From positions 67,584 to 131,583 of the forward strand of contig NZ_GL892008.1 of assembly GCF_000213575.1 (NCBI RefSeq): DNA of 64,000 nucleotides. The letters run 5' to 3'. Of this stretch, positions 1-64,000 are shown piece after piece; the first letter of the stretch is position 1; each line of letters starts with the position of its first letter. This DNA is from Dysgonomonas mossii DSM 22836. Lineage in GTDB: Bacteria > Bacteroidota > Bacteroidia > Bacteroidales > Dysgonomonadaceae. The position numbers and the translations under genes are program-made. The notes under the pieces are model-generated. The model was not told where the DNA came from. It saw only the letters and a list, made by a program, of their open reading frames with translations, and made no database searches.

Positions 1-20
1 CCTATTTACTACAGAAGTTA

Positions 21-58
21 CTTAAAAAAATAACCCTAGACTCACAAGAGCCTAGGGT
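21..58 (-). terminator. Rho-independent terminator of the first susCD operon
   Basis: Read on the minus strand, an imperfect hairpin (arms CCCTAGGCTC and GAGTCTAGGG around a 4-base loop, with one mismatch) is followed by a T-rich tract ending in seven T. It lies about 30 bases past the SusD-like stop codon, so it ends the susC-susD transcript. Confidence 0.75.
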
Positions 59-87
59 CATTCTATTAAAATTAGTGTTTGAACAAC

Positions 88-1995
88 TTACTTAGGGCCA
101 TCTCCAAAGTTTGGAGCGCCTTTATCTTGCCATACACGTTCGCTGTTTAGCAACGATGTAGAGATACTTGTTCCTGTAGTAAATCCTTGAGCTTCGTAAG
201 CAGCTTTTGATTTGTTGTACATAAGATCTGTAACAGACGGTGTAGCTATTTCGAAACGTCGTGGTATTTCTGTAGCTTTCGGTTCTGAGAAATCTACCCA
301 TTTGAACAATGAGCTATTTCTTGCAGGTATACCCGAGCGACGCACTACGCTAAACTGATCAGAAGGGAAGAATGTAAGGTGAAGAATCTCCTGTATATAA
401 ACTTTTTCAAGTTTTTCTGCAGTTGTTCCTTCCAGCTTAACTCCAGCATTAGCCATCATCGCATCAATTTCTCCACTTTGTAGATCAATTACCTTTTCAT
501 TAGGGTCATAACCATAAGTTGTACCATAATATGGAATCTTATTCAATGAAGCCAAACGGTTATATTCTTCTACCGAAGCTCTAACTCCTTTATTGTAATA
601 TACTTCAGCCGATTGAGGCAAATCAGCACCCAACAAAGCAAACTCAGCCAAGTAAAGGTTCACCTCTGCAGTAGACATGTACATTCCGTACCAAGGATTA
701 TCATTCGTATCAGTTGGAGGTGTGTCTCCAGGAGCTACCGGAATAGTATAATCTACTCGTCCTCTTACCATTTCCTCATTATACTGAGCAACAGCATTAT
801 ATGTATATTGAGTACCGCTCGCAGAAGTTAATGTATATGGAGTTGTTTTGAAATAACCATCATAAGCACTATTCTGATTTGCATCTAATACTACCGGCAA
901 TCCATAGTAACGTACCCATGGTTCACCCAGACCTTTCCATTTAGAGAATTTCTTCTTACCATCCACTGTAGTATATTCTACATTGGCTGCTATAAAATTA
1001 GGAAGGTCTTTGCCCTGATCGAAGAATGCCTGTACAACTTTAGAATTGTAACCATTTTTCTTATAGAAGAAACGAACACGAGGGTCTTGGTTAGAAAGCA
1101 TAAAGTCTAAAACGGTTGCCGAAGGACATAAAGAACTACCAAACACCCCATTACCGAAGTGGTATACAAAATCTTTATCATTGTCAGAAATAGCAGTTGT
1201 ACCCTTGTTTAGAATAAAGTTATCACCTGATCCATCAAGTACACCCACCGGGCTTTTAGCTACAGAAGCAGCAATTTCGAGTGCTTTTGCTTTGTTTTGA
1301 GACAATAAGCGAACAGCTATTTTCAAACGTAGAGAGTTTGCCAATTTAGCCCATTTAGCAGCATCACCACTATAGATAAGGTCCTGTTGGCTAAACAATT
1401 TGTTTCTATTCTTTGTAATATCCTGATCGGCAAATGTAGCCATATTTTCCTCCAACTGAGTCAACCAAAGATTATATAAATCTTCTACTTTATCATAATC
1501 AGGAGTAAGGATAATAGGATCTGAATAACGAGCCTTCACAGCATCTTTATAAGGCATATCTCCGTACATATCGGTATCGAATATACCCATATAGATAGTA
1601 AGAACATTCAAAGCAGCCACATGTTGTTTGTAAGTAGCAGCTTCTGTTTCTGATTTTTTAGAAAGAATATATTCTACATCGCGAAGATATTTCAAAACTC
1701 TATATGCCATCTGACCTTGATCTCCAGTAGCTGTAGTCAGATGATAGTTAGAAGAAAATCCTCCGGAAGCAGCACCCAATTGAGCCCACTTAACCATCAT
1801 AGGAGCATTATAGAACCATAAAAGATACCCCGAAGGTTCAAATTTACGTATTCCTTCTGTCAACAAAAAGTTAACATCACCTTGAGCCACCGTTTGAGGG
1901 TCTGTATTGATTGTAGCAAAATCATCTCTACACCCTGATGTAACAAAGGATAAGGCGGCTATAGCTGAAATAAATATAATAGATTTAAATTTCAT
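88..1995 (-). CDS. SusD/RagB-family outer-membrane lipoprotein (SusD-like_2 type)
   Basis: Surface glycan- or nutrient-binding lipoprotein, partner of the SusC-like channel encoded just upstream (18-base gap, same strand). The 635-residue product has a lipoprotein signal with the cysteine at position 22 (TSGC), then the N-terminal NTDPQTV segment typical of the SusD-like_2 branch, and a long helical TPR-like body. Near residues 430-460 it carries the MSTAEVNLYLAEFALLG helix, where this branch usually reads (S)-E-V-x-F-L-x-A-E. No glycoside hydrolase lies beside the pair, so the ligand cannot be inferred. SusD-like_2 proteins often serve peptide, glycoprotein or unknown-ligand uptake. Family assignment is firm; substrate is unknown. 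Confidence 0.9.
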   Translation of the reverse strand: MKFKSIIFISAIAALSFVTSGCRDDFATINTDPQTVAQGDVNFLLTEGIRKFEPSGYLLWFYNAPMMVKWAQLGAASGGFSSNYHLTTATGDQGQMAYRVLKYLRDVEYILSKKSETEAATYKQHVAALNVLTIYMGIFDTDMYGDMPYKDAVKARYSDPIILTPDYDKVEDLYNLWLTQLEENMATFADQDITKNRNKLFSQQDLIYSGDAAKWAKLANSLRLKIAVRLLSQNKAKALEIAASVAKSPVGVLDGSGDNFILNKGTTAISDNDKDFVYHFGNGVFGSSLCPSATVLDFMLSNQDPRVRFFYKKNGYNSKVVQAFFDQGKDLPNFIAANVEYTTVDGKKKFSKWKGLGEPWVRYYGLPVVLDANQNSAYDGYFKTTPYTLTSASGTQYTYNAVAQYNEEMVRGRVDYTIPVAPGDTPPTDTNDNPWYGMYMSTAEVNLYLAEFALLGADLPQSAEVYYNKGVRASVEEYNRLASLNKIPYYGTTYGYDPNEKVIDLQSGEIDAMMANAGVKLEGTTAEKLEKVYIQEILHLTFFPSDQFSVVRRSGIPARNSSLFKWVDFSEPKATEIPRRFEIATPSVTDLMYNKSKAAYEAQGFTTGTSISTSLLNSERVWQDKGAPNFGDGPK

Positions 1996-2013
1996 ATCTG
2001 TACTTTTTAAAAA

Positions 2014-5000
2014 TTAGAATGTGGCTGATATATTCAACATATAACTTGCTGTAAATCCAGCGAAAGAACGATAGCGGAATTCAGCAGCAGATGTACCACG
2101 AAGCCCTTCAGGGTTTTCATGATTAGGCATACTGTTCAATAGGTATCCTAAGTTTCTTCCTGTAATTCCAACCGACAAAGCTCTTGCTCCTAATTTATTC
2201 GCAAAAGTTGTAGGACATGCATAATTGAATGATATCTCGCGAAGTGCTATATAATTCAGCTTCTTGAACCAATCGTCGTTAACCACACCTTGTCCCCAGC
2301 TGTTTCTGAAATAAGTCCACGCTGAAGCATGTACCGGCTCTACCAATCCTCTATCATATAGGTCTTGGAATGTTTCTCCTCCTGCAGCTACAGTATATGT
2401 ACCTCCATTCGGTTGATTGATTACAGTTCCTGCAGGGAAAATACCTTGAGGGATATATCCGTCAGTGTAAGTCATTCCATCAAATTTCGATTGCCAAGAT
2501 ACACCACCATGGCTAGCATCAGAATAAGCTAGAGATGATTCTGTAAATCCGTATGCAGTACCATAACGAGAGTTATAAGATGCTACATAACCACCAAAAC
2601 GCATATCTAAACCTACTCTCAAAGACATTTTCTTGTAACGCAATGTTGTAGAAACTGAACCTAAAAAGTCCGGATTAACAGAACCTATGATTTCTTCTTT
2701 TCCACTACGTTGTGCATAAGCCATACGTCTACCGTTAGACCAAGTTAAAACTTCTAAGCCTGTAGCCTCATCAATTTTAGGTTTAGAGTCTGTCATCAAC
2801 AAACCATATTCAGCACCTACTTTTGCAACTGAACCAACACGGTAGTTACCATAGTTAGTATTTCCTTTAAGGCTAATATAGTCTGCTACATTCTCGTGAA
2901 GAGATACGATCTTATTACGGTTACGTGTATAAGTGAAATCTACTTCCCATTGCCAGTCTTTGCTTTCGATAGGAACAGTGTGAAGAGCTAATTCTAGACC
3001 TGAGTTTTGAATATTACCGGCATTTACTATTTGTCGAGATATACCTGAAACCTCAGGCACAGCAATTGTCATGATCTGATTTTTAGTATTCTCTTTATAG
3101 TATGTCGCATCAATACCTATTCGATTGTTGAAGAAACGCCAATCGATACCTACTTCCCATGCATTCTTACGTTCCGGCTTCAAGTTTTTAGAGATAAGAA
3201 TATCAACACCGTCCTGATTTTCTATCTGTAAAGAGCTTATATATCTGTCTCCCATTACTGTAGTTCTCAAGAAATAAGCATTATTCAAACTATAAGGATC
3301 GGTATCATTACCTACTTGTGCCCATGATGCACGAAGTTTTGCAAACGAAACCCATTCAGGCAAGTCTATCAATTCTGAAAGAATAGCTGAGCCGTTTACT
3401 GACGGATAGAAGTAAGAGAAGTTACCTGTTCCATCAGAGTAAACCAATGAGGAAGACCAGTCGTTACGTCCTGTTACATCTAGATATAATTTGTTTTTCC
3501 AGCTCACTCCAACTTGTCCGGCTACAGAGAACATTCTCTTTGTGCCCAATGTATAAGCCTCAGTTTTAGCTGCTTTTACAGAGTTTTTGATAAAATAAAG
3601 ATCCGGAACAACTAAACCTCCATCTGTACTGGTTGTCATATAGCTCTGCCAGTTGTCATAGTACTCACCACGCAAAAATCCGGTAAAATTGAAATCTGCA
3701 TTTAGAGGCTTATCCCATAATACGCTAGCATTCAAGTTTGTTTGTCTTTTCTTTGTGCTAGTCATAGCGTAGTAACCGTTACCGCCGTCATAAGTTCTAG
3801 CATATCCATAGTTAGGATTCTTTGTTTCACGGTTTGTATAATAGTAATTATAATTACCTTCAGTTTTGAACTTCAACCAATCCAAGATATCAACAGTTAA
3901 TGCTAAGCTTGGACGGATCGATACTTCTTCCTGTGTCGTATTATTCTCATAGATACTCCACCACAAGTCGCGTCCCGGTACATTTCCATATTTATCATCA
4001 TAAGAAGAGTTAGCCAAACCGCCATGTGTTCCTTTATATTTGTCACGATAATAAGAAGGATCATATTCACGCGTAAATGTTCCGCTTGCAAAGTATTCAC
4101 CCACGTTTGGCTGAACATTTTTAGGATTTGATTTTCCAAAGTTTACAGAAGCATCAAGCATTACTTTGTCAGAAATCTTATGAGATGCTTTTGTCAACAA
4201 GGTCAACCTATTGAACTCATTGTTAGGCAATGTTCCTGTTTGATGTCTGTAGGCTAGAGATGTATAAAATGTTGTTTTATCATTACCACCCTGCACTGTA
4301 AGGTTAGAGTTGGTAGTGAAACCCAAATTATACATATCTTTATAGTTATTCTTTATCGCTCTGTAAGTAGTTTCCTCATTATCATATCCAAGGATAGCGC
4401 TTCCGTCAAATCGAGGTCCATATCCCATACCCCAATCATTGAACATAGCCTTTCCATCTCCATTGTATTTAAACTGATGTTGGTTATCCCATCCGTAGTA
4501 ACCACCACTTGAGTTGGTTTTACCATAGTCTACATAACCGGATAAAGCACCTACACCATACACATTTTGAAGATCCGGTTGTTTATACACATGATCTATA
4601 CCAAAAGATTGGTTGAATGTAACACCAAATCCTTTTGTAGCTTTTCCACTTTTTGTAGTGATAACGATCGCACCAAACAAACCTCTAGATCCATAAAGAG
4701 CAGTAGCAGCAGCTCCTTTCAGAACAGACACTGTTTCAAAGTCACTTGGATTTAGATTCTTAAGCTCATTACCCCAGTCGTTAGCGCCTGAACTCCAGTC
4801 AGCGTCGCCTGCGTCTGCATTTGAGTTACTCAAAATAACATTATCCACAACATAAATAGGTCTATTAACTCCATTTAATGTTGGAATACCACGAAGTTGA
4901 ATTTTAGATGATCCAAACATACCGCCGTCAGATCCTGAGATTTCAAGTCCGGCAACTTTACCTTGAAGAGCATCAATCGGATTATTTGAGTTATTCGCTA

Positions 5001-5418
5001 AATCATCCCCTTTCAACTCCGTCATCGCATACCCTAAAGCTTTTGTAGATCTTTTCATACCAAGTGCTGTCACAACAACTTCATCCAGTTGTTGATCGCC
5101 CTCCTGAAGAACTACATCGATGTGCGTTTTTGATCCTACCGGTATTTCTTGCGATTTATACCCTATGAACGAAAACACCAAAACAGAGTTAGACCCTGCT
5201 GATATTTTATAGTTCCCTTCTGTGTCCGTCAAAGTACCAGTAGTAGTACCTTTTACCGCAACACTAGCACCAATAATAGGCTCATTGTTAGCATCTTTTA
5301 CGATACCCGTAACTGTCTGAGCCTGAACAATGGTAAAAGAACAAAATAAAATACTGCACAATAGCAATATTTTGTATATGCCCTTACCAACTTTCCTTTC
5401 CTTTAGGTAATCATTCAT
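2014..5418 (-). CDS. SusC/RagA-family TonB-dependent outer-membrane transporter
   Basis: TonB-driven beta-barrel importer that forms a complex with the SusD-like protein downstream. The 1134-residue protein has a signal peptide ending near Ala33-Gln34, a carboxypeptidase-D-like regulatory domain (about 36-110, with the G-x-V-x-D...P-I-I-G-A-S-V pattern), a DEVVVTALG TonB-box region, a plug domain (about 125-260, including YVVDN and LKGAAATALYGSRG) and a long barrel ending in aromatic-rich strands (final residues NISATF). The only in-frame ATG near the signal peptide is the one used. Its leader is unusually long, because the nearest recognisable promoter is about 440 bases upstream. No sigma/anti-sigma or HTCS gene accompanies it in the window. 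Confidence 0.93.
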   Translation of the reverse strand: MNDYLKERKVGKGIYKILLLCSILFCSFTIVQAQTVTGIVKDANNEPIIGASVAVKGTTTGTLTDTEGNYKISAGSNSVLVFSFIGYKSQEIPVGSKTHIDVVLQEGDQQLDEVVVTALGMKRSTKALGYAMTELKGDDLANNSNNPIDALQGKVAGLEISGSDGGMFGSSKIQLRGIPTLNGVNRPIYVVDNVILSNSNADAGDADWSSGANDWGNELKNLNPSDFETVSVLKGAAATALYGSRGLFGAIVITTKSGKATKGFGVTFNQSFGIDHVYKQPDLQNVYGVGALSGYVDYGKTNSSGGYYGWDNQHQFKYNGDGKAMFNDWGMGYGPRFDGSAILGYDNEETTYRAIKNNYKDMYNLGFTTNSNLTVQGGNDKTTFYTSLAYRHQTGTLPNNEFNRLTLLTKASHKISDKVMLDASVNFGKSNPKNVQPNVGEYFASGTFTREYDPSYYRDKYKGTHGGLANSSYDDKYGNVPGRDLWWSIYENNTTQEEVSIRPSLALTVDILDWLKFKTEGNYNYYYTNRETKNPNYGYARTYDGGNGYYAMTSTKKRQTNLNASVLWDKPLNADFNFTGFLRGEYYDNWQSYMTTSTDGGLVVPDLYFIKNSVKAAKTEAYTLGTKRMFSVAGQVGVSWKNKLYLDVTGRNDWSSSLVYSDGTGNFSYFYPSVNGSAILSELIDLPEWVSFAKLRASWAQVGNDTDPYSLNNAYFLRTTVMGDRYISSLQIENQDGVDILISKNLKPERKNAWEVGIDWRFFNNRIGIDATYYKENTKNQIMTIAVPEVSGISRQIVNAGNIQNSGLELALHTVPIESKDWQWEVDFTYTRNRNKIVSLHENVADYISLKGNTNYGNYRVGSVAKVGAEYGLLMTDSKPKIDEATGLEVLTWSNGRRMAYAQRSGKEEIIGSVNPDFLGSVSTTLRYKKMSLRVGLDMRFGGYVASYNSRYGTAYGFTESSLAYSDASHGGVSWQSKFDGMTYTDGYIPQGIFPAGTVINQPNGGTYTVAAGGETFQDLYDRGLVEPVHASAWTYFRNSWGQGVVNDDWFKKLNYIALREISFNYACPTTFANKLGARALSVGITGRNLGYLLNSMPNHENPEGLRGTSAAEFRYRSFAGFTASYMLNISATF

Positions 5419-5863
5419 AATAAAAAAAATTAAAGTTCCTCACTAATAATAAAGAAGTAATAAAATTGATTGCTCAAAAGCTCTGAGTAAGCCTCTAAAT
5501 AAGCAATACAAAAAGGTTATCCGATTTTATTTCACGAAAACAATTTCACCTACATACTGTTTTCCCATTTCATAAAACAACTAGTTATAATGCTTTCTCG
5601 AGGAATATAAAGCTGTATGTCTCCGATACAACTTATTAAATCCATTCCAGAACACCCCTCCTAAGCCGTCTCTCCAATACTTATTTCTTCATAAAAAACA
5701 ATACAACAGTCAATTATCAAAAATAAAGCATCTTAACATTTTGAGACAATTATTTAAGATCAACTTATAAACACAAAAATAGAAGTTAAATTTCATTAAA
5801 AATGACAAGATTTCGACAAGTTGATAGCACTATATCGACTTCATGTATTGTATAAAAATTAAA

Positions 5864-5895
5864 CAAAATTATCTAAATAAAGTTCAAACAGCAAA
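5864..5895 (-). promoter_or_regulatory. Candidate Bacteroidota promoter for the first susC
   Basis: On the minus strand TTTG (5895-5892) is followed after 20 bp by TAATTTTG (5871-5864), close to the TTTG-N19-TAnnTTTG consensus. A second -7-like box, TATCTTTG, overlaps it at 5899-5892. Either would give a susC leader of about 440-470 bases. Confidence 0.4.
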
Positions 5896-6102
5896 GATAC
5901 ACAAGATTACTCATACATAATACACAAAGTAGGAGGACAACCAAAAATAAAGACAATATCGACATAAGAGAGGCTTGTCTATTAGACGCAATATTAAGAA
6001 TATACAGAAAATAATGTAAGATAATTTAACTATAAACTCTTCACAAAGTAAACAACAGCAAACCACCAAGACAATCAAAATGCATATTTTCAGCAAATAA
6101 AA

Positions 6103-6133
6103 TTTTCATATTAACACGAAAAACATAACTTTG
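6103..6133 (+). promoter_or_regulatory. Candidate asnA promoter
   Basis: TAACTTTG (6126-6133) matches the Bacteroidota -7 element exactly. TTTT (6103-6106) lies 19 bp upstream where TTTG is expected. The transcript would start about 30 bases before the asnA ATG. Confidence 0.5.
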
Positions 6134-6170
6134 CAAATCATTTAATACAAAAACAGGCAAATTAATAAAA

Positions 6171-7208
6171 ATGAGCTATTTAATTAAACCCAAACACTAC
6201 CGTGCCCTCTTAGATTTACAGCAAACAGAGATGGGTATCAAGCAGATTAAAGATTTCTTCCAACAAAATCTATCTTCCGAACTACGCTTAAGAAGGGTTA
6301 CAGCTCCTCTGTTCGTTCTCAAAGGGATGGGCATCAATGATGACCTCAACGGCATAGAAAGAGCTGTAAATTTCCCAATAAAAGATATGGGTGACGAACG
6401 TGCCGAAATAGTTCATTCATTAGCCAAATGGAAACGGTTGACCCTAGCCGACTACAATATAAATGAAGGCTTTGGCATATATACAGACATGAATGCCATC
6501 CGAGCAGACGAAGAGCTGGGCAACTTGCATTCTTTGTATGTAGATCAGTGGGATTGGGAAATGGTTATGTCTCCCGAAAACCGAAACTTAGAATTCTTGA
6601 AACAAATTGTAAACAGAATATATGCAGCACTGGTAAGAACTGAGTATTTAGTATATGAGATATTCCCGGCTATCACTCCTATTTTGCCTTGCAACATAAA
6701 ATTCATACATGCAGAAGAATTACTGCAAAAGTACCCCGACCTCCCTGTAAAAGAGAGAGAAAACAAAATAGCAAAAGAATACGGAGCCGTATTCATCATT
6801 GGTATTGGCGGAGAGCTTAGCAATGGCAAACCACACGACGGACGAGCTCCCGACTATGACGACTGGACTACCAAGTCCGAAAACGGATACAAAGGACTCA
6901 ACGGAGATCTTATCGTATGGAATCCAGTTTTGGAACAAGGCATGGAGCTATCATCGATGGGAATACGTGTAAATAGAGAAGTACTATTGGAGCAACTTGA
7001 AATATCAGGACAGGAATCGAGAAAAGAGCTTTATTTCCACAAGCATTTGCTAAATGGAGAGCTCCCACAATCGATAGGCGGAGGAATAGGACAATCGCGA
7101 CTATGTATGTTCTACCTCAGAAAAGGACATATAGGAGAGATACAAGCCGGACTATGGCCTAAAGAAATGTGCTCTGAAGCACTAAAGCTGGGCATGCCAT
7201 TAATATAG
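6171..7208 (+). CDS. asnA: Aspartate--ammonia ligase (ammonia-dependent asparagine synthetase A)
   Basis: Cytoplasmic enzyme making asparagine from aspartate, ammonia and ATP through an aspartyl-AMP intermediate; related to the catalytic core of class II aminoacyl-tRNA synthetases. The 345-residue length matches the family (about 330-350). Recognisable blocks are the N-terminal helix with QTEMGIKQIKDFF, LRLRRVTAPLFV, the VHSLAKWKR segment, the GIYTDMNAIR and LHSLYVDQWDWE motifs, and the C-terminal SIGGGIGQSRLCMF motif corresponding to class II motif 3. It stands as a single gene between a divergent susC and the nucleoside kinase. Confidence 0.97.
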   Translation: MSYLIKPKHYRALLDLQQTEMGIKQIKDFFQQNLSSELRLRRVTAPLFVLKGMGINDDLNGIERAVNFPIKDMGDERAEIVHSLAKWKRLTLADYNINEGFGIYTDMNAIRADEELGNLHSLYVDQWDWEMVMSPENRNLEFLKQIVNRIYAALVRTEYLVYEIFPAITPILPCNIKFIHAEELLQKYPDLPVKERENKIAKEYGAVFIIGIGGELSNGKPHDGRAPDYDDWTTKSENGYKGLNGDLIVWNPVLEQGMELSSMGIRVNREVLLEQLEISGQESRKELYFHKHLLNGELPQSIGGGIGQSRLCMFYLRKGHIGEIQAGLWPKEMCSEALKLGMPLI

Positions 7209-7230
7209 TTCTGCACAGGCATGTTTTTTT
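7193..7230 (+). terminator. Possible asnA terminator overlapping its stop codon
   Basis: CATGCC (7193-7198) pairs with GGCATG (7218-7223), followed by seven T. The loop is long (19 bases) and the 5' arm lies inside the last codons of asnA, so the call is tentative. Confidence 0.35.
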
Positions 7231-7320
7231 AATAAATATTTTTACTTAACTTTATAATCTGGAGGATGTTTTTTATAACGAAGAACACCCTTCGATATGT
7301 TTATAACTTACATTCAGATT

Positions 7321-8988
7321 ATGGAGAAAAAAGTAACGATTTTTTGTACAAACACAAATACATATCAGGACTTTCCTGCAGGAAGCAACCTCATAAAAAT
7401 ATTGGAAGGCTTTGACGTCAAGTCACAGTCTACCATCGTAAACGCAAAAGTCAATAATAAAACCGAACCTCTCGACTATTGCGTGTATCACAACAAAACG
7501 GTAACCTTCGTAGACCTAACAAGCCCATCGGGCATGCGGGCTTACGTACGTTCGCTTTGCTTTCTGCTGGCAAAAGCTGTTTCTGAAACTTTCCCCGAAG
7601 CTCAGCTTTATATCGAACATCCCATATCATTGGGCTACTTTTGCAGAATCAGTGATCGGGCTACGATCGACGAAAAGGCAATAGAGGCTATAAAAACAAA
7701 AATGCAACAGTATATCGAGGCAGATATGCGCTTCGAAGCCGTTGAGGAAGAAACAGACAAGGTAGTAAAAATGTTCCGAAACAGAGGGTTTGAAGACAAA
7801 GCCCTGCTTCTCGAAAGTTCGGGAGAATTGTATTCTAAGTATTATAGGCTCAACGGGTCGGTCGACTATTTTTACGGATGCCTCGTACCTTCTACAAAAT
7901 ACATTCACCTCTTCGGACTCGAACTCTACAATGATGGCTTGCTGCTACGTGTGCCCAACCGAAGCAACCCGATTGAACTTGAGCCGATTATTTCGCAGGA
8001 GAAAATGTACAATGTATATAAAGAGCATCTCAAGTTTCTGAATATCATCGGGCTCGACAATGTGGGCGATATGAACAAAGCGAATAAGATGGGCACAATG
8101 CCTAATATAATAAAAGTATCGGAGGCCTATCAGGAGAAAAAGATAGCAAACATCGCTACCGAAATAGCAGCACGGGCAAAAGAGGGAGTCAAAGTAGCAC
8201 TTATATCCGGCCCTTCATCGTCGGGAAAAACAACATTCCGAATGCGGCTGGAAGTACAGTTGATGGTTAACCTCTTAAAACCGGTAGGGCTATCGCTCGA
8301 CAATTATTTTGTAGATAGGGAATTAACGCCCTTAGACGAAGATGGGGATTATGACTTCGAATCGTTATATGCGTTAGACATAGCCAAGTTTAACGAAGAC
8401 CTTCAAAAATTACTGAAAGGGGAGGAAATAGATTTACCGACATTCAACTTTACAACGGGAAAACGAGAATACAAAGGAGACAAACTTCTGCTTGAAGAAA
8501 ACTCAATCCTCGTGATCGAAGGTATCCACGGGCTTAACCCCGAACTGACAAGAGATATACCTGAGAACCAAAAATACAAGATATATGTATCTGCCCTTAC
8601 TACTATTTCGCTAGATAATCACAACTGGATACCAACGGCAGATAACCGACTACTACGCAGACTAATACGAGATTATAAATATCGAAACTATTCGGCAATC
8701 GACACTATTTCTCGCTGGCAAAGTGTACGCCGAGGTGAAGATAAATGGATTTTCCCATATCAGGAAAATGCCGATGTAATGTTCAATTCGGCTATGATGT
8801 ATGAGCTGGCAGCCTTGCGCCGTCATGCCGAACCTGTATTGATGCAAGTACCAAACAGTGCCCCTGAATATGCAGAGGCCCATCGACTACTTAAGTTCCT
8901 GAGATACTTCAACTACATCAACGACAAAGAATTACCTCCTACATCTTTATTGAGGGAGTTTCTTGGAGGAAGCAGCTTCAAGTATTAA
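7321..8988 (+). CDS. TGS-domain nucleoside (uridine/cytidine-type) kinase
   Basis: Probable ATP-dependent nucleoside kinase of the phosphoribulokinase/uridine kinase superfamily, in a two-part architecture common in Bacteroidota. The N-terminal ~60 residues resemble a TGS domain, followed to about residue 230 by a region resembling the threonyl-tRNA synthetase second additional domain. The C-terminal kinase has the P-loop GPSSSGKTT (residues 297-305), SLDNYF, and LVIEGIHGLNP as the Walker-B-like strand. An in-frame ATG 24 bases upstream (7297) exists, but MEKKVTIFCTN aligns better with the usual start. The exact substrate of this family is not certain. Confidence 0.88.
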   Translation: MEKKVTIFCTNTNTYQDFPAGSNLIKILEGFDVKSQSTIVNAKVNNKTEPLDYCVYHNKTVTFVDLTSPSGMRAYVRSLCFLLAKAVSETFPEAQLYIEHPISLGYFCRISDRATIDEKAIEAIKTKMQQYIEADMRFEAVEEETDKVVKMFRNRGFEDKALLLESSGELYSKYYRLNGSVDYFYGCLVPSTKYIHLFGLELYNDGLLLRVPNRSNPIELEPIISQEKMYNVYKEHLKFLNIIGLDNVGDMNKANKMGTMPNIIKVSEAYQEKKIANIATEIAARAKEGVKVALISGPSSSGKTTFRMRLEVQLMVNLLKPVGLSLDNYFVDRELTPLDEDGDYDFESLYALDIAKFNEDLQKLLKGEEIDLPTFNFTTGKREYKGDKLLLEENSILVIEGIHGLNPELTRDIPENQKYKIYVSALTTISLDNHNWIPTADNRLLRRLIRDYKYRNYSAIDTISRWQSVRRGEDKWIFPYQENADVMFNSAMMYELAALRRHAEPVLMQVPNSAPEYAEAHRLLKFLRYFNYINDKELPPTSLLREFLGGSSFKY

Positions 8989-9003
8989 GATATAAAATAA
9001 ATG

Positions 9004-9075
9004 GTCGCAAAAGGAAGGCTAGTACTACTTACTTTGTCATTCTGATTGAACACACTCCCTTTTGCGACTATTTTT
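9004..9075. terminator. Long-loop inverted repeat between convergent genes
   Basis: GTCGCAAAAGG (9004-9014) and CCTTTTGCGAC (9058-9068) form a perfect 11-bp inverted repeat, followed on the plus strand by TATTTTTATT. It sits between the nucleoside kinase (plus) and the FtsX permease (minus) and probably ends both transcripts. The 43-base loop is unusual and contains TTTGTCATTCTGA, a motif seen again at 56950. Confidence 0.55.
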
Positions 9076-9103
9076 ATTATCAATACAATACGAATCCTAA
9101 TAT

Positions 9104-10369
9104 CTACTCAGCTCTCAAAGCCTCAACAGGCTGTATAGAAGCTGCCCGATTGGCAGGCCATAATATTCCTGCTACAATAATCAATATCATCACCATGAGT
9201 GCAACTACCAACGCAATCAATACACGTTCGATAGAAACAGGAACTCGCCAAACGTCCAACACATCACCGATAAGCATATTTATATACACAATAAATGCGG
9301 GAATAATGGTCAAGGACATCAGACACAGCCCCTCCAGTATCATGTGGAGACGCACTTTTCCCTTGTCTGCTCCTACCACCATACGGATACCAATCTCACT
9401 TCGACGCTGATATGTTCGTAGCCAAAATGTACCGAAAACACCCAAAAACACAGTAATAAGCACAAAAACAACAACATATATCATAGGAAGGATAGATTCT
9501 CGGATTTCTTTTCCTACAATATCGTCTCTAAGCTTAGAAGAAGGAGTAACAGAGGCTACATAAAGATTATTCTCTCGCAGACGGTCGCCCATTTCATTCT
9601 GAAAATTACCTTCAAAATGCTGTGCACTCCCCGACTTAACACGAATAGAAATATCAACTCTGGTTACATCATTGTTTTTAATCCAATCTTCGAGCCTCAA
9701 ATTTGTTATAATCTCAAAGAAAGCTCCCTCGTATGGGAAAAACTCCTGACGCTTCATCATACTGCTAACAGCTATAACCCGATTGGGATTCGTTCCCCGA
9801 CCTCCCTCTTCGGGAAAAAAAACATCCCTTCCTATAGCAGCATTTGTGCTCCCATAGAGCTGCTCTGCAACATCTGGTGTCAGAATAATTTGATTCTGCC
9901 CGCTTTCTTGAACCCGAATAGGCTTACCATCAGCCGTACGGATACGAAATACATCAAAGTAAGAAGGAGTAACATTCCTATCGCGAATAGCTTTTGTGGT
10001 AATAGAATCCACTTTCAACGAAGCCCACACACCTCCCATCGAGTAAGGCGCCGAATGAAAAGATATTGCCGCAGCTTCTACATCAGGATATAATTTTATT
10101 CTATCCAGCAAGTTGAGTAATGATTCCATTGGGGTTTGCGTAATCTGCTCGGGTGCAACATAGTTAGGGGCAATAGGAGATAATGCTTTTAGGTTCAGCA
10201 CATAAGTATTATCTATATCAAAGCCCTTAGGTTCCAGATAGTTTTTAGCCCTGACATACAAAAAGTCGGACATAAGCAGTAGAAAGAGAAACACAACAAT
10301 CAGCTCCAATATCAGCCAACCGTTATGCCGACGTTCTATCCATATTTGTTTAAAAAGATTCTTTATCAT
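9104..10369 (-). CDS. FtsX/MacB-type ABC transporter permease (second of pair)
   Basis: Inner-membrane ABC permease of the MacB_PCD plus FtsX architecture, 421 residues. The first transmembrane helix spans about residues 20-40, a periplasmic core domain runs to about 290, and three C-terminal helices follow, with the FtsX-like RRSEIGIRMVVGADKGKV segment between them and the typical end P-V-E-A-L-R-A-E. The longest frame begins with TTG at 10375; the ATG two codons later (MIKNLFKQIW) is the normal start of this family and is used here. It follows the sister permease by 13 bases in one operon. No ATPase, membrane-fusion protein or TolC gene is nearby, so its partners must be elsewhere. Confidence 0.88.
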   Translation of the reverse strand: MIKNLFKQIWIERRHNGWLILELIVVFLFLLLMSDFLYVRAKNYLEPKGFDIDNTYVLNLKALSPIAPNYVAPEQITQTPMESLLNLLDRIKLYPDVEAAAISFHSAPYSMGGVWASLKVDSITTKAIRDRNVTPSYFDVFRIRTADGKPIRVQESGQNQIILTPDVAEQLYGSTNAAIGRDVFFPEEGGRGTNPNRVIAVSSMMKRQEFFPYEGAFFEIITNLRLEDWIKNNDVTRVDISIRVKSGSAQHFEGNFQNEMGDRLRENNLYVASVTPSSKLRDDIVGKEIRESILPMIYVVVFVLITVFLGVFGTFWLRTYQRRSEIGIRMVVGADKGKVRLHMILEGLCLMSLTIIPAFIVYINMLIGDVLDVWRVPVSIERVLIALVVALMVMILIIVAGILWPANRAASIQPVEALRAE

Positions 10370-10382
10370 CGTCAATTGTTTT

Positions 10383-11645
10383 TCAATTTTCAGTATTTAA
10401 TGACTCTACGATTTCGGCTTTGGCTATTCTCCATGCAGGCAAGATGGTAGACAGGATATTAATCAGCAGACAAACTAATATGGCTGCAACAAAAAGAGTA
10501 GGCTTCAGAATCATAGACAAGTGCAGCTTAACATCGGGATACCCAAACAAACTATCTTTTACCACATATAAGAATATGATAGACACTACCACTCCAATAA
10601 CACTTCCAATAAAAGTGATTGCAAAATTCTCTATAATAAGTTGCCCGATAATCTTTGTAGAGGTTGCCCCAAAAGCCTTTCTCAACCCAATCTCGGGACT
10701 TCGCTTTTTTATTTGAGAAAACATAATCCCCAAGAGATTAAATATAGGCAAGAAAAGAAATAAAGTGGCAAGCATGAGCATTCCCGAAAAATTGCCATCC
10801 AAATGGTCGCCCTGCACATAATAAAACATGCGTTGAATACTGGTAATAGGCTGTTTCCATATATTGGCTTTGAATTCTTTTTGTCCCGAATTAAATGTAG
10901 CCACCCTGCTTTGAGCTTCTTGGCGTATAGCATCAAAATCACTCTTCGATTTAGCTAAAATACATACCTGAAGCTCACCTCCTATACCTTCGGTAAAATC
11001 AGCCTCCATCGCTTCTTCATTCAGCGAATAAGGAGCCCAAATTTCACCATAAGCTTCGCTTACGGCATCACTTACAGAAGCCACAACTCCTAAAACCTTA
11101 TAATCTACATAGTCTAATTGTATGATTCTGCCCGCAGCTTCTGTTGTTCCGAAAAATTCTCGTGCCACTTTATCGCTTATCACGGCTACCGGCATAGCCG
11201 AAGCAAACATCGACTCTGTATAAGAGGTTCCGTTTATAAAATGAAAATCAAACACTTTCCAGAAGTTTGCATCTGTCCCCCTTACATCACATTGCCTGAT
11301 CTTTTTATTGCCCTGCACCGAGGTCTGCTTTTGTGTCACATTCGAGGTAACGGCTGTCACTACCTCCGGAATAGTCATTTTATAAAAACACTGTTGCACG
11401 ATATTATATCCCATTCCGCCACCGCTATACCCTGCATTATCTTTATTAAGACCTTCTATTACATTTATATAAAGCATCCTATTTCGCTCCGAAACCGGTG
11501 CGAAAGAAGCGGTTTTTATCTGATAAGTCAAGACCAAAATCATCATTGTGGCTACAGCCAAAACAGTACCCAAAATAGTAAAAAAGCCTACGAGAGGATT
11601 TTCCCTCAGACCGGCGATTGCTTGTTTAAAATACTGCTTATACAT
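10383..11645 (-). CDS. FtsX/MacB-type ABC transporter permease (first of pair)
   Basis: Inner-membrane permease of the same type as its downstream neighbour but only distantly similar to it; 420 residues. The N-terminal MYKQYFKQAIAGLRENP and helix 1 are followed by a periplasmic MacB-like domain (about 50-280), then three helices with the FtsX motif RSPEIGLRKAFGATSTKI between the first two. The ATG at 11645 is preferred to an upstream TTG at 11651. The gene heads a two-gene minus-strand operon. About 120 bases upstream is a sigma-54-like promoter (11766-11781), preceded by a palindromic site (11825-11842). This suggests control by an NtrC-type activator, as is common for such permease operons in Bacteroidota (inference). 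Confidence 0.88.
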   Translation of the reverse strand: MYKQYFKQAIAGLRENPLVGFFTILGTVLAVATMMILVLTYQIKTASFAPVSERNRMLYINVIEGLNKDNAGYSGGGMGYNIVQQCFYKMTIPEVVTAVTSNVTQKQTSVQGNKKIRQCDVRGTDANFWKVFDFHFINGTSYTESMFASAMPVAVISDKVAREFFGTTEAAGRIIQLDYVDYKVLGVVASVSDAVSEAYGEIWAPYSLNEEAMEADFTEGIGGELQVCILAKSKSDFDAIRQEAQSRVATFNSGQKEFKANIWKQPITSIQRMFYYVQGDHLDGNFSGMLMLATLFLFLPIFNLLGIMFSQIKKRSPEIGLRKAFGATSTKIIGQLIIENFAITFIGSVIGVVVSIIFLYVVKDSLFGYPDVKLHLSMILKPTLFVAAILVCLLINILSTILPAWRIAKAEIVESLNTEN

Positions 11646-11765
11646 ACTCAATGCTTTTTATTTTATTACTGCTCTGTAAAACGAACAACAAAATAGAGTT
11701 GCTTATATTTATCCTCATACATTATAACTTAATCATCGGTCAATACATTTATTCCAAAGTATATA

Positions 11766-11781
11766 ATCAAACGTCCTGCCA
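11766..11781 (-). promoter_or_regulatory. Candidate sigma-54 (-24/-12) promoter of the permease operon
   Basis: The minus strand reads TGGCAGGACGTTTGAT, matching TGGCAC-R-N4-TTGC-W at all fixed positions except C6 and C15, with the GG and G invariant residues at correct spacing. It lies about 120 bases upstream of the permease ATG. Confidence 0.45.
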
Positions 11782-11824
11782 AAAGCATAAACATCTAATA
11801 AACAAATGAATAAGCAATAAATCA

Positions 11825-11842
11825 GTGTTCATTTTCGGACAC
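11825..11842 (-). promoter_or_regulatory. Palindromic upstream activator-like site
   Basis: GTGTTC-N6-GGACAC is an 18-bp near-palindrome (5 of 6 arm positions symmetric). It begins 43 bp upstream of the -24 box, the placement expected for an enhancer-binding activator of a sigma-54 promoter. Confidence 0.4.
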
Positions 11843-11901
11843 TTTGTACGATTATGCTTTATCAAATTCGAAAATTATAATAAAAATAAATGCACAAATA
11901 G

Positions 11902-11932
11902 TTCGCTAAACAACCTTAAAATTTTAAATTTG
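11902..11932 (+). promoter_or_regulatory. Candidate promoter of the DUF5018 lipoprotein gene
   Basis: TAAATTTG (11925-11932) is an exact -7 box; TTCG (11902-11905) stands 19 bp upstream in place of TTTG. Confidence 0.45.
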
Positions 11933-12049
11933 CATAACCATCGTTCATGTCAGATACACAAAAGTACCCGACAACCTAACCGCTAATTGAGAATTAAGAG
12001 CAAAGTAATTAGCAGAGCCTAATACTTCTAAAATTTAAATTTTCTAATC

Positions 12050-13300
12050 ATGGGACTAAAAAAAATCTTGTATCTAATATTATTGATCGCAACAGCTACA
12101 GCCTGCGACGATGATACTCAAAGCAGCATTAAAGAAATCCGAGCTTTTAGCGTAAACGCAATAGAAGCTACAATAGACCAAACAAATAAAACAGTAAAAC
12201 TAACCCTGCCGAAGGGAAGTGACTTAAAAAAGATAAAGCCAACGATTAAAGTATCGCCCAAATCATCTGTCAGCCCGAATTCAGATATGGAACTGGATTT
12301 CACCAATCCTGTAAAATATATAGTAACGGCAGAGGATGGCTCTCAGCAAGAGTATCTGGTGACGATAACCACAGCGAAATCAACAGATAAATACATCCTT
12401 GTTTTCAAGATCGGTCAGAACTCGGGCGACGTAGATTGGCAAAAAAATACGGTAGACGCCGAAGTTCCTGTGGATACAGATTGGACTAAAGTAACGCCTA
12501 TAATAACCGTGTCGGAAGGTGCGACGATATATCCTGCTTCGGGAACAGAAGTTGATTTTACGAATCCCGTAAAATATATTGTTACAGCAGAAGATGGCAG
12601 CAAGGTTGAATATGTGGTGACAATATATGATGCCATCTCAAGAGCCACACCCGTTGCAGTATCTACAATGATAGAAACAGTAGATAAAGAGTCAACCCGC
12701 TATTATTTTTCATACAACTGGGCAAGAGAAATACAAGAGTATGCCACAGGACATTCAGCACCACGGTTTATAACCAAATTTATCTACGACAAAGGAAAAG
12801 TAACCGAGATACTCATTACTGAAGAAAATGAGCCGGAAATAATAAGTGTTATATCCGATCTAAATGTTACCTATCCGGACAATAAGACGGTTAACCTCAC
12901 TGATAAAGCAACAAATGCGGTCTCTAAAATAAAATTGAATGATTGGGGAAAAGTAACCGAGTATACAAAAAGCAATGGAGATACCGAAAAATTTGAATAT
13001 GACAAACAGGGGAATATAACAAAGTATACGCACGCAAACGGAGACTTCGAAATAATGACTTTCGAAAACAGAAACGGTGCATTCAAAGACAGTTTCAAGC
13101 AACAATGGTTATCCCTGTTTACAGTATCACCAGCCAAAGCAAATCCTCAGCAGATTACCTCTGTAACTACATACACCAAAGACGGACAACTCAAAGAAAC
13201 AATAAATTATAAAAATCAATACAACATCACATACAACCTCTATCACTATTCTTATACAAGTGAAGGTGTAAAAACAAGCGTCAGTTTCTTCTACGAATAA
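12050..13300 (+). CDS. Lipoprotein with two DUF5018-like repeats
   Basis: Secreted or outer-membrane lipoprotein of unknown function, 416 residues. The lipobox cysteine is Cys19 (ATAC). Two Ig-like DUF5018-type repeats follow (about 30-105 and 112-190); both contain the identical stretch DFTNPVKYIVTAEDGS and end in EYxVTI. The C-terminal half (about 200-416) holds YD-like strand motifs such as YDKQGNITKYTHANGD, reminiscent of RHS/YD repeats, but no enzymatic motif is seen. It is monocistronic, with its own promoter upstream and a strong hairpin terminator immediately after. A surface adhesin or binding role is possible but not shown. Confidence 0.8.
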   Translation: MGLKKILYLILLIATATACDDDTQSSIKEIRAFSVNAIEATIDQTNKTVKLTLPKGSDLKKIKPTIKVSPKSSVSPNSDMELDFTNPVKYIVTAEDGSQQEYLVTITTAKSTDKYILVFKIGQNSGDVDWQKNTVDAEVPVDTDWTKVTPIITVSEGATIYPASGTEVDFTNPVKYIVTAEDGSKVEYVVTIYDAISRATPVAVSTMIETVDKESTRYYFSYNWAREIQEYATGHSAPRFITKFIYDKGKVTEILITEENEPEIISVISDLNVTYPDNKTVNLTDKATNAVSKIKLNDWGKVTEYTKSNGDTEKFEYDKQGNITKYTHANGDFEIMTFENRNGAFKDSFKQQWLSLFTVSPAKANPQQITSVTTYTKDGQLKETINYKNQYNITYNLYHYSYTSEGVKTSVSFFYE

Positions 13301-13310
13301 TAAATACAAC

Positions 13311-13345
13311 AAAAGCGATTGCAAACCAAAAATGTAATCGCTTTT
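13311..13345. terminator. Bidirectional terminator between convergent lipoprotein genes
   Basis: A 13-bp stem (arms 13311-13323 and 13333-13345, including AAAAGCGATT/AATCGCTTTT) with a 9-base loop carries A- and T-runs at its two ends. It serves the DUF5018 gene and probably also the convergent small lipoprotein gene. Confidence 0.75.
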
Positions 13346-13395
13346 GATATGTCTCCAATCCTTAACCGCCGAAGCTAAGGCCGCATCGCATACAA

Positions 13396-13737
13396 TTAAT
13401 TATGCCCGGAATGAGGTACAGGCACAACAACAGGTACAGGAGACCTATCGGGAGTACCGGCAAACCACTCTACTAATTTATCATTCAGAAAACGAATTGT
13501 GTAGCTATTTCCATACAAATTGTCGGAGTATGCGATTGTTTCCAAGTCACCCTCGGGCACGGCAATAGCCTCTAGGTGTGTATAACTCGTACCCAACACA
13601 CTCACAACCTCTTGCTTGGTCATACCCAATCTGAGTTGTTTTACTTTCGAGTCTAAACTCCACACTCCACAAGAACATAGAGTAACCGTACAGAATAAAA
13701 TAAACAGGAAGAATTTATTCAGCAATATCCTTTTCAT
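13396..13737 (-). CDS. Small BamE/SmpA-like lipoprotein
   Basis: 113-residue lipoprotein with a signal peptide and lipobox LCSC (Cys23). The mature part begins SLDSKVKQLRLGMTKQEVVSVLG, the LxxGMTxxEVxxxLG signature of the SmpA/OmlA (BamE) fold, followed by two or three beta strands (ETIAYSD, YTIRFLNDKLVEW). It ends in a Pro/Val-rich tail (VPVVVPVPHSGHN). Real BamE is a BAM-complex subunit, but many small proteins share the fold, so a BAM role is not implied. A -7-like box, TATTTTTG, lies on the minus strand at 13781-13774, 37 bases before the start, with TTTA 19 bp further up. Confidence 0.7.
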   Translation of the reverse strand: MKRILLNKFFLFILFCTVTLCSCGVWSLDSKVKQLRLGMTKQEVVSVLGTSYTHLEAIAVPEGDLETIAYSDNLYGNSYTIRFLNDKLVEWFAGTPDRSPVPVVVPVPHSGHN

Positions 13738-13824
13738 AGCATGCGTTTTTATGATGTATCCTTGTTATTAAGACAAAAATACGAAGAAAAGGTTTAATTG
13801 TAAAAGTTTTAAAAATAGAATAAG

Positions 13825-13861
13825 AAAAAACAAACAAGAATTTATCCTTTCAGTTTGTTTT
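13825..13861 (-). terminator. Weak terminator after the 145-residue unknown gene
   Basis: AAAACAAAC (13827-13835) and GTTTGTTTT (13853-13861) form a 9-bp AT-rich inverted repeat. On the minus strand it runs into a T-rich tract. It lies about 40 bases past the stop of the gene ending at 13903. Confidence 0.4.
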
Positions 13862-13902
13862 GATTCTTATAAGATATAACAAACCCTTTTGGGATTATAT
13901 TA

Positions 13903-14340
13903 TTATGATTCTAACAATCCGGAAATTTCATTATTCGCCAATATCATGTTATCAAGAAATTTCTCCAAATTATTCTTTAATTCTCTCGAAAAACTATTCA
14001 ATAATTGCAGATGAATTTCAACATGGCAATCGTCATCAATACCCAGAATTGTTTTAATACCTTTATATTTCAAATTAATATTTGCCGCAATATTAAGCAT
14101 CTCCCCTCTCTTGTCTTCGGGTAGTTCGTAGCTGTGCAGGTTATAAAGGATCAGGCTAAACATTTCAGTCTCTAAAGGTATACAAACTATATTCTCAATA
14201 TCTGCTCCAACAACATTATGAAGCGGACGAATACTAAATGTATTTCCGTTATAAGTAAAAGTAATAAAGCGATCAACATGGCACTCAGGAAATAAACCTC
14301 TCTCTTGTAAACAATTGTAGAATTCATTTTTAATGTCCAT
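13903..14340 (-). CDS. Conserved-looking hypothetical protein, possible YbjN/secretion-chaperone-like fold
   Basis: 145 residues, no signal peptide or membrane segment, acidic. The pattern of an N-terminal helix, several beta strands (RFITFTYNGNTFSIRP, ENIVCIPLE), a helix with NIAANINLKYKGIKTILG, the strand CHVEIHLQLL and a long C-terminal helix resembles YbjN-like type III chaperone folds. That is only a shape argument; I do not recognise a named family. Its start lies about 75 bases downstream of the rod-shaped RNA at 14416-14587 and no separate promoter is visible, so it may be transcribed with that RNA. Confidence 0.6.
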   Translation of the reverse strand: MDIKNEFYNCLQERGLFPECHVDRFITFTYNGNTFSIRPLHNVVGADIENIVCIPLETEMFSLILYNLHSYELPEDKRGEMLNIAANINLKYKGIKTILGIDDDCHVEIHLQLLNSFSRELKNNLEKFLDNMILANNEISGLLES

Positions 14341-14380
14341 TTTTGTTTTATTTGCGCCTTTCTGTTCCCCTCGAAAGACA

Positions 14381-14647
14381 GGATAAATATATATATAGAA
14401 GCGTGGGAATCAGCCGTACTATCACATTCAGAGGTATCGCCAAACACCCATCGCATAGATAGACAACTAACCCCACGCTCATATATAATTCATACTAAAA
14501 AACGTATAAACCAAATGAACGTGAGAGCCAATTGCTACTACCCCTATGCGACTAAAATTTGGCGATTTTCCGAATATGGGATAATACCTTAACACTTCTC
14601 GTTTAAAATCTATATAATCCCAATACAATCCGCTGACAGATTAGAAT
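14381..14647 (-). ncRNA. ssrS: Long rod-shaped structured RNA, candidate 6S RNA
   Basis: On the minus strand the following arms pair in order: 14587-14580 with 14423-14416 (8 bp), 14575-14570 with 14431-14426 (6), 14566-14558 with 14444-14436 (9), 14551-14544 with 14458-14451 (8), 14525-14515 with 14482-14472 (11), and 14510-14504 with 14495-14489 (7). That is 49 bp, with five G-U pairs that would be A-C mismatches on the plus strand, so the RNA is minus-strand. An 18/13-base open bubble splits a long closing stem from a terminal hairpin, the layout of 6S RNA, and the 172-base core is close to 6S length. A further 8-bp stem (14616-14609 with 14399-14392) may extend it. A promoter with exact 19-bp spacing lies at 14653-14683. 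The structure is read directly; the 6S identity is inferred. No clear terminator follows. Confidence 0.5.
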
Positions 14648-14652
14648 TAACA

Positions 14653-14683
14653 CAAATTTAGACGAAATGCGCGACCCTTCAAA
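14653..14683 (-). promoter_or_regulatory. Promoter of the structured RNA
   Basis: On the minus strand TTTG (14683-14680), exactly 19 bp, then TAAATTTG (14660-14653). Both boxes match the Bacteroidota consensus fully. Transcription should start near 14647. Confidence 0.7.
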
Positions 14684-14700
14684 ATATTTCAAATCAATAG

Positions 14701-15037
14701 TTTCGATAAAAAACGAATTTGTTAAATTATCACATCAACATTCACTAATGAACAAATAGTTGGCTATACGCTTCCTTATAATTCTTTATTTTACTTGCAA
14801 TTTCACACAAAAAGTCACATCTCCAAACAGAAGACCCCCCCCTTATTTAAATACTGAATTTGATATATTGGAAGAATTTCTGTAGACAGAAACATTGACA
14901 ACTTTATTCACACATCTGTAGTAAGCGATCTGCTTTTTGTAAAATTCATGTACAATCTCAATACCCATAATCGTGGTTGTGTTAACGTTCTTACAATACC
15001 CTGCTAACTTTATAGCTAAAAGCAGTATTTTTTAGGA
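14701..15037. other. Intergenic region without a gene
   Basis: About 340 bases with no supported gene. Notable items are a run of eight C (14835-14842) in otherwise AT-rich DNA, a small TTTCTG/CAGAAA hairpin (14877-14892) and a weak CTGCT/AGCAG hairpin before a T-run near 15001-15031. Confidence 0.5.
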
Positions 15038-15071
15038 CAAAAAAAGCAACTACATTTCTGTAATTGCTTTT
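15038..15071 (-). terminator. Terminator of the tRNA-Tyr/tRNA-Gly transcript
   Basis: Arms 15059-15071 and 15042-15054 pair with one mismatch (AAAAGCAA.TGTA type stem, TTTC loop on the plus strand). On the minus strand a T-run follows directly. It lies 10 bases after the tRNA-Gly 3' end. Confidence 0.75.
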
Positions 15072-15081
15072 CTGTTATCAG

Positions 15082-15154
15082 AGCGGAAGACGGGGCTCAA
15101 ACCCGCGACCCTCAGCTTGGAAGGCTAATGCTCTATCAACTGAGCTACTTCCGC
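15082..15154 (-). tRNA. tRNA-Gly (anticodon TCC)
   Basis: 73 bases. The acceptor arms GCGGAAG/CTTCCGC pair perfectly, the anticodon loop is CTTCCAA with TCC at positions 34-36, the T-loop is GGTTTGAGCC, and the discriminator is U as usual for tRNA-Gly. CCA is not encoded. It is 25 bases downstream of tRNA-Tyr in the same transcript. Confidence 0.95.
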
Positions 15155-15179
15155 AATGTATAATTTGCATCTCAAAAAG

Positions 15180-15262
15180 TGGGCAGTGAAGGATTCGAAC
15201 CTCCGAAGACGTAAGTCAGCTGAGTTACAGTCAGCCCCAGTTGGCCGCTTTGGTAACTGCCC
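15180..15262 (-). tRNA. tRNA-Tyr (anticodon GTA)
   Basis: 83 bases, class II tRNA with a long variable arm. The acceptor GGGCAGT/ACTGCCC pairs perfectly, the anticodon loop is CTGTAAC (GTA) on the stem GGCTGA/TCAGCT, the T-loop is GGTTCGAATCC, and the discriminator is A. CCA is not encoded. It starts 35 bases after the ribH stop codon, behind its own promoter. Confidence 0.95.
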
Positions 15263-15279
15263 TTTTTGCTTTGCGGATA

Positions 15280-15310
15280 CAAAGGTAATACTTTTATTTA
15301 TTCCTCCAAA
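15280..15310 (-). promoter_or_regulatory. tRNA operon promoter overlapping the 3' end of ribH
   Basis: On the minus strand TTTG (15310-15307), exactly 19 bp, then TACCTTTG (15287-15280). The -33 box lies inside the last codons of ribH. The start point, near 15273, is about 11 bases before the mature tRNA-Tyr 5' end. Confidence 0.75.
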
Positions 15311-15795
15311 TTTCTACGGTAAAAATCTATCATTTTTATCGCAGTTATTGCGCATTCATCCCCTTTGTTACCATGCTTGCCTCCGGCACGGTCTATAGCC
15401 TGCTGCATGTCGTCGGTAGTTAAAAGTCCGAATATGAATGGAATATCATAGCGAATATTCATATCCGCGACACCTTGAGTTACGCCACTGCATACATAGT
15501 CAAAATGTGGAGTATCTCCTCTTACTACGCATCCGATAACGATAACGGCATCCACCGGCTTGTTTTCTGCCAGATGTTTTGCGCCAAAAACAAGCTCGAA
15601 ACTGCCCGGAACAAAGTCGATCAGAATATTTTCTTCTTTTACCCCATGCTTTTTCAATGTGCTATACGCTCCGTCGAGCAAAGGCTTTGTTATATTCTCG
15701 TTCCATTCCGATACCACGATACCGACTGTCATTTCTGCTCCACTGGGCACTGTAGCCGGATCGTACGATGATAAATTATGGTATGCTGTTGCCAT
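15298..15795 (-). CDS. ribH: 6,7-dimethyl-8-ribityllumazine synthase
   Basis: Cytoplasmic enzyme of riboflavin synthesis that condenses 5-amino-6-ribitylaminouracil with 3,4-dihydroxybutanone phosphate; it assembles into pentamers or 60-mer capsids. The 165 residues contain all family landmarks: [12 protein letters not shown] (substrate-binding aromatic/Asn strand), [14 protein letters not shown], the phosphate-binding [16 protein letters not shown] with the catalytic His, and [21 protein letters not shown]...KGDECA. It has a fully consensus promoter 17-25 bases upstream of the start and is single-gene. The other riboflavin gene here is ribD, about 10 kb away. Confidence 0.97.
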
Positions 15796-15818
15796 TTTTT
15801 ATATATTTTGTTAGGCTG

Positions 15819-15849
15819 CAAAGATACCGATTGTAAACAAATATCCAAA
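15819..15849 (-). promoter_or_regulatory. ribH promoter
   Basis: On the minus strand TTTG (15849-15846), exactly 19 bp, then TATCTTTG (15826-15819). This gives a short leader of about 17 bases before the ribH ATG. There is no room for an FMN riboswitch. Confidence 0.75.
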
Positions 15850-15995
15850 ACTCAAAAAAGCTTTATCGATCAAAAGCTTTATCTAAAAACTTTAAACAGC
15901 TTCTTTAATTCTTAATTTTTATCAATTAGCGAAGTAGATTGCAAAGATTTAACTAATTTCGCACACTATATAATAAGGTATTACAAATCATCGCA

Positions 15996-16430
15996 ATGAA
16001 AGTAAAAATCATAAACAAATCGCAACATCCCCTTCCCGAGTATGCTACCCCTTATTCAGCAGGAGTAGACCTCAGGGCTAATATAGAAAATCCGATTACA
16101 CTAAAACCCCTCGAAAGAACGATGGTTCCTACAGGGCTCTATCTGGAGCTACCACAAGGCTACGAAGCGCAAATACGTCCTCGCAGCGGATTGGCAGCTA
16201 AACACGGATTGACTGTACTGAACTCTCCGGGAACAATAGATGCCGACTATCGGGGCGAAATCCGTGTTATCTTAGTCAACTTATCCAACGACAACTTTGT
16301 TATAAACAATGGCGAACGAATTTGCCAGATGGTTATAGCCCAACATGCGCAAGTAGTATGGGAAGAAGTGGACTCGATCAGTGAGACTGAGCGTGGCGAC
16401 GGAGGATTTGGGCACACAGGAAAAAAATAA
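15996..16430 (+). CDS. dut: Deoxyuridine 5'-triphosphate nucleotidohydrolase (dUTPase)
   Basis: Trimeric enzyme hydrolysing dUTP to dUMP and pyrophosphate, keeping uracil out of DNA and feeding dTMP synthesis. The 144 residues contain the five dUTPase motifs: [23 protein letters not shown], the uracil-binding loop [15 protein letters not shown] with catalytic Asp, RICQMVI, and the C-terminal [10 protein letters not shown] glycine-rich arm. It is the first gene of a tight operon, with the TPR gene starting 19 bases after its stop. This dut-TPR-DUF4292-EnvC order recurs in Bacteroidales. Confidence 0.97.
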
Positions 16431-16449
16431 AAAAGAACTATATTCTTAT

Positions 16450-18231
16450 ATGAAAAGAACTATATACAGCGTCCTTCTCTTCTTAATTGTTATCTCAGCA
16501 CCCTGCGATCTATCTGCACAGAAGAAAACTGTCAAAAACAGTGCCGTATCTCAAGTTAAAGACTTGCCAATGGCTAAATTGCCGGAAGATGACAAGCGCA
16601 AGTTTGATTATTACTTTCACGAGGCTATGAATGCCAAAGCGACAAGTAAATTTGACTCGGCATTCGACCTTTTGGGATACTGCTTGGCTATCGACTCTAC
16701 CAATGCCAATGTGTATTACGAATTGGGGAATTATTACAATTCGCTGGATAATAAAAATAAGGCATTGGATTTCTATCGTAAGGCTACAAGTTACGACGGA
16801 GGCAACTTCTATTACAACATGGCCTATGCAAGCCTTTGCCTAGAGTTTAAGCAATATAGCGACGCTATAGAACAGTTCGAAAAGCTTCTTGTATCCAATC
16901 CCGACAACTCGGACTTATATGTATACCTGTCGGAAGCCTATCGCCTCGATGGAAACATACACAAGGCAATATCTACTCTCGATAAGCTGGAACAAATAGT
17001 AGGACTGAATGAGAAGATCAGCCTGCATAAGTATCAACTGTATACAACGATAAAACAAGAAAGCAAGGCTTTCGCCGAGATTCAAAAATATATAGACAAA
17101 TATCCGTACGAAATAAAATATCAGATATTGCTTGCCAACTTATACTTGCAAGCAGGGAAAAACAATGAGGCGTACTTGGTCTACAGCAAAGCAAAATCCA
17201 TCGACCCCGAAGATCCGTACCTGATATCGTCACTTGCCGAGTATTACGAAAGAACAAACAATAAAGAGGCTGCCGAAGAAGAACTTCACACAGCCCTTAT
17301 GAGCCGCAAGATGGAGATCGACACCAAGTTGGCTATTCTGGCTCAATATGTAGGCACTTTGCAGCAAAACAGACAGGATACGAAGGTCGCCAATCAGCTG
17401 TTCGACTCCTTGATGGTACAACATCCGCAAGAGCCGAAGCTGAACCTCATGTACGGCAATCTGCTAATGATGCAAAACAAAAAAGAGGAAGCACGATTCC
17501 AATATCAGGTATTTGCAGAAGCCAATCCGACAAATCCGGTAGGATGGGAACAACTACTGAGCACAGCATTCCCCGATAGCTTAGATATGACAATCAGAGT
17601 TTGTAAGCAAGCCATATCATATAACCCCGAACAACCTCAGTTTTACTTCTACTTGGGTATTTCGGAGTATATGAAAGATGATTATGACAATGCGCTAAAA
17701 ACACTGCAAAAAGGAGTTGTATATGTAGACGAAGAAAACGTATCTCTTCTATCCGATTTCTACGGGCAAATAGGTGACTTATATTACCACCTCAACAAGC
17801 TCGACAGCGCATTCCTTACCTACGACAAAGCGTTAGAATACAATCCAAACAATATGGGTGTGCTCAACAATTATAGCTATTTCCTTTCCGTAGCCAGAAA
17901 AAACTTAGACAAGGCGGAGAGAATGAGTAGCGTTACGGTAAAAGCAGAGCCTACAAACCCTACTTATCTGGATACCTACGGATGGGTATTGTTTGAGCAA
18001 GGAGCTTATACAATGGCAAAAATATATATCGAAAACGCCATAAAGTATAGCGAAGAAAAAAAGACAGAAATCAGCAGTGAAGTACTCGAGCATTACGGCG
18101 ATGTACTATACAAAACCGGAGAGACCGAAAAAGCACTGGAATACTGGATAAAGGCAAAAGAGAAAGGTGACAGCAAATCGAAAACGCTGGACAAAAAAAT
18201 TGAAACAAAAACTTACTTTGTCGAAAAATGA
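16450..18231 (+). CDS. Exported tetratricopeptide-repeat protein
   Basis: 593-residue periplasmic or envelope TPR protein. A cleavable signal peptide ends near SAPCDLSAQ (about residue 23). About a dozen TPR helix pairs follow, recognisable by A-x-x-x-Y/F...P-x-x-x-x-x-Y units such as NVYYELGNYYNSLDNKNKAL, FYFYLGISEYMKDDYDNALK and YLDTYGWVLFEQGAYTMAK. The start at 16450 is chosen because a longer frame (GTG at 16381) overlaps dut and places a charged segment ahead of the signal peptide. It overlaps the DUF4292 gene by ATGA, so the two are translationally coupled. Its conserved neighbours suggest an envelope-assembly role; the exact function is unknown. Confidence 0.88.
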   Translation: MKRTIYSVLLFLIVISAPCDLSAQKKTVKNSAVSQVKDLPMAKLPEDDKRKFDYYFHEAMNAKATSKFDSAFDLLGYCLAIDSTNANVYYELGNYYNSLDNKNKALDFYRKATSYDGGNFYYNMAYASLCLEFKQYSDAIEQFEKLLVSNPDNSDLYVYLSEAYRLDGNIHKAISTLDKLEQIVGLNEKISLHKYQLYTTIKQESKAFAEIQKYIDKYPYEIKYQILLANLYLQAGKNNEAYLVYSKAKSIDPEDPYLISSLAEYYERTNNKEAAEEELHTALMSRKMEIDTKLAILAQYVGTLQQNRQDTKVANQLFDSLMVQHPQEPKLNLMYGNLLMMQNKKEEARFQYQVFAEANPTNPVGWEQLLSTAFPDSLDMTIRVCKQAISYNPEQPQFYFYLGISEYMKDDYDNALKTLQKGVVYVDEENVSLLSDFYGQIGDLYYHLNKLDSAFLTYDKALEYNPNNMGVLNNYSYFLSVARKNLDKAERMSSVTVKAEPTNPTYLDTYGWVLFEQGAYTMAKIYIENAIKYSEEKKTEISSEVLEHYGDVLYKTGETEKALEYWIKAKEKGDSKSKTLDKKIETKTYFVEK

Positions 18232-19073
18232 AACTATCCAACAGATATATACTTATTGTACTTGTCACTTTGGCGATACCCTTTGCTATCAGCAGTTGCG
18301 GATCGAAAAAGACGCTGACTACAGGAGGCACATTGGCCGAGAAAAACAACAATGAAGTGATTGCCGACGCCCTGAAATCGGAGCTCGATTATAAAACGCT
18401 GACCACAAAAGGCAGTATCGAGTTTAAGTCGGGCAAATCGTCACAAAAAGTTCCTGCGGTATTTAAAATAATAAAAGACAGTATACTTCAGGCTTCGGTA
18501 CGAATACCGTTTATAGGGGGAGAGGCTATGCGCATCAACTTCACACCCGACAGTATAGTTATCATAGACCGCCTGAAAAAACAATACATGGCCGAACGCT
18601 ACAAAGACTCGAAAGTAGTTGCAGGCTTCGACTTCAATTATTACAACCTTCAGGCACTGTTTACCAACAGGTTGTTTATCCCCGGATACAAAGAGGTAGT
18701 AAATAAAGACTTCGGCAAATTTAAAGTTACTCCAACAAACGATACGTATCTGATGCAAACAAAAGGCAAAAGCGATTTGTTGTACAACTTCCAAGTTGAT
18801 GCATCCGACAGAATTATATCTACTCTTATCAGTCAGGAGAAAAAGAATGTTTCCATCCAATGGGATTACAGCAACTTTATCAAAGATAACAATCGTGTAT
18901 ACCCCACAAATATGGAAGCAAAGGTTAGCTTTGCAAAAAAACAAGCCAACATCAATATTTCATACGACAATCTGGATATAGATAAAGACTTTAATGTAGA
19001 TACATCCATTCCTTCAAAATACAAAAAAGTTGGATTTTCGGATATTATAGGAGCTTACATAAAATTGAAATGA
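18228..19073 (+). CDS. DUF4292 lipoprotein (LolB/LolA-like fold suspected)
   Basis: 281-residue lipoprotein with lipobox cysteine Cys24 (ISSC). The body matches the DUF4292 pattern: K-G-S-I-E-F strand, KDSILQASVRIPFIGGEAMRI, TPDSIVIIDRLKKQYM, then beta strands ending SFAKKQANINISYDN. The run of antiparallel strands with a basal hydrophobic groove resembles LolA/LolB-type lipid carriers, an inference from fold rather than sequence identity. Coupled by ATGA overlaps to both the TPR gene before it and the LytM gene after it. Confidence 0.85.
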   Translation: MKLSNRYILIVLVTLAIPFAISSCGSKKTLTTGGTLAEKNNNEVIADALKSELDYKTLTTKGSIEFKSGKSSQKVPAVFKIIKDSILQASVRIPFIGGEAMRINFTPDSIVIIDRLKKQYMAERYKDSKVVAGFDFNYYNLQALFTNRLFIPGYKEVVNKDFGKFKVTPTNDTYLMQTKGKSDLLYNFQVDASDRIISTLISQEKKNVSIQWDYSNFIKDNNRVYPTNMEAKVSFAKKQANINISYDNLDIDKDFNVDTSIPSKYKKVGFSDIIGAYIKLK

Positions 19074-20368
19074 GAAAAACACTTCTCTTACTCACACTCG
19101 TCATTAGTATTTCTTCTTTTGCTCAAACAGCCAAAATAAAAGAACTGGAGCAGCAAAGGAAAGATGCCCTGCGTGAGATTTCAAACACAGACAAGCTACT
19201 GCGTGAAACCAAGAAAACAACAACAAACCTGCTAGACAGAATAAAGCTGATCTCTAACCAAATATTTTCACGCCAAAAAGTATTAAGACTTCTCGAACAG
19301 GAGGTGAGTGGTATCTCTGCCGAAGAAATACAGATAGGGAAGGAAATTGTAATCCTCGAAGCCGAGCTCAAAGCAAAGCAAGCCAATTACGCTAAAGCCA
19401 TCGATGCCATGCAGCGCAACAGGCAAGGAGAAAACAAATTACTGTTTATCCTATCGGGCAAATCACTCACCGAGTCGTACCGAAGAATGCGTTACCTGAG
19501 AGAATACTCGGAGTGGAGAAGCCAGCAGGCTGACGAGATAAAAGAAAAGAGCGAAACGCTCAAAGAAAGAAAAGAAGCGTTGAAGAAAGTAAAGACCGAA
19601 AAGGTGACGCTAATCAATCTTCGCTCTTCTGAACAAGATAAGCTAAAGAAAGAAGAAACAAATTATCAGCAAGAGGTTAGCGAAGCACAAAGCAAACAGA
19701 AAGACCTCCAAAAAATACTGACTCAGAAGAAAAATCAAGCCGAAACCCTCGACAGACAAATAGCCAAGCTCATAGCCGAAGAGGTAGCCCGTCAGGAACG
19801 TGAAGCAAAACGAATAGCTGAGGAAAAAGCACGTGCAGAAGCGGCAAGAAACAATACAACAACCAGTAATAAGAATAAGACTCGGACTAGATCGAGTGAA
19901 AGCAGAACCACAACACGTACTCCTGTTGCCACTTCTACTCCCGAAAATATAACATTGTCGAACAACTTTGCGGCAAATAAGGGTAGACTTCCTTACCCTA
20001 TATCTGGAAACGCAACCATCACCACACGTTTTGGTACACACCAGCACAGCAAATGGAATGTAACCACTTCGAGCGGAGGTATAGACATCCGGTCTCAGGC
20101 GGGAGCTGATGCCAAATCAGTCTTTAATGGTGAAGTAACTTATGTGGCCGCAATTCCGGGATACAATACCTGTATCATTGTCCGTCATGGAAACTATTAC
20201 ACCTTCTATGGCAATATACAGGGCATATATGTAAAACAAGGTGATACCGTAAAAACAGGTCAGTCGTTGGGTAAAGTATATACCGATCCCGACACGGGCT
20301 ACTCTCAAATGCACTTCCAACTCTGGCAAGGTACAAACAAGATGAATCCTGAACCTTGGCTAAGATAA
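19070..20368 (+). CDS. EnvC-like murein hydrolase activator (degenerate M23/LytM protein)
   Basis: 432-residue periplasmic protein: a signal peptide (about 1-18), a long charged coiled coil (about 20-265), a Ser/Thr/Arg linker (about 265-300), and a C-terminal LytM/M23 domain (about 305-432). The zinc site is broken: the HxGxD motif reads SSGGID (Ser335 where His is expected, Asp339 kept), and the HxH motif reads QMH (Gln413, His415). Proteins of this type, like E. coli EnvC, do not cut peptidoglycan but switch on amidases during cell separation. That role is inferred. Last gene of the coupled dut operon. Confidence 0.9.
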   Translation: MRKTLLLLTLVISISSFAQTAKIKELEQQRKDALREISNTDKLLRETKKTTTNLLDRIKLISNQIFSRQKVLRLLEQEVSGISAEEIQIGKEIVILEAELKAKQANYAKAIDAMQRNRQGENKLLFILSGKSLTESYRRMRYLREYSEWRSQQADEIKEKSETLKERKEALKKVKTEKVTLINLRSSEQDKLKKEETNYQQEVSEAQSKQKDLQKILTQKKNQAETLDRQIAKLIAEEVARQEREAKRIAEEKARAEAARNNTTTSNKNKTRTRSSESRTTTRTPVATSTPENITLSNNFAANKGRLPYPISGNATITTRFGTHQHSKWNVTTSSGGIDIRSQAGADAKSVFNGEVTYVAAIPGYNTCIIVRHGNYYTFYGNIQGIYVKQGDTVKTGQSLGKVYTDPDTGYSQMHFQLWQGTNKMNPEPWLR

Positions 20369-20374
20369 TTGGAT

Positions 20375-21103
20375 ATGGAGAGAGACAGTTTTATCGAATT
20401 ACCAACCATCACAGACCATCGGGGCAAGCTTACCTTTGCCGAAATAGGGCAGCATATACCCTTCGACATTTCATCTGTTTCGCTGATTACGCAAAAGCAA
20501 GACTTAGAAGAGAACGAACAGATTTTGATTGCTTTGCAAGGCTCTGTAGAAATATCCGTTCACGATAGAAGATATACACTCGACAAGCCTCACCAAGCGC
20601 TTTATATTCAAGACAAGAGCGAGATAAAAAACATATCCAACAATGCTGTTGGTTTGATTATTTCATCAGAAAAGAATACTAAAGCTTCCGCTAAAAAAGC
20701 TTCTTCGTCAAATAAATATACAGTATCAGATTGTGCGCTGATCCCTCTGGAGGAGAATATAAATATAGCAAACGATATCCCCTTTGCCGTAAAGCGTGTT
20801 TTCTATATCTATGATATCCCCGAAGGAGAAAGAAGAGGGATGCATGCCCATAAGCTTTGTCACGAAATACTGATTGCTATAAATGGCAGCTTCGAAGTAG
20901 AACTGAATGACGGGGTAAATAAAAAAACAGTTACCCTTGATAGCTCTTCTTACGGGCTTCATATCCCTCCCGGCATATGGGCGGCAGAGACAGAGTATTC
21001 GCCCAACGCAAGATGTATGGCATTAGCATCCGACGAATATGATCCTATGAATTACATTCATTCTTATTCAGATTTCATCAAATACCGTCAGGATGGAAAT
21101 TAA
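20375..21103 (+). CDS. Tandem WxcM/FdtA-like double-cupin protein
   Basis: 242 residues made of two QdtA/FdtA (sugar 3,4-ketoisomerase)-type cupin halves. The N-terminal half (about 1-105) keeps the opening pattern (ITDHRGKLTFAE...IPFDISSV) and the GSVEISVHD strand but lacks the catalytic RRG-x-HAH motif. The C-terminal half (about 115-240) has GERRGMHAHK, GSFEVELNDG and the ALASDEYDPMNYIHSY ending. The frame begins with TTG at 20369; the ATG at 20375 is used. It overlaps the next gene by 11 bases. Ketoisomerases of this family act on dTDP-4-keto-6-deoxyglucose, but no dTDP-sugar genes lie nearby, so the substrate is open. Confidence 0.8.
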   Translation: MERDSFIELPTITDHRGKLTFAEIGQHIPFDISSVSLITQKQDLEENEQILIALQGSVEISVHDRRYTLDKPHQALYIQDKSEIKNISNNAVGLIISSEKNTKASAKKASSSNKYTVSDCALIPLEENINIANDIPFAVKRVFYIYDIPEGERRGMHAHKLCHEILIAINGSFEVELNDGVNKKTVTLDSSSYGLHIPPGIWAAETEYSPNARCMALASDEYDPMNYIHSYSDFIKYRQDGN

Positions 21104-22028
21104 AATATACACGTCCGACTTCAAGCTCGAATGGGATAATTTTGTTCGCAATTCGAAAAACGGGACATTTCTTTTATATCGGGATTTTATAGAATATCAC
21201 GGCAACCGCTTTAGAGACTATTCTTTACTCTTCTTCGAAAAAGAGAAATTGATTGCCCTTTTGCCCGGACATCTCGAAAACAAAATTTTTTATTCTCACA
21301 AGGGATTGACATACGGCGGCATGATAATGAGTAAGGACACAAAAGCAAAAAACATATTATCTGCATTTGAGTACCTTACCGTCACATTTCGCAGGCAAGG
21401 AATAAAGAAGATTGTTTACAAAGCTATCCCTCATATCTATCATCAGCAACCCGCAGAAGAAGACCTGTATGCCCTTTTTCGCAACAAAGCAGAGCTTACA
21501 GAACGAAATATATCATCATCGATACTCATCTCCGAAAAAATAAAATATTCGGAACTACGAAAACGAGGAATAAAAAAAGCCGAAAAGAGCGATCTGAAAG
21601 TAAAGAAATCTGACGACTGGGAAGGTTTTTGGAAAATCTTGGAGCACAATCTGCAAACACGATACAACAAGCAGCCGATACATTCTCTAGAGGAAATTCT
21701 TTTATTGAAAAAGAAATTCCCGAAAAACATACATCTCTTTACCGTAAAAAATGCGGATAAGGATATAGTTGCAGGCTGCCTTATTTTCGAAACCAAAACA
21801 GTTGCACATATTCAATACATTGCAGCATCGGACGAAGGAAAGAAAAAGGGAGCTACAGATTTGCTGGTAGATCACATAATAAGTGAAGCATATCCCGACA
21901 AGAAATATTTCGACTATGGCGTTTCCACCGAAGACAACGGACTGTATCTGAACGAAGGACTGATAGAGCAAAAAGAAGGCTTTGGAGCGAGAGCCACAGT
22001 ATATGACATTTATACGATCAATTTATAA
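21093..22028 (+). CDS. FemAB/GNAT-fold acyltransferase
   Basis: 311-residue cytoplasmic protein with two GNAT-like halves as in FemAB/BioF2-type N-acyltransferases. The N-terminal half has FLLYRDFIEYHGNRF and LLFFEKEKLIALLPGH; the C-terminal half has the HIQYIAASDEGKKKGATDLLVDHII acetyl-CoA-binding-like segment and FDYGVSTEDNGLYLNEGL. Translationally coupled (11-base overlap) to the double cupin, so the two likely act on one substrate, perhaps a nucleotide-linked amino sugar (inference from the FdtA/FdtC analogy). Reaction not known. Confidence 0.75.
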   Translation: MEIKIYTSDFKLEWDNFVRNSKNGTFLLYRDFIEYHGNRFRDYSLLFFEKEKLIALLPGHLENKIFYSHKGLTYGGMIMSKDTKAKNILSAFEYLTVTFRRQGIKKIVYKAIPHIYHQQPAEEDLYALFRNKAELTERNISSSILISEKIKYSELRKRGIKKAEKSDLKVKKSDDWEGFWKILEHNLQTRYNKQPIHSLEEILLLKKKFPKNIHLFTVKNADKDIVAGCLIFETKTVAHIQYIAASDEGKKKGATDLLVDHIISEAYPDKKYFDYGVSTEDNGLYLNEGLIEQKEGFGARATVYDIYTINL

Positions 22029-22111
22029 AAATCAAAATTATAATTAGCGATATATTTACGCTTCCTGATATATCTACAAATCCTTAATATAGAAAAAGAA
22101 TATTTACATAG

Positions 22112-23797
22112 ATGAATTTAAATTCTTTTATACGAAAAAAGAGCATCGACAGCATCTCCGGCGGGGGCGATTCTATCGGCTCGGGAATGAAAAGAGTACT
22201 CGGTGTGAGAGACCTGACGCTTTTCGGTATTGCCGCCATTGTGGGCGCAGGCATTTTCAGCACGATAGGACGTGCAGCTTTTCATGGAGGACCGGCAGTG
22301 TCGCTCCTTTTTGTTTTTGTTGCCATAGCCTGTATTTTCACAGCGTTGTGTTATGCTCAGTTTGCATCTATGATATCAGTGAGTGGGAGTGCATACACAT
22401 ACACCTATGTATCGTTAGGCGAAATATTCGCATGGACGATAGGTTGGGCACTAATACTCGAATATGCCGTCTCCAATATGGTGATAGCAATTTCGTGGTC
22501 GGAATATTTCACCACCCTGCTGCAAGGATTCAATATCGAGTGGCCCGACTGGCTTGCCATAGGATACGCCACCGCATACAAAGCCCATAATGCAGTGCTG
22601 CATGGAGACACAGACCTACCGGAGCACATACTAAAGGCCGCCCAAATATACCAGAATGCTCCCGAACTATTCGGCTCAAAAATATTGATCAACCTCCCTG
22701 CGGGACTTGTAGTTACCGCACTTACTTTTCTTGTCTTCTTGGGGATAAAGGAATCTAAAGCGCTCAACAATCTGCTGGTATATCTCAAGATAGGAATAAT
22801 ACTTGCCGTAATCCTTATCGGAGCATTTTTTGTAAAACCCGAAAACTGGTCTCCTTTTGCGCCAAATGGCATACAAGGGGTTCTTGGCGGTGTGGCGGCT
22901 GTCTTCTTTGCCTTCATCGGCTTCGACTCAATATCTACCACAGCCGAAGAAAGCAAAAACCCACAACGGGACATGCCTCGTGCAATGCTTTACTGCTTGG
23001 GAATATGTACCATATTGTATGTTGCGATAGCACTTGTACTCACAGGAATGGTAAACTATAAGAACTTAGGGGTAGACGACCCTTTGGCATACGTATTCCA
23101 CTTAGTAAATATGGATTTTGTGGCAGGAGTAATATCTTTTACAGCGATAATTGCCATCACAAGCGCCATACTCGTCTTCCAGATCGGACAACCCCGTATA
23201 TGGATGACAATGAGCCGTGACGGATTGCTGTGGCCTAAGTTCTCGAAAATTCATCCCAAATATAAAACTCCGTCCTTTTCCACTATTATTACAGGCGTTG
23301 TAGTTTGTATACCTTCATTATTTCTCGACATGCAATTTGTGGTCGACCTCACCAGTGTAGGCACATTTTTTGCATTCATCCTTGTGTGCTCGGGAATACT
23401 GTTTCTCGATCATAAAGGAGAAAGTAAAAAGGCTAAATTTAAGGTTCCCTACATAAATGGACAATATATCATTTTCATATTATTCATAGTTGGAGTATCT
23501 TTGTTTATTGGTAAAACCGATTATACAGAGGTTATTCTCAGCAAACCCTTACTGATAGTCTTCTGGGCTGTATGGTTGGGATTGTCTGTTGCGGCATTCA
23601 GGTATAAGTTTTCGTTGCTGCCCGTATTGGGAATCCTTACCAATTTATATCTGATGACAGAGTTGGGATGGTCAAACTGGGTAATGTTCCTTATATGGCT
23701 TTCAATCGGATTGCTCATATATTTTGGATATGGATACAAAAAAAGTAAATTAGCATTGCAAAGAGAACGGATAAGCAACCCGAAAGATTTAATGTAA
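22112..23797 (+). CDS. APC-superfamily amino acid permease (CAT-like)
   Basis: Inner-membrane amino acid transporter, 561 residues, 12-14 predicted helices. The signature LTLFGIAAIVGAGIFSTIG in helix 1 is the unwound substrate-binding segment of APC carriers. FFAFIGFDSISTTAEESKNPQRDMPRA after helix 6 is typical of the cationic amino acid transporter (CAT) group. The charged tail (ISNPKDLM) is cytoplasmic. It stands alone between the acyltransferase (83-base gap) and rlmB (77-base gap). Substrate specificity cannot be read from the sequence. Confidence 0.9.
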   Translation: MNLNSFIRKKSIDSISGGGDSIGSGMKRVLGVRDLTLFGIAAIVGAGIFSTIGRAAFHGGPAVSLLFVFVAIACIFTALCYAQFASMISVSGSAYTYTYVSLGEIFAWTIGWALILEYAVSNMVIAISWSEYFTTLLQGFNIEWPDWLAIGYATAYKAHNAVLHGDTDLPEHILKAAQIYQNAPELFGSKILINLPAGLVVTALTFLVFLGIKESKALNNLLVYLKIGIILAVILIGAFFVKPENWSPFAPNGIQGVLGGVAAVFFAFIGFDSISTTAEESKNPQRDMPRAMLYCLGICTILYVAIALVLTGMVNYKNLGVDDPLAYVFHLVNMDFVAGVISFTAIIAITSAILVFQIGQPRIWMTMSRDGLLWPKFSKIHPKYKTPSFSTIITGVVVCIPSLFLDMQFVVDLTSVGTFFAFILVCSGILFLDHKGESKKAKFKVPYINGQYIIFILFIVGVSLFIGKTDYTEVILSKPLLIVFWAVWLGLSVAAFRYKFSLLPVLGILTNLYLMTELGWSNWVMFLIWLSIGLLIYFGYGYKKSKLALQRERISNPKDLM

Positions 23798-23874
23798 CAT
23801 TATCAGTCTCAACGAACCAGTGTTGCCATACATACAAAAATAACAAATAGGTCTGCGACCCTAAATATAACAGA

Positions 23875-24615
23875 ATGAAAGAGAAAGAAATGATTTTCGG
23901 CATACGTGCTATAATAGAAGCCATAGAAGCCGGAAAAGAAATAGATAAAGTAATTGTAAAACGTGAACTTCAAGGAGACCTTTCGAAGGAGTTGTTTGCA
24001 TTGCTAAAATCACGAGACATTGCAGTGCAACGTGTACCCAACGAACGCCTCGACCGTTTTACACGCAAAAACCATCAGGGGGTAATTGCCTTCCTTTCGG
24101 CTATCACGTACGAGCATATCGAAGATATCATTCCTTTCTTGTACGAGCAGGGGAAAGACCCTTTCATTCTGGTACTGGATGGAATCACCGATGTGCGCAA
24201 CTTCGGAGCTATTGCACGTACGTGTGAAGTAGCGGGTGTAGATGCAATCGTTATACCTGCAAAGGGTAGTGTAACCGTAAATGCCGATGCCATAAAAACA
24301 TCAGCAGGAGCACTGCTCAAAATACCTGTATGCAAGGAGCAAAGCCTTACCAATGCAATTCAGTTCCTGAAAAATAGCGGAATAAAAGTAGTTGCAGCCA
24401 CCGAGCGTGGTGCTGACGACTATACAGCTGTTGACTACTCGGGTCCTATAGCTTTCGTGATGGGTGCGGAAGACACCGGAGTATCGAACGACAATTTGCG
24501 AATAGCAGACAATCTTGTAAAAATACCTCAATTCGGCACAATAGGCTCACTCAATGTATCTGTTGCCGCCGGAGTACTGATCTATGAAGTTATACGCCAG
24601 AAGGGCATAAAATAA
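23875..24615 (+). CDS. rlmB: 23S rRNA (guanosine-2'-O)-methyltransferase RlmB
   Basis: SpoU/TrmH-family knotted methyltransferase, 246 residues, methylating G2251 (E. coli numbering) of 23S rRNA in the peptidyl-transferase P loop. The N-terminal substrate-binding domain (about 1-75, FGIRAIIEAIEAGKEIDKV) resembles L30e. The C-terminal SPOUT domain has VLDGITDVRNFGAIARTCE (motif 1), VMGAEDTGVS (motif 2) and IPQFGTIGSLNVSVAAGVL (motif 3, knot). The N-terminal domain and these motifs fit RlmB better than tRNA methyltransferase TrmH. ridA follows after 26 bases. Confidence 0.93.
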   Translation: MKEKEMIFGIRAIIEAIEAGKEIDKVIVKRELQGDLSKELFALLKSRDIAVQRVPNERLDRFTRKNHQGVIAFLSAITYEHIEDIIPFLYEQGKDPFILVLDGITDVRNFGAIARTCEVAGVDAIVIPAKGSVTVNADAIKTSAGALLKIPVCKEQSLTNAIQFLKNSGIKVVAATERGADDYTAVDYSGPIAFVMGAEDTGVSNDNLRIADNLVKIPQFGTIGSLNVSVAAGVLIYEVIRQKGIK

Positions 24616-24641
24616 TTTTCATCATTCAAACTCAGCGTACA

Positions 24642-25019
24642 ATGAAAAAAATAATTTCAACGAATAATGCACCTGCGGCAATAGGGCCATACAGTCAGGC
24701 TGTAGAAGTAAATGGTATGGTATTTCTTTCGGGACAACTTCCTATCGATCCGGCAACGGGTGATTTTCCCGAAGGTGGTGCTAAGGAACAAACCGAACAA
24801 TGTTTCAAAAACATTAAAGCGATCCTTGCCGAAGCAGGTCTTACAACCGATAATATCATAAAAACTACCGTATTGCTAAACGACATAGCTCACTTTGGAG
24901 CAATGAATGAGGTGTATGCTACACAATTTTCGGGAACATTCCCCGCACGTTCGGCTTTTGCTGTCAAAGACCTGCCAAAAGGAGCATTGGTGGAAATAGA
25001 AGTAATCGCAGCCAAATAA
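24642..25019 (+). CDS. ridA: RidA-family enamine/imine deaminase
   Basis: 125-residue YjgF/YER057c/UK114 protein, trimeric. It hydrolyses reactive 2-aminoacrylate formed by PLP enzymes to pyruvate and ammonia. Diagnostic residues are present: NAPAAIGPYSQAV at the N-terminus, GQLPIDPATG, and the C-terminal PARSAFAVKDLPKGALVEIEVIA with the carboxylate-binding Arg and the Glu of the active site. Follows rlmB closely and precedes ribD by 74 bases, probably one transcript. Confidence 0.95.
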   Translation: MKKIISTNNAPAAIGPYSQAVEVNGMVFLSGQLPIDPATGDFPEGGAKEQTEQCFKNIKAILAEAGLTTDNIIKTTVLLNDIAHFGAMNEVYATQFSGTFPARSAFAVKDLPKGALVEIEVIAAK

Positions 25020-25093
25020 TATTTTATAAAAAAACCTTTACAGTAAAATAACCTCGTAATAATTGCGTTTCTCTGTTGTAGAAACTCAAAAGA

Positions 25094-26140
25094 ATGACTG
25101 TTGACGAAAAATATATGTATCGTTGCCTGCAACTGGCACTCAATGGAAAAGGATTTGTAAGTCCCAATCCCATGGTGGGTGCTGTGGTAGTTCACAACGA
25201 TAAGATAATAGGAGAAGGCTTCCACCGTGAATATGGCAAAGCCCATGCCGAAGTGAACGCCATCGCCAGCGTGAAAGACAAATCATTGCTCAAAGAGTCT
25301 ACCATCTATGTATCACTCGAGCCATGTGCACACCAAGGGAAAACACCTCCATGTGCGCAACTGATCATCGACAACCAGATTCCGCATGTAGTAATCGCAT
25401 GTCTCGACCCCTACCCCGCTGTTTCGGGACGAGGAATAAAGATGCTGCAAGATGCAGGCATAAAGGTTGATGTAGGAATATTAGAGCGGGAAGCATGGGA
25501 GCTAAACAAAGAGTTCTTTACCATACAAACAAAAGGCAGGCCATATATATACCTCAAGTGGGCACAGACTCAGGATGGTTTTATAGACAAAGCCAGAGAC
25601 GAAAAAGACATTCCTCAGCCAACGCCGATATCGAATGAATTTTCGAAAATGCTTGTACATAAGAAAAGAGCTGTTGTTCCTGCTATTATGATAGGTACAA
25701 ATACAGCAATAAAAGACAATCCGTCACTTACAACACGACATTGGTATGGAAAAAACCCCGTACGTGTTATACTCGACAGACAAGGACGCATACCGCTCGA
25801 TTATACGATCTTTGATGGAAAAGTAGAAACGATTGTATTTACCGAAAAAGAGTCTTCTCCGAAACTGGAGAAGGTTACTTTCATCCAAATTCCATTCGAC
25901 GAAAACATATTGGAAAACATATTTACGACACTTAAAAAGCGGAAAATCATTTCGGTACTCGTTGAGGGAGGACAAGAACTGCTTCAAAGTATTATAGATA
26001 AACGATTGTGGGACGAAGCCTTTATTGAAATTTCGGGCATTACGTTCAACAATGGAGTACGAGCTCCCATCATTGCGGGGCATGTCTTAAATGAGATAAA
26101 TTGGGGGGCTTCTAAACACATTCATATACGTTTAGCCTAA
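25094..26140 (+). CDS. ribD: Bifunctional pyrimidine deaminase/reductase RibD
   Basis: Second and third steps of riboflavin synthesis: deamination of the pyrimidinone ribosyl phosphate, then NADPH reduction of the ribose. 348 residues. The N-terminal zinc deaminase domain (about 1-145) has HAEVNAI and EPCAHQGKTPPC (His, two Cys and catalytic Glu). The C-terminal reductase domain (about 150-348) has YIYLKWAQTQDGFI, IGTNTAIKDNPSLTTR, NPVRVILDRQGRIP and the VEGGQELLQSII substrate loop. The rest of the pathway except ribH is outside the window. Confidence 0.97.
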   Translation: MTVDEKYMYRCLQLALNGKGFVSPNPMVGAVVVHNDKIIGEGFHREYGKAHAEVNAIASVKDKSLLKESTIYVSLEPCAHQGKTPPCAQLIIDNQIPHVVIACLDPYPAVSGRGIKMLQDAGIKVDVGILEREAWELNKEFFTIQTKGRPYIYLKWAQTQDGFIDKARDEKDIPQPTPISNEFSKMLVHKKRAVVPAIMIGTNTAIKDNPSLTTRHWYGKNPVRVILDRQGRIPLDYTIFDGKVETIVFTEKESSPKLEKVTFIQIPFDENILENIFTTLKKRKIISVLVEGGQELLQSIIDKRLWDEAFIEISGITFNNGVRAPIIAGHVLNEINWGASKHIHIRLA

Positions 26141-26168
26141 CCATAAAATTATATAAATATTAGATTTG

Positions 26169-26201
26169 TTGACGCATAAGCCGAAATTCTTTCTATTTTT
26201 G
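26169..26201 (+). promoter_or_regulatory. Promoter of the DUF6242-to-Skp envelope gene group
   Basis: TATTTTTG (26194-26201) is an exact -7 box. TTG (26169-26171) lies 22 bp upstream, with TTTG just before it at 26165. Transcription would start about 25 bases before the lipoprotein ATG. Confidence 0.5.
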
Positions 26202-26233
26202 CACATTGATATTGAATAAAACTGATTAAAATA

Positions 26234-27616
26234 ATGAAGTTGAAGAAATTTTCTTACCTACTATTTTTCGTAACTTTTTCACTCATTGCATTAAGTTCGT
26301 GTAATGATAATAATACGACTACTACAACTGAAGGCGGTTCTGCCGATGCTCAGATTTATTCGTTCAAGTTGTCAGCCATACCGGTATCTTCTATCGACTC
26401 TGTCAACTATCCTATAATGGCAAAAACCAAATTTTCAATCGATCAGAGTCGAAACCTCATTTACAACATTGACTCATTGCCATACAAAACAAAAATAAAG
26501 AAATTTGCCACAACGCTCACATATTCGTCTTACGGTATCGGTAAGCTTCAGCTTGTATATCCCGATTCTATTGCAGAATGGAACGGTACAGATTCTATCA
26601 ACTATGCATTAAATCCTAAAATAAAGGTATATGCAGCAAATGGTCTGGACAGTAGAGAGTATACAATCGATATACGAATACATAAAATAGACCCCGACAC
26701 AATTATATGGCACAAGGTAGGCACTCTACCCGATGCCGTTGGCATACAACAAAAAACAGTATTGAAAGACAATGACTTCTATACATTTACTGTTGCAGAC
26801 GGTAATCTAGCTGTATATAAAGCTTCAAAAGGCGCTCTTGCATGGTCTAAACATCCAATAACAACAGGACCTTCGGCTGCAAATATTCTAATAGAAAGCG
26901 TTACACTGTTCAATGGGACATTCTATGTCGTAGACAAAAACAATCAATCATACAGTTCTAACGATGGTATCAATTGGACAGCCAAGAGCAACGACGTAAA
27001 ATCTATCTATGGCGTATTGCCGGGAGCCACTGCAGCAAAAGATTCACTCTTGGTAGCTACAGAGCAAGGCGGTAAATACTACTTCGCTAAAACAGCAGAC
27101 ATGCAAACATTGGTTGTTGTGAATCACTTAAGCAGCAATCCATTCTCGAACGAAATAAGCCAAAGCTTCCCGGCTTCAGGTTTCTCTCCCGTTACTTTTG
27201 TAAACAGGACAAATCTGAGCAGCAATGTGCTAACCATCACAGGAGGTAAAAGATTCGACAATCAGCAATCGAACCTCACATGGTCTTTACGTGCGGGAGA
27301 TGATAATCTTCTGGAGCTAGGTTCAAACCAAGTTAACTTACTATTCGGTGCGAATGACGGTATCAGTTGTTTCTTATACGACACCTACTTGTTTGCACTA
27401 ACCGGAAATATACTATATAAAAGTGAGAGCATGGGGGTTAAATGGATTTTAGCTCCATCCAAAGAAAGCTTAAGTACAAGTATACCTAAAGCCTCGGGGC
27501 AATCGGTAATAGTAGATAGTGAGAACTATGTTTGGATATTCGGCGGAATACCAAAAACAGGATCTACGCCAGTCAAAGAGATCTGGAGAGGTCGCTTAAA
27601 TCGTCTTATTCCGTAA
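26234..27616 (+). CDS. DUF6242 lipoprotein with beta-propeller-like body
   Basis: 460-residue lipoprotein, lipobox cysteine Cys23 (LSSC) followed by an Asn/Thr-rich linker. The N-terminal domain (about 35-150) is Ig-like (DAQIYSFKLSAIPVSS...YTIDIRIHKIDPD). The remaining ~300 residues contain repeated short beta motifs (WHKVGTLPD, NGTFYVVDKNNQSYSSNDG, NYVWIFGGIPKTGSTPVKEIWRGRL) that look like Kelch-type propeller blades. It matches the Bacteroidales DUF6242 family, commonly sited upstream of the DUF6089-uppS-bamA genes as here, suggesting an envelope role. Function unknown. Confidence 0.82.
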   Translation: MKLKKFSYLLFFVTFSLIALSSCNDNNTTTTTEGGSADAQIYSFKLSAIPVSSIDSVNYPIMAKTKFSIDQSRNLIYNIDSLPYKTKIKKFATTLTYSSYGIGKLQLVYPDSIAEWNGTDSINYALNPKIKVYAANGLDSREYTIDIRIHKIDPDTIIWHKVGTLPDAVGIQQKTVLKDNDFYTFTVADGNLAVYKASKGALAWSKHPITTGPSAANILIESVTLFNGTFYVVDKNNQSYSSNDGINWTAKSNDVKSIYGVLPGATAAKDSLLVATEQGGKYYFAKTADMQTLVVVNHLSSNPFSNEISQSFPASGFSPVTFVNRTNLSSNVLTITGGKRFDNQQSNLTWSLRAGDDNLLELGSNQVNLLFGANDGISCFLYDTYLFALTGNILYKSESMGVKWILAPSKESLSTSIPKASGQSVIVDSENYVWIFGGIPKTGSTPVKEIWRGRLNRLIP

Positions 27617-27704
27617 GTTCCCCCAGGTTAAAAACTGGCAGTCGATATACTTATTGTCTTACTTTTGCGTTAGATAAAGATAGATATTGAATAATAAATT
27701 TATA

Positions 27705-28409
27705 ATGAGAAAAGAGATACTTCTAATTTTTATACTTATTTCAGCCTCTCTCTTCTCGTCTATCACACTCTACGCACAAGACGACTACAAATATGAGATT
27801 GGCGGAATGGCAGGCACATCTTTCTATATGGGAGATGCCAATAAGACGAAATTATATCAGAATCCGGGATTATCGGCCGGTGTTATTTTCAGATATAATA
27901 AAGACTTAAGATGGTCTGTAAAAAACAACTTTGTAATAGGCAAAGTATCGGGCGACACCAAAAACATGGGAAATAAATTTCCGCATGATCAGCAAGCATC
28001 CTTCAGCAGGATGTTTTATGAATTAGGAAGCCAGATTGAGTTCAATTTATTTAATTATAGTGATAAGTTCAGTTACCTTGGCACCAAACGGATAACACCA
28101 TACGTGTTTACAGGTGTAGGAATAACTTTTGCTTCGGGAGAGAAGAAATTCTTGGATGCAAATATACCTATAGGCATCGGACTGAAATACAAGATGAAAG
28201 ACCGTTTGAATATAGGATTTGAGTTCTCTTTCAGGAAATTATTCAGCGACTCATTTGACGTCACCGAGAAAAACAGTAAATTTGACCTCGATAGCCCTTA
28301 TGGGATAAAAGGCAGTATATTCAAAAACAACGATTGGTATTCCCTTACGATGTTTACTATAACATGGGATTTTGGACGTAGAGTGTGTCCTTGCTTAAAT
28401 TCTGATTAA
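27705..28409 (+). CDS. DUF6089 outer-membrane beta-barrel protein
   Basis: 234-residue exported protein: a signal peptide ending near LYAQ, then about eight amphipathic strands (YEIGGMAGTSFYMGDAN, GVIFRYNKDLRWSVKN, YVFTGVGITFASGEKK, IGLKYKMKDRLNIGFEFSFRKLF) and a short Cys-containing tail (RRVCPCLNSD). This is the porin-like DUF6089 family regularly found before uppS in Bacteroidota. A TTG-initiated extension from 27687 is possible but ATG 27705 starts a proper signal peptide. A -7-like box, TACTTTTG, lies at 27660-27667. uppS starts 17 bases after its stop. Confidence 0.82.
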   Translation: MRKEILLIFILISASLFSSITLYAQDDYKYEIGGMAGTSFYMGDANKTKLYQNPGLSAGVIFRYNKDLRWSVKNNFVIGKVSGDTKNMGNKFPHDQQASFSRMFYELGSQIEFNLFNYSDKFSYLGTKRITPYVFTGVGITFASGEKKFLDANIPIGIGLKYKMKDRLNIGFEFSFRKLFSDSFDVTEKNSKFDLDSPYGIKGSIFKNNDWYSLTMFTITWDFGRRVCPCLNSD

Positions 28410-28426
28410 TTTAAAATAAAATATAA

Positions 28427-29176
28427 ATGTCATATTTTGACCAAATAGATAAAACTAGAATACCCAAACATGTAGCCATAATCATGGATGGCAACGGGCG
28501 TTGGGCGAAAAGTCAAAATCTGGATCGCTCTTTTGGGCACAAAGAAGGCATTGTTGCTGTACGCAGAACAATAGAGGCAGCGGCCAAAGCCGAAATAGCC
28601 TATATAACCCTTTACACATTCTCTACCGAAAACTGGAAGAGACCCGAAGAAGAGGTTAAGGCACTGATGGCATTGATGATACAGGCTGTAGCCAACGAAA
28701 CCCCTGATCTGATAAAAAACAATATACGGGTAAAGGTGATAGGTGATATAGACCGTTTGCCCGCCGACACACAGAAAGCGCTGGATTACTGCTTGAAAGA
28801 AACATCGGTATGTACAGGTACTACAGTTGTGCTGGCTCTGAGTTATTCTTCGAAGTGGGAATTGACAAAGGCCATGAAGACAATAGCGACTGATGTAGAA
28901 GCCGGAAAAATAAAAATGGAAGACATCGAAGAATCTCTAATTCCACAGTATTTGTCTACGAAAGGAATTCCCGATCCTGATATATTAGTAAGAACCGGAG
29001 GCGAGTTGCGCATCAGCAATTTTCTTCTTTGGCAAATAGCCTATTCCGAACTTTATTTCACAGATGAGCTTTGGCCCGACTTTAACGAAGAATCGTTATT
29101 CAAGGCCGTTGTAGACTTCCAAAACAGGGAACGCCGTTTTGGTAAAACCAGTGAACAGGTATCAACAAAACCATAA
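28427..29176 (+). CDS. uppS: Undecaprenyl (isoprenyl) diphosphate synthase
   Basis: cis-Prenyltransferase adding isopentenyl diphosphate units to farnesyl diphosphate to make the C55 carrier for peptidoglycan and surface glycans. 249 residues with HVAIIMDGNGRWAK (catalytic Asp and diphosphate-binding loop), SFGHKEGI, YTFSTENWKRP, and DILVRTGGELRISNFLLWQIAYSELYF with the conserved Arg and Ser pair. Lies between the DUF6089 protein and bamA, an envelope-biogenesis group conserved in the phylum. Confidence 0.96.
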   Translation: MSYFDQIDKTRIPKHVAIIMDGNGRWAKSQNLDRSFGHKEGIVAVRRTIEAAAKAEIAYITLYTFSTENWKRPEEEVKALMALMIQAVANETPDLIKNNIRVKVIGDIDRLPADTQKALDYCLKETSVCTGTTVVLALSYSSKWELTKAMKTIATDVEAGKIKMEDIEESLIPQYLSTKGIPDPDILVRTGGELRISNFLLWQIAYSELYFTDELWPDFNEESLFKAVVDFQNRERRFGKTSEQVSTKP

Positions 29177-29242
29177 GTTCACAAAACAAGAGTAGCATTA
29201 ATACTAATAAAAATATTTTCGATAATAATTCTTAGACCAAAT

Positions 29243-31918
29243 ATGTTAAATAAAGGTTTATTCTTTCTGACTGTTATTCTATGCCTTGTATCCACAGGAA
29301 TACAAGCACAAGGGGTAGACAGCACCGAAATCAAAAATGTGAATAAGGCTCTTGAAGCAAATGTTCAGGATTTACCGCTAATTACATACAACTCCAGTAA
29401 GAAGTATGAAATTGCCGACCTTAAACTCACCGGTTTAGTGAATCCGATGTATGAAGATTACACATTGTTTGGTTTTGCTCAGCTACAAGTCGGAGATATA
29501 ATAGAGGTACCCGGTCCTGAAGTAACAAATGCAGTTCGCCGCTTTTGGAGACAAGGATTATTCTCGGATGTAAAAATTGCCGCTACAAAAATAGAAGGCA
29601 ATAAAATATGGCTTGAAATCAACCTGAAAGAAAGACCACGTATTTCTGATATCGTGTATACAGGAATGAAAAAGTCGGAACGTCAGGATATCGCCGCTAA
29701 GGTAGGGATGGTGAAAAATCTGCAAATCACCCCATACCAAATGGACAGAGCCAAAACAATCATAAAGAAATACTTTGACGAAAAAGGATTCAACAAAGCA
29801 GAGATATCTCTGACTGAAACGCCTGATTTGTCGAAAGAAAATCATGTTATTCTTAACATTGATGTGGTTAAGAAAAACAAGACCAAGGTGAACAGAATCA
29901 CCATAGAAGGTAATGAAGAAGTAGCCACCAGAACGTTGGAAAAAGCGATGAAAAAGACCAGACATAAAAGCAATTTTAAGTCTTGGCTTGCCAACTTCCT
30001 CCGTTCTACAAAGTATGTACCTGAAAGCTTTGAAGAAGATAAAAACAACTTGATCGCCAAATATAACGAATTGGGTTACCGTGATGCTACAATCCTTTGG
30101 GATACAGTATATACAGCTGATGCAGAAGGCAAACCTGACAAGGTAAACATCGACATAAAAGTTGATGAAGGTAAACAATACTTCATTAAAGACATCAAAT
30201 GGGTAGGTAACACCGTGTATCAAACATGGCAATTACAAACTCAGTTGAATATGAAACCGGGTGATGTTTACAATCAGAAAAAACTAACCGAGCGTCTTTC
30301 GGTAGACGAAGGAGCTGTGATGAATGTATTCTATCAAAATCATGGTTATTTATTCTCTAATGCCGACCCTGTAGAGGTGAACATAGAGAATGACTCTATT
30401 GACCTGGAGATACGTATTACAGAAGGTCCTGTAGCTAAAATCCGTAAAGTAACAATATCGGGTAACGATAGAGTATATGAAGATATCGTACGCCGCGAAT
30501 TAAGAATAAAACCGGGAGCTCTATACAGCCGTGATGACATTATCCGTTCGATACGTGAGATTGCCCAAATGGGACATTTCGACCCTGAGCAATTAAATAA
30601 TCCCAAAATAGAACCGGATCAGGATTCAGGAACAGTTGATGTAGGTTTACCGTTGGTATCTAAAGCAAACGACCAGGTAGAGTTCTCTGCCGGATGGGGA
30701 CAAACAGGTATTATAGGTAAATTGAGTTTGAAGTTTACAAACTTCTCTCTGAAAAACTTATTCAACCCGGGTACATATAAAGGAATTATCCCTCAAGGTG
30801 AAGGACAAACATTGACTCTTAGCGCACAAACAAATGCTAAGTATTATCAATCTTATTCCGTTTCATTCTTCGATCCTTGGTTTGGAGGAAAACGTCCTAA
30901 CTCTTTATCTGTAGGTGCTTACTATTCTCGTCAAACAGATATAAACAGCCGCTATATAAACAACAGTTATGGTTATTCTGCTCTAAGCAACTATTATGGT
31001 GGCTATGGTAGTGGTTATGGCAGTGGCTACGGAGATTACAGTTTTGCAGCCGACCCGAACAAATCGATAACAATGATCGGACTATCGGTAGGTTACGGAA
31101 AACGTTTGACATGGCCTGATGACTATTTTACATTCCAAACAGAGTTGTCTTACCAAAGATATAGCATGAAGGATTGGGCATACTTCATCGTTAAAGATGG
31201 TATTGCAAACAACCTAAGCTTGAATCTTACACTGAGCAGAAGATCTACTGACAACCCGATATACACACGTCGCGGAACAGACCTATCTCTTAGCTTACAG
31301 GTAACACCTCCATTCTCGTTGTGGGATGGCAAAGACTATGCGTCGATGAAGAAAATCGATGGTTATTACGAGCCAAGCGAAAAATTCACATGGATAGAAT
31401 ACCACAAATGGAAGTTTAAAGCAAGAACATATACATCATTATCAGATGTAGTGAAAACTCCTGTTTTGATGACTCGTGCCGAGTATGGATTTGTGGGTTA
31501 TTTCAACAAGAATAAGAAATCTCCATTCGAAACATTCTATATGGGGGGTGATGGTATGTCAGGGTATTCGAGCACATACGCAACAGAAACAATCGGACTT
31601 CGTGGATATGAAAACGGATCGTTAGGCACACAGGCCAGTGCATATTCTCGTCTGGCTCTTGAGTTGAGATATCCGCTTATCCTCGAACCATCGTCTACGA
31701 TCTATCTACTGGGTTTTGTTGAAGCAGGTAACGCTTGGAGCGATCTGAATAAATTCAATCCATTCGATCTTAAACGTTCGGCAGGATTTGGAGCACGTAT
31801 CATGCTACCGATGATTGGACTAATGGGTATAGACTGGGCATACGGATTCGACCCGATCAATGGATCTCGTGATAACAGCGGAAGCCAATTCCACTTTATC
31901 ATTGGACAAGAGTTCTAA
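29243..31918 (+). CDS. bamA: Outer-membrane assembly factor BamA
   Basis: Central Omp85 subunit of the beta-barrel assembly machine, 891 residues. After the signal peptide (ends near GIQAQ, residue 23) there are five POTRA domains (to about residue 475; for example KVNRITIEGNEEVATRTLEKAM and KIRKVTISGNDRVYEDIVRREL), then a 16-stranded barrel with the lid-loop motif seen as GLRGYENGSLG (the VRGF/Y-type signature) and a C-terminal aromatic strand ending in FHFIIGQEF. A Gly/Tyr-rich extracellular-loop stretch around residues 584-599 (GGYGSGYGSGYGDY) is unusual. Two Skp chaperone genes follow. Confidence 0.96.
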   Translation: MLNKGLFFLTVILCLVSTGIQAQGVDSTEIKNVNKALEANVQDLPLITYNSSKKYEIADLKLTGLVNPMYEDYTLFGFAQLQVGDIIEVPGPEVTNAVRRFWRQGLFSDVKIAATKIEGNKIWLEINLKERPRISDIVYTGMKKSERQDIAAKVGMVKNLQITPYQMDRAKTIIKKYFDEKGFNKAEISLTETPDLSKENHVILNIDVVKKNKTKVNRITIEGNEEVATRTLEKAMKKTRHKSNFKSWLANFLRSTKYVPESFEEDKNNLIAKYNELGYRDATILWDTVYTADAEGKPDKVNIDIKVDEGKQYFIKDIKWVGNTVYQTWQLQTQLNMKPGDVYNQKKLTERLSVDEGAVMNVFYQNHGYLFSNADPVEVNIENDSIDLEIRITEGPVAKIRKVTISGNDRVYEDIVRRELRIKPGALYSRDDIIRSIREIAQMGHFDPEQLNNPKIEPDQDSGTVDVGLPLVSKANDQVEFSAGWGQTGIIGKLSLKFTNFSLKNLFNPGTYKGIIPQGEGQTLTLSAQTNAKYYQSYSVSFFDPWFGGKRPNSLSVGAYYSRQTDINSRYINNSYGYSALSNYYGGYGSGYGSGYGDYSFAADPNKSITMIGLSVGYGKRLTWPDDYFTFQTELSYQRYSMKDWAYFIVKDGIANNLSLNLTLSRRSTDNPIYTRRGTDLSLSLQVTPPFSLWDGKDYASMKKIDGYYEPSEKFTWIEYHKWKFKARTYTSLSDVVKTPVLMTRAEYGFVGYFNKNKKSPFETFYMGGDGMSGYSSTYATETIGLRGYENGSLGTQASAYSRLALELRYPLILEPSSTIYLLGFVEAGNAWSDLNKFNPFDLKRSAGFGARIMLPMIGLMGIDWAYGFDPINGSRDNSGSQFHFIIGQEF

Positions 31919-32008
31919 AAAGCCTTTTTAACATTATTTATAAGCGAGTTACTAAACTAAAAGATTAACTGTGCGTCTAATAGATATAACACATTAAATT
32001 TGACAGTT

Positions 32009-32524
32009 ATGAAAAGATTATTATTACTATTTGCTCTATTTATCGGAATTGCAGCCGGAAGCTATGCACAGAAGTTTGCATTGATAGATATGGAATATAT
32101 ATTAAAAAATATAAGTACGTACGAAACTGCTCAGGAGCAACTAAACGTAATGTCTAAAAAATGGCAGGGAGAAGTTGACAAGGTGCAGCAGGAAGTAAAA
32201 AACATGTACAAGTCGTATCAGTCTGACCTTGTTTTTCTATCGGGAGAACAAAAGACTAAAAGAGAAAACGAAATTGTAGAAAAAGAAAAGAGTTTACAAG
32301 AATTGAATCGTAAATATTTCGGGCCCGAAGGCGAACTTTTCAAGAAAAGAGAAGCCCTTGTAAAACCCATACAAGACGACATTTACAACGCAATAAAAGA
32401 GATATCGGAAGCCAAAGGATATCAGCTAGTGATGGACAGATCATCAGCCGAAAGTGTTATTTTTGCTTCCCCCAGGATAGATATAAGTAATGAAGTTTTA
32501 GCAAAGCTCGGATATTCAAAATAA
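32009..32524 (+). CDS. Skp/OmpH-family periplasmic chaperone (first copy)
   Basis: 171 residues: a signal peptide (ends near GSYAQ), a short beta strand KFALIDMEYIL, a long charged coiled-coil hairpin (about 45-115) and the C-terminal AIKEISEAKGYQLVMDRSSAESVIFASPRIDISNEVLAKLG. This is the classic trimeric jellyfish chaperone holding unfolded outer-membrane proteins for BAM. The frame opens with TTG at 32000; ATG 32009 is used because it starts the signal peptide. It sits between bamA and a second paralogue. The two copies are clearly diverged, so they may have different clients. Confidence 0.9.
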   Translation: MKRLLLLFALFIGIAAGSYAQKFALIDMEYILKNISTYETAQEQLNVMSKKWQGEVDKVQQEVKNMYKSYQSDLVFLSGEQKTKRENEIVEKEKSLQELNRKYFGPEGELFKKREALVKPIQDDIYNAIKEISEAKGYQLVMDRSSAESVIFASPRIDISNEVLAKLGYSK

Positions 32525-32579
32525 TTATTTATATTTGTCACCTAAATAAAGAATAACTAATCAAATAGACTTATACACT

Positions 32580-33083
32580 ATGTTAAAAAAACTATTTTTA
32601 TTGCTGCTGATTGTTGCTCCGGTTTCAATATTTGCACAAGATAAATTGGCATTTATAAATGCAGAAGAAGTGTTCTCTAAAATGCCGGAACTAAAAGAAG
32701 TTGAATCTAAACTTGCAACAAAAAGCGAAACGATAAGAAAAAATCTGACAGCTTTAGAAAAAGAGTACAACGATAAAGTTGAGGCTTTCAAGGGAGACAC
32801 AACCGGGCTTACCGAATCAATCGTACTTGACAGACAAAAACAGTTGGAAGATCTGCAAAACAGATATCAAACATTCTTGCAAACAAGCCAACAAGAATAC
32901 GAAAAAGAACAACAAGCATTGATCACTCCATTGCAAGAAAAATTGAGAAAAGCGATCAAAGATGTTGGCGACGAAAATGGCTATACTTATATCTTTAATT
33001 TTGCGGCAACTCTTTATACAAGCCCTACAACTGCTGTAGATGCTTCACCTAAAGTAAAAGCTAAATTAGGCATTACTAACTAA
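32580..33083 (+). CDS. Skp/OmpH-family periplasmic chaperone (second copy)
   Basis: 167 residues with a signal peptide (ends IFAQ), strand KLAFINAEEVFSKMPELKEVE, coiled coil (about 40-125), and end region AIKDVGDENGYTYIFNF...SPKVKAKLG. Same fold as the preceding gene, 55 bases away; tandem Skp genes after bamA are usual in Bacteroidales. A strong terminator follows, closing the operon. The glutamate racemase gene often found next in related genomes is absent here; a PUL regulator lies convergent instead. Confidence 0.9.
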   Translation: MLKKLFLLLLIVAPVSIFAQDKLAFINAEEVFSKMPELKEVESKLATKSETIRKNLTALEKEYNDKVEAFKGDTTGLTESIVLDRQKQLEDLQNRYQTFLQTSQQEYEKEQQALITPLQEKLRKAIKDVGDENGYTYIFNFAATLYTSPTTAVDASPKVKAKLGITN

Positions 33084-33105
33084 TCTTCGTTAGTTATAAA
33101 TCATA

Positions 33106-33140
33106 CAAAAAAGCTCTGATAGTTTTATCAGAGCTTTTTT
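33106..33140. terminator. Bidirectional terminator between skp and the HTCS gene
   Basis: AGCTCTGATA/TATCAGAGCT form a perfect 10-bp stem with a 4-base loop, flanked by A6 and T6. It serves the Skp operon (plus) and the HTCS regulator (minus), whose stop codon is 28 bases away. Confidence 0.9.
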
Positions 33141-33167
33141 ATTGTGACTTCACTTTATATTTTCACA

Positions 33168-36100
33168 CTACACATCATACATTTCCCTATCTCTATATTC
33201 CTTAGGCGTACAGCCATACTTTTGAGCAAACTGCCTGAAGAAGGTGGCTCTGTTGGAGAATCCCGATTTATAGATTATCTCATCGATTGTCATTTTGGTA
33301 TTTAGCAATAAGTTTCGGGCTATGTACAAACGGCTCTCCCTTATCATATCTGCCGGACTATCGCTTTCTACTTCGCTCAGCCTACGATACAAGTGACGTG
33401 GGCTCATATTCAGTTCTGCGGCAATAAACTGAGCCGAGAGTTTGCTATTCATTATATTCTTTTCGATGATATTGTAGATATCCTGAATAAACTTTGTATT
33501 CTCCTTATGAGTCATCTTACCTTCCGATAGGTCAAATGCACTTAACGGTGAACTGAAATAGTCCTTCAGCGTCTCTTTGCGCGAAATAAGATGCTTTACA
33601 GATGTTCGCAAATAATCTGCATTAAAAGGCTTGGCAAGGTACATCTCTGCGCCCGACGATAATCCCTCTATTTGTTCCTCGATGGTATGTTTTGCCGAAA
33701 CCAATATCATCGGAATGTGGGCGGTCTTTTTATCCGATTTTATTTCCTTCGTAAGAGAGATTCCATCTCTGCCGGGCATCATAACATCACAAATAATAAT
33801 ATTGGGATGTATCTGCGTCAGCAACTCATCTACAAGCAATGGCTTATCTATAGGAATTACATTATACTCATCGGCAAATATCTCGCTGATAAACCACAAG
33901 ATTTCCACATCATCGTCGATAATAAAGATTGTTGGCTTCAACTTATCAAATGCATATTTCGGAAGCTCCATCATCGGTTCATAATCTTTTCTGATAGTGA
34001 TTTCGGGTAAAGCCTGATTCTTATCAATCAATATATCGGAAACTTCCTTTTGTGGTAGTTTCACAATAAAATCGGTACGCTCATCGAGTATGCTATTTAC
34101 CTCAATCGTGCCATCCAGCAGCTTTACCATACTATAAGAGATGGCCAACCCCAAACCATTGCGGGAGAACTCTCTCTTGCCTTCACGATTCTCAAAGTCG
34201 TCGAGGATACTATATCTGTCAAAAATCCTTGTTATATTTTCGGCTTTAATCCCTTTCCCTGTATTGGATATAATCATCAGCAGCTCATCGTTCTCCTGAT
34301 ATACTTCAACCTGTATAAACCCATTGGTAGCCGTATATTTGAATGCATTGGATACCAAATTGGACAAGATTGTATATATAAATCCCCGATCTGAATTCCA
34401 AACCAAAGAGTCTTCAATGTCCTTACTGAATTGTATGTTTTTCGATTCGGCCAAGTCGTTGAAAGAGTCGCTTATATCATGCGCTATATCTGTGATCGAG
34501 AGCGTTTCTATCTGAGGAGACTTATTACCGGTTTCGATCCGCCTAAACTCGATAAGCTCCTGAATCAAGTCATTCAGGCGTTCGGCATTCCGTTGTATAA
34601 GCTGTGTATATTTCCTCACAAAACTATCGGAACCCGTATGCGACAAGATACGGTTACAAGGCCCATATATTAACGTCAGCGGAGTACAAAATTCATGGGC
34701 GATATTGGTAAAGAAACGCAGCTTAGACTCGTGTACTTCCTCCTGATGACGTTGTTTTATTTTCATCATCGCCTTATATTTTCTCTTCTTGTCTTTTATG
34801 ATAGCTGCTCGTATAAGCAAATATATAACAGATATCATCATTGTTGCATACAAAACATACGCCAACGGGGATAGATACCACGGAGGTGTTATCTTTATTG
34901 TTATCGAATATACGGGGCTTTCCTTGCCGGTAAGACGGTTCATGTACTTTATAAACAATGTGTATTCTCCGGGCGATAAACTTGTAAACGAAATATTATT
35001 AGACGTTCCATTATCAATCCACTGTTTACTCAGGTCATCCAGTTTGTAATAATACGTGTAGTTATTCCCATTTACATAATCGAGTGCAGTAAAAGATATA
35101 GAGAAAAAGTTCTGATTGTAATTAAGCTCAAGCGTCTCATTTTCTCCATTCGATTGTAAAAAGTCGAATATGTTTTTCTCCTGACCGAAAATCATCAGAT
35201 TGTCAAACTGAATGCGAGGAAAATACTCAGGCTGAGCCATACCCGTCTCCGAGATAGCCACAAAGCCATTGATACCGCCAAAGAATAAAATATCGGATTC
35301 TTCATCCTTGAAATAAGCCCCATCGCTATACTCTATAATCTGCAAGCCATTAAGATTTGAATATGTTTGAAAATTATCTTGTTCTATATTAAATTTGATA
35401 ATTCCTCTATTGGTACTCAGCCAAAGATTATTTCTCTCGTCGGCCAATATACCATGAATCGTATTATTAGGGAAACCGTTCCTTTCGTTAAATATCTTGT
35501 CGCTTCTACCCGAAACGTGCTTAACCAAACCAAAACTGGTACCAAACCAAAACGCATTGTTCGAGTCCTTAATAATGGAGAATATGTCATTTAGCGTTTG
35601 ATTTATACCCTTATCGGGCACAAGCGTATCTAGTTTGTGTTGATTTGTATTCAAGCTATATGCGCCATATCCACGGTTTCCGAACCATAAAATAGAATCG
35701 TTTTCCTGATAGATTGTAAAAAAATAATTCTGAGAGTCCCTCCCGTCCCTTATCGTAACACGGCTTGCTTTCGTAAATACAGGAGCATTCTGTGTTCCTG
35801 CCACTGACACTTTTACAATTCCTGTACCCACTGTCGCCAGCCATAGCGTAGAGTCGTTAAGTTCACAGATAGAGTGTATGTATTTTACAGGTTCTCCGTT
35901 GGCTATCAGGGGTACTCGCTTTATCGACCTGTCGCTGTACGAATAGTAACTTAGTCCTTCTTCGCAACCAATCCACAGTATGTTTTTCTTACTCTTGGCA
36001 AAGGCATATACTGAATTATCTGTCAGGGCAGAATTCCCTGTATTACTATACTCGAGTGAGAATTTAGAAGGAGCCTGATTGAAATCATAATTCTTTATTT

Positions 36101-37214
36101 TCACAATCCCATCCCCCTTTGTACCTATCCACAATGTTTTTTCTTTATCTAAAAACAAAGCTCTCACCGGTTTTTCTATATTCGCCGTAAATGTATTGAA
36201 CACCGCAGACCTGATCGAGTACATATCATTCGAATACATATACACCCCTTGTCCATCGGTACCTATCCAAACTAAGTCCTGATAGCGGTCGTTTATCAAA
36301 CAGAAAATACCCGATTTGATACCTATATCTTCAGGCTGGTAATTATCCAGCTTATCGGATACATATTTCAATCTCAACAACCCATTGGTCTTGAATCCGA
36401 TAAAATAATCGTTGTGATGTTTTATTACCGAAGATATCTCGCCATTCTTCTGTATAATCTCTTTCAGATTCCTGACATAGTATTTTTTCTTATCGGCGAA
36501 ATGATATTCATACAAGGTGTAGGTATTGTCTATAAAGTACACGACATCCGAAACGTCTCTTTCGTAGAAGCAATACAGGAGATTTTCATTATGATAAAAC
36601 AGCTTTTCTTTTTCCAGCTTTATATCTCCTTCCCTACTCTCTTTTATCATGTATGCCGGATTAGACTGATCTTTTGTAAACACCTGAAGCTTGTTATCGG
36701 AAGTGATCACAAAATTGAGAATATCATCATATTTCAATCCTTTTAATATTATTTTCTCAAAGGTTTTGGCCTCCTTTTTATAATAATAGATACAGTCATC
36801 CTCTTTTATAATAAAGATATGGTTGTTCTTATCTTTTTGTATCAGATAGCGCCCTTTGAACTGATTAAAAGAATCAATCTTTTTGGTGCGTTTATCCAAC
36901 CTGTTAAGCCCATAGTTTGTGTACACCCAAAGGATACCATCCTCCGTTTCCAATACATTTTCGATAAGATTACCCGACAAGTTGTTCTTCTCATCCGTTG
37001 GCTTGTATACCCGAATGCTAAGACCGTTAAACATATTGAGTCCATCGCAAGAGCCAAACCACAAGAAGCCGTCTTTATCCTGACAAATAGAAAGTATCGC
37101 ACTGTTTGACAATCCATCATGGTTGGATATCTGGCGTAGGTTATATGCGTTTATATTCTGACACAATATAAGACCGATCAGAAAAAATGAAGCGTTTAAT
37201 ACGATTTTTTTCAT
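33168..37214 (-). CDS. Hybrid two-component system (HTCS) sensor/regulator of the PUL
   Basis: 1348-residue single-protein sensor and transcription factor. Order: signal peptide (1-23); two seven-bladed Reg_prop propellers (about 25-690, repeats like DKDGFLWFGSCDGLNMF and LWIGTKGDGIVKI); Y_Y_Y domain (about 700-780); one membrane helix (about 790-812); HisKA with His840 in AHEFCTPLTL; HATPase_c (GLGLAISYSMVKLLDG); receiver domain with Asp1143 in CDVMMPGRDG; and a C-terminal AraC-type HTH (about 1240-1345). The periplasmic part binds an oligosaccharide, then phosphotransfer activates the adjacent susC operon. The H-box has Phe-Cys where Leu-Arg is usual. Divergent from susC with a 373-base regulatory gap; a -7-like TATCTTTG lies at 37259-37252. 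Confidence 0.95.
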   Translation of the reverse strand: MKKIVLNASFFLIGLILCQNINAYNLRQISNHDGLSNSAILSICQDKDGFLWFGSCDGLNMFNGLSIRVYKPTDEKNNLSGNLIENVLETEDGILWVYTNYGLNRLDKRTKKIDSFNQFKGRYLIQKDKNNHIFIIKEDDCIYYYKKEAKTFEKIILKGLKYDDILNFVITSDNKLQVFTKDQSNPAYMIKESREGDIKLEKEKLFYHNENLLYCFYERDVSDVVYFIDNTYTLYEYHFADKKKYYVRNLKEIIQKNGEISSVIKHHNDYFIGFKTNGLLRLKYVSDKLDNYQPEDIGIKSGIFCLINDRYQDLVWIGTDGQGVYMYSNDMYSIRSAVFNTFTANIEKPVRALFLDKEKTLWIGTKGDGIVKIKNYDFNQAPSKFSLEYSNTGNSALTDNSVYAFAKSKKNILWIGCEEGLSYYSYSDRSIKRVPLIANGEPVKYIHSICELNDSTLWLATVGTGIVKVSVAGTQNAPVFTKASRVTIRDGRDSQNYFFTIYQENDSILWFGNRGYGAYSLNTNQHKLDTLVPDKGINQTLNDIFSIIKDSNNAFWFGTSFGLVKHVSGRSDKIFNERNGFPNNTIHGILADERNNLWLSTNRGIIKFNIEQDNFQTYSNLNGLQIIEYSDGAYFKDEESDILFFGGINGFVAISETGMAQPEYFPRIQFDNLMIFGQEKNIFDFLQSNGENETLELNYNQNFFSISFTALDYVNGNNYTYYYKLDDLSKQWIDNGTSNNISFTSLSPGEYTLFIKYMNRLTGKESPVYSITIKITPPWYLSPLAYVLYATMMISVIYLLIRAAIIKDKKRKYKAMMKIKQRHQEEVHESKLRFFTNIAHEFCTPLTLIYGPCNRILSHTGSDSFVRKYTQLIQRNAERLNDLIQELIEFRRIETGNKSPQIETLSITDIAHDISDSFNDLAESKNIQFSKDIEDSLVWNSDRGFIYTILSNLVSNAFKYTATNGFIQVEVYQENDELLMIISNTGKGIKAENITRIFDRYSILDDFENREGKREFSRNGLGLAISYSMVKLLDGTIEVNSILDERTDFIVKLPQKEVSDILIDKNQALPEITIRKDYEPMMELPKYAFDKLKPTIFIIDDDVEILWFISEIFADEYNVIPIDKPLLVDELLTQIHPNIIICDVMMPGRDGISLTKEIKSDKKTAHIPMILVSAKHTIEEQIEGLSSGAEMYLAKPFNADYLRTSVKHLISRKETLKDYFSSPLSAFDLSEGKMTHKENTKFIQDIYNIIEKNIMNSKLSAQFIAAELNMSPRHLYRRLSEVESDSPADMIRESRLYIARNLLLNTKMTIDEIIYKSGFSNRATFFRQFAQKYGCTPKEYRDREMYDV

Positions 37215-37355
37215 GGATGTATTTTGTCCTAATTCTGATATAAGATTATGACAAAGATAAATATCTTACAGATAGTAAACGAGAAACAAATCCGCATTAA
37301 CAGAAGCCACATATATAAATTTGAGACAATGTAGTATAGATTTAAGACATGGCTC

Positions 37356-37371
37356 CAGAATTAATATTCTG
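37356..37371 (+). promoter_or_regulatory. Palindrome upstream of the PUL promoter, candidate regulator site
   Basis: CAGAAT-TAAT-ATTCTG, perfect 6-bp arms, ending four bases before the TTGC element of the susC promoter. The location suits an HTCS activator site, although AraC-type domains more often bind direct repeats. Confidence 0.3.
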
Positions 37372-37374
37372 CAA

Positions 37375-37406
37375 TTGCTGCAGGTTTTAAGAAGAAGATA
37401 TATTTG
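37375..37406 (+). promoter_or_regulatory. Candidate PUL susC promoter
   Basis: TTGC (37375-37378) then 20 bp then TATATTTG (37399-37406), an exact -7 element. Transcription would start near 37413. Confidence 0.5.
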
Positions 37407-37587
37407 CTTTCGGAAAAGATGACTAATACCACTAACCTCTAAAACCTGTAAAAATGAAAAATATAACCTAAAGAGTGATCAACCTAATCCGAATCTAATT
37501 TAATCAAAATGCTCAGAATGTCTATTCTAAATTTAGACCTAAAGCGAATTAATCAAAAACAATCTTTTATTTAAATCTAACTATGGT

Positions 37588-40500
37588 ATGATTAAGAGAA
37601 AGTACAAAAAAAACTTTGTCAGTTTAGCCTTGTCCCTGTTATTCATCGGGACACCATGCATCTTAAATGCCCAGACTGGCAATATCAATGAGCATCAACA
37701 ATCACCTTCTGCAAAAATCACAGTAAAAGGAACTGTGAAAGATGAAACAGGAGAGCCTCTTGTTGGTGTTAGTGTAGTAATAAAAAGGACAACAAATGGA
37801 ACAATGACCGACCTGGACGGTAATTTTTCTATTTCGTGTAACAAAAATGATGTATTACAAATATCCTATGTCGGATTTTTGACACAAGATATTACAGTAG
37901 GAAACAACTCCAACTTTCAGATAAAACTGAAGGAAGACCAAAAGGTTCTGGATGAAGTTATTGTGATCGGTTACGGTACTACTACCCGCAAAAGCGCAGT
38001 GGGTGCCGTTGATCAGGTAAAGGCAAAAACGATAGAAGAACGTCCGGTGGCCAATGTTACTCAAGCCTTACAAGGAGCTTCACCTAGTTTGACAATCCAA
38101 CAACGCAGCATGGACCCGAATGACAACAACATGAATATCAACATTCGAGGGCTATCTACCATGAATAACAATTCTCCTTTGATCGTTATCGATGGATTAG
38201 TAACCGACAACTCCAGTTTGAACAAACTAAGCCCCGGCGATATTGATAATGTTTCGGTACTGAAAGATGCGGGAACGGCTGCCATCTATGGGTCACGTTC
38301 TGCAAATGGTGTTATATTGGTTACAACCAAGAGTGGGAAGAAAAATCAACGCCCTACCGTTCGTCTCGGAATGCAGCTTGGTACACAAGACCCTACCATT
38401 CTGTACAGACCCGTAGAAGGATACCAAAATGCGATATTGAAGAACCTGTCATTGACAAATGTAGGACAAAGTGCAATGTATTCGCCCGCAGAAGTACGTG
38501 ACTTATACGATCACCGAAGCGAAGAGTACTGGAACTTTGACAAGATTATACAATCGGCAATGCAACAGTCGTACAACATGAGCGTTTCGGGTGGTAACGA
38601 GAATACAACTTACCTATTCTCCGGAGCTTACTTTGATCAGAAGAGTAACTTTGTTGGACCTAACTACGGAAAACAACGTTACAATCTGCGTTCAAATCTT
38701 TCGACAGAAGTAGGACGATTCAAACTTTCTTCAATCTTATCATATACCCGCGACGACGGAAAGAAATCAGTTGATGGAAATGCGATTATCAACTCGTCTC
38801 GTATACCTTCGTACTACTGGACTAAAATGCAAGCCGACAATGGCAAATACCTTGTAAACAGCTTGCTTACAGACCAGAACCCATTGGCAGGATTAAAAGA
38901 ATCGGGATACGAGAAAGGAAATACCGACTACATTAATGCAAACATTAATCTTGAAGTAAAAATCATCGACGGATTGAAGTTGCGTGGAGTTGTAGGCGCT
39001 GATATATACGCTTTTCATCGTTTCATAAGAAGAAAAGAGGTGGATTTGTATAACAACGAGAACAATACAACACCTGATATGAAAATGAATGCCAAAAGAA
39101 ATACAGAAGATTACAACGAGAATAAACGCTTGATGAACTATCAGCTTTTGGCGGATTATCAAAAGACATTCAACGATTCTCACAATCTATCCCTATTATT
39201 CGGTGCAACCAACGAGTCGTATACATTCAAAAGCAATGAAGTAAAATTCATTAATACAGACCCTATCTTAGGCGTTCCGACAGAAACTCCTGAATCAGGA
39301 AAGTCTTCGCTTGAAGGCAGAAGAAAAGAAAGTATTACTTCTATACTCGGACGTGCTTCTTACAATTATTTGGAGAGATATTACGCTGAATTTAGCTTCC
39401 GTGAAGACGGTTCTTCAAAGTTTGCGAAAGCAAATCGTTGGGGCTTCTTCCCTTCTTTATCTTTGGGATGGAGAATATCCGACGAATCATTCATGGGCTT
39501 CTATAAAGACAAACTGGGTGATCTTAAAATTCGTGGATCGTATGGTATCTTAGGAAACCAAAATATAGATCCGTATCAAACCCTTGTTACCTACAGTTTA
39601 TACTCAAACACGTACGCATTTGACAATGACGTTGTAGGTGGAGCAGGATATAAATTTGGTAATGAGAACCTGAAATGGGAAAAATCAAAAACATTCAACA
39701 TCGGAGCAGACTTCTCATTCCTTAGAGGGGCTCTATCGGGAACATTCGATTATTTCCACAAAACAACATCAGATATCCTTTTAGCACCACAAGTACCTAC
39801 TGTATTTGGAACATCTCTTAGCTCCGAAAACATCGGAGAAATGAAAAATCACGGTTGGGAAATTACACTAAACTATCATCTGAAAACAGGAGAGTTTTCC
39901 CATGATTTTTCGGGAAATATAGGAGATTCTCAAAATAAAGTCACAAAACTTGTAGGAGGTAGGGAAATTTCGAAAGCTGACGAATACTTCATCATGAAAG
40001 AAGTAGGGCTACCATTCCGTTCTTATTACGGATATAAAATCGACAGCTACTTTAAAACAATGGAAGAAATCCAAACATCAGCCTTACCGGCAGGTATTTC
40101 ATCTTCAGACCTTCGCCCGGGCGATGTAAAATATGTAGACCGTAACAACGACGGGGTGATCGACGAAAAAGACCGTTTCGTCTTAGGAAATGGATTCCCT
40201 CGTTACACATTCGGATTCACTTACAACCTAGAATGGAAAGGCTTTGACTTTAACTTCTTTATTCAAGGTGTTGGAAAACGTGATATGATGGTACGTGGCG
40301 AGTTGGTAGAACCATTCCATTCCAATTATTCGTATGCTATCTACAAACATCAGCTAGACTTTTGGTCTCCAACAAATACCGATGCCACTTACCCTCGTTT
40401 GGCAGGAATAGGATCGGTTTCCAATTCTAACAACTATGGTATGGGGTCGGAAATCAACCGATTTGACGGAAAATATCTAAGACTGAAAAATATACAACTA

Positions 40501-40713
40501 GGATACACCATCCCTAAAAGCCTGACAAATAAACTGATGTTGCAAAGAGTACGTGCATACGTAAATGCTCAGAATCTGTTTACATTAAGTAAAAACTCTT
40601 GGATCGATCCCGAATCTACCGAATTTGATTCAAACATGGGAGGAAGTGCCAACAGTGCACGTAACTATCCTACCCTCAAGTATTTTGGTTTTGGATTAGA
40701 CATTGAATTCTAA
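37588..40713 (+). CDS. SusC-family TonB-dependent glycan transporter of the PUL
   Basis: 1041-residue outer-membrane importer for oligosaccharides released at the cell surface. Signal peptide (to about residue 29, ILNAQ), carboxypeptidase-D-like domain (about 45-115, VKGTVKDETGEPLVGVSVVIK), DEVIVIGYGTTTRKS, plug domain (about 125-240; IRGLSTMNNNSPLIVIDG, LKDAGTAAIYGSRSANGVILV) and barrel to the C-terminal FGFGLDIEF. First gene of the PUL operon and directly followed by its susD partner (19-base gap). Expression is expected to depend on the divergent HTCS. Confidence 0.96.
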   Translation: MIKRKYKKNFVSLALSLLFIGTPCILNAQTGNINEHQQSPSAKITVKGTVKDETGEPLVGVSVVIKRTTNGTMTDLDGNFSISCNKNDVLQISYVGFLTQDITVGNNSNFQIKLKEDQKVLDEVIVIGYGTTTRKSAVGAVDQVKAKTIEERPVANVTQALQGASPSLTIQQRSMDPNDNNMNINIRGLSTMNNNSPLIVIDGLVTDNSSLNKLSPGDIDNVSVLKDAGTAAIYGSRSANGVILVTTKSGKKNQRPTVRLGMQLGTQDPTILYRPVEGYQNAILKNLSLTNVGQSAMYSPAEVRDLYDHRSEEYWNFDKIIQSAMQQSYNMSVSGGNENTTYLFSGAYFDQKSNFVGPNYGKQRYNLRSNLSTEVGRFKLSSILSYTRDDGKKSVDGNAIINSSRIPSYYWTKMQADNGKYLVNSLLTDQNPLAGLKESGYEKGNTDYINANINLEVKIIDGLKLRGVVGADIYAFHRFIRRKEVDLYNNENNTTPDMKMNAKRNTEDYNENKRLMNYQLLADYQKTFNDSHNLSLLFGATNESYTFKSNEVKFINTDPILGVPTETPESGKSSLEGRRKESITSILGRASYNYLERYYAEFSFREDGSSKFAKANRWGFFPSLSLGWRISDESFMGFYKDKLGDLKIRGSYGILGNQNIDPYQTLVTYSLYSNTYAFDNDVVGGAGYKFGNENLKWEKSKTFNIGADFSFLRGALSGTFDYFHKTTSDILLAPQVPTVFGTSLSSENIGEMKNHGWEITLNYHLKTGEFSHDFSGNIGDSQNKVTKLVGGREISKADEYFIMKEVGLPFRSYYGYKIDSYFKTMEEIQTSALPAGISSSDLRPGDVKYVDRNNDGVIDEKDRFVLGNGFPRYTFGFTYNLEWKGFDFNFFIQGVGKRDMMVRGELVEPFHSNYSYAIYKHQLDFWSPTNTDATYPRLAGIGSVSNSNNYGMGSEINRFDGKYLRLKNIQLGYTIPKSLTNKLMLQRVRAYVNAQNLFTLSKNSWIDPESTEFDSNMGGSANSARNYPTLKYFGFGLDIEF

Positions 40714-40732
40714 CAAAAGAAACGATACAAAA

Positions 40733-42361
40733 ATGAAAAAAAGACATATAATAAAATATCTGTTCTTATTGTCAATGGGAGCGTTTATATTCACAGGGTG
40801 TAACAACCTCGACCAAATGCCTTACGACAAGCATACAGATGAAACATACTGGCAATCCGTTGAAAATTCAGAACTATTGGTCAATATGGCATACAACCAA
40901 ATGTATGGTGCAGGAAAAATGTGGACAGACGAAGCCTTGAGCGACAATGTTATTCAGGCCAGAGATGACAATGATCCGCGCAAAATCCGTAATGGCTTGG
41001 CAACACCTTCTCTCGGGCTATTTGCCAGCGAATGGAAATGGGCTTATGAGGGAATAAAAACATGTCATAAATATTTAGAAAATGTAGATCGTGTACCCGG
41101 CATGGACGAAAATCTTAAAGCAACAAGAAAAGCAGAGATTCGCTTCATCAGAGCCTTTCTATTCTTCCGCTTGGCTTATTTTTACGGTGACGTTCCTTTC
41201 TTCACAGAAGATATTACGCTGGCTCAGGCAAAGAACATATCACGCACACAAAAGTCTGTTGTTTTGCAGTTTGTACATGACGAGCTTGATGAAATCATTG
41301 ACATATTACCTTCAAAAGGTGCGATAACCAACAAAGGACGTATAACCAATGCTGCCGCTGTTGCATTTCAGGCACGAGCTTATCTGTATGAAAACAATTG
41401 GCCAATGGTCGAAAAATATACCGATATGCTTATCAATCAGCAAGGCAAATATGGTGTTTACGAACTGTTTGGCGATTACGAAAGCCTGTTCCAATCTCAA
41501 AACAAGTACAACAACGAGGTTATTCTCGACTATGGCTATGCAACTACAAACCGCACATGGTCTGAGATGTATGCCCGCGTGCCGATGACTCTGGGTGCTT
41601 TCTTAAACTCATGCGCACCGGTACAAGCACTTGTAGACGACTATTGGACAATCAATGGTTATACAATCAGCAAAGACCCTGCTTACAATCCAAACTCTCC
41701 ATATACCAACAGAGATCCACGCCTGACAGCCAGTGTTGTTTACGATGGATTCAATTGGGTAGATGAGAACGGAAAGGTATCAACTATACGTACCGCTTAC
41801 GGGACAGGCACTAAAGACTCATGGGAAAGTGTGAGCTCCAACAAGTCGGTAACTGGTTATTATACACGTAAGTATTTTGATCCGCAATCCAGAAAAACAT
41901 TAAAAGACTATGCACAAGAGAACAACATTATCATGTTCCGTTATGCCGACGTTTTATTAATGTACGCAGAGGCAATGCTTGAACAAAACAAGATGAACCA
42001 ATCGGTATGGGATGCTACCATTAAGAAAATCCGCACAAGAGCAGGATTTACAGCAGCCAGTGCCTTGAATTATCCTTCTACATTATCTACAGCCGAAATG
42101 CGTGAATTAATTCACCGCGAACGCCGCATAGAGCTAGTATTCGAAGGACTGCGCTACTACGACATCGTAAGATGGAAAGAAGGAACAAAATATCTGAATG
42201 GAGTAGTGAACGGAGCTAAATTCGCAAACAACAATTCTTCGTATATAACATTGGATTCAAGAAAGTTCAATGAAGGAAAAGACTATCTATGGTCGGTGCC
42301 TATCGAAGAAATAGTTAAGAACCCGAATCTAAAACCAAACAATCCCGGTTACTCCGAATAA
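40733..42361 (+). CDS. SusD/RagB-family glycan-binding lipoprotein of the PUL
   Basis: 542-residue surface lipoprotein that lids the SusC channel and captures substrate. Lipobox cysteine Cys23 (FTGC). Typical features: the N-terminal NLDQMPYDK, RKAEIRFIRAFLFFRLAYFYGDVPFF (SusD helical core with R-A-F/Y-x-Y), GRITNAAAVAFQARAYLY, and C-terminal FRYADVLLMYAEAMLE and LIHRERRIELVFEGLRYYDIVRW, the strongest RagB/SusD signatures. A longer in-frame start at 40703 overlaps susC and lacks a signal peptide, so ATG 40733 is used. Confidence 0.95.
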   Translation: MKKRHIIKYLFLLSMGAFIFTGCNNLDQMPYDKHTDETYWQSVENSELLVNMAYNQMYGAGKMWTDEALSDNVIQARDDNDPRKIRNGLATPSLGLFASEWKWAYEGIKTCHKYLENVDRVPGMDENLKATRKAEIRFIRAFLFFRLAYFYGDVPFFTEDITLAQAKNISRTQKSVVLQFVHDELDEIIDILPSKGAITNKGRITNAAAVAFQARAYLYENNWPMVEKYTDMLINQQGKYGVYELFGDYESLFQSQNKYNNEVILDYGYATTNRTWSEMYARVPMTLGAFLNSCAPVQALVDDYWTINGYTISKDPAYNPNSPYTNRDPRLTASVVYDGFNWVDENGKVSTIRTAYGTGTKDSWESVSSNKSVTGYYTRKYFDPQSRKTLKDYAQENNIIMFRYADVLLMYAEAMLEQNKMNQSVWDATIKKIRTRAGFTAASALNYPSTLSTAEMRELIHRERRIELVFEGLRYYDIVRWKEGTKYLNGVVNGAKFANNNSSYITLDSRKFNEGKDYLWSVPIEEIVKNPNLKPNNPGYSE

Positions 42362-42400
42362 ATAACCTAAAGATTAATTAAATAGAAAAAACATACTATT

Positions 42401-43528
42401 ATGAAAAAGATATTTTACAACATATTCGTATTGCTTTCATTTGTTATGCTAATGTCTGCCTGCGGAACAGACGATATGGAATTTAAAAACGCAGATGTTA
42501 CCGAAGTCACAAAGCTATATGAACCAGTTTTGGAAAAAGCAATAAACCTCACATCAAGCGGTTCTCTTTACTTCTCTTGGAAACCTGCCATTGCCCAAGA
42601 TGGCGGAGCACCTTTGTACGAAGTATATTTTGACAAAGAAGGAGGAGATTTTTCAAGCCCACTTTACGTACTTCCATCAGATCTTAATGGATATTCCAAT
42701 GGAGCAGATATCTCTCACAAAATTCTAAATAAAATAGCAAAATTAGCCGGAGCAGAGCCGGGAGAAACTATTAGCTTGGTCTGGACAGTGGCTTCATCTC
42801 GAGGTATTAATCAGAAAATGTGTAAAGAAAGTAACAAAATAACAGTTACAAGAATCCAAGGATTGGAAGATCCGGGACAGGTTTATATCACAGGAAGTGG
42901 TTCTGAAGCCGGAAGCAACTTATCTAATGCCATAGCTTTACATCGATCAGGAGATGGGGAATACGAAGCCTATGTTAGACTTGTTGCGGGTGGAGTATAC
43001 AAATTTGTAGACTCTAAGTCTGGTACTCCTGCTGAATATTATATTGCTGATGGTAAATTACAAGAAGGCTCCGAAGGTACAGCTAACACTTTAAACGGCA
43101 TATATCGCTTCAAAATTGATTTTAGTACTGCTTCTGCATCGACTCCTGTGGAAATAACAGAAGTAGGCTTCTGGTTCTGCCCAAATAATACTATAGAGTG
43201 GAAGTTAACTTATCAAGGAAAAGGAATATGGAAAGGATCAGGCCCTGTAAATTTCAAACAAGAAGGTTGGGGGCTTGATGAACGTTATAAATTTAGAGTA
43301 ACAACCAAAGATTCGAAAGGAAAGGTGTCTCAAGAAGACTGGGGACCTGCTAACTACGGAGAAGATGGCAAACCATCAGGGACAGCAAAATATTATAATC
43401 TGAATGTATACAATTCGACAGGACAATTTGATCCAAAATGGAAATTTGCAAACGAATTTAATGGCAAAACTGTAACTCTTACTGTAAAAATGACAGGAGA
43501 TACTTATACACATGAGGTTTCTCTCTGA
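42401..43528 (+). CDS. SusE/SusF-like surface glycan-binding lipoprotein
   Basis: 375 residues, lipobox cysteine Cys21 (MSAC). The N-terminal Ig-like domain (about 30-145: LYFSWKPAIAQDGGAPLYEVYFDKEG...SLVWTVASS) matches the SusE N-terminal domain. Two starch-binding-like CBM modules follow (about 155-255 with QVYITGSGSEAG..., and about 258-375 with FWFCPNNTIEWKLTYQGKGIWKG). Such proteins bind glycan at the surface and tune product size. Its position after susD fits. It ends 77 bases before the first GH76 gene, with a stable hairpin between them. Confidence 0.85.
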   Translation: MKKIFYNIFVLLSFVMLMSACGTDDMEFKNADVTEVTKLYEPVLEKAINLTSSGSLYFSWKPAIAQDGGAPLYEVYFDKEGGDFSSPLYVLPSDLNGYSNGADISHKILNKIAKLAGAEPGETISLVWTVASSRGINQKMCKESNKITVTRIQGLEDPGQVYITGSGSEAGSNLSNAIALHRSGDGEYEAYVRLVAGGVYKFVDSKSGTPAEYYIADGKLQEGSEGTANTLNGIYRFKIDFSTASASTPVEITEVGFWFCPNNTIEWKLTYQGKGIWKGSGPVNFKQEGWGLDERYKFRVTTKDSKGKVSQEDWGPANYGEDGKPSGTAKYYNLNVYNSTGQFDPKWKFANEFNGKTVTLTVKMTGDTYTHEVSL

Positions 43529-43554
43529 TAAATAAAATCTGATATTAATCGGGA

Positions 43555-43588
43555 AGGTTGACCCGAAAGAAAACCGTAGGGTCAATCT
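43555..43588 (+). other. Intercistronic hairpin between susE-like and GH76 genes
   Basis: AGGTTGACCC (43555-43564) pairs with GGGTCAATCT (43579-43588): 10 bp with one G-U pair and a 14-base loop. No T-run follows. It may stabilise the upstream part of the PUL messenger or mark a processing point. Confidence 0.55.
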
Positions 43589-43605
43589 CCTTAGATATAA
43601 AGAAT

Positions 43606-44766
43606 ATGAAACTTATGAAAAATATATATTTCGGATTTATAGCATTTGTTTTGCTAGCCCTATCATCTTGCAGCGATCCCAAGGATGAGTATTCGTACGG
43701 AACTTTGATAGAATACGATTGGAATGCCGCAGCCGATAGTGCATCTAATGCTTTGATAAATAAATTCTGGAACGAAACAGGCAACTATTTCAATTACGGA
43801 AACGACGACAAGGAACTAACATTCCACTATTGGCCCAATGCTCATGCAATGGATGTAGTGATAGATGCTTATCTGCGCACAAACGACAGTAAATATAGTG
43901 CTTACTTCGACAAATGGTTTGCAGGCGTTAAGATAAAAAACGGAAATACTTATGAGAATGCCTATGTCGACGATATGGAGTGGAACGCACTGACTATGAT
44001 CCGCCTGTATAATATCACAAAAGATCAAAAATACTTAGATGCTGCTCAGCAGTTGTGGGGCTGGATCAAAGATGCCTGGTCTGAAGATGTTGGCGGTGGT
44101 ATCAGATGGTGCACCGGATCGTGGGTAACATTCACAAAGAATGCCTGCTCAAATGCTCCCGCAGCTATTATCGGAGCACGTCTGTATCAAATAACTCAGA
44201 ACGAAGAAGACCTCGAATGGGCGAAGAAAATATACGACTGGCAAAAACAAACGCTGGTAGTATCTTCGACAGGTGAGGTGAAAGACAATATCATTGTCGA
44301 ATCGGGTGAAGTAAAAGGCTCGGCTCTTACATACAACGAAGGTACTTACGTAGGAGCGGGAGTAGAATTATATAATATTACCAAAGATATCGTATATTTG
44401 AATGATGCAAAAAGAGCAGCAAATTATACCATCTCTACGCTTATAAACTCAAGCAGCAATGTATTGAGAGACGAAGGAACCGGAGACAATGGTCTGTTTA
44501 AAGGAATATTCATGCGCTACTTCCTCGAGCTTATCAAAGTGAACGACTTGGATGAAGCATACCGTCATAAATTTGTCACTTTCTTAAACAACAATGCCTA
44601 TGTACTTTGGACTACCGGTGTATACAAAAAAGGAGAATATGAAGACAACCTTCTGTTTGGTTCTTCGTGGGATTCTTCTCCGGTAAGCTTTACCCAACTT
44701 ACATCACAGGCTAGTGGTTGTATGCTGATAGAGGCAAAAGCTGCATACGAGAATTTGAAAAAGTAA
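43606..44766 (+). CDS. GH76 family endo-alpha-1,6-mannanase (first copy)
   Basis: 386-residue lipoprotein (Cys22, LSSC) with an (alpha/alpha)6-barrel GH76 domain. GH76 enzymes cleave alpha-1,6-linked mannan backbones with retention. The catalytic Asp pair is visible as YVDDMEWNAL (Asp122-Asp123), and GGGIRWCTGSW, NACSNAPAAIIGARLY and TYNEGTYVGAGVELY are typical blocks. The start is ATG 43606, not the TTG-initiated extension, because it opens the lipoprotein signal. Probably surface-exposed and acting first on the polymer. Followed by a second GH76 gene after six bases; the two copies are clearly diverged. Confidence 0.92.
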   Translation: MKLMKNIYFGFIAFVLLALSSCSDPKDEYSYGTLIEYDWNAAADSASNALINKFWNETGNYFNYGNDDKELTFHYWPNAHAMDVVIDAYLRTNDSKYSAYFDKWFAGVKIKNGNTYENAYVDDMEWNALTMIRLYNITKDQKYLDAAQQLWGWIKDAWSEDVGGGIRWCTGSWVTFTKNACSNAPAAIIGARLYQITQNEEDLEWAKKIYDWQKQTLVVSSTGEVKDNIIVESGEVKGSALTYNEGTYVGAGVELYNITKDIVYLNDAKRAANYTISTLINSSSNVLRDEGTGDNGLFKGIFMRYFLELIKVNDLDEAYRHKFVTFLNNNAYVLWTTGVYKKGEYEDNLLFGSSWDSSPVSFTQLTSQASGCMLIEAKAAYENLKK

Positions 44767-44772
44767 AAGATA

Positions 44773-45960
44773 ATGAAACTTACGTACATTTTTTTATTTG
44801 CAATTAGTGTTGCCACCATAGGGTGTAGCCCAAAAGATAAAGGCAATACGAGTTCTAACCTACAGAGAGCCCAGCTAACGCTGGACTCTCTGTATCAAAA
44901 TTATTCGGCACCCGATACCCGGTTGCTGCGTGAAAACTATCCCTTCGATGACAAGTATACGGCTACGTATCTGGCATCGCAAGAGCAAGCGAATATCCCA
45001 AACCAATATTCGTACCTATGGCCTTACTCAGGAACATTCTCTGCTGTAAACGCCTTGTTTGAAACCACCAAGGATAAGAAATATCAGGAAATCCTTGATT
45101 CGAAAGTGCTCCCCGGATTGGAAGAGTATTTCGATCAGAAGCGGAATCCGTCGGGGTATGCGTCATACATAAACACCGCACCTCAGTCCGACCGGTTTTA
45201 TGACGACAATGTATGGTTGGGTATCGACTTTACAGATACTTACACGCTAACCAAAGAAGACAAATATCTGCAAAAGTCCAAAATGATATGGGAATTCGTA
45301 GCCAGTGGTATCGATGACAATCTCGGCGGCGGAATCTATTGGTGCGAACAAAAAAGAGAGTCAAAAAACACATGTTCCAATGCACCCGGAGCAGTTTTTG
45401 CGCTCAAACTATTTGAAGCAACCCAAGACAGCACTTATTTTAAACAAGGAAAAAGCCTGTACGAGTGGACAAAAAAACACCTGCAAGACCCTTCCGACTA
45501 CTTGTATTTTGACAACATAAGGCTGGACGGAAAAATAGGTGAGGCTAAATTTCCATACAATAGCGGGCAAATGCTACAATCTGCTGCTCTGTTGTATAAG
45601 CTCACAAAAGACGAAGCTTATCTTACCGATGCCCAAAATATTGCAAAATCTGCATATAATTATTTCTTTACAGATTTTACAACATCTGACGGACAACAAT
45701 TCAAACTGTTGAAGAAAAGTGATGTGTGGTTTATTGCTGTTATGCTGAGGGGATTTGTTGAATTATATCATTTGGATAATGACAAAACATATATAGATGC
45801 TTTCCAAAAAAATATGGACTATGCATGGAACAACATGCGTGAAGGCAACGGACTGTTCAACACAGACTGGAGCGGAAAGCAAAAAGATGAAAAGAAGTGG
45901 TTGCTTACACAAGCCGCAATGGTAGAAATGTATGGCAAGCTTGCGTCTATCAACAAATGA
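44773..45960 (+). CDS. GH76 family endo-alpha-1,6-mannanase (second copy)
   Basis: 395-residue lipoprotein (Cys18, TIGC). GH76 blocks: RFYDDNVWLGIDF with the catalytic Asp144-Asp145, DNLGGGIYWCEQK, NTCSNAPGAVFALKLFEAT, FPYNSGQMLQSAALLYKLT. Sequence identity with the neighbouring GH76 is low outside these motifs, so it probably differs in chain-length or branch tolerance. One of the pair may act on the intact polymer and the other on imported or partly debranched oligomers. The lipobox alone does not say which membrane face it is on. Confidence 0.92.
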   Translation: MKLTYIFLFAISVATIGCSPKDKGNTSSNLQRAQLTLDSLYQNYSAPDTRLLRENYPFDDKYTATYLASQEQANIPNQYSYLWPYSGTFSAVNALFETTKDKKYQEILDSKVLPGLEEYFDQKRNPSGYASYINTAPQSDRFYDDNVWLGIDFTDTYTLTKEDKYLQKSKMIWEFVASGIDDNLGGGIYWCEQKRESKNTCSNAPGAVFALKLFEATQDSTYFKQGKSLYEWTKKHLQDPSDYLYFDNIRLDGKIGEAKFPYNSGQMLQSAALLYKLTKDEAYLTDAQNIAKSAYNYFFTDFTTSDGQQFKLLKKSDVWFIAVMLRGFVELYHLDNDKTYIDAFQKNMDYAWNNMREGNGLFNTDWSGKQKDEKKWLLTQAAMVEMYGKLASINK

Positions 45961-45983
45961 AAAAAAATCAACATAAATAAGGT

Positions 45984-47462
45984 ATGAAAAGAAAGAAAAA
46001 CATTGGATTATGCGCCGTAGCGGCTGCAACATTACTAATGGGAGGAAAAGCAGCGGCTCATGACATGACTATCCGAAAGGATAATACGGTGGTAAGCTAT
46101 AACGTTCCTACCGACTTTAAAAGCAACCGCCCACCCGTTGATCAAAGATTATTCAAATCGAAGGCTGTAGAAAGTGAGATAGTACGGATTAAGAAAATGA
46201 TCAAAAATCCGAAACTGGCATGGATGTTCGAAAACTGTTTTCCAAACACGCTGGACACCACTGTCCGCTATCGCAAGACCAACGGTAAAGACGATACTGT
46301 AGTCTACACCGGAGATATACACGCCATGTGGCTTCGCGACTCAGGTGCTCAGGTGTGGCCTTATGTGCAATTGGCAAACAGTGATCCCGAACTGAAGGCA
46401 ATGCTTGCCGGAGTTATCCGCCGACAATTTAAATGTATCATTATCGACCCATACGCCAATGCTTTTCTTGATCCGCACGACCCGAATCCCGATCACCAAT
46501 GGATGAGCGACATGACGGACATGAAGCTGGAGTTACACGAGCGCAAATGGGAGATAGACTCGCTTTGCTACCCAATTCGTCTGGCATACCATTACTGGAA
46601 AACAACAGGAGATGCAAGCATTTTTGATGAAGAATGGCTACAAGCGATCGAACTGGTATTACAAACGTTCCACGAACAACAACGTAAGAATGGCAATGGC
46701 CCGTATAAATTCCAACGCAAAACAGAGCGTCAACTGGATACAATGAACAACGACGGATGGGGCAACCCTGTCAATCCCGTAGGACTTATTGCATCGGCCT
46801 TCCGCCCGTCAGACGATGCCACAACATTTCAGTTTTTAGTTCCGTCTAACTTTTTTGCTGTTAGTTCGTTAAGAAAAGCAGCCGAAATATTGGCAACAGT
46901 AAACAAGAAGCCTGAGTTAGCAGAGAAATGTAAAAATTTGGCACAGGAAGTTGAGACAGCCTTAAAAAAATATGCTATCTTTAACCATCCTAAATACGGT
47001 CAGATCTATGCTTTCGAAGTAGACGGATTTGGAAACCAGTATTTTATGGATGATGCCAATGTGCCCAGTTTATTGGCAATGCCCTATTTAGGAGATATGG
47101 ATGCTAATGACCCTATCTATCAGAACACACGAAATTATGTGTGGAGTAAAGATAATCCATATTTCTTCAAAGGAACAGCAGGGGAAGGTATTGGTGGTCC
47201 CCATATCGGATATGATATGATATGGCCTATGAGTATCATGATGAAAGCATTCACTAGCCGTGACGAAAAAGAAATTCAGACATGTATAAAAATGCTTATG
47301 GATACCGATGCCGGAACAGGATTTATGCACGAATCGTTCAATAAAGACAACCCTGAGAAGTTTACCCGCGCATGGTTTGCATGGCAAAACACACTTTTTG
47401 GCGAATTGATCTTAAAGCAGGTAAACGAAGGTAGAATTGATATGTTAAACGCAATAAAATAA
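45984..47462 (+). CDS. GH125 family exo-alpha-1,6-mannosidase
   Basis: 492-residue exported enzyme with an ordinary signal peptide (to about residue 26, GKAAAH), hence periplasmic. GH125 enzymes remove terminal alpha-1,6-mannose with inversion. Characteristic segments are GDIHAMWLRDSGAQVWPYV, IIDPYANAFLDPHDPN, WEIDSLCYPIRLAYHYWKTTGD, ANVPSLLAMPYLG, GTAGEGIGGPHIGYDMIWPMSI, and MHESFNKDNPEKFTRAWFAWQNTLFGELI. It completes backbone breakdown begun by GH76 enzymes. Starts 23 bases after the second GH76 gene and eight bases before the GH78 gene. Confidence 0.95.
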   Translation: MKRKKNIGLCAVAAATLLMGGKAAAHDMTIRKDNTVVSYNVPTDFKSNRPPVDQRLFKSKAVESEIVRIKKMIKNPKLAWMFENCFPNTLDTTVRYRKTNGKDDTVVYTGDIHAMWLRDSGAQVWPYVQLANSDPELKAMLAGVIRRQFKCIIIDPYANAFLDPHDPNPDHQWMSDMTDMKLELHERKWEIDSLCYPIRLAYHYWKTTGDASIFDEEWLQAIELVLQTFHEQQRKNGNGPYKFQRKTERQLDTMNNDGWGNPVNPVGLIASAFRPSDDATTFQFLVPSNFFAVSSLRKAAEILATVNKKPELAEKCKNLAQEVETALKKYAIFNHPKYGQIYAFEVDGFGNQYFMDDANVPSLLAMPYLGDMDANDPIYQNTRNYVWSKDNPYFFKGTAGEGIGGPHIGYDMIWPMSIMMKAFTSRDEKEIQTCIKMLMDTDAGTGFMHESFNKDNPEKFTRAWFAWQNTLFGELILKQVNEGRIDMLNAIK

Positions 47463-47470
47463 AACCTTTA

Positions 47471-50119
47471 ATGAAAAAGAATCTAAAGCTCCTAATTGCA
47501 GTCTCCGTTATTTTAGCCTTTTTAGCAAGTGCTTGTGGCAGTGTTTCAAAAAACACTAAAATCGTAAAAGCTCAATGCGAGTATTTAGATTCTCCTATAG
47601 GTATCGATGCCGAACATCCGCGTTTCACATGGGTGTTCGGTAGTGATACCGAAAATTTCAGGCAAGAAGCTTACCAGATACATATAGCCAGCAGCGAAGA
47701 ACTACTTGCTTCGGGCAAAGCGGATATATGGACTTCCAACAAAATAGAAAGCACAACACCCCGTGCCATATACAACGGAGGCACAAAACTCACTTCACAC
47801 ACTCGTTACTATTGGACTGTAACAGTATGGGACAAGAAAGGAAAAAACCACACATCACCTGTCAGCTATTTCGAAATGGCTAAAATGTCGAAAGCTGATT
47901 GGCAGGCAAAATGGATCACAGATTCGCACGACAAAGAGTTTGAACCTGCACCATTATTCAGAAAAGAATTTAAGACGACAAAGAAATTAATTTCAGCCCG
48001 TGTCTATGTCAGCGGTACAGGATATTACGAGATGTTTATAAACGGAAAAAGAGTAGGTGAAAACTTTCTTGATCCGGGTTACACACATTTCGACAAACGT
48101 ATATTATATGTTACCCACGATGTAACATCACTTATCACCGAAGGAGACAACGCCATTGCGGCAGTTCTCGGAAATGGTTTTTACAATTGCCAGAGCAAAG
48201 CCGTATGGGACTTCGAAAGAGCCCGCTGGCGCGAACGCCCTAGGCTGTTGAGCGAACTAAGGCTTGTATACGATGACGGCTCTACCGACATTATATCCAC
48301 AGACGAAACGTGGAAAACCAACACAGGACCTTACACATACAACAATATATACAGTGGCGACAGATACGATGCCCGCCTCGAAGAAACAGGGTGGAACTCT
48401 GCCGGATTTGACGACTCGAAGTGGAACAAAGTACAACTGTCAAAAGAACCTGCCCCGATACTGGCAGCTCAGCAAATGCCGGGAATCCGTGCTGTAAAAG
48501 AAATCAAGCCAAAATCGGTAAAATCATTCGGAAATAAGATATACCTCTTCGACTTGGGAGAAAATATTGCAGGGGTTTGCCGTTTCTCGGTAAAAGGAGA
48601 AGCCGGTACGACATTCACACTACGCCACGGAGAACTCCTAAAAGCAGACGGACGACTCGAGCAAGGCAACATCAATGTTTATTATCGTCCTGAGAAAAAA
48701 GGAGAAGTATTTCAAGAAGATGTTTTTATATTGAAAGGAACAGGAAAAGAAGAAGAATTTACACCTCAGTTCAGCTATCATGGTTTCCAGTATATAGAAG
48801 TGGAGAGTGATCGCCCTGTAACACTTACAGTGGATAACCTGACAGGATTGTTTCTGCACACAGATATACCACAAGTGGGTAATTTTAGCAGTTCAAACAA
48901 CCTGTTGAACAAGATATGGGCTGCAACAAACCAAAGTTATCAAGGTAACTTACACAGTATTCCTACCGATTGTCCTCAGCGTGAGAAGAACGGATGGACG
49001 GCAGATGCACATGTTGCTATCGACTTGGCATTACTCAACTTTAATGGAATCACCTTATACGAAAAATGGATGACCGACTTCATCGACAACCAACGTGAAG
49101 ACGGTGTGATTGCCGGTATTATTCCATCTTCGGGATGGGGATTCGGCGACTGGCCGGGACCTGTTTGGGATGCTGCGATGTTTATCATTCCCAATGCGCT
49201 GTACGACTACTATGGCGAGACCCGAAGCATAGAACACCTCTACCCTACTATGGTCAAATATCTGGATTATCTGAAAACAAAAGAAGTAGACGGAGGATAC
49301 CTGAACTTTGGATTGGGAGACTGGGTGTTTTATAAAGCTCAAACACCGAATGAGTATACATCGACACTCTACTATTATCACGACTATGTATTGATGGCAC
49401 GCTTTGCCAAACTCTTAGGAAAAAATGCCACTCCATATCAACAAAAAGCAGAGCAGCTTAAAAAACTGATAAACAACAAGTTCTTCAATGCCGAAACAGG
49501 TATTTATGCCAATGGTACTCAAACAGCTCAGGCGGTAGCTCTGTATATGGGAATAGTTCCCGAAGGAAAAGAACAGCTCGTTGCCGACAATTTGCACAAA
49601 ACCGTTTCAGGAAATAATTACTTCCTCGACTTTGGACTATTGGGCAGCAAAACCGTTCCTGCTATGCTTACCAAATACGGATATGTAGAAGACGCTTACA
49701 AAATGGCTACCAAGACCGAAGCTCCATCGTGGGGCTACTGGGTAGAAACACAGGGATACAGCACCCTTGCCGAAACATGGACACTTAGCCCTGAGTTTCG
49801 CGATGCATCTATCAACCATGTATTTATGGGAGATATCAGTGCATGGATGTACAACACGTTGGCGGGAATCAATCTCGATAGAGACCAACCCGGATTTCAG
49901 AACGTAATCATCAGACCTCATTTTGTGAAAGACTTGGAATGGGTTAAGGGCGAATATAATTCTGTGAGAGGTTTGATAAAATCGGAGTGGGAGAGAGAGG
50001 GAGATAAGATAAATCTTTCGGTAACCATTCCTGCCGGATCTACCGCAACGATATATGCAGACAAAGAATATACTGTAGGTTCAGGCGTTCACCAATATAT
50101 AATAAAAGAAAATAAATAA
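47471..50119 (+). CDS. GH78 family alpha-L-rhamnosidase
   Basis: 882-residue lipoprotein (Cys22, ASAC). Order: Bac_rhamnosid_N-like Ig domain (about 30-140, CEYLDSPIGIDAEHPRFTWVF), two beta-sandwich domains (to about 425, including GTGYYEMFINGKRVGENFLDPGYT), an (alpha/alpha)6 catalytic barrel (about 455-790) and a C-terminal beta domain. The catalytic signature is DCPQREKNGWTADAH starting at Asp500, with Glu505 as the likely general acid, and PGPVWDAAMF and ETQGYSTLAETW further on. Inverting removal of terminal alpha-L-rhamnose is the family reaction. Its presence in an alpha-mannan PUL is the most informative clue to the substrate. Confidence 0.93.
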   Translation: MKKNLKLLIAVSVILAFLASACGSVSKNTKIVKAQCEYLDSPIGIDAEHPRFTWVFGSDTENFRQEAYQIHIASSEELLASGKADIWTSNKIESTTPRAIYNGGTKLTSHTRYYWTVTVWDKKGKNHTSPVSYFEMAKMSKADWQAKWITDSHDKEFEPAPLFRKEFKTTKKLISARVYVSGTGYYEMFINGKRVGENFLDPGYTHFDKRILYVTHDVTSLITEGDNAIAAVLGNGFYNCQSKAVWDFERARWRERPRLLSELRLVYDDGSTDIISTDETWKTNTGPYTYNNIYSGDRYDARLEETGWNSAGFDDSKWNKVQLSKEPAPILAAQQMPGIRAVKEIKPKSVKSFGNKIYLFDLGENIAGVCRFSVKGEAGTTFTLRHGELLKADGRLEQGNINVYYRPEKKGEVFQEDVFILKGTGKEEEFTPQFSYHGFQYIEVESDRPVTLTVDNLTGLFLHTDIPQVGNFSSSNNLLNKIWAATNQSYQGNLHSIPTDCPQREKNGWTADAHVAIDLALLNFNGITLYEKWMTDFIDNQREDGVIAGIIPSSGWGFGDWPGPVWDAAMFIIPNALYDYYGETRSIEHLYPTMVKYLDYLKTKEVDGGYLNFGLGDWVFYKAQTPNEYTSTLYYYHDYVLMARFAKLLGKNATPYQQKAEQLKKLINNKFFNAETGIYANGTQTAQAVALYMGIVPEGKEQLVADNLHKTVSGNNYFLDFGLLGSKTVPAMLTKYGYVEDAYKMATKTEAPSWGYWVETQGYSTLAETWTLSPEFRDASINHVFMGDISAWMYNTLAGINLDRDQPGFQNVIIRPHFVKDLEWVKGEYNSVRGLIKSEWEREGDKINLSVTIPAGSTATIYADKEYTVGSGVHQYIIKENK

Positions 50120-50197
50120 GATATAAGCAGGAGATAAATGCCCGTTCGAATTCCTGTTGGGATAATAAAACAAACTAAACATTAATCTATAATAGAC

Positions 50198-52141
50198 ATG
50201 AAACGCAACTTGTTATTATTACTATTTCTCAGTATTACATTCGTCCTAAGTGCCCAGAAAAAGGCTGAATTACAATCGCCTAGCGGAGAAATAAAAGTAT
50301 CCCTTAGTATCTCAGATAAGATATATTACACAATATCTTATAGCAATGATGTACTATTAGAAAAGAATCATTTGAGCCTGAACTTGGGAAGTGAGACGCT
50401 CGGACTGAATCCCAAACTATCGGGACAAAAAGCAAACAAAGTAAACGAGGTTCTTACTCCTGTTGTTCCTTTAAAATACTCATCTGTAAAAAATGAGTAC
50501 AATTCACTCTTGCTCACTTTCAATGGAGATTATTCTGTCGAATTCAGAGCCTTTGATGATGGTATTGCCTACCGTTTTATAACCAATAAAAAAGGAGACG
50601 TAGAAGTTTTAGGAGAAGATTTTACTATCAATTTCCCTGCAAATTATTTACTTCATTTACAGCAGCCCGGTGGGTTTAAAACAGCCTACGAAGAACCGTA
50701 TACACACGTTGAGAGCAATGAGTGGAAAGCAACAGACCGAATGTCTGTATTGCCGGTATTGATAGATACAAAGAAAAAATACAAAATACTGATATCCGAA
50801 TCAGACCTGTCGGATTATCCTTGCATGTTCCTTAAAGGGAATGGAGCAAACGGAGTACAATCTACATTTCCAAAAGCTCCACTCGAATTTGGAGAAGATG
50901 GAGACCGTAGCTTGAAGATTGTGAAGGAAGCGGATTATATAGCTAAAACAACAGGAAAAAGAAATTTTCCGTGGCGCTACTTCGTCATTACAAAAGACGA
51001 CAAGCAGCTTATAGAAAACACAATGACATACAGGCTAGCTACCAAAAGCCAACTGCAAGACGTATCGTGGATCAAGCCGGGACAAGTCAGTTGGGAATGG
51101 TGGAACGAAGCATCACCTTATGGCCCGGATGTGAATTTCGTAGCCGGATTCAATCTCGATACATATAAATATTACATCGATTTTGCATCCAAATACGGTA
51201 TCGAGTATATTATTATGGACGAAGGTTGGGCTAAAAGCACACGCGACCCTTACACTCCAAATCCGAAAGTAGATGTACACGAACTTATCCGCTACGGAAA
51301 AGAAAAGAATGTAGGCATCATACTATGGCTAACGTGGTTAGTGGTAGAAAACAATCCCGATATATTCAAAACATTCAGCGAATGGGGTGTTAAGGGTGTT
51401 AAAATCGACTTTATGGATAGAAGCGATCAATGGATGGTGAACTACTACGAACGCATAGCCAAAGAAGCCGCAAAATACAATATTCTGGTTGATTATCATG
51501 GTTCGTTCAAGCCTGCCGGAATCGAATACAAGTATCCGAATATCCTTTCGTACGAAGGAGTAAGAGGCATGGAGCAAATGGAAGGTTGTACCCCTGAAAA
51601 CAGTGTCTATTTTCCCTTCATGCGCAATGCTGTAGGTCCTATGGATTACACACCGGGGGCAATGATCAGCATGCAACCCGAAAGATACTGCGGTAATCGC
51701 CCTAACTCGGCAAGCATAGGAACCAGAGCTTACCAGTTGGCACTGTTCGTCATTTTCGAAAGCGGACTTCAAATGTTGGCAGACAATCCTACTCTGTATT
51801 ACAGAAATGAAGATTGTACCAAATTTATCACCGATGTGCCCGTTACATGGGACGAAACCCGTGCACTGCAAGCCAAAGCGGGAGAATATGCGGTCGTGGC
51901 AAAGCGCAAAGGCAATAAGTGGTATATAGGCGGTATGACAAATAATACAGAAAGACAACTTGAGATAAGCCTTGATTTCCTCAATGCCGGAACATCATAC
52001 AAGATGACTTCGTTCGAAGACGGAATCAATGCAGGCCGTCAGGCTATGGACTATTGCAGAAAAGAATCACACGTAAAATCGGGTGATAAGATACAAATAA
52101 AAATGGCTAGAAACGGAGGATTTGCCGCCGTAATAGAATAA
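50198..52141 (+). CDS. GH97 family glycoside hydrolase, probably retaining alpha-galactosidase type
   Basis: 647-residue exported enzyme (signal to about residue 19, VLSAQ). The N-terminal GH97 beta-supersandwich (about 22-290) is followed by a (beta/alpha)8 barrel (about 300-570; YIIMDEGWAKS, KNVGIILWLTWLV, YHGSFKPAGIEYKYPNI) and a C-terminal beta sandwich. GVKIDFMDR places an Asp (Asp404) where retaining GH97 alpha-galactosidases have their nucleophile, and Glu453 (SYEGVRG) fits the acid/base. SusB-like inverting alpha-glucosidases lack this Asp. So alpha-galactosidase is likelier than alpha-glucosidase, though other alpha-glycans are possible. Last gene of the PUL. Confidence 0.9.
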   Translation: MKRNLLLLLFLSITFVLSAQKKAELQSPSGEIKVSLSISDKIYYTISYSNDVLLEKNHLSLNLGSETLGLNPKLSGQKANKVNEVLTPVVPLKYSSVKNEYNSLLLTFNGDYSVEFRAFDDGIAYRFITNKKGDVEVLGEDFTINFPANYLLHLQQPGGFKTAYEEPYTHVESNEWKATDRMSVLPVLIDTKKKYKILISESDLSDYPCMFLKGNGANGVQSTFPKAPLEFGEDGDRSLKIVKEADYIAKTTGKRNFPWRYFVITKDDKQLIENTMTYRLATKSQLQDVSWIKPGQVSWEWWNEASPYGPDVNFVAGFNLDTYKYYIDFASKYGIEYIIMDEGWAKSTRDPYTPNPKVDVHELIRYGKEKNVGIILWLTWLVVENNPDIFKTFSEWGVKGVKIDFMDRSDQWMVNYYERIAKEAAKYNILVDYHGSFKPAGIEYKYPNILSYEGVRGMEQMEGCTPENSVYFPFMRNAVGPMDYTPGAMISMQPERYCGNRPNSASIGTRAYQLALFVIFESGLQMLADNPTLYYRNEDCTKFITDVPVTWDETRALQAKAGEYAVVAKRKGNKWYIGGMTNNTERQLEISLDFLNAGTSYKMTSFEDGINAGRQAMDYCRKESHVKSGDKIQIKMARNGGFAAVIE

Positions 52142-52193
52142 GACGAGTTATTTAGGTAACTCTTGTAAATAAAGAGCGATATTGGTTATTTAA

Positions 52194-52268
52194 GGAGCTG
52201 TCCCAAAAGGATGGCTCCATACTTAAACGATCAAAAAGGCTGCCCCTGTTAGAAGAGACAGCCTTTTT
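52194..52268. terminator. Double hairpin and terminator ending the PUL
   Basis: First hairpin: 52194-52203 with 52209-52218, 10 bp including two G-U pairs on the plus strand. Second: 52233-52244 with 52257-52268, an A5/T5-flanked GGCTG/CAGCC stem with one mismatch, ending in T5. The second works in both directions and also lies 21 bases past the convergent exonuclease stop. Confidence 0.8.
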
Positions 52269-52289
52269 AATATCTTTTGAGTGAGGCGA

Positions 52290-53060
52290 TTACTTTTGTA
52301 TCTCCCTCAACTTAATCTTAGTCAATACCTGCTTAGTATTCAATGGAAAATCGGCATCCATCATCCACGCATAGAAACTAGGCTCTCTCTTGAGTACTTC
52401 AGCTACCGGCTTTCCTTTATGTTTGCCAAAGTTGAACACCTCTATGCCATTCTCGTCTCTTATAATACGTCCCGCAAGGTCTACATTGTTATTAAAGAAA
52501 GAAAATTCCGCAGCCAGCTTTTCCATGTCATTTTCCAGATCAGGATATTTATCCAACTGCGCCTTCAACACTTCGTAAGTAGCAAGTGTATCTGCCTCAG
52601 CAGAGTGAGCATTGTCCAAGTCCTTGTCGCAATAGAACTTATATGCAGCCTCGAGCGTACGTTGCTCTTTTTTATGGAAGATGATCTGTACATCTATCAT
52701 TTTACGTTTGGAGAAGTCGATATCCACGTCAGCACGAAGAAATTCTTCCGCAAGGAGAGGAATATCGAAACGGCTCGAGTTGAACCCTGCCAAGTCGCAA
52801 CCTTCCATCTGATCGGCCAAAGATTTAGCGATCTGCTTGAAGGTCGGGCAATCTTTCACATCTTCGTCGGATATACCATGTATAGCAGTTGCACCTGCGG
52901 GGATTGGCATCTCAGGATTGATACGTCTGGTCTTCATCTCTTCTTTCCCATTGGGATATACCTTCAGGTAGGATAGTTCTACAATACGATCTTTCACCGT
53001 ATCCGTTCCGGTGGTTTCCAAGTCAAAGAATATTATCGGATTCCTCAGATTTAGTTCCAT
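52290..53060 (-). CDS. DEDDh 3'-5' exonuclease with C-terminal DUF3820-like domain
   Basis: 256-residue cytoplasmic exonuclease of the DNA polymerase III epsilon/RNase T type. ExoI FFDLETTGTD, ExoII GCDLAGFNSSRFDIPLL, ExoIII AHSAEADTLATYEVL supply the Asp, Glu, Asp, His, Asp set. The C-terminal ~60 residues (VFNFGKHKGKPVAEVLKREPSFYAWMMDADFP) form a small DUF3820-like domain common in Bacteroidetes versions. ATG 53060 (MELNLRNPI) is chosen over 53087 because it matches the usual N-terminus. Lies 91 bases downstream of dnaN on the same strand, probably one operon, suggesting proofreading or repair near the clamp. Confidence 0.9.
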   Translation of the reverse strand: MELNLRNPIIFFDLETTGTDTVKDRIVELSYLKVYPNGKEEMKTRRINPEMPIPAGATAIHGISDEDVKDCPTFKQIAKSLADQMEGCDLAGFNSSRFDIPLLAEEFLRADVDIDFSKRKMIDVQIIFHKKEQRTLEAAYKFYCDKDLDNAHSAEADTLATYEVLKAQLDKYPDLENDMEKLAAEFSFFNNNVDLAGRIIRDENGIEVFNFGKHKGKPVAEVLKREPSFYAWMMDADFPLNTKQVLTKIKLREIQK

Positions 53061-53151
53061 AAGCTTTTTATTAAAAAACTTTATCATCCCTCTCTTTTAC
53101 AGAAGAATGATAAAGTTGTCATATATCTATATTTGTTATTTAGAACGTTCC

Positions 53152-54276
53152 TTAGTCGTTGAGCATCATTGGCATAAGCAGCATCAACAAATCTTCGTTC
53201 TCTTCATTTTCGGCAGGGATAATAAGTCCTGCACGTGAAGGGTCTGACAGTTCGAGTGAGATATCAGACGATGGGATATTATTCAGAATATCGATAAGGA
53301 AACTTGATTTGAAACCTATGCTCATCGGAGTTCCTGTATAATCGCACGAAATAGTTTCTTCGGCTGCTGTAGAGAAATCTATATCCTGAGCCGAAACGAT
53401 AATATTCTTGTCGGACAGTTGTAACCTAACGAGGTTACTTGCCTGATTAGAGAATACCGAAACACGTTTCAAAGCATTGAGGAACGACAAACGATCGAGA
53501 ATTACTTTGTTCGGGTTATTCTGTGGAATTACCGAATTGTAGTTTGGATAACGACCTTCTATAAAACGGCAAGTCATTGTATAGCTCGACATTTTTATAT
53601 AGGCATTATTCTCATCGAATTTGATTTCTACTGTTTCCGATTCTTTTGGCAGAATAGCACGAAGTAAGTTTGCCGGTTTCTTTGGTAGAATAAACGAAGC
53701 ACGTTCAGCTCCCTTTGCCGACAATGTTTTGCAACGTACCAACTTGTGTCCGTCAGATGCTACGAAAGTAAGATCTTCGGTGCTAATATCGAAGTAAACG
53801 CCATTCATCACCGGACGAAGCTCATCGTCAGCACTGGCAAACAGTGTGCGGTTGATACCAGAAAATAAAACCTGAGGCTCGATAGTCAGGCTAACGGCTG
53901 TTTCTTTCAACTGTTTAGGTTGAGGATAGTCTTCACCGTTTTGTCCGATAAAGTTATACTTACCGTTATGAAAGAAAATAAATGTCTCCAGATTGTCGCT
54001 ATTGATCTCAAATGTAAGCGGTTGGTCAGGCAATTCCTTCAATGGATCCAACAGATTCTTTGCATTCACTGCGAACTTTCCATTACCGTCAGCCTCGTTC
54101 ACTTCAAGAGAAGTAACCAAACGTGTTTCAGAGTCTGCTGCTGTAAGAGAGAGGGTAGAACCTTCGAGCTCGAGCAAGAAACAATCTAAAATAGGTAATG
54201 TATTCTTTGAATTGATCACCTTGCTTATTGCCTGCAAGTGACTTAATAATGCTGTACTGGAAACAACAAATCTCAT
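53152..54276 (-). CDS. dnaN: DNA polymerase III beta subunit (sliding clamp)
   Basis: 374-residue replicative clamp; the homodimer encircles DNA and tethers polymerase and repair enzymes. Three repeated clamp domains are seen (about 1-120, 130-245, 250-374), with MRFVVSSTALLSHLQAISKV, FASADDELRPVMNGVYFDI, FVASDGHKLVRC and IEGRYPNYNSVIPQ as landmarks, and the C-terminal protein-binding pocket region LLMLLMPMMLND, which replaces the more common YLIMPMRL ending. dnaA is not nearby. A -7-like box TATATTTG lies at 54330-54323, without a clear -33. Confidence 0.97.
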   Translation of the reverse strand: MRFVVSSTALLSHLQAISKVINSKNTLPILDCFLLELEGSTLSLTAADSETRLVTSLEVNEADGNGKFAVNAKNLLDPLKELPDQPLTFEINSDNLETFIFFHNGKYNFIGQNGEDYPQPKQLKETAVSLTIEPQVLFSGINRTLFASADDELRPVMNGVYFDISTEDLTFVASDGHKLVRCKTLSAKGAERASFILPKKPANLLRAILPKESETVEIKFDENNAYIKMSSYTMTCRFIEGRYPNYNSVIPQNNPNKVILDRLSFLNALKRVSVFSNQASNLVRLQLSDKNIIVSAQDIDFSTAAEETISCDYTGTPMSIGFKSSFLIDILNNIPSSDISLELSDPSRAGLIIPAENEENEDLLMLLMPMMLND

Positions 54277-54666
54277 ATTTTCAGTATGTTTAAAGTTTTA
54301 TTTTCTAATAATATTAATAGAGCAAATATAGTTATTTTTTATTACTTCTGTCATCTTTATTTTGTTATAATCACCATAAAAATGAACTTGTAAAACTACC
54401 GACTTATTTTCCTTCCTTTATTAAAAGGTGACAAAAGTGACACGTATTTTATACATTTTCTACTGCCACTTTTTCTTTTGTTGGGTACAACTAAGTCTTT
54501 AATAAAAATAGTTGTCGTATTTTTTCATCGTCTTAGGGGATTTGCAATCCCCGTTATTTACTTATCATTGCCCTTCGAATTGCAAATCCAAAGGGACGAG
54601 CCGGACGAGCGCATTTTTACAACTTAATCTATATTAAGATAATTTACTTCCTATTTATTAATAAGC
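54277..54666. other. Intergenic region between icd and dnaN
   Basis: 390 bases without a gene. Contains the likely dnaN promoter region near 54323-54330 and a palindrome-rich element at 54536-54610 (listed separately). Confidence 0.55.
54536..54610. repeat. REP-like palindromic element
   Basis: GGGGATT-TGC-AATCCCC (54536-54552) is a perfect 7-bp hairpin. GGATTTGCAAT (54538-54548) recurs inverted as ATTGCAAATCC (54579-54589). Two direct copies of GGACGAGC follow (54594-54601 and 54603-54610). This compact pattern resembles REP elements mobilised by RAYT transposases; no such gene is in the window. Confidence 0.5.
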
Positions 54667-55893
54667 TCACACCCCCAACTTTTCTTTCAACCCTTCGGCT
54701 ATCGCATCTAAGAAGTCTTCTGTATTCAGATAATCACCTCTGTGCATGGTGTCGCCATATACAAGCAAAGCAAGGTCTTTTGTCATCTTCCCTTTCTCTA
54801 CCGTTTCTATGCAGACTTCTTCCAGTTTTCTGGTAAAATCAACGAGCGCCCAATTTTCATCCAGTTTCCCTCTGTGAGACAATCCTCTTGTCCATGCAAA
54901 GATTGAAGCTATAGGGTTTGTTGATGTTTCTTTCCCTTGCTGATGTTGGCGATAGTGACGTGTCACCGTTCCGTGAGCAGCCTCAGCCTCCATCGTCTTG
55001 CCGTCAGGAGTAAGCAATACGGAAGTCATTAAGCCTAACGACCCAAAGCCCTGCGCTACTGTATCGGACTGAACATCTCCGTCGTAATTCTTACATGCCC
55101 AAACAAAACCGCCGTTCCACTTCAAGGCAGCAGCAACCATATCGTCTATCAGGCGATGCTCGTAGGTGATACCTGCTTTTTGATACGCTTCCTTATAGTC
55201 CTTCTCGTATACTTCCTGAAAAATATCTTTGAAGCGTCCGTCGTAAGCTTTCAGTATTGTATTCTTGGTAGACAGGTACAATGGATATTTCTTTTGTAAC
55301 GCTAGTTTGAAACACGAATGTGCAAATCCATAGATAGACTCATCGGTGTTGTACATTGCCAAGGCTACACCATCCCCATTATAGTCGTACACGGTATGGG
55401 TTTGAGGTTCTCCCCCTTCGGGCGTATAAGTAATAGTAAGCTTCCCTTTTCCCTTTGTAACAAAGTCGGTAGCTTTATACTGATCGGCATGCGCATGACG
55501 CCCTATAATGATTGGCTTGTCCCATGTATTCACCAAACGAGGGATATTGCTCATAATAATAGGTTCACGGAATACTGTTCCGCCCAAGATATTACGGATT
55601 GTTCCGTTCGGAGACTTCCACATTTTTTTCAAACCAAACTCCTCTACACGAGCCTCGTCCGGAGTGATTGTAGCACACTTGATAGCTACATTATATTTCT
55701 TAGTTGCCTCAGCACTGTCTATTGTCACCTGATCGTTTGTAGCATCACGGTTTTCTATACCCAGATCAAAATATTTGAGATCTACATCCACATACGGGAG
55801 TATCAACTTATCTTTTATGTATTTCCATATAATGCGGGTCATTTCGTCCCCGTCCATCTCCACAACGGGATTCGTCACTTTTATCTTTTGCAT
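54667..55893 (-). CDS. icd: NADP-dependent isocitrate dehydrogenase
   Basis: TCA-cycle enzyme oxidatively decarboxylating isocitrate to 2-oxoglutarate with NADP. 408 residues, of the eukaryote-like homodimeric subfamily rather than the E. coli type: [48 protein letters not shown] (phosphate-binding Ser/Asn), [47 protein letters not shown] with metal-binding Asp residues, and [17 protein letters not shown] for NADP. It starts 29 bases after an alpha/beta hydrolase gene on the same strand and is likely co-transcribed from that gene's promoter. Confidence 0.96.
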
Positions 55894-55922
55894 ATTGATA
55901 TTTATTTAAGTGATATTATTAT

Positions 55923-56807
55923 TTATTTTGCTTGTATATCTTTCAGCCACATTTGCAGCAAGGTGAGCATCTGTGTATGATATTTAAAATTCTCTCTCAT
56001 TCCCCAGCCATGTCCTCCTTCGGGGAATATGTACATTGTAGCCGCAATATTATTCATTTTCAGAGCATCATAATAGGCGATGCTATTGGCTGGTTGCACA
56101 CTATCGTCATCGTCGCTAAGCAACAATATTGCAGGAGGCGTGTTTACATTCACTTGTTTCTCATTCGAAAAAGTATAAGTATCCGCTTGTGAAGCATTCT
56201 CTCCCAACAGATTATATTTAGATCCGCCATGTGTAGCTACCTGCATGGTAATAACGGGATAAAAAAGAATCGAAAAGTCGGGGCGTGTGCTTACTCCCGA
56301 TGTGGCAAAATGGGTAGAAGCCGTTGCCGCAAGATGTCCTCCGGCCGAAAATCCGGCAATGCCTATTTTATCCGATTTTATTCCCAATTCAGCAGCATGC
56401 GATCTTACGTAGCGCATAGCTTGCCATGCATCATCTAACGGAATTTCTTTATGTTTGTTCGGCATACGATACTTCAGTATGATACCTGCAATTCCCTGCT
56501 TGTTGAGCCATTGGGCAAATTGTACCCCTTCGTGATCGAAAGCCAGCCCGGCATACCCACCTCCGGGGCAGATAACCACTGCCATACCTGTGTTATTCGT
56601 GCCATCAGGCAAGTAGATATGAAGCTCAGGAACAGAAACATTGGTAACCCACCCACTAGCTTTCTCATACTTCTCAGATTCGGTGATACCGTTAACTGTT
56701 GGCGGATTTCCGCCCCATAATTTCACTACTTTTTGTGCACTCATAGACACGGATAAAAACAGAGACAGGATGCCCCCAAACACGAATATTCTTTTGCGCT
56801 TCAACAT
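55923..56807 (-). CDS. Exported alpha/beta hydrolase (BD-FAE/acetyl esterase-like)
   Basis: 294-residue secreted serine hydrolase. Signal peptide to about SMSAQ. The mature part has the oxyanion-hole CPGGGYAGLAFDHEG, nucleophile elbow GFSAGGHLAA, likely acid in LLLSDDDDSVQP and catalytic His in GGHGWGM. Sequence style is that of carbohydrate acetyl/feruloyl esterases common in Bacteroidota. A consensus promoter places transcription start near 56831, so TTG 56840 is excluded and ATG 56828 would be almost leaderless; ATG 56807 is used. Co-directional with icd just downstream; there is no clear functional link. Confidence 0.85.
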   Translation of the reverse strand: MLKRKRIFVFGGILSLFLSVSMSAQKVVKLWGGNPPTVNGITESEKYEKASGWVTNVSVPELHIYLPDGTNNTGMAVVICPGGGYAGLAFDHEGVQFAQWLNKQGIAGIILKYRMPNKHKEIPLDDAWQAMRYVRSHAAELGIKSDKIGIAGFSAGGHLAATASTHFATSGVSTRPDFSILFYPVITMQVATHGGSKYNLLGENASQADTYTFSNEKQVNVNTPPAILLLSDDDDSVQPANSIAYYDALKMNNIAATMYIFPEGGHGWGMRENFKYHTQMLTLLQMWLKDIQAK

Positions 56808-56837
56808 ATATCTTTTGATTAATGACATGACATTGTT

Positions 56838-56868
56838 CAAAGATAAAGAAATTAGGTTTTAAATCAAA
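56838..56868 (-). promoter_or_regulatory. Promoter of the esterase-icd operon
   Basis: On the minus strand TTTG (56868-56865), exactly 19 bp, then TATCTTTG (56845-56838). It determines the choice of start codon for the esterase gene. Confidence 0.75.
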
Positions 56869-57086
56869 TACACATTACCGCCTGTTTAGATTTTTTACAG
56901 AAGGATTTTTTGCGAGATCTCTCTTATAACATTTAACATTCAAGGCTCTTTTGTCATTCCGAGGTACGAAGAACGAAAATTTCACCGTGGAATATTTCAT
57001 GTATTTGTATAACACAAGTTGTGAATATATACCAACCCATTTACAGATTTTGACTATATTTGTGCCTTAAAAAAATATTAAAAAAC

Positions 57087-58076
57087 ATGGAAACAGTGCT
57101 AAGCGGCATCCGTTCTACCGGAAAACTGCATCTAGGAAACTACTTCGGTGCTTTGAGGAATTTTACAAGAATGCAACATGAAAACAAATGCTTCTTCTTC
57201 ATAGCCGACTATCATTCGCTGACAACGCATCCCGATCCGAAAATATTACACGGAAACGTAAAGAACGTATTGACAGAGTACCTTGCCGCGGGTATCGACC
57301 CCGAAGTATCAACGATATACGTACAAAGCGATGTGACCGAAGTATGCGAACTATATTTGCTACTGAACATGCACGCCTATATGGGCGAACTTTCGAAGAC
57401 CGTTTCGTTTAAAGAAAAAGCCCGCAAACATCCCGATAATGTAAACGCAGGGCTATTAACATACCCTACTCTGATGGCTGCCGATATATTGATGCACAAT
57501 GCAGACAAAGTACCTGTAGGAAAAGATCAGGAACAGCACTTGGAAATGACACGCAAATTTGCCCGTCGCTTCAACAATATGTATGGTGTAGAGTATTTCA
57601 AAGAGCCTGTAGCTTACAACTTTGGTGAAGAGCTTATAAAAATACCGGGACTGGATGGTAGCGGCAAGATGGGAAAATCGGAAGGGAACTGTATCTATCT
57701 GGACGAAGATGCTAAGAGCATTGAGAAAAAAGTAAAACGTGCACTTACCGACGAGGGACCAAAAGAACCGAACTCAGTAAAACCGGATTGTATAGAAAAC
57801 CTGTTCACCATACTAAAAGTGGTTTCTACCGACGAAGTAGTACAACATTTTGAAGACAAATGGAATACATGCGAAATTCGTTACGGTGATCTTAAGAAGC
57901 AATTAGCCGAAGATATTATCAAGGTAACAACACCGATACGTGAGCGCATACAGGATATTCAAAACGATGATGCCTATCTACACAAAGTAGTAACCGAAGG
58001 GGCGGAAAAAGCACGTGAAAGCGCACGCAAAACAGTTAGAGAAGTACGTGAAATAATGGGATTTAAGAAATTCTAA
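57087..58076 (+). CDS. trpS: Tryptophanyl-tRNA synthetase
   Basis: Class I aminoacyl-tRNA synthetase charging tRNA-Trp; 329 residues as usual for the bacterial dimer. The HIGH motif appears as KLHLGNYFGAL, with GIRSTGKLH just before it. KMSKS appears as KMGKSEGN, and PVGKDQEQHLEMTRKFARRFN is the tryptophan/ATP pocket block. A TTG-initiated extension from 57060 is not supported; METVLSGIRS is the family start. TATATTTG (57056-57063), an exact -7 box, lies about 24 bases upstream of the ATG but lacks a clear -33 partner. Confidence 0.96.
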   Translation: METVLSGIRSTGKLHLGNYFGALRNFTRMQHENKCFFFIADYHSLTTHPDPKILHGNVKNVLTEYLAAGIDPEVSTIYVQSDVTEVCELYLLLNMHAYMGELSKTVSFKEKARKHPDNVNAGLLTYPTLMAADILMHNADKVPVGKDQEQHLEMTRKFARRFNNMYGVEYFKEPVAYNFGEELIKIPGLDGSGKMGKSEGNCIYLDEDAKSIEKKVKRALTDEGPKEPNSVKPDCIENLFTILKVVSTDEVVQHFEDKWNTCEIRYGDLKKQLAEDIIKVTTPIRERIQDIQNDDAYLHKVVTEGAEKARESARKTVREVREIMGFKKF

Positions 58077-58099
58077 GATTTCTGTGAAATAACAAGATG

Positions 58100-58136
58100 A
58101 AAGTCTGAGGATAATTCTCTCAGACTTTTCTTTTTT
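58100..58136 (+). terminator. trpS terminator
   Basis: AAAGTCTGAG (58100-58109) and CTCAGACTTT (58119-58128) form a perfect 10-bp stem followed by a T-rich run to 58136, 24 bases after the trpS stop. Confidence 0.9.
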
Positions 58137-58243
58137 AGCTGTCACATATTCTTTTTGAATAGTATACACCTACTATTTTTTTCATTAAGTTTGTATATTA
58201 TATAAATAGAATACGAAAAGAATACTCAACAGAACTTACCAAC

Positions 58244-59596
58244 ATGGATAATAGTGAAAAATATAATCTGCTGACAGAAGGCGAAACGGGGTTAGCCTCG
58301 GGAATGGGTATATACCCGAGAAGCAAAGACTTCAAGTTCGATGCTGCGCAGATAGAAAAATCCTTAGCACAAAACTCAGATTTCGATTTAAAATCTTTCA
58401 ATAAGGTAGAAATAGATATTGAATACTCAATAATGAGTTTTCATGCCGAAATAGAATACAAAGAAGCTATTTTTAATGTTGATCTATACATCAGCGACAC
58501 AAAAAATATAAATCTAAACGATTACGGTTTTGCCAATGCAATAGACGAACAATCGCTACAGGTAGCAATGGAGCAGGAATACTTCTTGGAGACTTCTCTA
58601 TACTTCGAGCTAAATCCTCTGGATTCGTTTCATCTGCAATTAAAAATAATGAACGCCATTGTTCCTGATGCCAGTCTGGTTCTTGACTTCATGTCGTACA
58701 GATTATTATCGCCCAAATGGCTAAGCATGACAGCAAAATCGTCTATCCCCCCTTCTCCCGACTATCTATACACGCTGCACTGTGTGTATGACGAAGACGG
58801 CGAAAACGGAAACAGACGTTATTGGTTCCATACACATGGCCTGCACCGTTGCGGGTCGGTAGAGTTGGAAATGCTCAACTTCAGTCAAGGAGCTGAGCAA
58901 ATGAATACGCTGATAAATATGACAGTAAAGAAATTTTTGACCGACCCGGCAAAAGAAAAAGAGAGATTTACCATCGGCTACGACGGCATGGGCATAAACC
59001 TCTGCTGGCTAAGATGGGAAGAGGCATTGAAAGATCTTCCTCAAAATATACTTGGAGGTGTGGGCGATCGCGATGAGGTGGACAATGTGCATGCTGAACC
59101 TTCGGGCATATTGTTTGCTGTAGAAGACGGCAATATGATTTCGCCCGAGATATATACCTCTACTCTTGCCGAGAATCCAATTTACTATATAACTACAGAA
59201 GAAACAAACAGGATGAGCGCTTTGGCTAAAGAGCGTTTCGAAGCATTTGCCAATGTGTTCGGCAAAGAACATAAGCAGCCTGAAAAGAAATCATTCTTAA
59301 AGAGTTTGTTTAACTCGAAAAAAGAAGAGGATGAAGCAGGTTGGACATTCCTTGTTAAGCTGGGACTCACTGTAGATAATTCAGAGTCGGAAACGGATAA
59401 AGAGCATCTATGGTACGAAGTCATTTCCATAGCAGGCAATCAGATAAAAGGAAAGCTACTGAATCAGCCTTATTGGATTGCAGGCCTCAACGAAGGCGAC
59501 ATAAAAACATACCCATTGGATCTTCTCACCGATTGGGTTATCTATTCTCCGGATAATACATATACCCCTGATTCAATATATTTATTAATAGATTAG
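58244..59596 (+). CDS. DUF4026-like protein with C-terminal DUF2314-like domain
   Basis: 450-residue cytoplasmic protein with no signal peptide or membrane segment. The N-terminal ~300 residues match the general pattern of DUF4026 (DFDLKSFNKVEIDIEYSIM..., DYLYTLHCVYDEDGENGNRRYWFHTHGLHRCG). The last ~90 residues (EHLWYEVISIAGNQIKGKLLNQPYWIAGLNEGDIKTYPLDLLTDWVIY, quoted in part here as EHLWYEV, GKLLNQPYWI and LLTDWVIY) look like a DUF2314 domain. A lysine-rich linker near 355-365 separates them. A -7-like TAAGTTTG lies at 58186-58193. Seven bases before the glycosyltransferase gene, so co-transcribed. Function unknown. Confidence 0.72.
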   Translation: MDNSEKYNLLTEGETGLASGMGIYPRSKDFKFDAAQIEKSLAQNSDFDLKSFNKVEIDIEYSIMSFHAEIEYKEAIFNVDLYISDTKNINLNDYGFANAIDEQSLQVAMEQEYFLETSLYFELNPLDSFHLQLKIMNAIVPDASLVLDFMSYRLLSPKWLSMTAKSSIPPSPDYLYTLHCVYDEDGENGNRRYWFHTHGLHRCGSVELEMLNFSQGAEQMNTLINMTVKKFLTDPAKEKERFTIGYDGMGINLCWLRWEEALKDLPQNILGGVGDRDEVDNVHAEPSGILFAVEDGNMISPEIYTSTLAENPIYYITTEETNRMSALAKERFEAFANVFGKEHKQPEKKSFLKSLFNSKKEEDEAGWTFLVKLGLTVDNSESETDKEHLWYEVISIAGNQIKGKLLNQPYWIAGLNEGDIKTYPLDLLTDWVIYSPDNTYTPDSIYLLID

Positions 59597-59603
59597 ATAA
59601 AAG

Positions 59604-60545
59604 ATGCAAACACTATCCGTTATTGTCCCCTGTTATAACGAAGAGGCAGTTATACAGGAGTTTTACAGGAGAACAAAAGAGGTTCTAAACTCACTCGACG
59701 ATGTAGTGGGATATATAATTTTTATAAATGACGGTAGCAAAGATAATACGAGATATATACTCAATCATATAGCATCGCAAGATGATAAAGCGAGAGTTAT
59801 TCATTTCTCTCGCAACTTTGGGCATCAGCCTGCCGTAACAGCGGGGATGAATCTCTGTAAGACCGACCTGGCAGTAATTATTGATGCCGATTTGCAAGAC
59901 CCTCCCGAATTGATTCCTGATCTCATTGAAACGCAACGGAAGGAAGAAGCCAGCGTTGTTTACTGTGTAAGGAAAAAACGAGAGGGTGAAACTGCTTTTA
60001 AGAAAGCGACAGCCAAACTCTTTTACAGAACAATGAATAATCTATCGGAAGTAGAATTCCCGGAAGACACAGGTGATTTCCGACTCGTAGACAGAAAAGC
60101 GATAGATGCTTTCAACGGACTAAAAGAGAAAGGAAAGTATATTCGTGGACTTATCAGCTGGATAGGGTTCAAGCAAGTTCCATTCTATTACAACAGGGAT
60201 GCACGCTTTGCTGGGGAAACAAAATATCCACTCAAGAAAATGCTCTCTTTCGCAAAAAAAGCTCTTCTTTATTTTTCCAAAAAGCCTTTGATGTTATCCA
60301 TCAGTCTGGGTTCCATCGCTTTCTTTATCGGTATTATTTATGGATTGTGGGTGTGGCTCGGGCATCTTTTGGGCTTCACCAATGTGATTACAGGATGGAC
60401 TTCTACTATAATTATAATTATATTCTTTGGAGGTGTTCAGCTAATAACAATCGGAGTGCTGGGGCAGTATATCGGAGTACTCTTTGATGAAGTAAAAAGC
60501 AGGCCGGAGTATATTATAGATGAAAAAATAAACTTTGAAGAATAA
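59604..60545 (+). CDS. GT2 polyprenyl-phosphate glycosyltransferase (DPM1/GtrB-like)
   Basis: 313-residue membrane-anchored transferase that loads a sugar from a nucleotide donor onto undecaprenyl phosphate on the cytoplasmic face. GT-A domain (1-225): SVIVPCYNEEAVI, INDGSKDNT, HFSRNFGHQPAV, DADLQDPPE (the DxD site) and DTGDFRLVDRKAID. Two C-terminal helices (about 232-258 and 268-294) as in GtrB/ArnC relatives, ending in GVLFDEVKSRPEYII. The donor sugar cannot be predicted. Its stop codon lies within a hairpin shared with the convergent DUF4834 gene. Confidence 0.92.
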   Translation: MQTLSVIVPCYNEEAVIQEFYRRTKEVLNSLDDVVGYIIFINDGSKDNTRYILNHIASQDDKARVIHFSRNFGHQPAVTAGMNLCKTDLAVIIDADLQDPPELIPDLIETQRKEEASVVYCVRKKREGETAFKKATAKLFYRTMNNLSEVEFPEDTGDFRLVDRKAIDAFNGLKEKGKYIRGLISWIGFKQVPFYYNRDARFAGETKYPLKKMLSFAKKALLYFSKKPLMLSISLGSIAFFIGIIYGLWVWLGHLLGFTNVITGWTSTIIIIIFFGGVQLITIGVLGQYIGVLFDEVKSRPEYIIDEKINFEE

Positions 60546-60562
60546 CCGATTGGTTATTCTTC
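60537..60562. terminator. Shared terminator spanning both stop codons of convergent genes
   Basis: GAAGAATAACC (60537-60547) and GGTTATTCTTC (60552-60562) form a perfect 11-bp stem with a 4-base loop. T-rich DNA follows on both strands. It includes the stop codon of the glycosyltransferase gene (60543-60545) and that of the DUF4834 gene (60556-60554). Confidence 0.8.
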
Positions 60563-60784
60563 TTTTATTTCTTCATAATTGACATATTCGCCCTCATTTT
60601 TCGAGAATTTCTTTTGAGTGGTATCTTCAGCCGTCGTCCGTGAATTATTATTGGTCTGACGACGATTACTCTTAGCCCTATCCGAAGATGGACCAAAGAA
60701 ACGAATAACCCTGCCCAAAAATATTCCTAAAATAAGGAAACCGAAAAGTCCTATAAGTAATAAGAATCCAAGAAATTTAAACAT
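60554..60784 (-). CDS. DUF4834 small membrane protein
   Basis: 76 residues: an N-terminal helix (about 3-27, FLGFLLLIGLFGFLILGIFLG), then a basic Ser/Asn/Arg linker, and the conserved C-terminal patch KKFSKNEGEYVNYEEIKEE. This is the DUF4834 pattern seen across Bacteroidota, of unknown function. A TATCTTTG -7-like box lies on the minus strand at 60822-60815, 31 bases before the start, so it probably has its own promoter rather than following the DUF4249 gene. Confidence 0.85.
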   Translation of the reverse strand: MFKFLGFLLLIGLFGFLILGIFLGRVIRFFGPSSDRAKSNRRQTNNNSRTTAEDTTQKKFSKNEGEYVNYEEIKEE

Positions 60785-60831
60785 ATAGTTACCAATATTT
60801 ATAGACTATGAGAACAAAGATACGGAAATTA

Positions 60832-61641
60832 TTATTTATTTATATCGTCTTCGGTGACTGTATAATTAACAAAAACTGAATTGTAAGCCTTAAAGCAACC
60901 CAATGCACCGCCAACAATATTCGTCAAAGGATTTGTTCCCCCTCCTGCTGCAACACTGCTCAATGATCTGTAGAAAGTATACATTCCCTTATCCAATGTT
61001 TGCATTTCAATTCTTAGCTTATCTCCCGCCTTGAGTGCTTCATCATTTTTATCTTCCCTATCAAACAGCAGAATATTTTCTACTTTCAGCCCGTTGCGGT
61101 ATTCATCGCTATCTAAGTATAAGGACTTCATCGTCTTTTCGTTTACATAGAGTGTTGTATAATAATAATTCTCTACATCTACAGGATCATAAAAAACCAC
61201 GCATGGCGAATAAATAGCCTCGTTGGCTACCGTAACCTTATAAATATAAACACTATCGATGGGTACGATATTGGGAATTTTAGCCTCTGATGTATAAACA
61301 TTATCCCCTATGGTAACTTTCAATTTATATGTACGTCCTACCCTACCCACAATTGAAGAAACATAGAAGCCGGCTTCCTGTTCGCTTTCTATGAGTATAT
61401 CTGTATTATCTTTATCATCTGCCAATTCGACCTTAGCCCCCGACAAACGGTTATAAGATTCTTTATCATAAAAACCTTTTGTTTGAGTCAACAGCACAAA
61501 ACACGGCGAACCTTCTTTTATAGAAGCATCAATCACATCTCTGGGCGGAGCCTGAGCAAGGTCTAGCTGAACAACCTCTTCACATGCCGTGAGCAATGCG
61601 AGAAGAAAAATTATATAAAGACATCTATTTATAATAACCAT
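60832..61641 (-). CDS. DUF4249 lipoprotein
   Basis: 269-residue lipoprotein (Cys20, LTAC) of the DUF4249 family, regularly encoded directly after a TonB-dependent receptor, as here (five-base gap). Recognisable parts: VQLDLAQAPPRDVIDASI at the start, CFVLLTQTKGFYDKES, GRTYKLKVTIGDNVYTSEAKIP and the end region TNPLTNIVGGALGCFKAY. Probably an outer-membrane partner protein of the receptor; ligand unknown. Confidence 0.88.
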   Translation of the reverse strand: MVIINRCLYIIFLLALLTACEEVVQLDLAQAPPRDVIDASIKEGSPCFVLLTQTKGFYDKESYNRLSGAKVELADDKDNTDILIESEQEAGFYVSSIVGRVGRTYKLKVTIGDNVYTSEAKIPNIVPIDSVYIYKVTVANEAIYSPCVVFYDPVDVENYYYTTLYVNEKTMKSLYLDSDEYRNGLKVENILLFDREDKNDEALKAGDKLRIEMQTLDKGMYTFYRSLSSVAAGGGTNPLTNIVGGALGCFKAYNSVFVNYTVTEDDINK

Positions 61642-61646
61642 AATTT

Positions 61647-63965
61647 TCAGAACTTAAAGTTCCACGAAATTGAGGGTACAACACTAAATAAATAAATCAT
61701 ATACGACTCTGACGCTGATCTGTCATTCTCATTTTGCCTAAAGCCAAACATATAAGGATTTTTACGGGCGTATGCATTATATAAGCCGAACGAAAGCTCG
61801 GATGTATATTTCTTTGTCTTTTTCAAGACACACATAGCCCCCAAATCGAGCCGATGATAAGAAGGGGCTCTATAATGATTCCTACCTTCGTAATAATATA
61901 TGGCATGTCCGTCGATAACATACTTACCCGAAGGAAATGTCATGGGGCTGCCTGTAGCAAAAACCCACGTAGCCGACAATGTCCACTTTTTGCTCAGTTC
62001 ATAAATACCGACAGCAGAAATATCGTGCGTACGATCCTGATTGGCTGCATACCATTTACCGTCATTTATCTTATCTATTTTGCGTTCGCTGCGAGACAGG
62101 GTATAACCTACCCAACCATTAAAACGACCGTATTTCTTTTTCAGGAAAAGCTCCAATCCGTAAGCTCTTCCTTTACCAAACAAGAGTTCGGTTTCTATAA
62201 CTTCTTTAGCTCTTACGTCTGCCCCATCTTTATAATCTATCTGATTTTGCAGGTCTTTGTAATACACTTCGGCACTAAACTCAAAAATATTATTCTGAAA
62301 GTTGCGAAAATAACCCAACGAAACTTGATTCCCCACTTCGGGTTTTATATAATCGGTATTCGATATCCAGCGATCAATCGGGCTAGACAGATTCGATGTA
62401 GTGAGTAGATGCAGGTTTTGCCTTGTAAGCGCATAAGCCGCCTTAATAGACGACGACTCGTTTAGCTGATATGCCAGCGAAAGTCGTGGTTCTATGCTCC
62501 AATATGTTTTCAGAAACTCCCCCCTTTTGGTGGCAATTGTATCCTTTATAGACTGATCTTCTTCGTTGAAGGTATAATAGTCGCTTCCGCCCAGCACACT
62601 GAAAGAAGACAACCGAACACCATAACTAAACTCCAACTTATCACTTAGCTTCATATCATTAGAGGCATATAATGTATTTTCCCATGAATAGCGATGGGCA
62701 TACGGCGATACTTTTAGTTGAGTAGGGTCTTTACTTACCAATTCTCCGGGTACAATCTGGTGATAGATAGAGTTGAAGCCCAAGCGTATCAGATTCCTCT
62801 CGTTGGGATAGAATACAAAATCCTGATTGAAATTGATATCCCTTATCCGTGACATAACATTAAGCCCTGTTGTGAGGTCTACACTTACATTGTATTTGTA
62901 GTCGGTATATGAAAAGGTGGTGGACGAAACTTTTTTCGAATCAAAGATATGGTTCCATTTCATAGCGACGATTGTATTCCCCCAATCCATTGTTGCTATC
63001 TGATCAAGACCTAGCTTGTCCTTTCCATGATAAGCTGTCAGTGTCAGTTTATCTTTATTCGACAAAGCGGAAGTAAGCTTTGCATTCAGATCATAAAAGT
63101 ATAATGTCGACCCTTTTACCTGCTCTACGCCCACCGTACGAGCCAAGGCATCAGCATAAGTCCGTCTGGCAGAAACAATAAAAGATGATTTTTCTTTCTG
63201 TATGGGGCCCTCCAATGTGAGCCGGGAGGAGATCAACCCAATACCTCCATTCATGTGATAGTTTTTCAAATCACCATCACGCATGCTCACATCGAGTGTC
63301 GAAGATAGCCGTCCTCCGTATTGGGCAGGCATAGAGCCCTTATAGATAGTCATATTATCTACAGCATCGGAATTGAATGTTGAGAAAAAACCAAAAAGGT
63401 GAGAAGGATTATACACTGTTGCATTATCGAGCAGTATAAGATTTTGATCGCTGCTACCGCCCCGCACATAAAATCCGATATTGCCCTCTCCCGCAGTTTG
63501 TACGCCGGGCAGTAGCTGAATTGTTTTCAAAATATCCCTTTCACCAAATAATACAGGGATTTTATTTATCGATTCTATTTCCAGCTTTTGGACTCCCGAC
63601 TGCACTCGCTTCACGTTATCGTCCGATTTTACAGCCAGCACCTCTATTTCCTTGAGAGAAACAATGTCTTTTATCAAAACAATATCCTGAGAGAGATCCT
63701 TATCTATTCTGATCTTAAGGTGTTTGGCATCATAACCCAATAGCTTGAATATAATACTGTACTCGCCCGAAGGCAATTGCAGAGAGAAGCTACCGGCAGC
63801 ATCACTAAAACCGGCAGATTGAGTATGCTCTTTTGCAGCGATGGCAACACCGGCGAGCGGAGTATTATCTCCTTCACTATATATTTTGCCACTAAACACA
63901 TATTTTTTCTGAGAGAAAGCGGCAATGCTAGTAAACAATATAATGACAGTAAAGAGATGCTTCAT
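61647..63965 (-). CDS. TonB-dependent receptor (carboxypeptidase-like domain, non-SusC)
   Basis: 772-residue outer-membrane receptor: signal peptide (1-19, IAAFSQ), carboxypeptidase-regulatory-like domain (about 22-105, YVFSGKIYSEGDNTPLAGVAI), plug (about 115-235, GERDILKTIQLLPGVQTAGEG, YVRGGSSDQNLILLDNATVYNP, IYKGSMPAQYGGRLSS) and barrel ending in SVVPSISWNFKF. It lacks SusC-specific features and is shorter than SusC proteins; no TonB box is obvious. Pairs with the DUF4249 lipoprotein. The complete start codon and 35 upstream bases are inside the window. Confidence 0.93.
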   Translation of the reverse strand: MKHLFTVIILFTSIAAFSQKKYVFSGKIYSEGDNTPLAGVAIAAKEHTQSAGFSDAAGSFSLQLPSGEYSIIFKLLGYDAKHLKIRIDKDLSQDIVLIKDIVSLKEIEVLAVKSDDNVKRVQSGVQKLEIESINKIPVLFGERDILKTIQLLPGVQTAGEGNIGFYVRGGSSDQNLILLDNATVYNPSHLFGFFSTFNSDAVDNMTIYKGSMPAQYGGRLSSTLDVSMRDGDLKNYHMNGGIGLISSRLTLEGPIQKEKSSFIVSARRTYADALARTVGVEQVKGSTLYFYDLNAKLTSALSNKDKLTLTAYHGKDKLGLDQIATMDWGNTIVAMKWNHIFDSKKVSSTTFSYTDYKYNVSVDLTTGLNVMSRIRDINFNQDFVFYPNERNLIRLGFNSIYHQIVPGELVSKDPTQLKVSPYAHRYSWENTLYASNDMKLSDKLEFSYGVRLSSFSVLGGSDYYTFNEEDQSIKDTIATKRGEFLKTYWSIEPRLSLAYQLNESSSIKAAYALTRQNLHLLTTSNLSSPIDRWISNTDYIKPEVGNQVSLGYFRNFQNNIFEFSAEVYYKDLQNQIDYKDGADVRAKEVIETELLFGKGRAYGLELFLKKKYGRFNGWVGYTLSRSERKIDKINDGKWYAANQDRTHDISAVGIYELSKKWTLSATWVFATGSPMTFPSGKYVIDGHAIYYYEGRNHYRAPSYHRLDLGAMCVLKKTKKYTSELSFGLYNAYARKNPYMFGFRQNENDRSASESYMIYLFSVVPSISWNFKF

Positions 63966-64000
63966 ATTAGCTTACTTCATCCGTGGAATTTATATATCAA

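What the first reader, a model, noticed from the sequence alone, without database searches (positions are those of the whole stretch)
33168..52141. PUL combining alpha-1,6-mannan and rhamnose enzymes: possible fungal rhamnomannan locus
Two GH76 enzymes and a GH125 define an alpha-1,6-mannan backbone, but there is no GH92 or other alpha-1,2/1,3-mannosidase as in known yeast-mannan PULs. Instead there is a GH78 alpha-L-rhamnosidase and a GH97 with an alpha-galactosidase-type active site. An alpha-1,6-mannan with L-rhamnose side chains is the known rhamnomannan of Sporothrix/Ophiostoma-type fungi, some of which also carry galactose. I know of no characterised PUL for this polymer.
Basis: partly seen in the sequence, partly recalled or inferred. 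Interest (0 to 1): 0.75.

Follow-up and report, generated by a model that had tools for sequence, protein, structure and literature searches.

The report
Mannan-eating locus with a rhamnose cutter
A Dysgonomonas bacterium carries a gene cluster that looks built to import and digest a yeast- or mould-type mannan decorated with rhamnose and probably galactose, a sensible variation on known mannan-eating clusters whose exact food source still has to be shown by experiment.

Summary
The nine-gene locus at 33168-52141 is real: HTCS regulator, SusC, SusD, SusE-type binding protein, GH76, GH76, GH125, GH78, GH97, a tight operon with a divergent regulator. It is a variant of the known alpha-1,6-mannan PUL.

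The rhamnosidase is probably not a chance neighbour. Diverged homologues in two other Dysgonomonas genomes keep SusCDE-GH76-GH76-GH125-GH78, and mannan-linked GH78s form two groups on a GH78 tree. A genome of another family independently combines the mannan core with GH78 and GH97. The GH97 is of the retaining (alpha-galactosidase) type, and its close relatives recur beside alpha-mannosidases.

Three results weaken the 'rhamnomannan PUL' label. The diverged homologues carry GH92 in place of GH97. An 81-82% identical SusC/D pair serves a D. capnocytophagoides locus where neither GH78 nor GH97 was found. The window genome lacks the L-rhamnose operon of its sister species, so rhamnose is probably not eaten by that route.

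Best reading: rhamnose- and probably galactose-capped alpha-1,6-mannan, probably fungal, with the rhamnosidase as decapping enzyme. Sporothrix-type rhamnomannan fits but is not singled out. New variant of a known kind.

The parts
33168..37214 (-). HTCS hybrid two-component regulator (Reg_prop, Y_Y_Y, HisKA, HATPase, Response_reg, AraC-type HTH)
   Evidence: Pfam
37588..40713 (+). SusC-type TonB-dependent importer
   Evidence: NCBIfam TIGR04056 E 9e-269
40703..42361 (+). SusD-type lipoprotein (TTG start listed; an internal ATG at 40733 before the signal peptide is the likelier start)
   Evidence: Pfam PF07980; N-terminus read
42401..43528 (+). SusE-type surface glycan-binding lipoprotein
   Evidence: Pfam PF14292 E 4e-18; lipobox
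43558..44766 (+). GH76a, endo-alpha-1,6-mannanase candidate, lipoprotein with acidic residues after the Cys (surface, inferred); Asp pair D138-D139
   Evidence: best PDB hit 6shd alpha-1,6-mannanase; DD motif; lipobox
44773..45960 (+). GH76b, lipoprotein; Asp pair D144-D145
   Evidence: best PDB hit 4mu9 (deposited as family 73), then GH76 mannosidase 4c1s; DD invariant; lipobox
45984..47462 (+). GH125 exo-alpha-1,6-mannosidase
   Evidence: Pfam E 7.8e-182; close to 3p2c, 3on6 and BT3781 (2p0v)
47471..50119 (+). GH78 alpha-L-rhamnosidase, lipoprotein; candidate acid E505 and base E768
   Evidence: five rhamnosidase Pfam models; alignment to 3w5m and 6i60; residue numbers; roles recalled
50198..52141 (+). 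GH97, retaining type, alpha-galactosidase candidate; nucleophile D404, acid/base E459 (the latter role recalled)

Best explanation
A polysaccharide utilization locus of the alpha-1,6-mannan (MAN-PUL) kind, in a modular variant for mannans whose backbone carries alpha-L-rhamnose and probably alpha-galactose caps. Inferred mode of action: HTCS senses an oligosaccharide; SusD/SusE capture the glycan; surface GH76a cuts the alpha-1,6-mannan; SusC imports fragments; GH78 and GH97 remove rhamnose and galactose caps; GH76b and GH125 reduce the bared chains to mannose. In this species the rhamnose is probably discarded, because the rhamnose operon is missing, so GH78 serves to unblock the mannan. Shown here: gene families, conserved residues at the catalytic positions, operon structure, conserved linkage, purifying selection. 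Inferred: enzyme specificities, cell location, source of the glycan (fungal mannan most likely).
For: Domains and operon. Same PUL in G024 at 96-99% aa identity except SusE (82%); dN/dS of GH78 0.063 and GH97 0.036. HTCS-SusCDE-GH76-GH76-GH125-GH78 order kept in G009 (Dysgonomonas UBA7710) and G023 although SusC/SusD are only 47-57% identical. On a 40-row GH78 tree the 11 rows labelled mannan-linked need 2 changes of label, against a mean of 9.8 in shuffles and 0 of 500 as low. G163, of another family, has on one strand, in coordinate order, GH38-GH76-GH125-GH76-SusE-SusD-SusC, two unassigned ORFs, then esterase-GH78-GH97-GH2. In an order-wide sample, GH97s over 50% identical to the window's lie by alpha-mannosidase genes in 8 of 13 cases against 0 of 7 below 48% (Fisher p 0.010; stricter count 7 of 13, see Tried and rejected). 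L056, a relative's locus at the same chromosomal site, is HTCS-GH76b-GH125-GH97-GH127 without GH78 or SusCDE-GH76a, so these look like modules added to a mannan locus.
Against: SusC/SusD 82/81% identical in D. capnocytophagoides (L077) serve a PUL in which no GH78, GH97 or GH92 was found within the 21 kb held, so the importer is not specific for rhamnosylated mannan. The rhamnose operon is absent from the window genome. GH78s of 62-68% identity outside mannan loci sit in GH78-rich clusters, one of them (P. distasonis, 66%) in a rhamnose operon, so the enzyme may be a general rhamnosidase. By plain density, 7 of 80 GH76b loci holding a GH78-type gene is not clearly more than chance. In the one termite metagenome paper looked at, alpha-rhamnosidase scores 0.00 in all nine columns of its enzyme table (PMC6520439, passage). 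No enzyme was assayed.
Confidence: 0.55

Rival explanations
1. A general alpha-1,6-mannan PUL: the enzymes strip whatever caps occur, and the real main substrate is ordinary fungal or yeast mannan cores or galactomannan (Schizosaccharomyces type), with GH78 an accessory of minor or occasional use.
For: Close importer in a minimal PUL where no GH78/GH97 was found; GH97 within 5 kb of GH76b in 21 of 80 loci but GH78 in 4 of 80; rhamnose operon missing.
Against: GH78 under purifying selection and linked to GH76 in two separate GH78 groups over several genera.
Confidence: 0.28
2. Sporothrix/Ophiostoma-type (or Scedosporium-type) rhamnomannan is the specific substrate, as the first reader proposed (a special case of the best explanation).
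For: Enzyme set matches the published polymer: alpha-1,6-Man backbone with single alpha-L-Rha at O-3 (PMC8489378, passages) or Rha-Rha side chains linked 1-3 to an alpha-1,6-Man core (PMC4196476, passages).
Against: GH97 is unexplained by the neutral polymer; homologues carry GH92; rhamnomannans are also reported from Rhynchosporium (a reference title seen), so the source is not fixed. No induction data.
Confidence: 0.25
3. The GH78 and GH97 act on a plant or bacterial glycan unrelated to mannan and were placed in the operon by chance recombination.
For: GH78s of similar identity occur in GH78-rich clusters and in a rhamnose operon; the locus is mosaic.
Against: Linkage kept across deep divergence and found again independently in G163.
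Confidence: 0.1

Closest known systems
Bacteroides thetaiotaomicron MAN-PUL1/2/3 (yeast alpha-mannan)
   Same: SusC/D, GH76 endo-mannanases and GH125 exo-alpha-1,6-mannosidase; GH125 close to BT3781. MAN-PUL1 is described as tailored to S. pombe mannan (PMC7825182, passages).
   Different: Window locus has no GH92, GH38 or GH99 and has GH78. That MAN-PUL1 might carry a GH97 is recalled only; I could not verify it.
Salegentibacter sp. [quoted passage not shown]
   Same: GH76a's best PDB hit is 6shd, annotated alpha-1,6-mannanase; that this is ShGH76 is recalled; GH125 present.
   Different: That PUL has six GH92, GH43 and GH2 (PMC9213526, passages); the words rhamnose, GH78 and GH97 do not occur in its main text.
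Dysgonomonas capnocytophagoides DSM 22835 locus L077
   Same: HTCS 57%, SusC 82%, SusD 81%, SusE 76%, GH76a 84%, GH76b 66%, GH125 72%.
   Different: No GH78, GH97 or GH92 found in the 21 kb held, which begins inside the HTCS gene.
Dysgonomonas sp. UBA7710 locus L069 (= G009)
   Same: Same order through GH78 (GH78 70%, GH125 about 80%).
   Different: GH92 in place of GH97; SusC/D only 47-57% identical.

Membership tests
alpha-mannan PUL (MAN-PUL kind) | SusC/SusD importer pair | tested here: met
alpha-mannan PUL (MAN-PUL kind) | GH76 with catalytic Asp pair | tested here: met
   two GH76 genes, DD at 138-139 and 144-145
alpha-mannan PUL (MAN-PUL kind) | GH125 exo-alpha-1,6-mannosidase | tested here: met
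alpha-mannan PUL (MAN-PUL kind) | GH92 side-chain alpha-mannosidase, as in yeast-mannan PULs | tested here: not met
   none in the locus; 12 near-full-length matches elsewhere in the genome; present in homologous loci of G009 and G023
alpha-mannan PUL (MAN-PUL kind) | induction by alpha-mannan | not testable with these tools
   needs culture
rhamnomannan-specific PUL (proposed) | alpha-L-rhamnosidase co-conserved with the mannan core | tested here: met
   density count alone inconclusive
rhamnomannan-specific PUL (proposed) | importer or binding proteins particular to rhamnosylated mannan | tested here: inconclusive
   81-82% identical SusC/D in a locus where no GH78 was found speaks against; no binding data
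rhamnomannan-specific PUL (proposed) | L-rhamnose catabolism in the same organism | tested here: not met
   rhamnose operon absent in the window genome; RhaA present in 7 of 7 other genomes tested; other rhamnose routes not tested
GH97 retaining alpha-galactosidase | Asp nucleophile of the retaining subgroup | tested here: met
   D404 aligned to the Asp of 3a24 that is Gly in 5e1q
GH97 retaining alpha-galactosidase | score over the NCBIfam equivalog cut-off NF053844 | tested here: not met
   682 bits, cut-off 800
GH97 retaining alpha-galactosidase | alpha-galactosidase activity | not testable with these tools
   retaining GH97s with other specificity are known (recalled)
GH78 alpha-L-rhamnosidase | five-model GH78 architecture and catalytic Glu pair | tested here: met
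   E505 and E768 line up with Glu residues of 3w5m (alignment; their catalytic roles recalled)

The most novel reading that the evidence does not exclude
There is a modular tribe of alpha-1,6-mannan PULs in Bacteroidales with exchangeable decapping cassettes matched to different decorated fungal mannans. The window is a neutral rhamno/galacto version in which rhamnose is stripped but not eaten. Sister loci carry an acidic version: a candidate new polysaccharide lyase family (seven loci, no Pfam, NCBIfam or PDB sequence match found) plus GH88/105 and often GH67, fitting the Rha-GlcA-Man side chains reported from Sporothrix.
Probability: 0.25. Interest if true: 0.72.

Novelty: new variant of a known kind. 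Interest (0 to 1): 0.5.

Why it matters
Rhamnomannans are reported as immunologically active surface glycans of Sporothrix and Scedosporium (PMC8489378, PMC4196476, passages). I found no bacterial pathway for them in the listings of my searches of the held library. If the reading holds, the locus gives a defined enzyme set to dissect such glycans and shows how mannan PULs adapt by swapping decapping enzymes. It also gives a clean test of whether gut bacteria remove rhamnose only to reach mannan.

Tried and rejected
Density test for GH78 near GH76b: 7 of 80 loci hold a GH78-type gene (4 within 5 kb, all on the same strand). This is not clearly above what GH78-rich Bacteroidales would give (my rough estimate, no call), so I rest the linkage on conserved gene order and the tree instead. 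One of the seven (L108) is a weak 45-bit match. In two of the 80 loci (L112, L122) my ORF calling did not recover the GH76 gene on the + strand, so they count as misses.

GH97 count: my notebook says 9 of 13. Recounted against it is 7 of 13 with a GH76, GH125, GH38 or GH92 gene within 12 kb on the same strand, or 8 of 13 if G163, whose mannan genes lie about 13 kb off on the same strand, is included. For 8 of 13 Fisher p is 0.010; for 7 of 13 it is 0.022 (my own arithmetic, no call). The window's own hit was left out (21 hits, 20 compared). G235 contributes two of the 13. Several contigs are short, so misses may be truncation.

GH78 tree: 39 of the 57 GH78-annotated ORFs plus the window's own. 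Dropped were L039 and L170, duplicates of L069 and L078, and all ORFs at or under 850 bits. Most of the 71 GH78 matches, largely of 43-46% identity, were never annotated and are not in the tree. The mannan-linked label was set by me; L123's GH78 is on the opposite strand, L091/L093 are near copies, and many loci were drawn through GH76b, which favours linked rows. Support for the larger linked group is 90/85, an open fork.

SusE structure model: mean pLDDT 51.7, not used. The lyase-like protein model has mean pLDDT 56.6; its fold matches are polysaccharide lyases at the top, but only one has E under 0.001 and their TM-scores are under 0.25, so only a hint. PL27 (5nok) was considered for it: rank 50, not supported.

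Rhamnose operon: the genes flanking it in G024 were not found in the stretches held around RhaA of G009 and G023, so it probably lies elsewhere there, and loss in the window lineage versus gain in G024 is not decided.

Papers: searches are of the held open library only, and only listings were seen for most hits (15 of 17 listed, 15 of 20). The Nature 2015 yeast-mannan paper is not held.

Full report
OBSERVATION. Pfam and NCBIfam give HTCS, SusC, SusD, SusE, GH76, GH76, GH125, GH78 and GH97. The + strand genes are separated by -11 to 78 bp and the HTCS is divergent with 373 bp between. On the left lie BamA-type and two OmpH genes, on the right an exonuclease and dnaN, so the locus is self-contained. 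The genome (G000, 3.95 Mb, 99.99% complete) belongs to the same genus as G009, whose contig has the same length (115377) as that of Dysgonomonas sp. UBA7710 in L069, hence Dysgonomonas.

ENZYMES. GH76a is nearest among solved structures to 6shd, an alpha-1,6-mannanase, and GH76b to 4mu9. Both keep an Asp pair, which PMC9213526 (legend seen) calls the catalytic pair of GH76. GH125 is very close to 3p2c and BT3781. GH78 matches all five rhamnosidase models and has Glu residues aligned to those of 3w5m that I recall as catalytic acid and base. GH97 aligns over its length to 3a24/5e1q; the Asp that reads Gly in 5e1q is D404 here, so it is of the retaining subgroup. Its score (682) is below NCBIfam's cut-off (800) for retaining alpha-galactosidase, so galactose is probable but not certain. 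GH76a, GH76b, GH78, SusD and SusE have lipobox-like motifs; none was found in GH125 and GH97. Surface versus periplasm is inferred from this.

IS THE RHAMNOSIDASE PART OF IT? (a) G024 has the same locus at the same site, 96-99% aa identical except SusE at 82%, and the PUL genes are under purifying selection; GH78 dN/dS is 0.063, GH97 0.036. (b) G009 and G023 keep the order HTCS-SusC-SusD-SusE-GH76-GH76-GH125-GH78 although SusC/D are only 47-57% identical, and end in GH92 where the window has GH97. (c) Among 80 named loci with a GH76b relative (the best 80 of 255), GH78 lies within 5 kb on the same strand in 4: L069, L091, L093, L094; L091 and L093 are near copies. (d) In an order-wide sample of 393 genomes, of 17 non-own GH78 hits at E 1e-250 two sit 49 and 97 bp from a GH76 gene (G359, G106) and one (G163) in a mannan cluster. 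(e) On a tree of 40 GH78s the 11 rows labelled mannan-linked need only 2 changes of label, with 0 of 500 shuffles as low; starred branches force two, so there are two separate associations. G163 shows, on one strand and in coordinate order, GH38-GH76-GH125-GH76-SusE-SusD-SusC, two unassigned ORFs, then esterase-GH78-GH97-GH2, an independent meeting of GH78 and GH97 with the mannan core. Density alone would not prove the link (see Tried and rejected).

THE GH97. A GH97 lies within 5 kb of GH76b in 21 of 80 loci, 18 on the same strand (one of these, L067, is only 26% identical to the window's GH97). In the order sample, GH97s over 50% identical to the window's are by alpha-mannosidase genes in 8 of 13 cases (7 by the stricter count) and those below 48% in 0 of 7 (p 0.010 for 8 of 13). 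So this GH97 type travels with alpha-mannan loci, mostly without GH78. That fits galactose caps on alpha-mannan.

HOW THE LOCUS WAS BUILT. At the same chromosomal site (BamA 89%, OmpH 95 and 81%, HTCS 74%), the MAG locus L056 has HTCS-GH76b-GH125-GH97-GH127 and no SusCDE-GH76a or GH78. The window's SusC-SusD-SusE-GH76a are nearest to D. capnocytophagoides L077 (76-84%), its HTCS, GH76b, GH125 and GH97 to L056 (74-88%), and its GH78 to G009 (70%) (leaving aside the near-identical G024). The locus is a mosaic of modules. In L077 no GH78, GH97 or GH92 was found in the 21 kb held, so the importer is not tied to rhamnose. The SusD type is uncommon: 19 of 393 genomes of the order sample match at E 1e-60, and only four besides the window's at 46% identity or more.

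RHAMNOSE IS PROBABLY NOT EATEN. The window genome has no RhaA match; 7 of 7 other genomes tested have it. In G024 genes for a rhamnulokinase, L-rhamnose isomerase, RhaT, rhamnulose-1-P aldolase and an AraC-type regulator lie in a 5.9 kb stretch that is missing from the window genome, with 93-94% identical flanks about 115 bp apart on one contig. The only kinase left is a 40% paralogue that the relatives have too. Other routes for rhamnose were not tested. So GH78 most likely removes blocking caps.

SUBSTRATE. Sporothrix rhamnomannan has an alpha-1,6-Man backbone with single Rha units at O-3, and signals assigned to Rha(a1-4)GlcA(a1,2)Man are also reported (PMC8489378, passages); Scedosporium-type polymers carry Rha-Rha side chains on an alpha-1,6-Man core (PMC4196476, passages). 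The enzyme set fits such polymers, but GH97 is not explained by the neutral one. A paper on fungus-farming termites names Dysgonomonas in the core gut community and Bacteroidales as main source of endo-1,6-alpha-mannanases, but its enzyme table gives 0.00 for alpha-rhamnosidase throughout (PMC6520439, passages). I put 0.55 on a rhamnose-bearing, probably also galactose-bearing, alpha-1,6-mannan and 0.25 on Sporothrix-type rhamnomannan specifically; the second is a special case of the first, so the two are not additive.

COMPARISON AND NOVELTY. It works like a MAN-PUL and meets the backbone features but not the GH92 feature. Of the two papers looked into on yeast-mannan PULs (passages only), PMC9213526 has no occurrence of GH78, GH97 or rhamnose in the main text and PMC7825182 none of GH97 or words beginning rhamnos (GH78 not searched there). 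Searches for rhamnomannan with PUL, and for GH76 with GH78, rhamnosidase or rhamnose terms (listings only), showed no described rhamnomannan PUL in the held library. I rate it a new variant of a known kind.

RELATED LEAD. Seven of the 80 loci carry a conserved 637-679 aa protein in the same run as GH88/105, six of them with GH97 and five with GH67. It has no Pfam match in any of 7 members, no NCBIfam match in the 2 tested and no meaningful PDB sequence match. A low-confidence model has a helical N-terminal half and a beta-rich C-terminal half, and 7 of its top 8 fold matches are polysaccharide lyases, with dermatan sulfate epimerase the other. With GH88/105 beside it, a lyase for uronic-acid-bearing mannan is plausible; G034 has a PL8 gene next to its GH76a.

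Noticed in passing
G000:C6:224088-224204 versus L211:10639-16541: The whole L-rhamnose operon of sister genome G024 is cleanly missing in the window's genome (flanks 93-94% identical on one contig), although a GH78 is kept.
   Followed up: yes
window 42401-43528: SusE-type binding protein is only 82% identical to G024's (dS 0.67 against 0.17-0.35 for the other PUL genes), suggesting replacement of just this gene by recombination; the flanking exonuclease also has a raised dS of 0.58, though 99% aa identity.
   Followed up: partly
L157 and L158 (G000:C4:164000-200000): The genome's other full GH78 (only 26% identical to the window's) sits in a run with GH130, GH92, GH92, SusC, SusD and, farther on, GH92 and GH38, so both full GH78s of this genome are in alpha-mannosidase-rich loci.
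   Followed up: partly
L071:7426-9462, L074, L079, L080, L089, L092, L123:13889-15799: Conserved protein without Pfam match, near GH88/105 in alpha-mannan loci; weak model resembles polysaccharide lyases: candidate new lyase family.
   Followed up: partly
L162:5931-8108 (G034): A PL8 lyase gene directly follows HTCS-SusC-SusD-SusE-GH76a homologous to the window's, hinting at acidic mannan.
   Followed up: no
L056:1857-16913: Relative's locus at the same BamA-OmpH site holds HTCS-GH76b-GH125-GH97-GH127 without SusCDE, GH76a or GH78; record titled Prevotella sp., though BamA is 89% identical to the window's, so the label may be wrong.
   Followed up: partly
window 40703 and 43558: The listed TTG starts of SusD and GH76a precede likelier internal ATG starts at the signal peptides (sequence read).
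   Followed up: no
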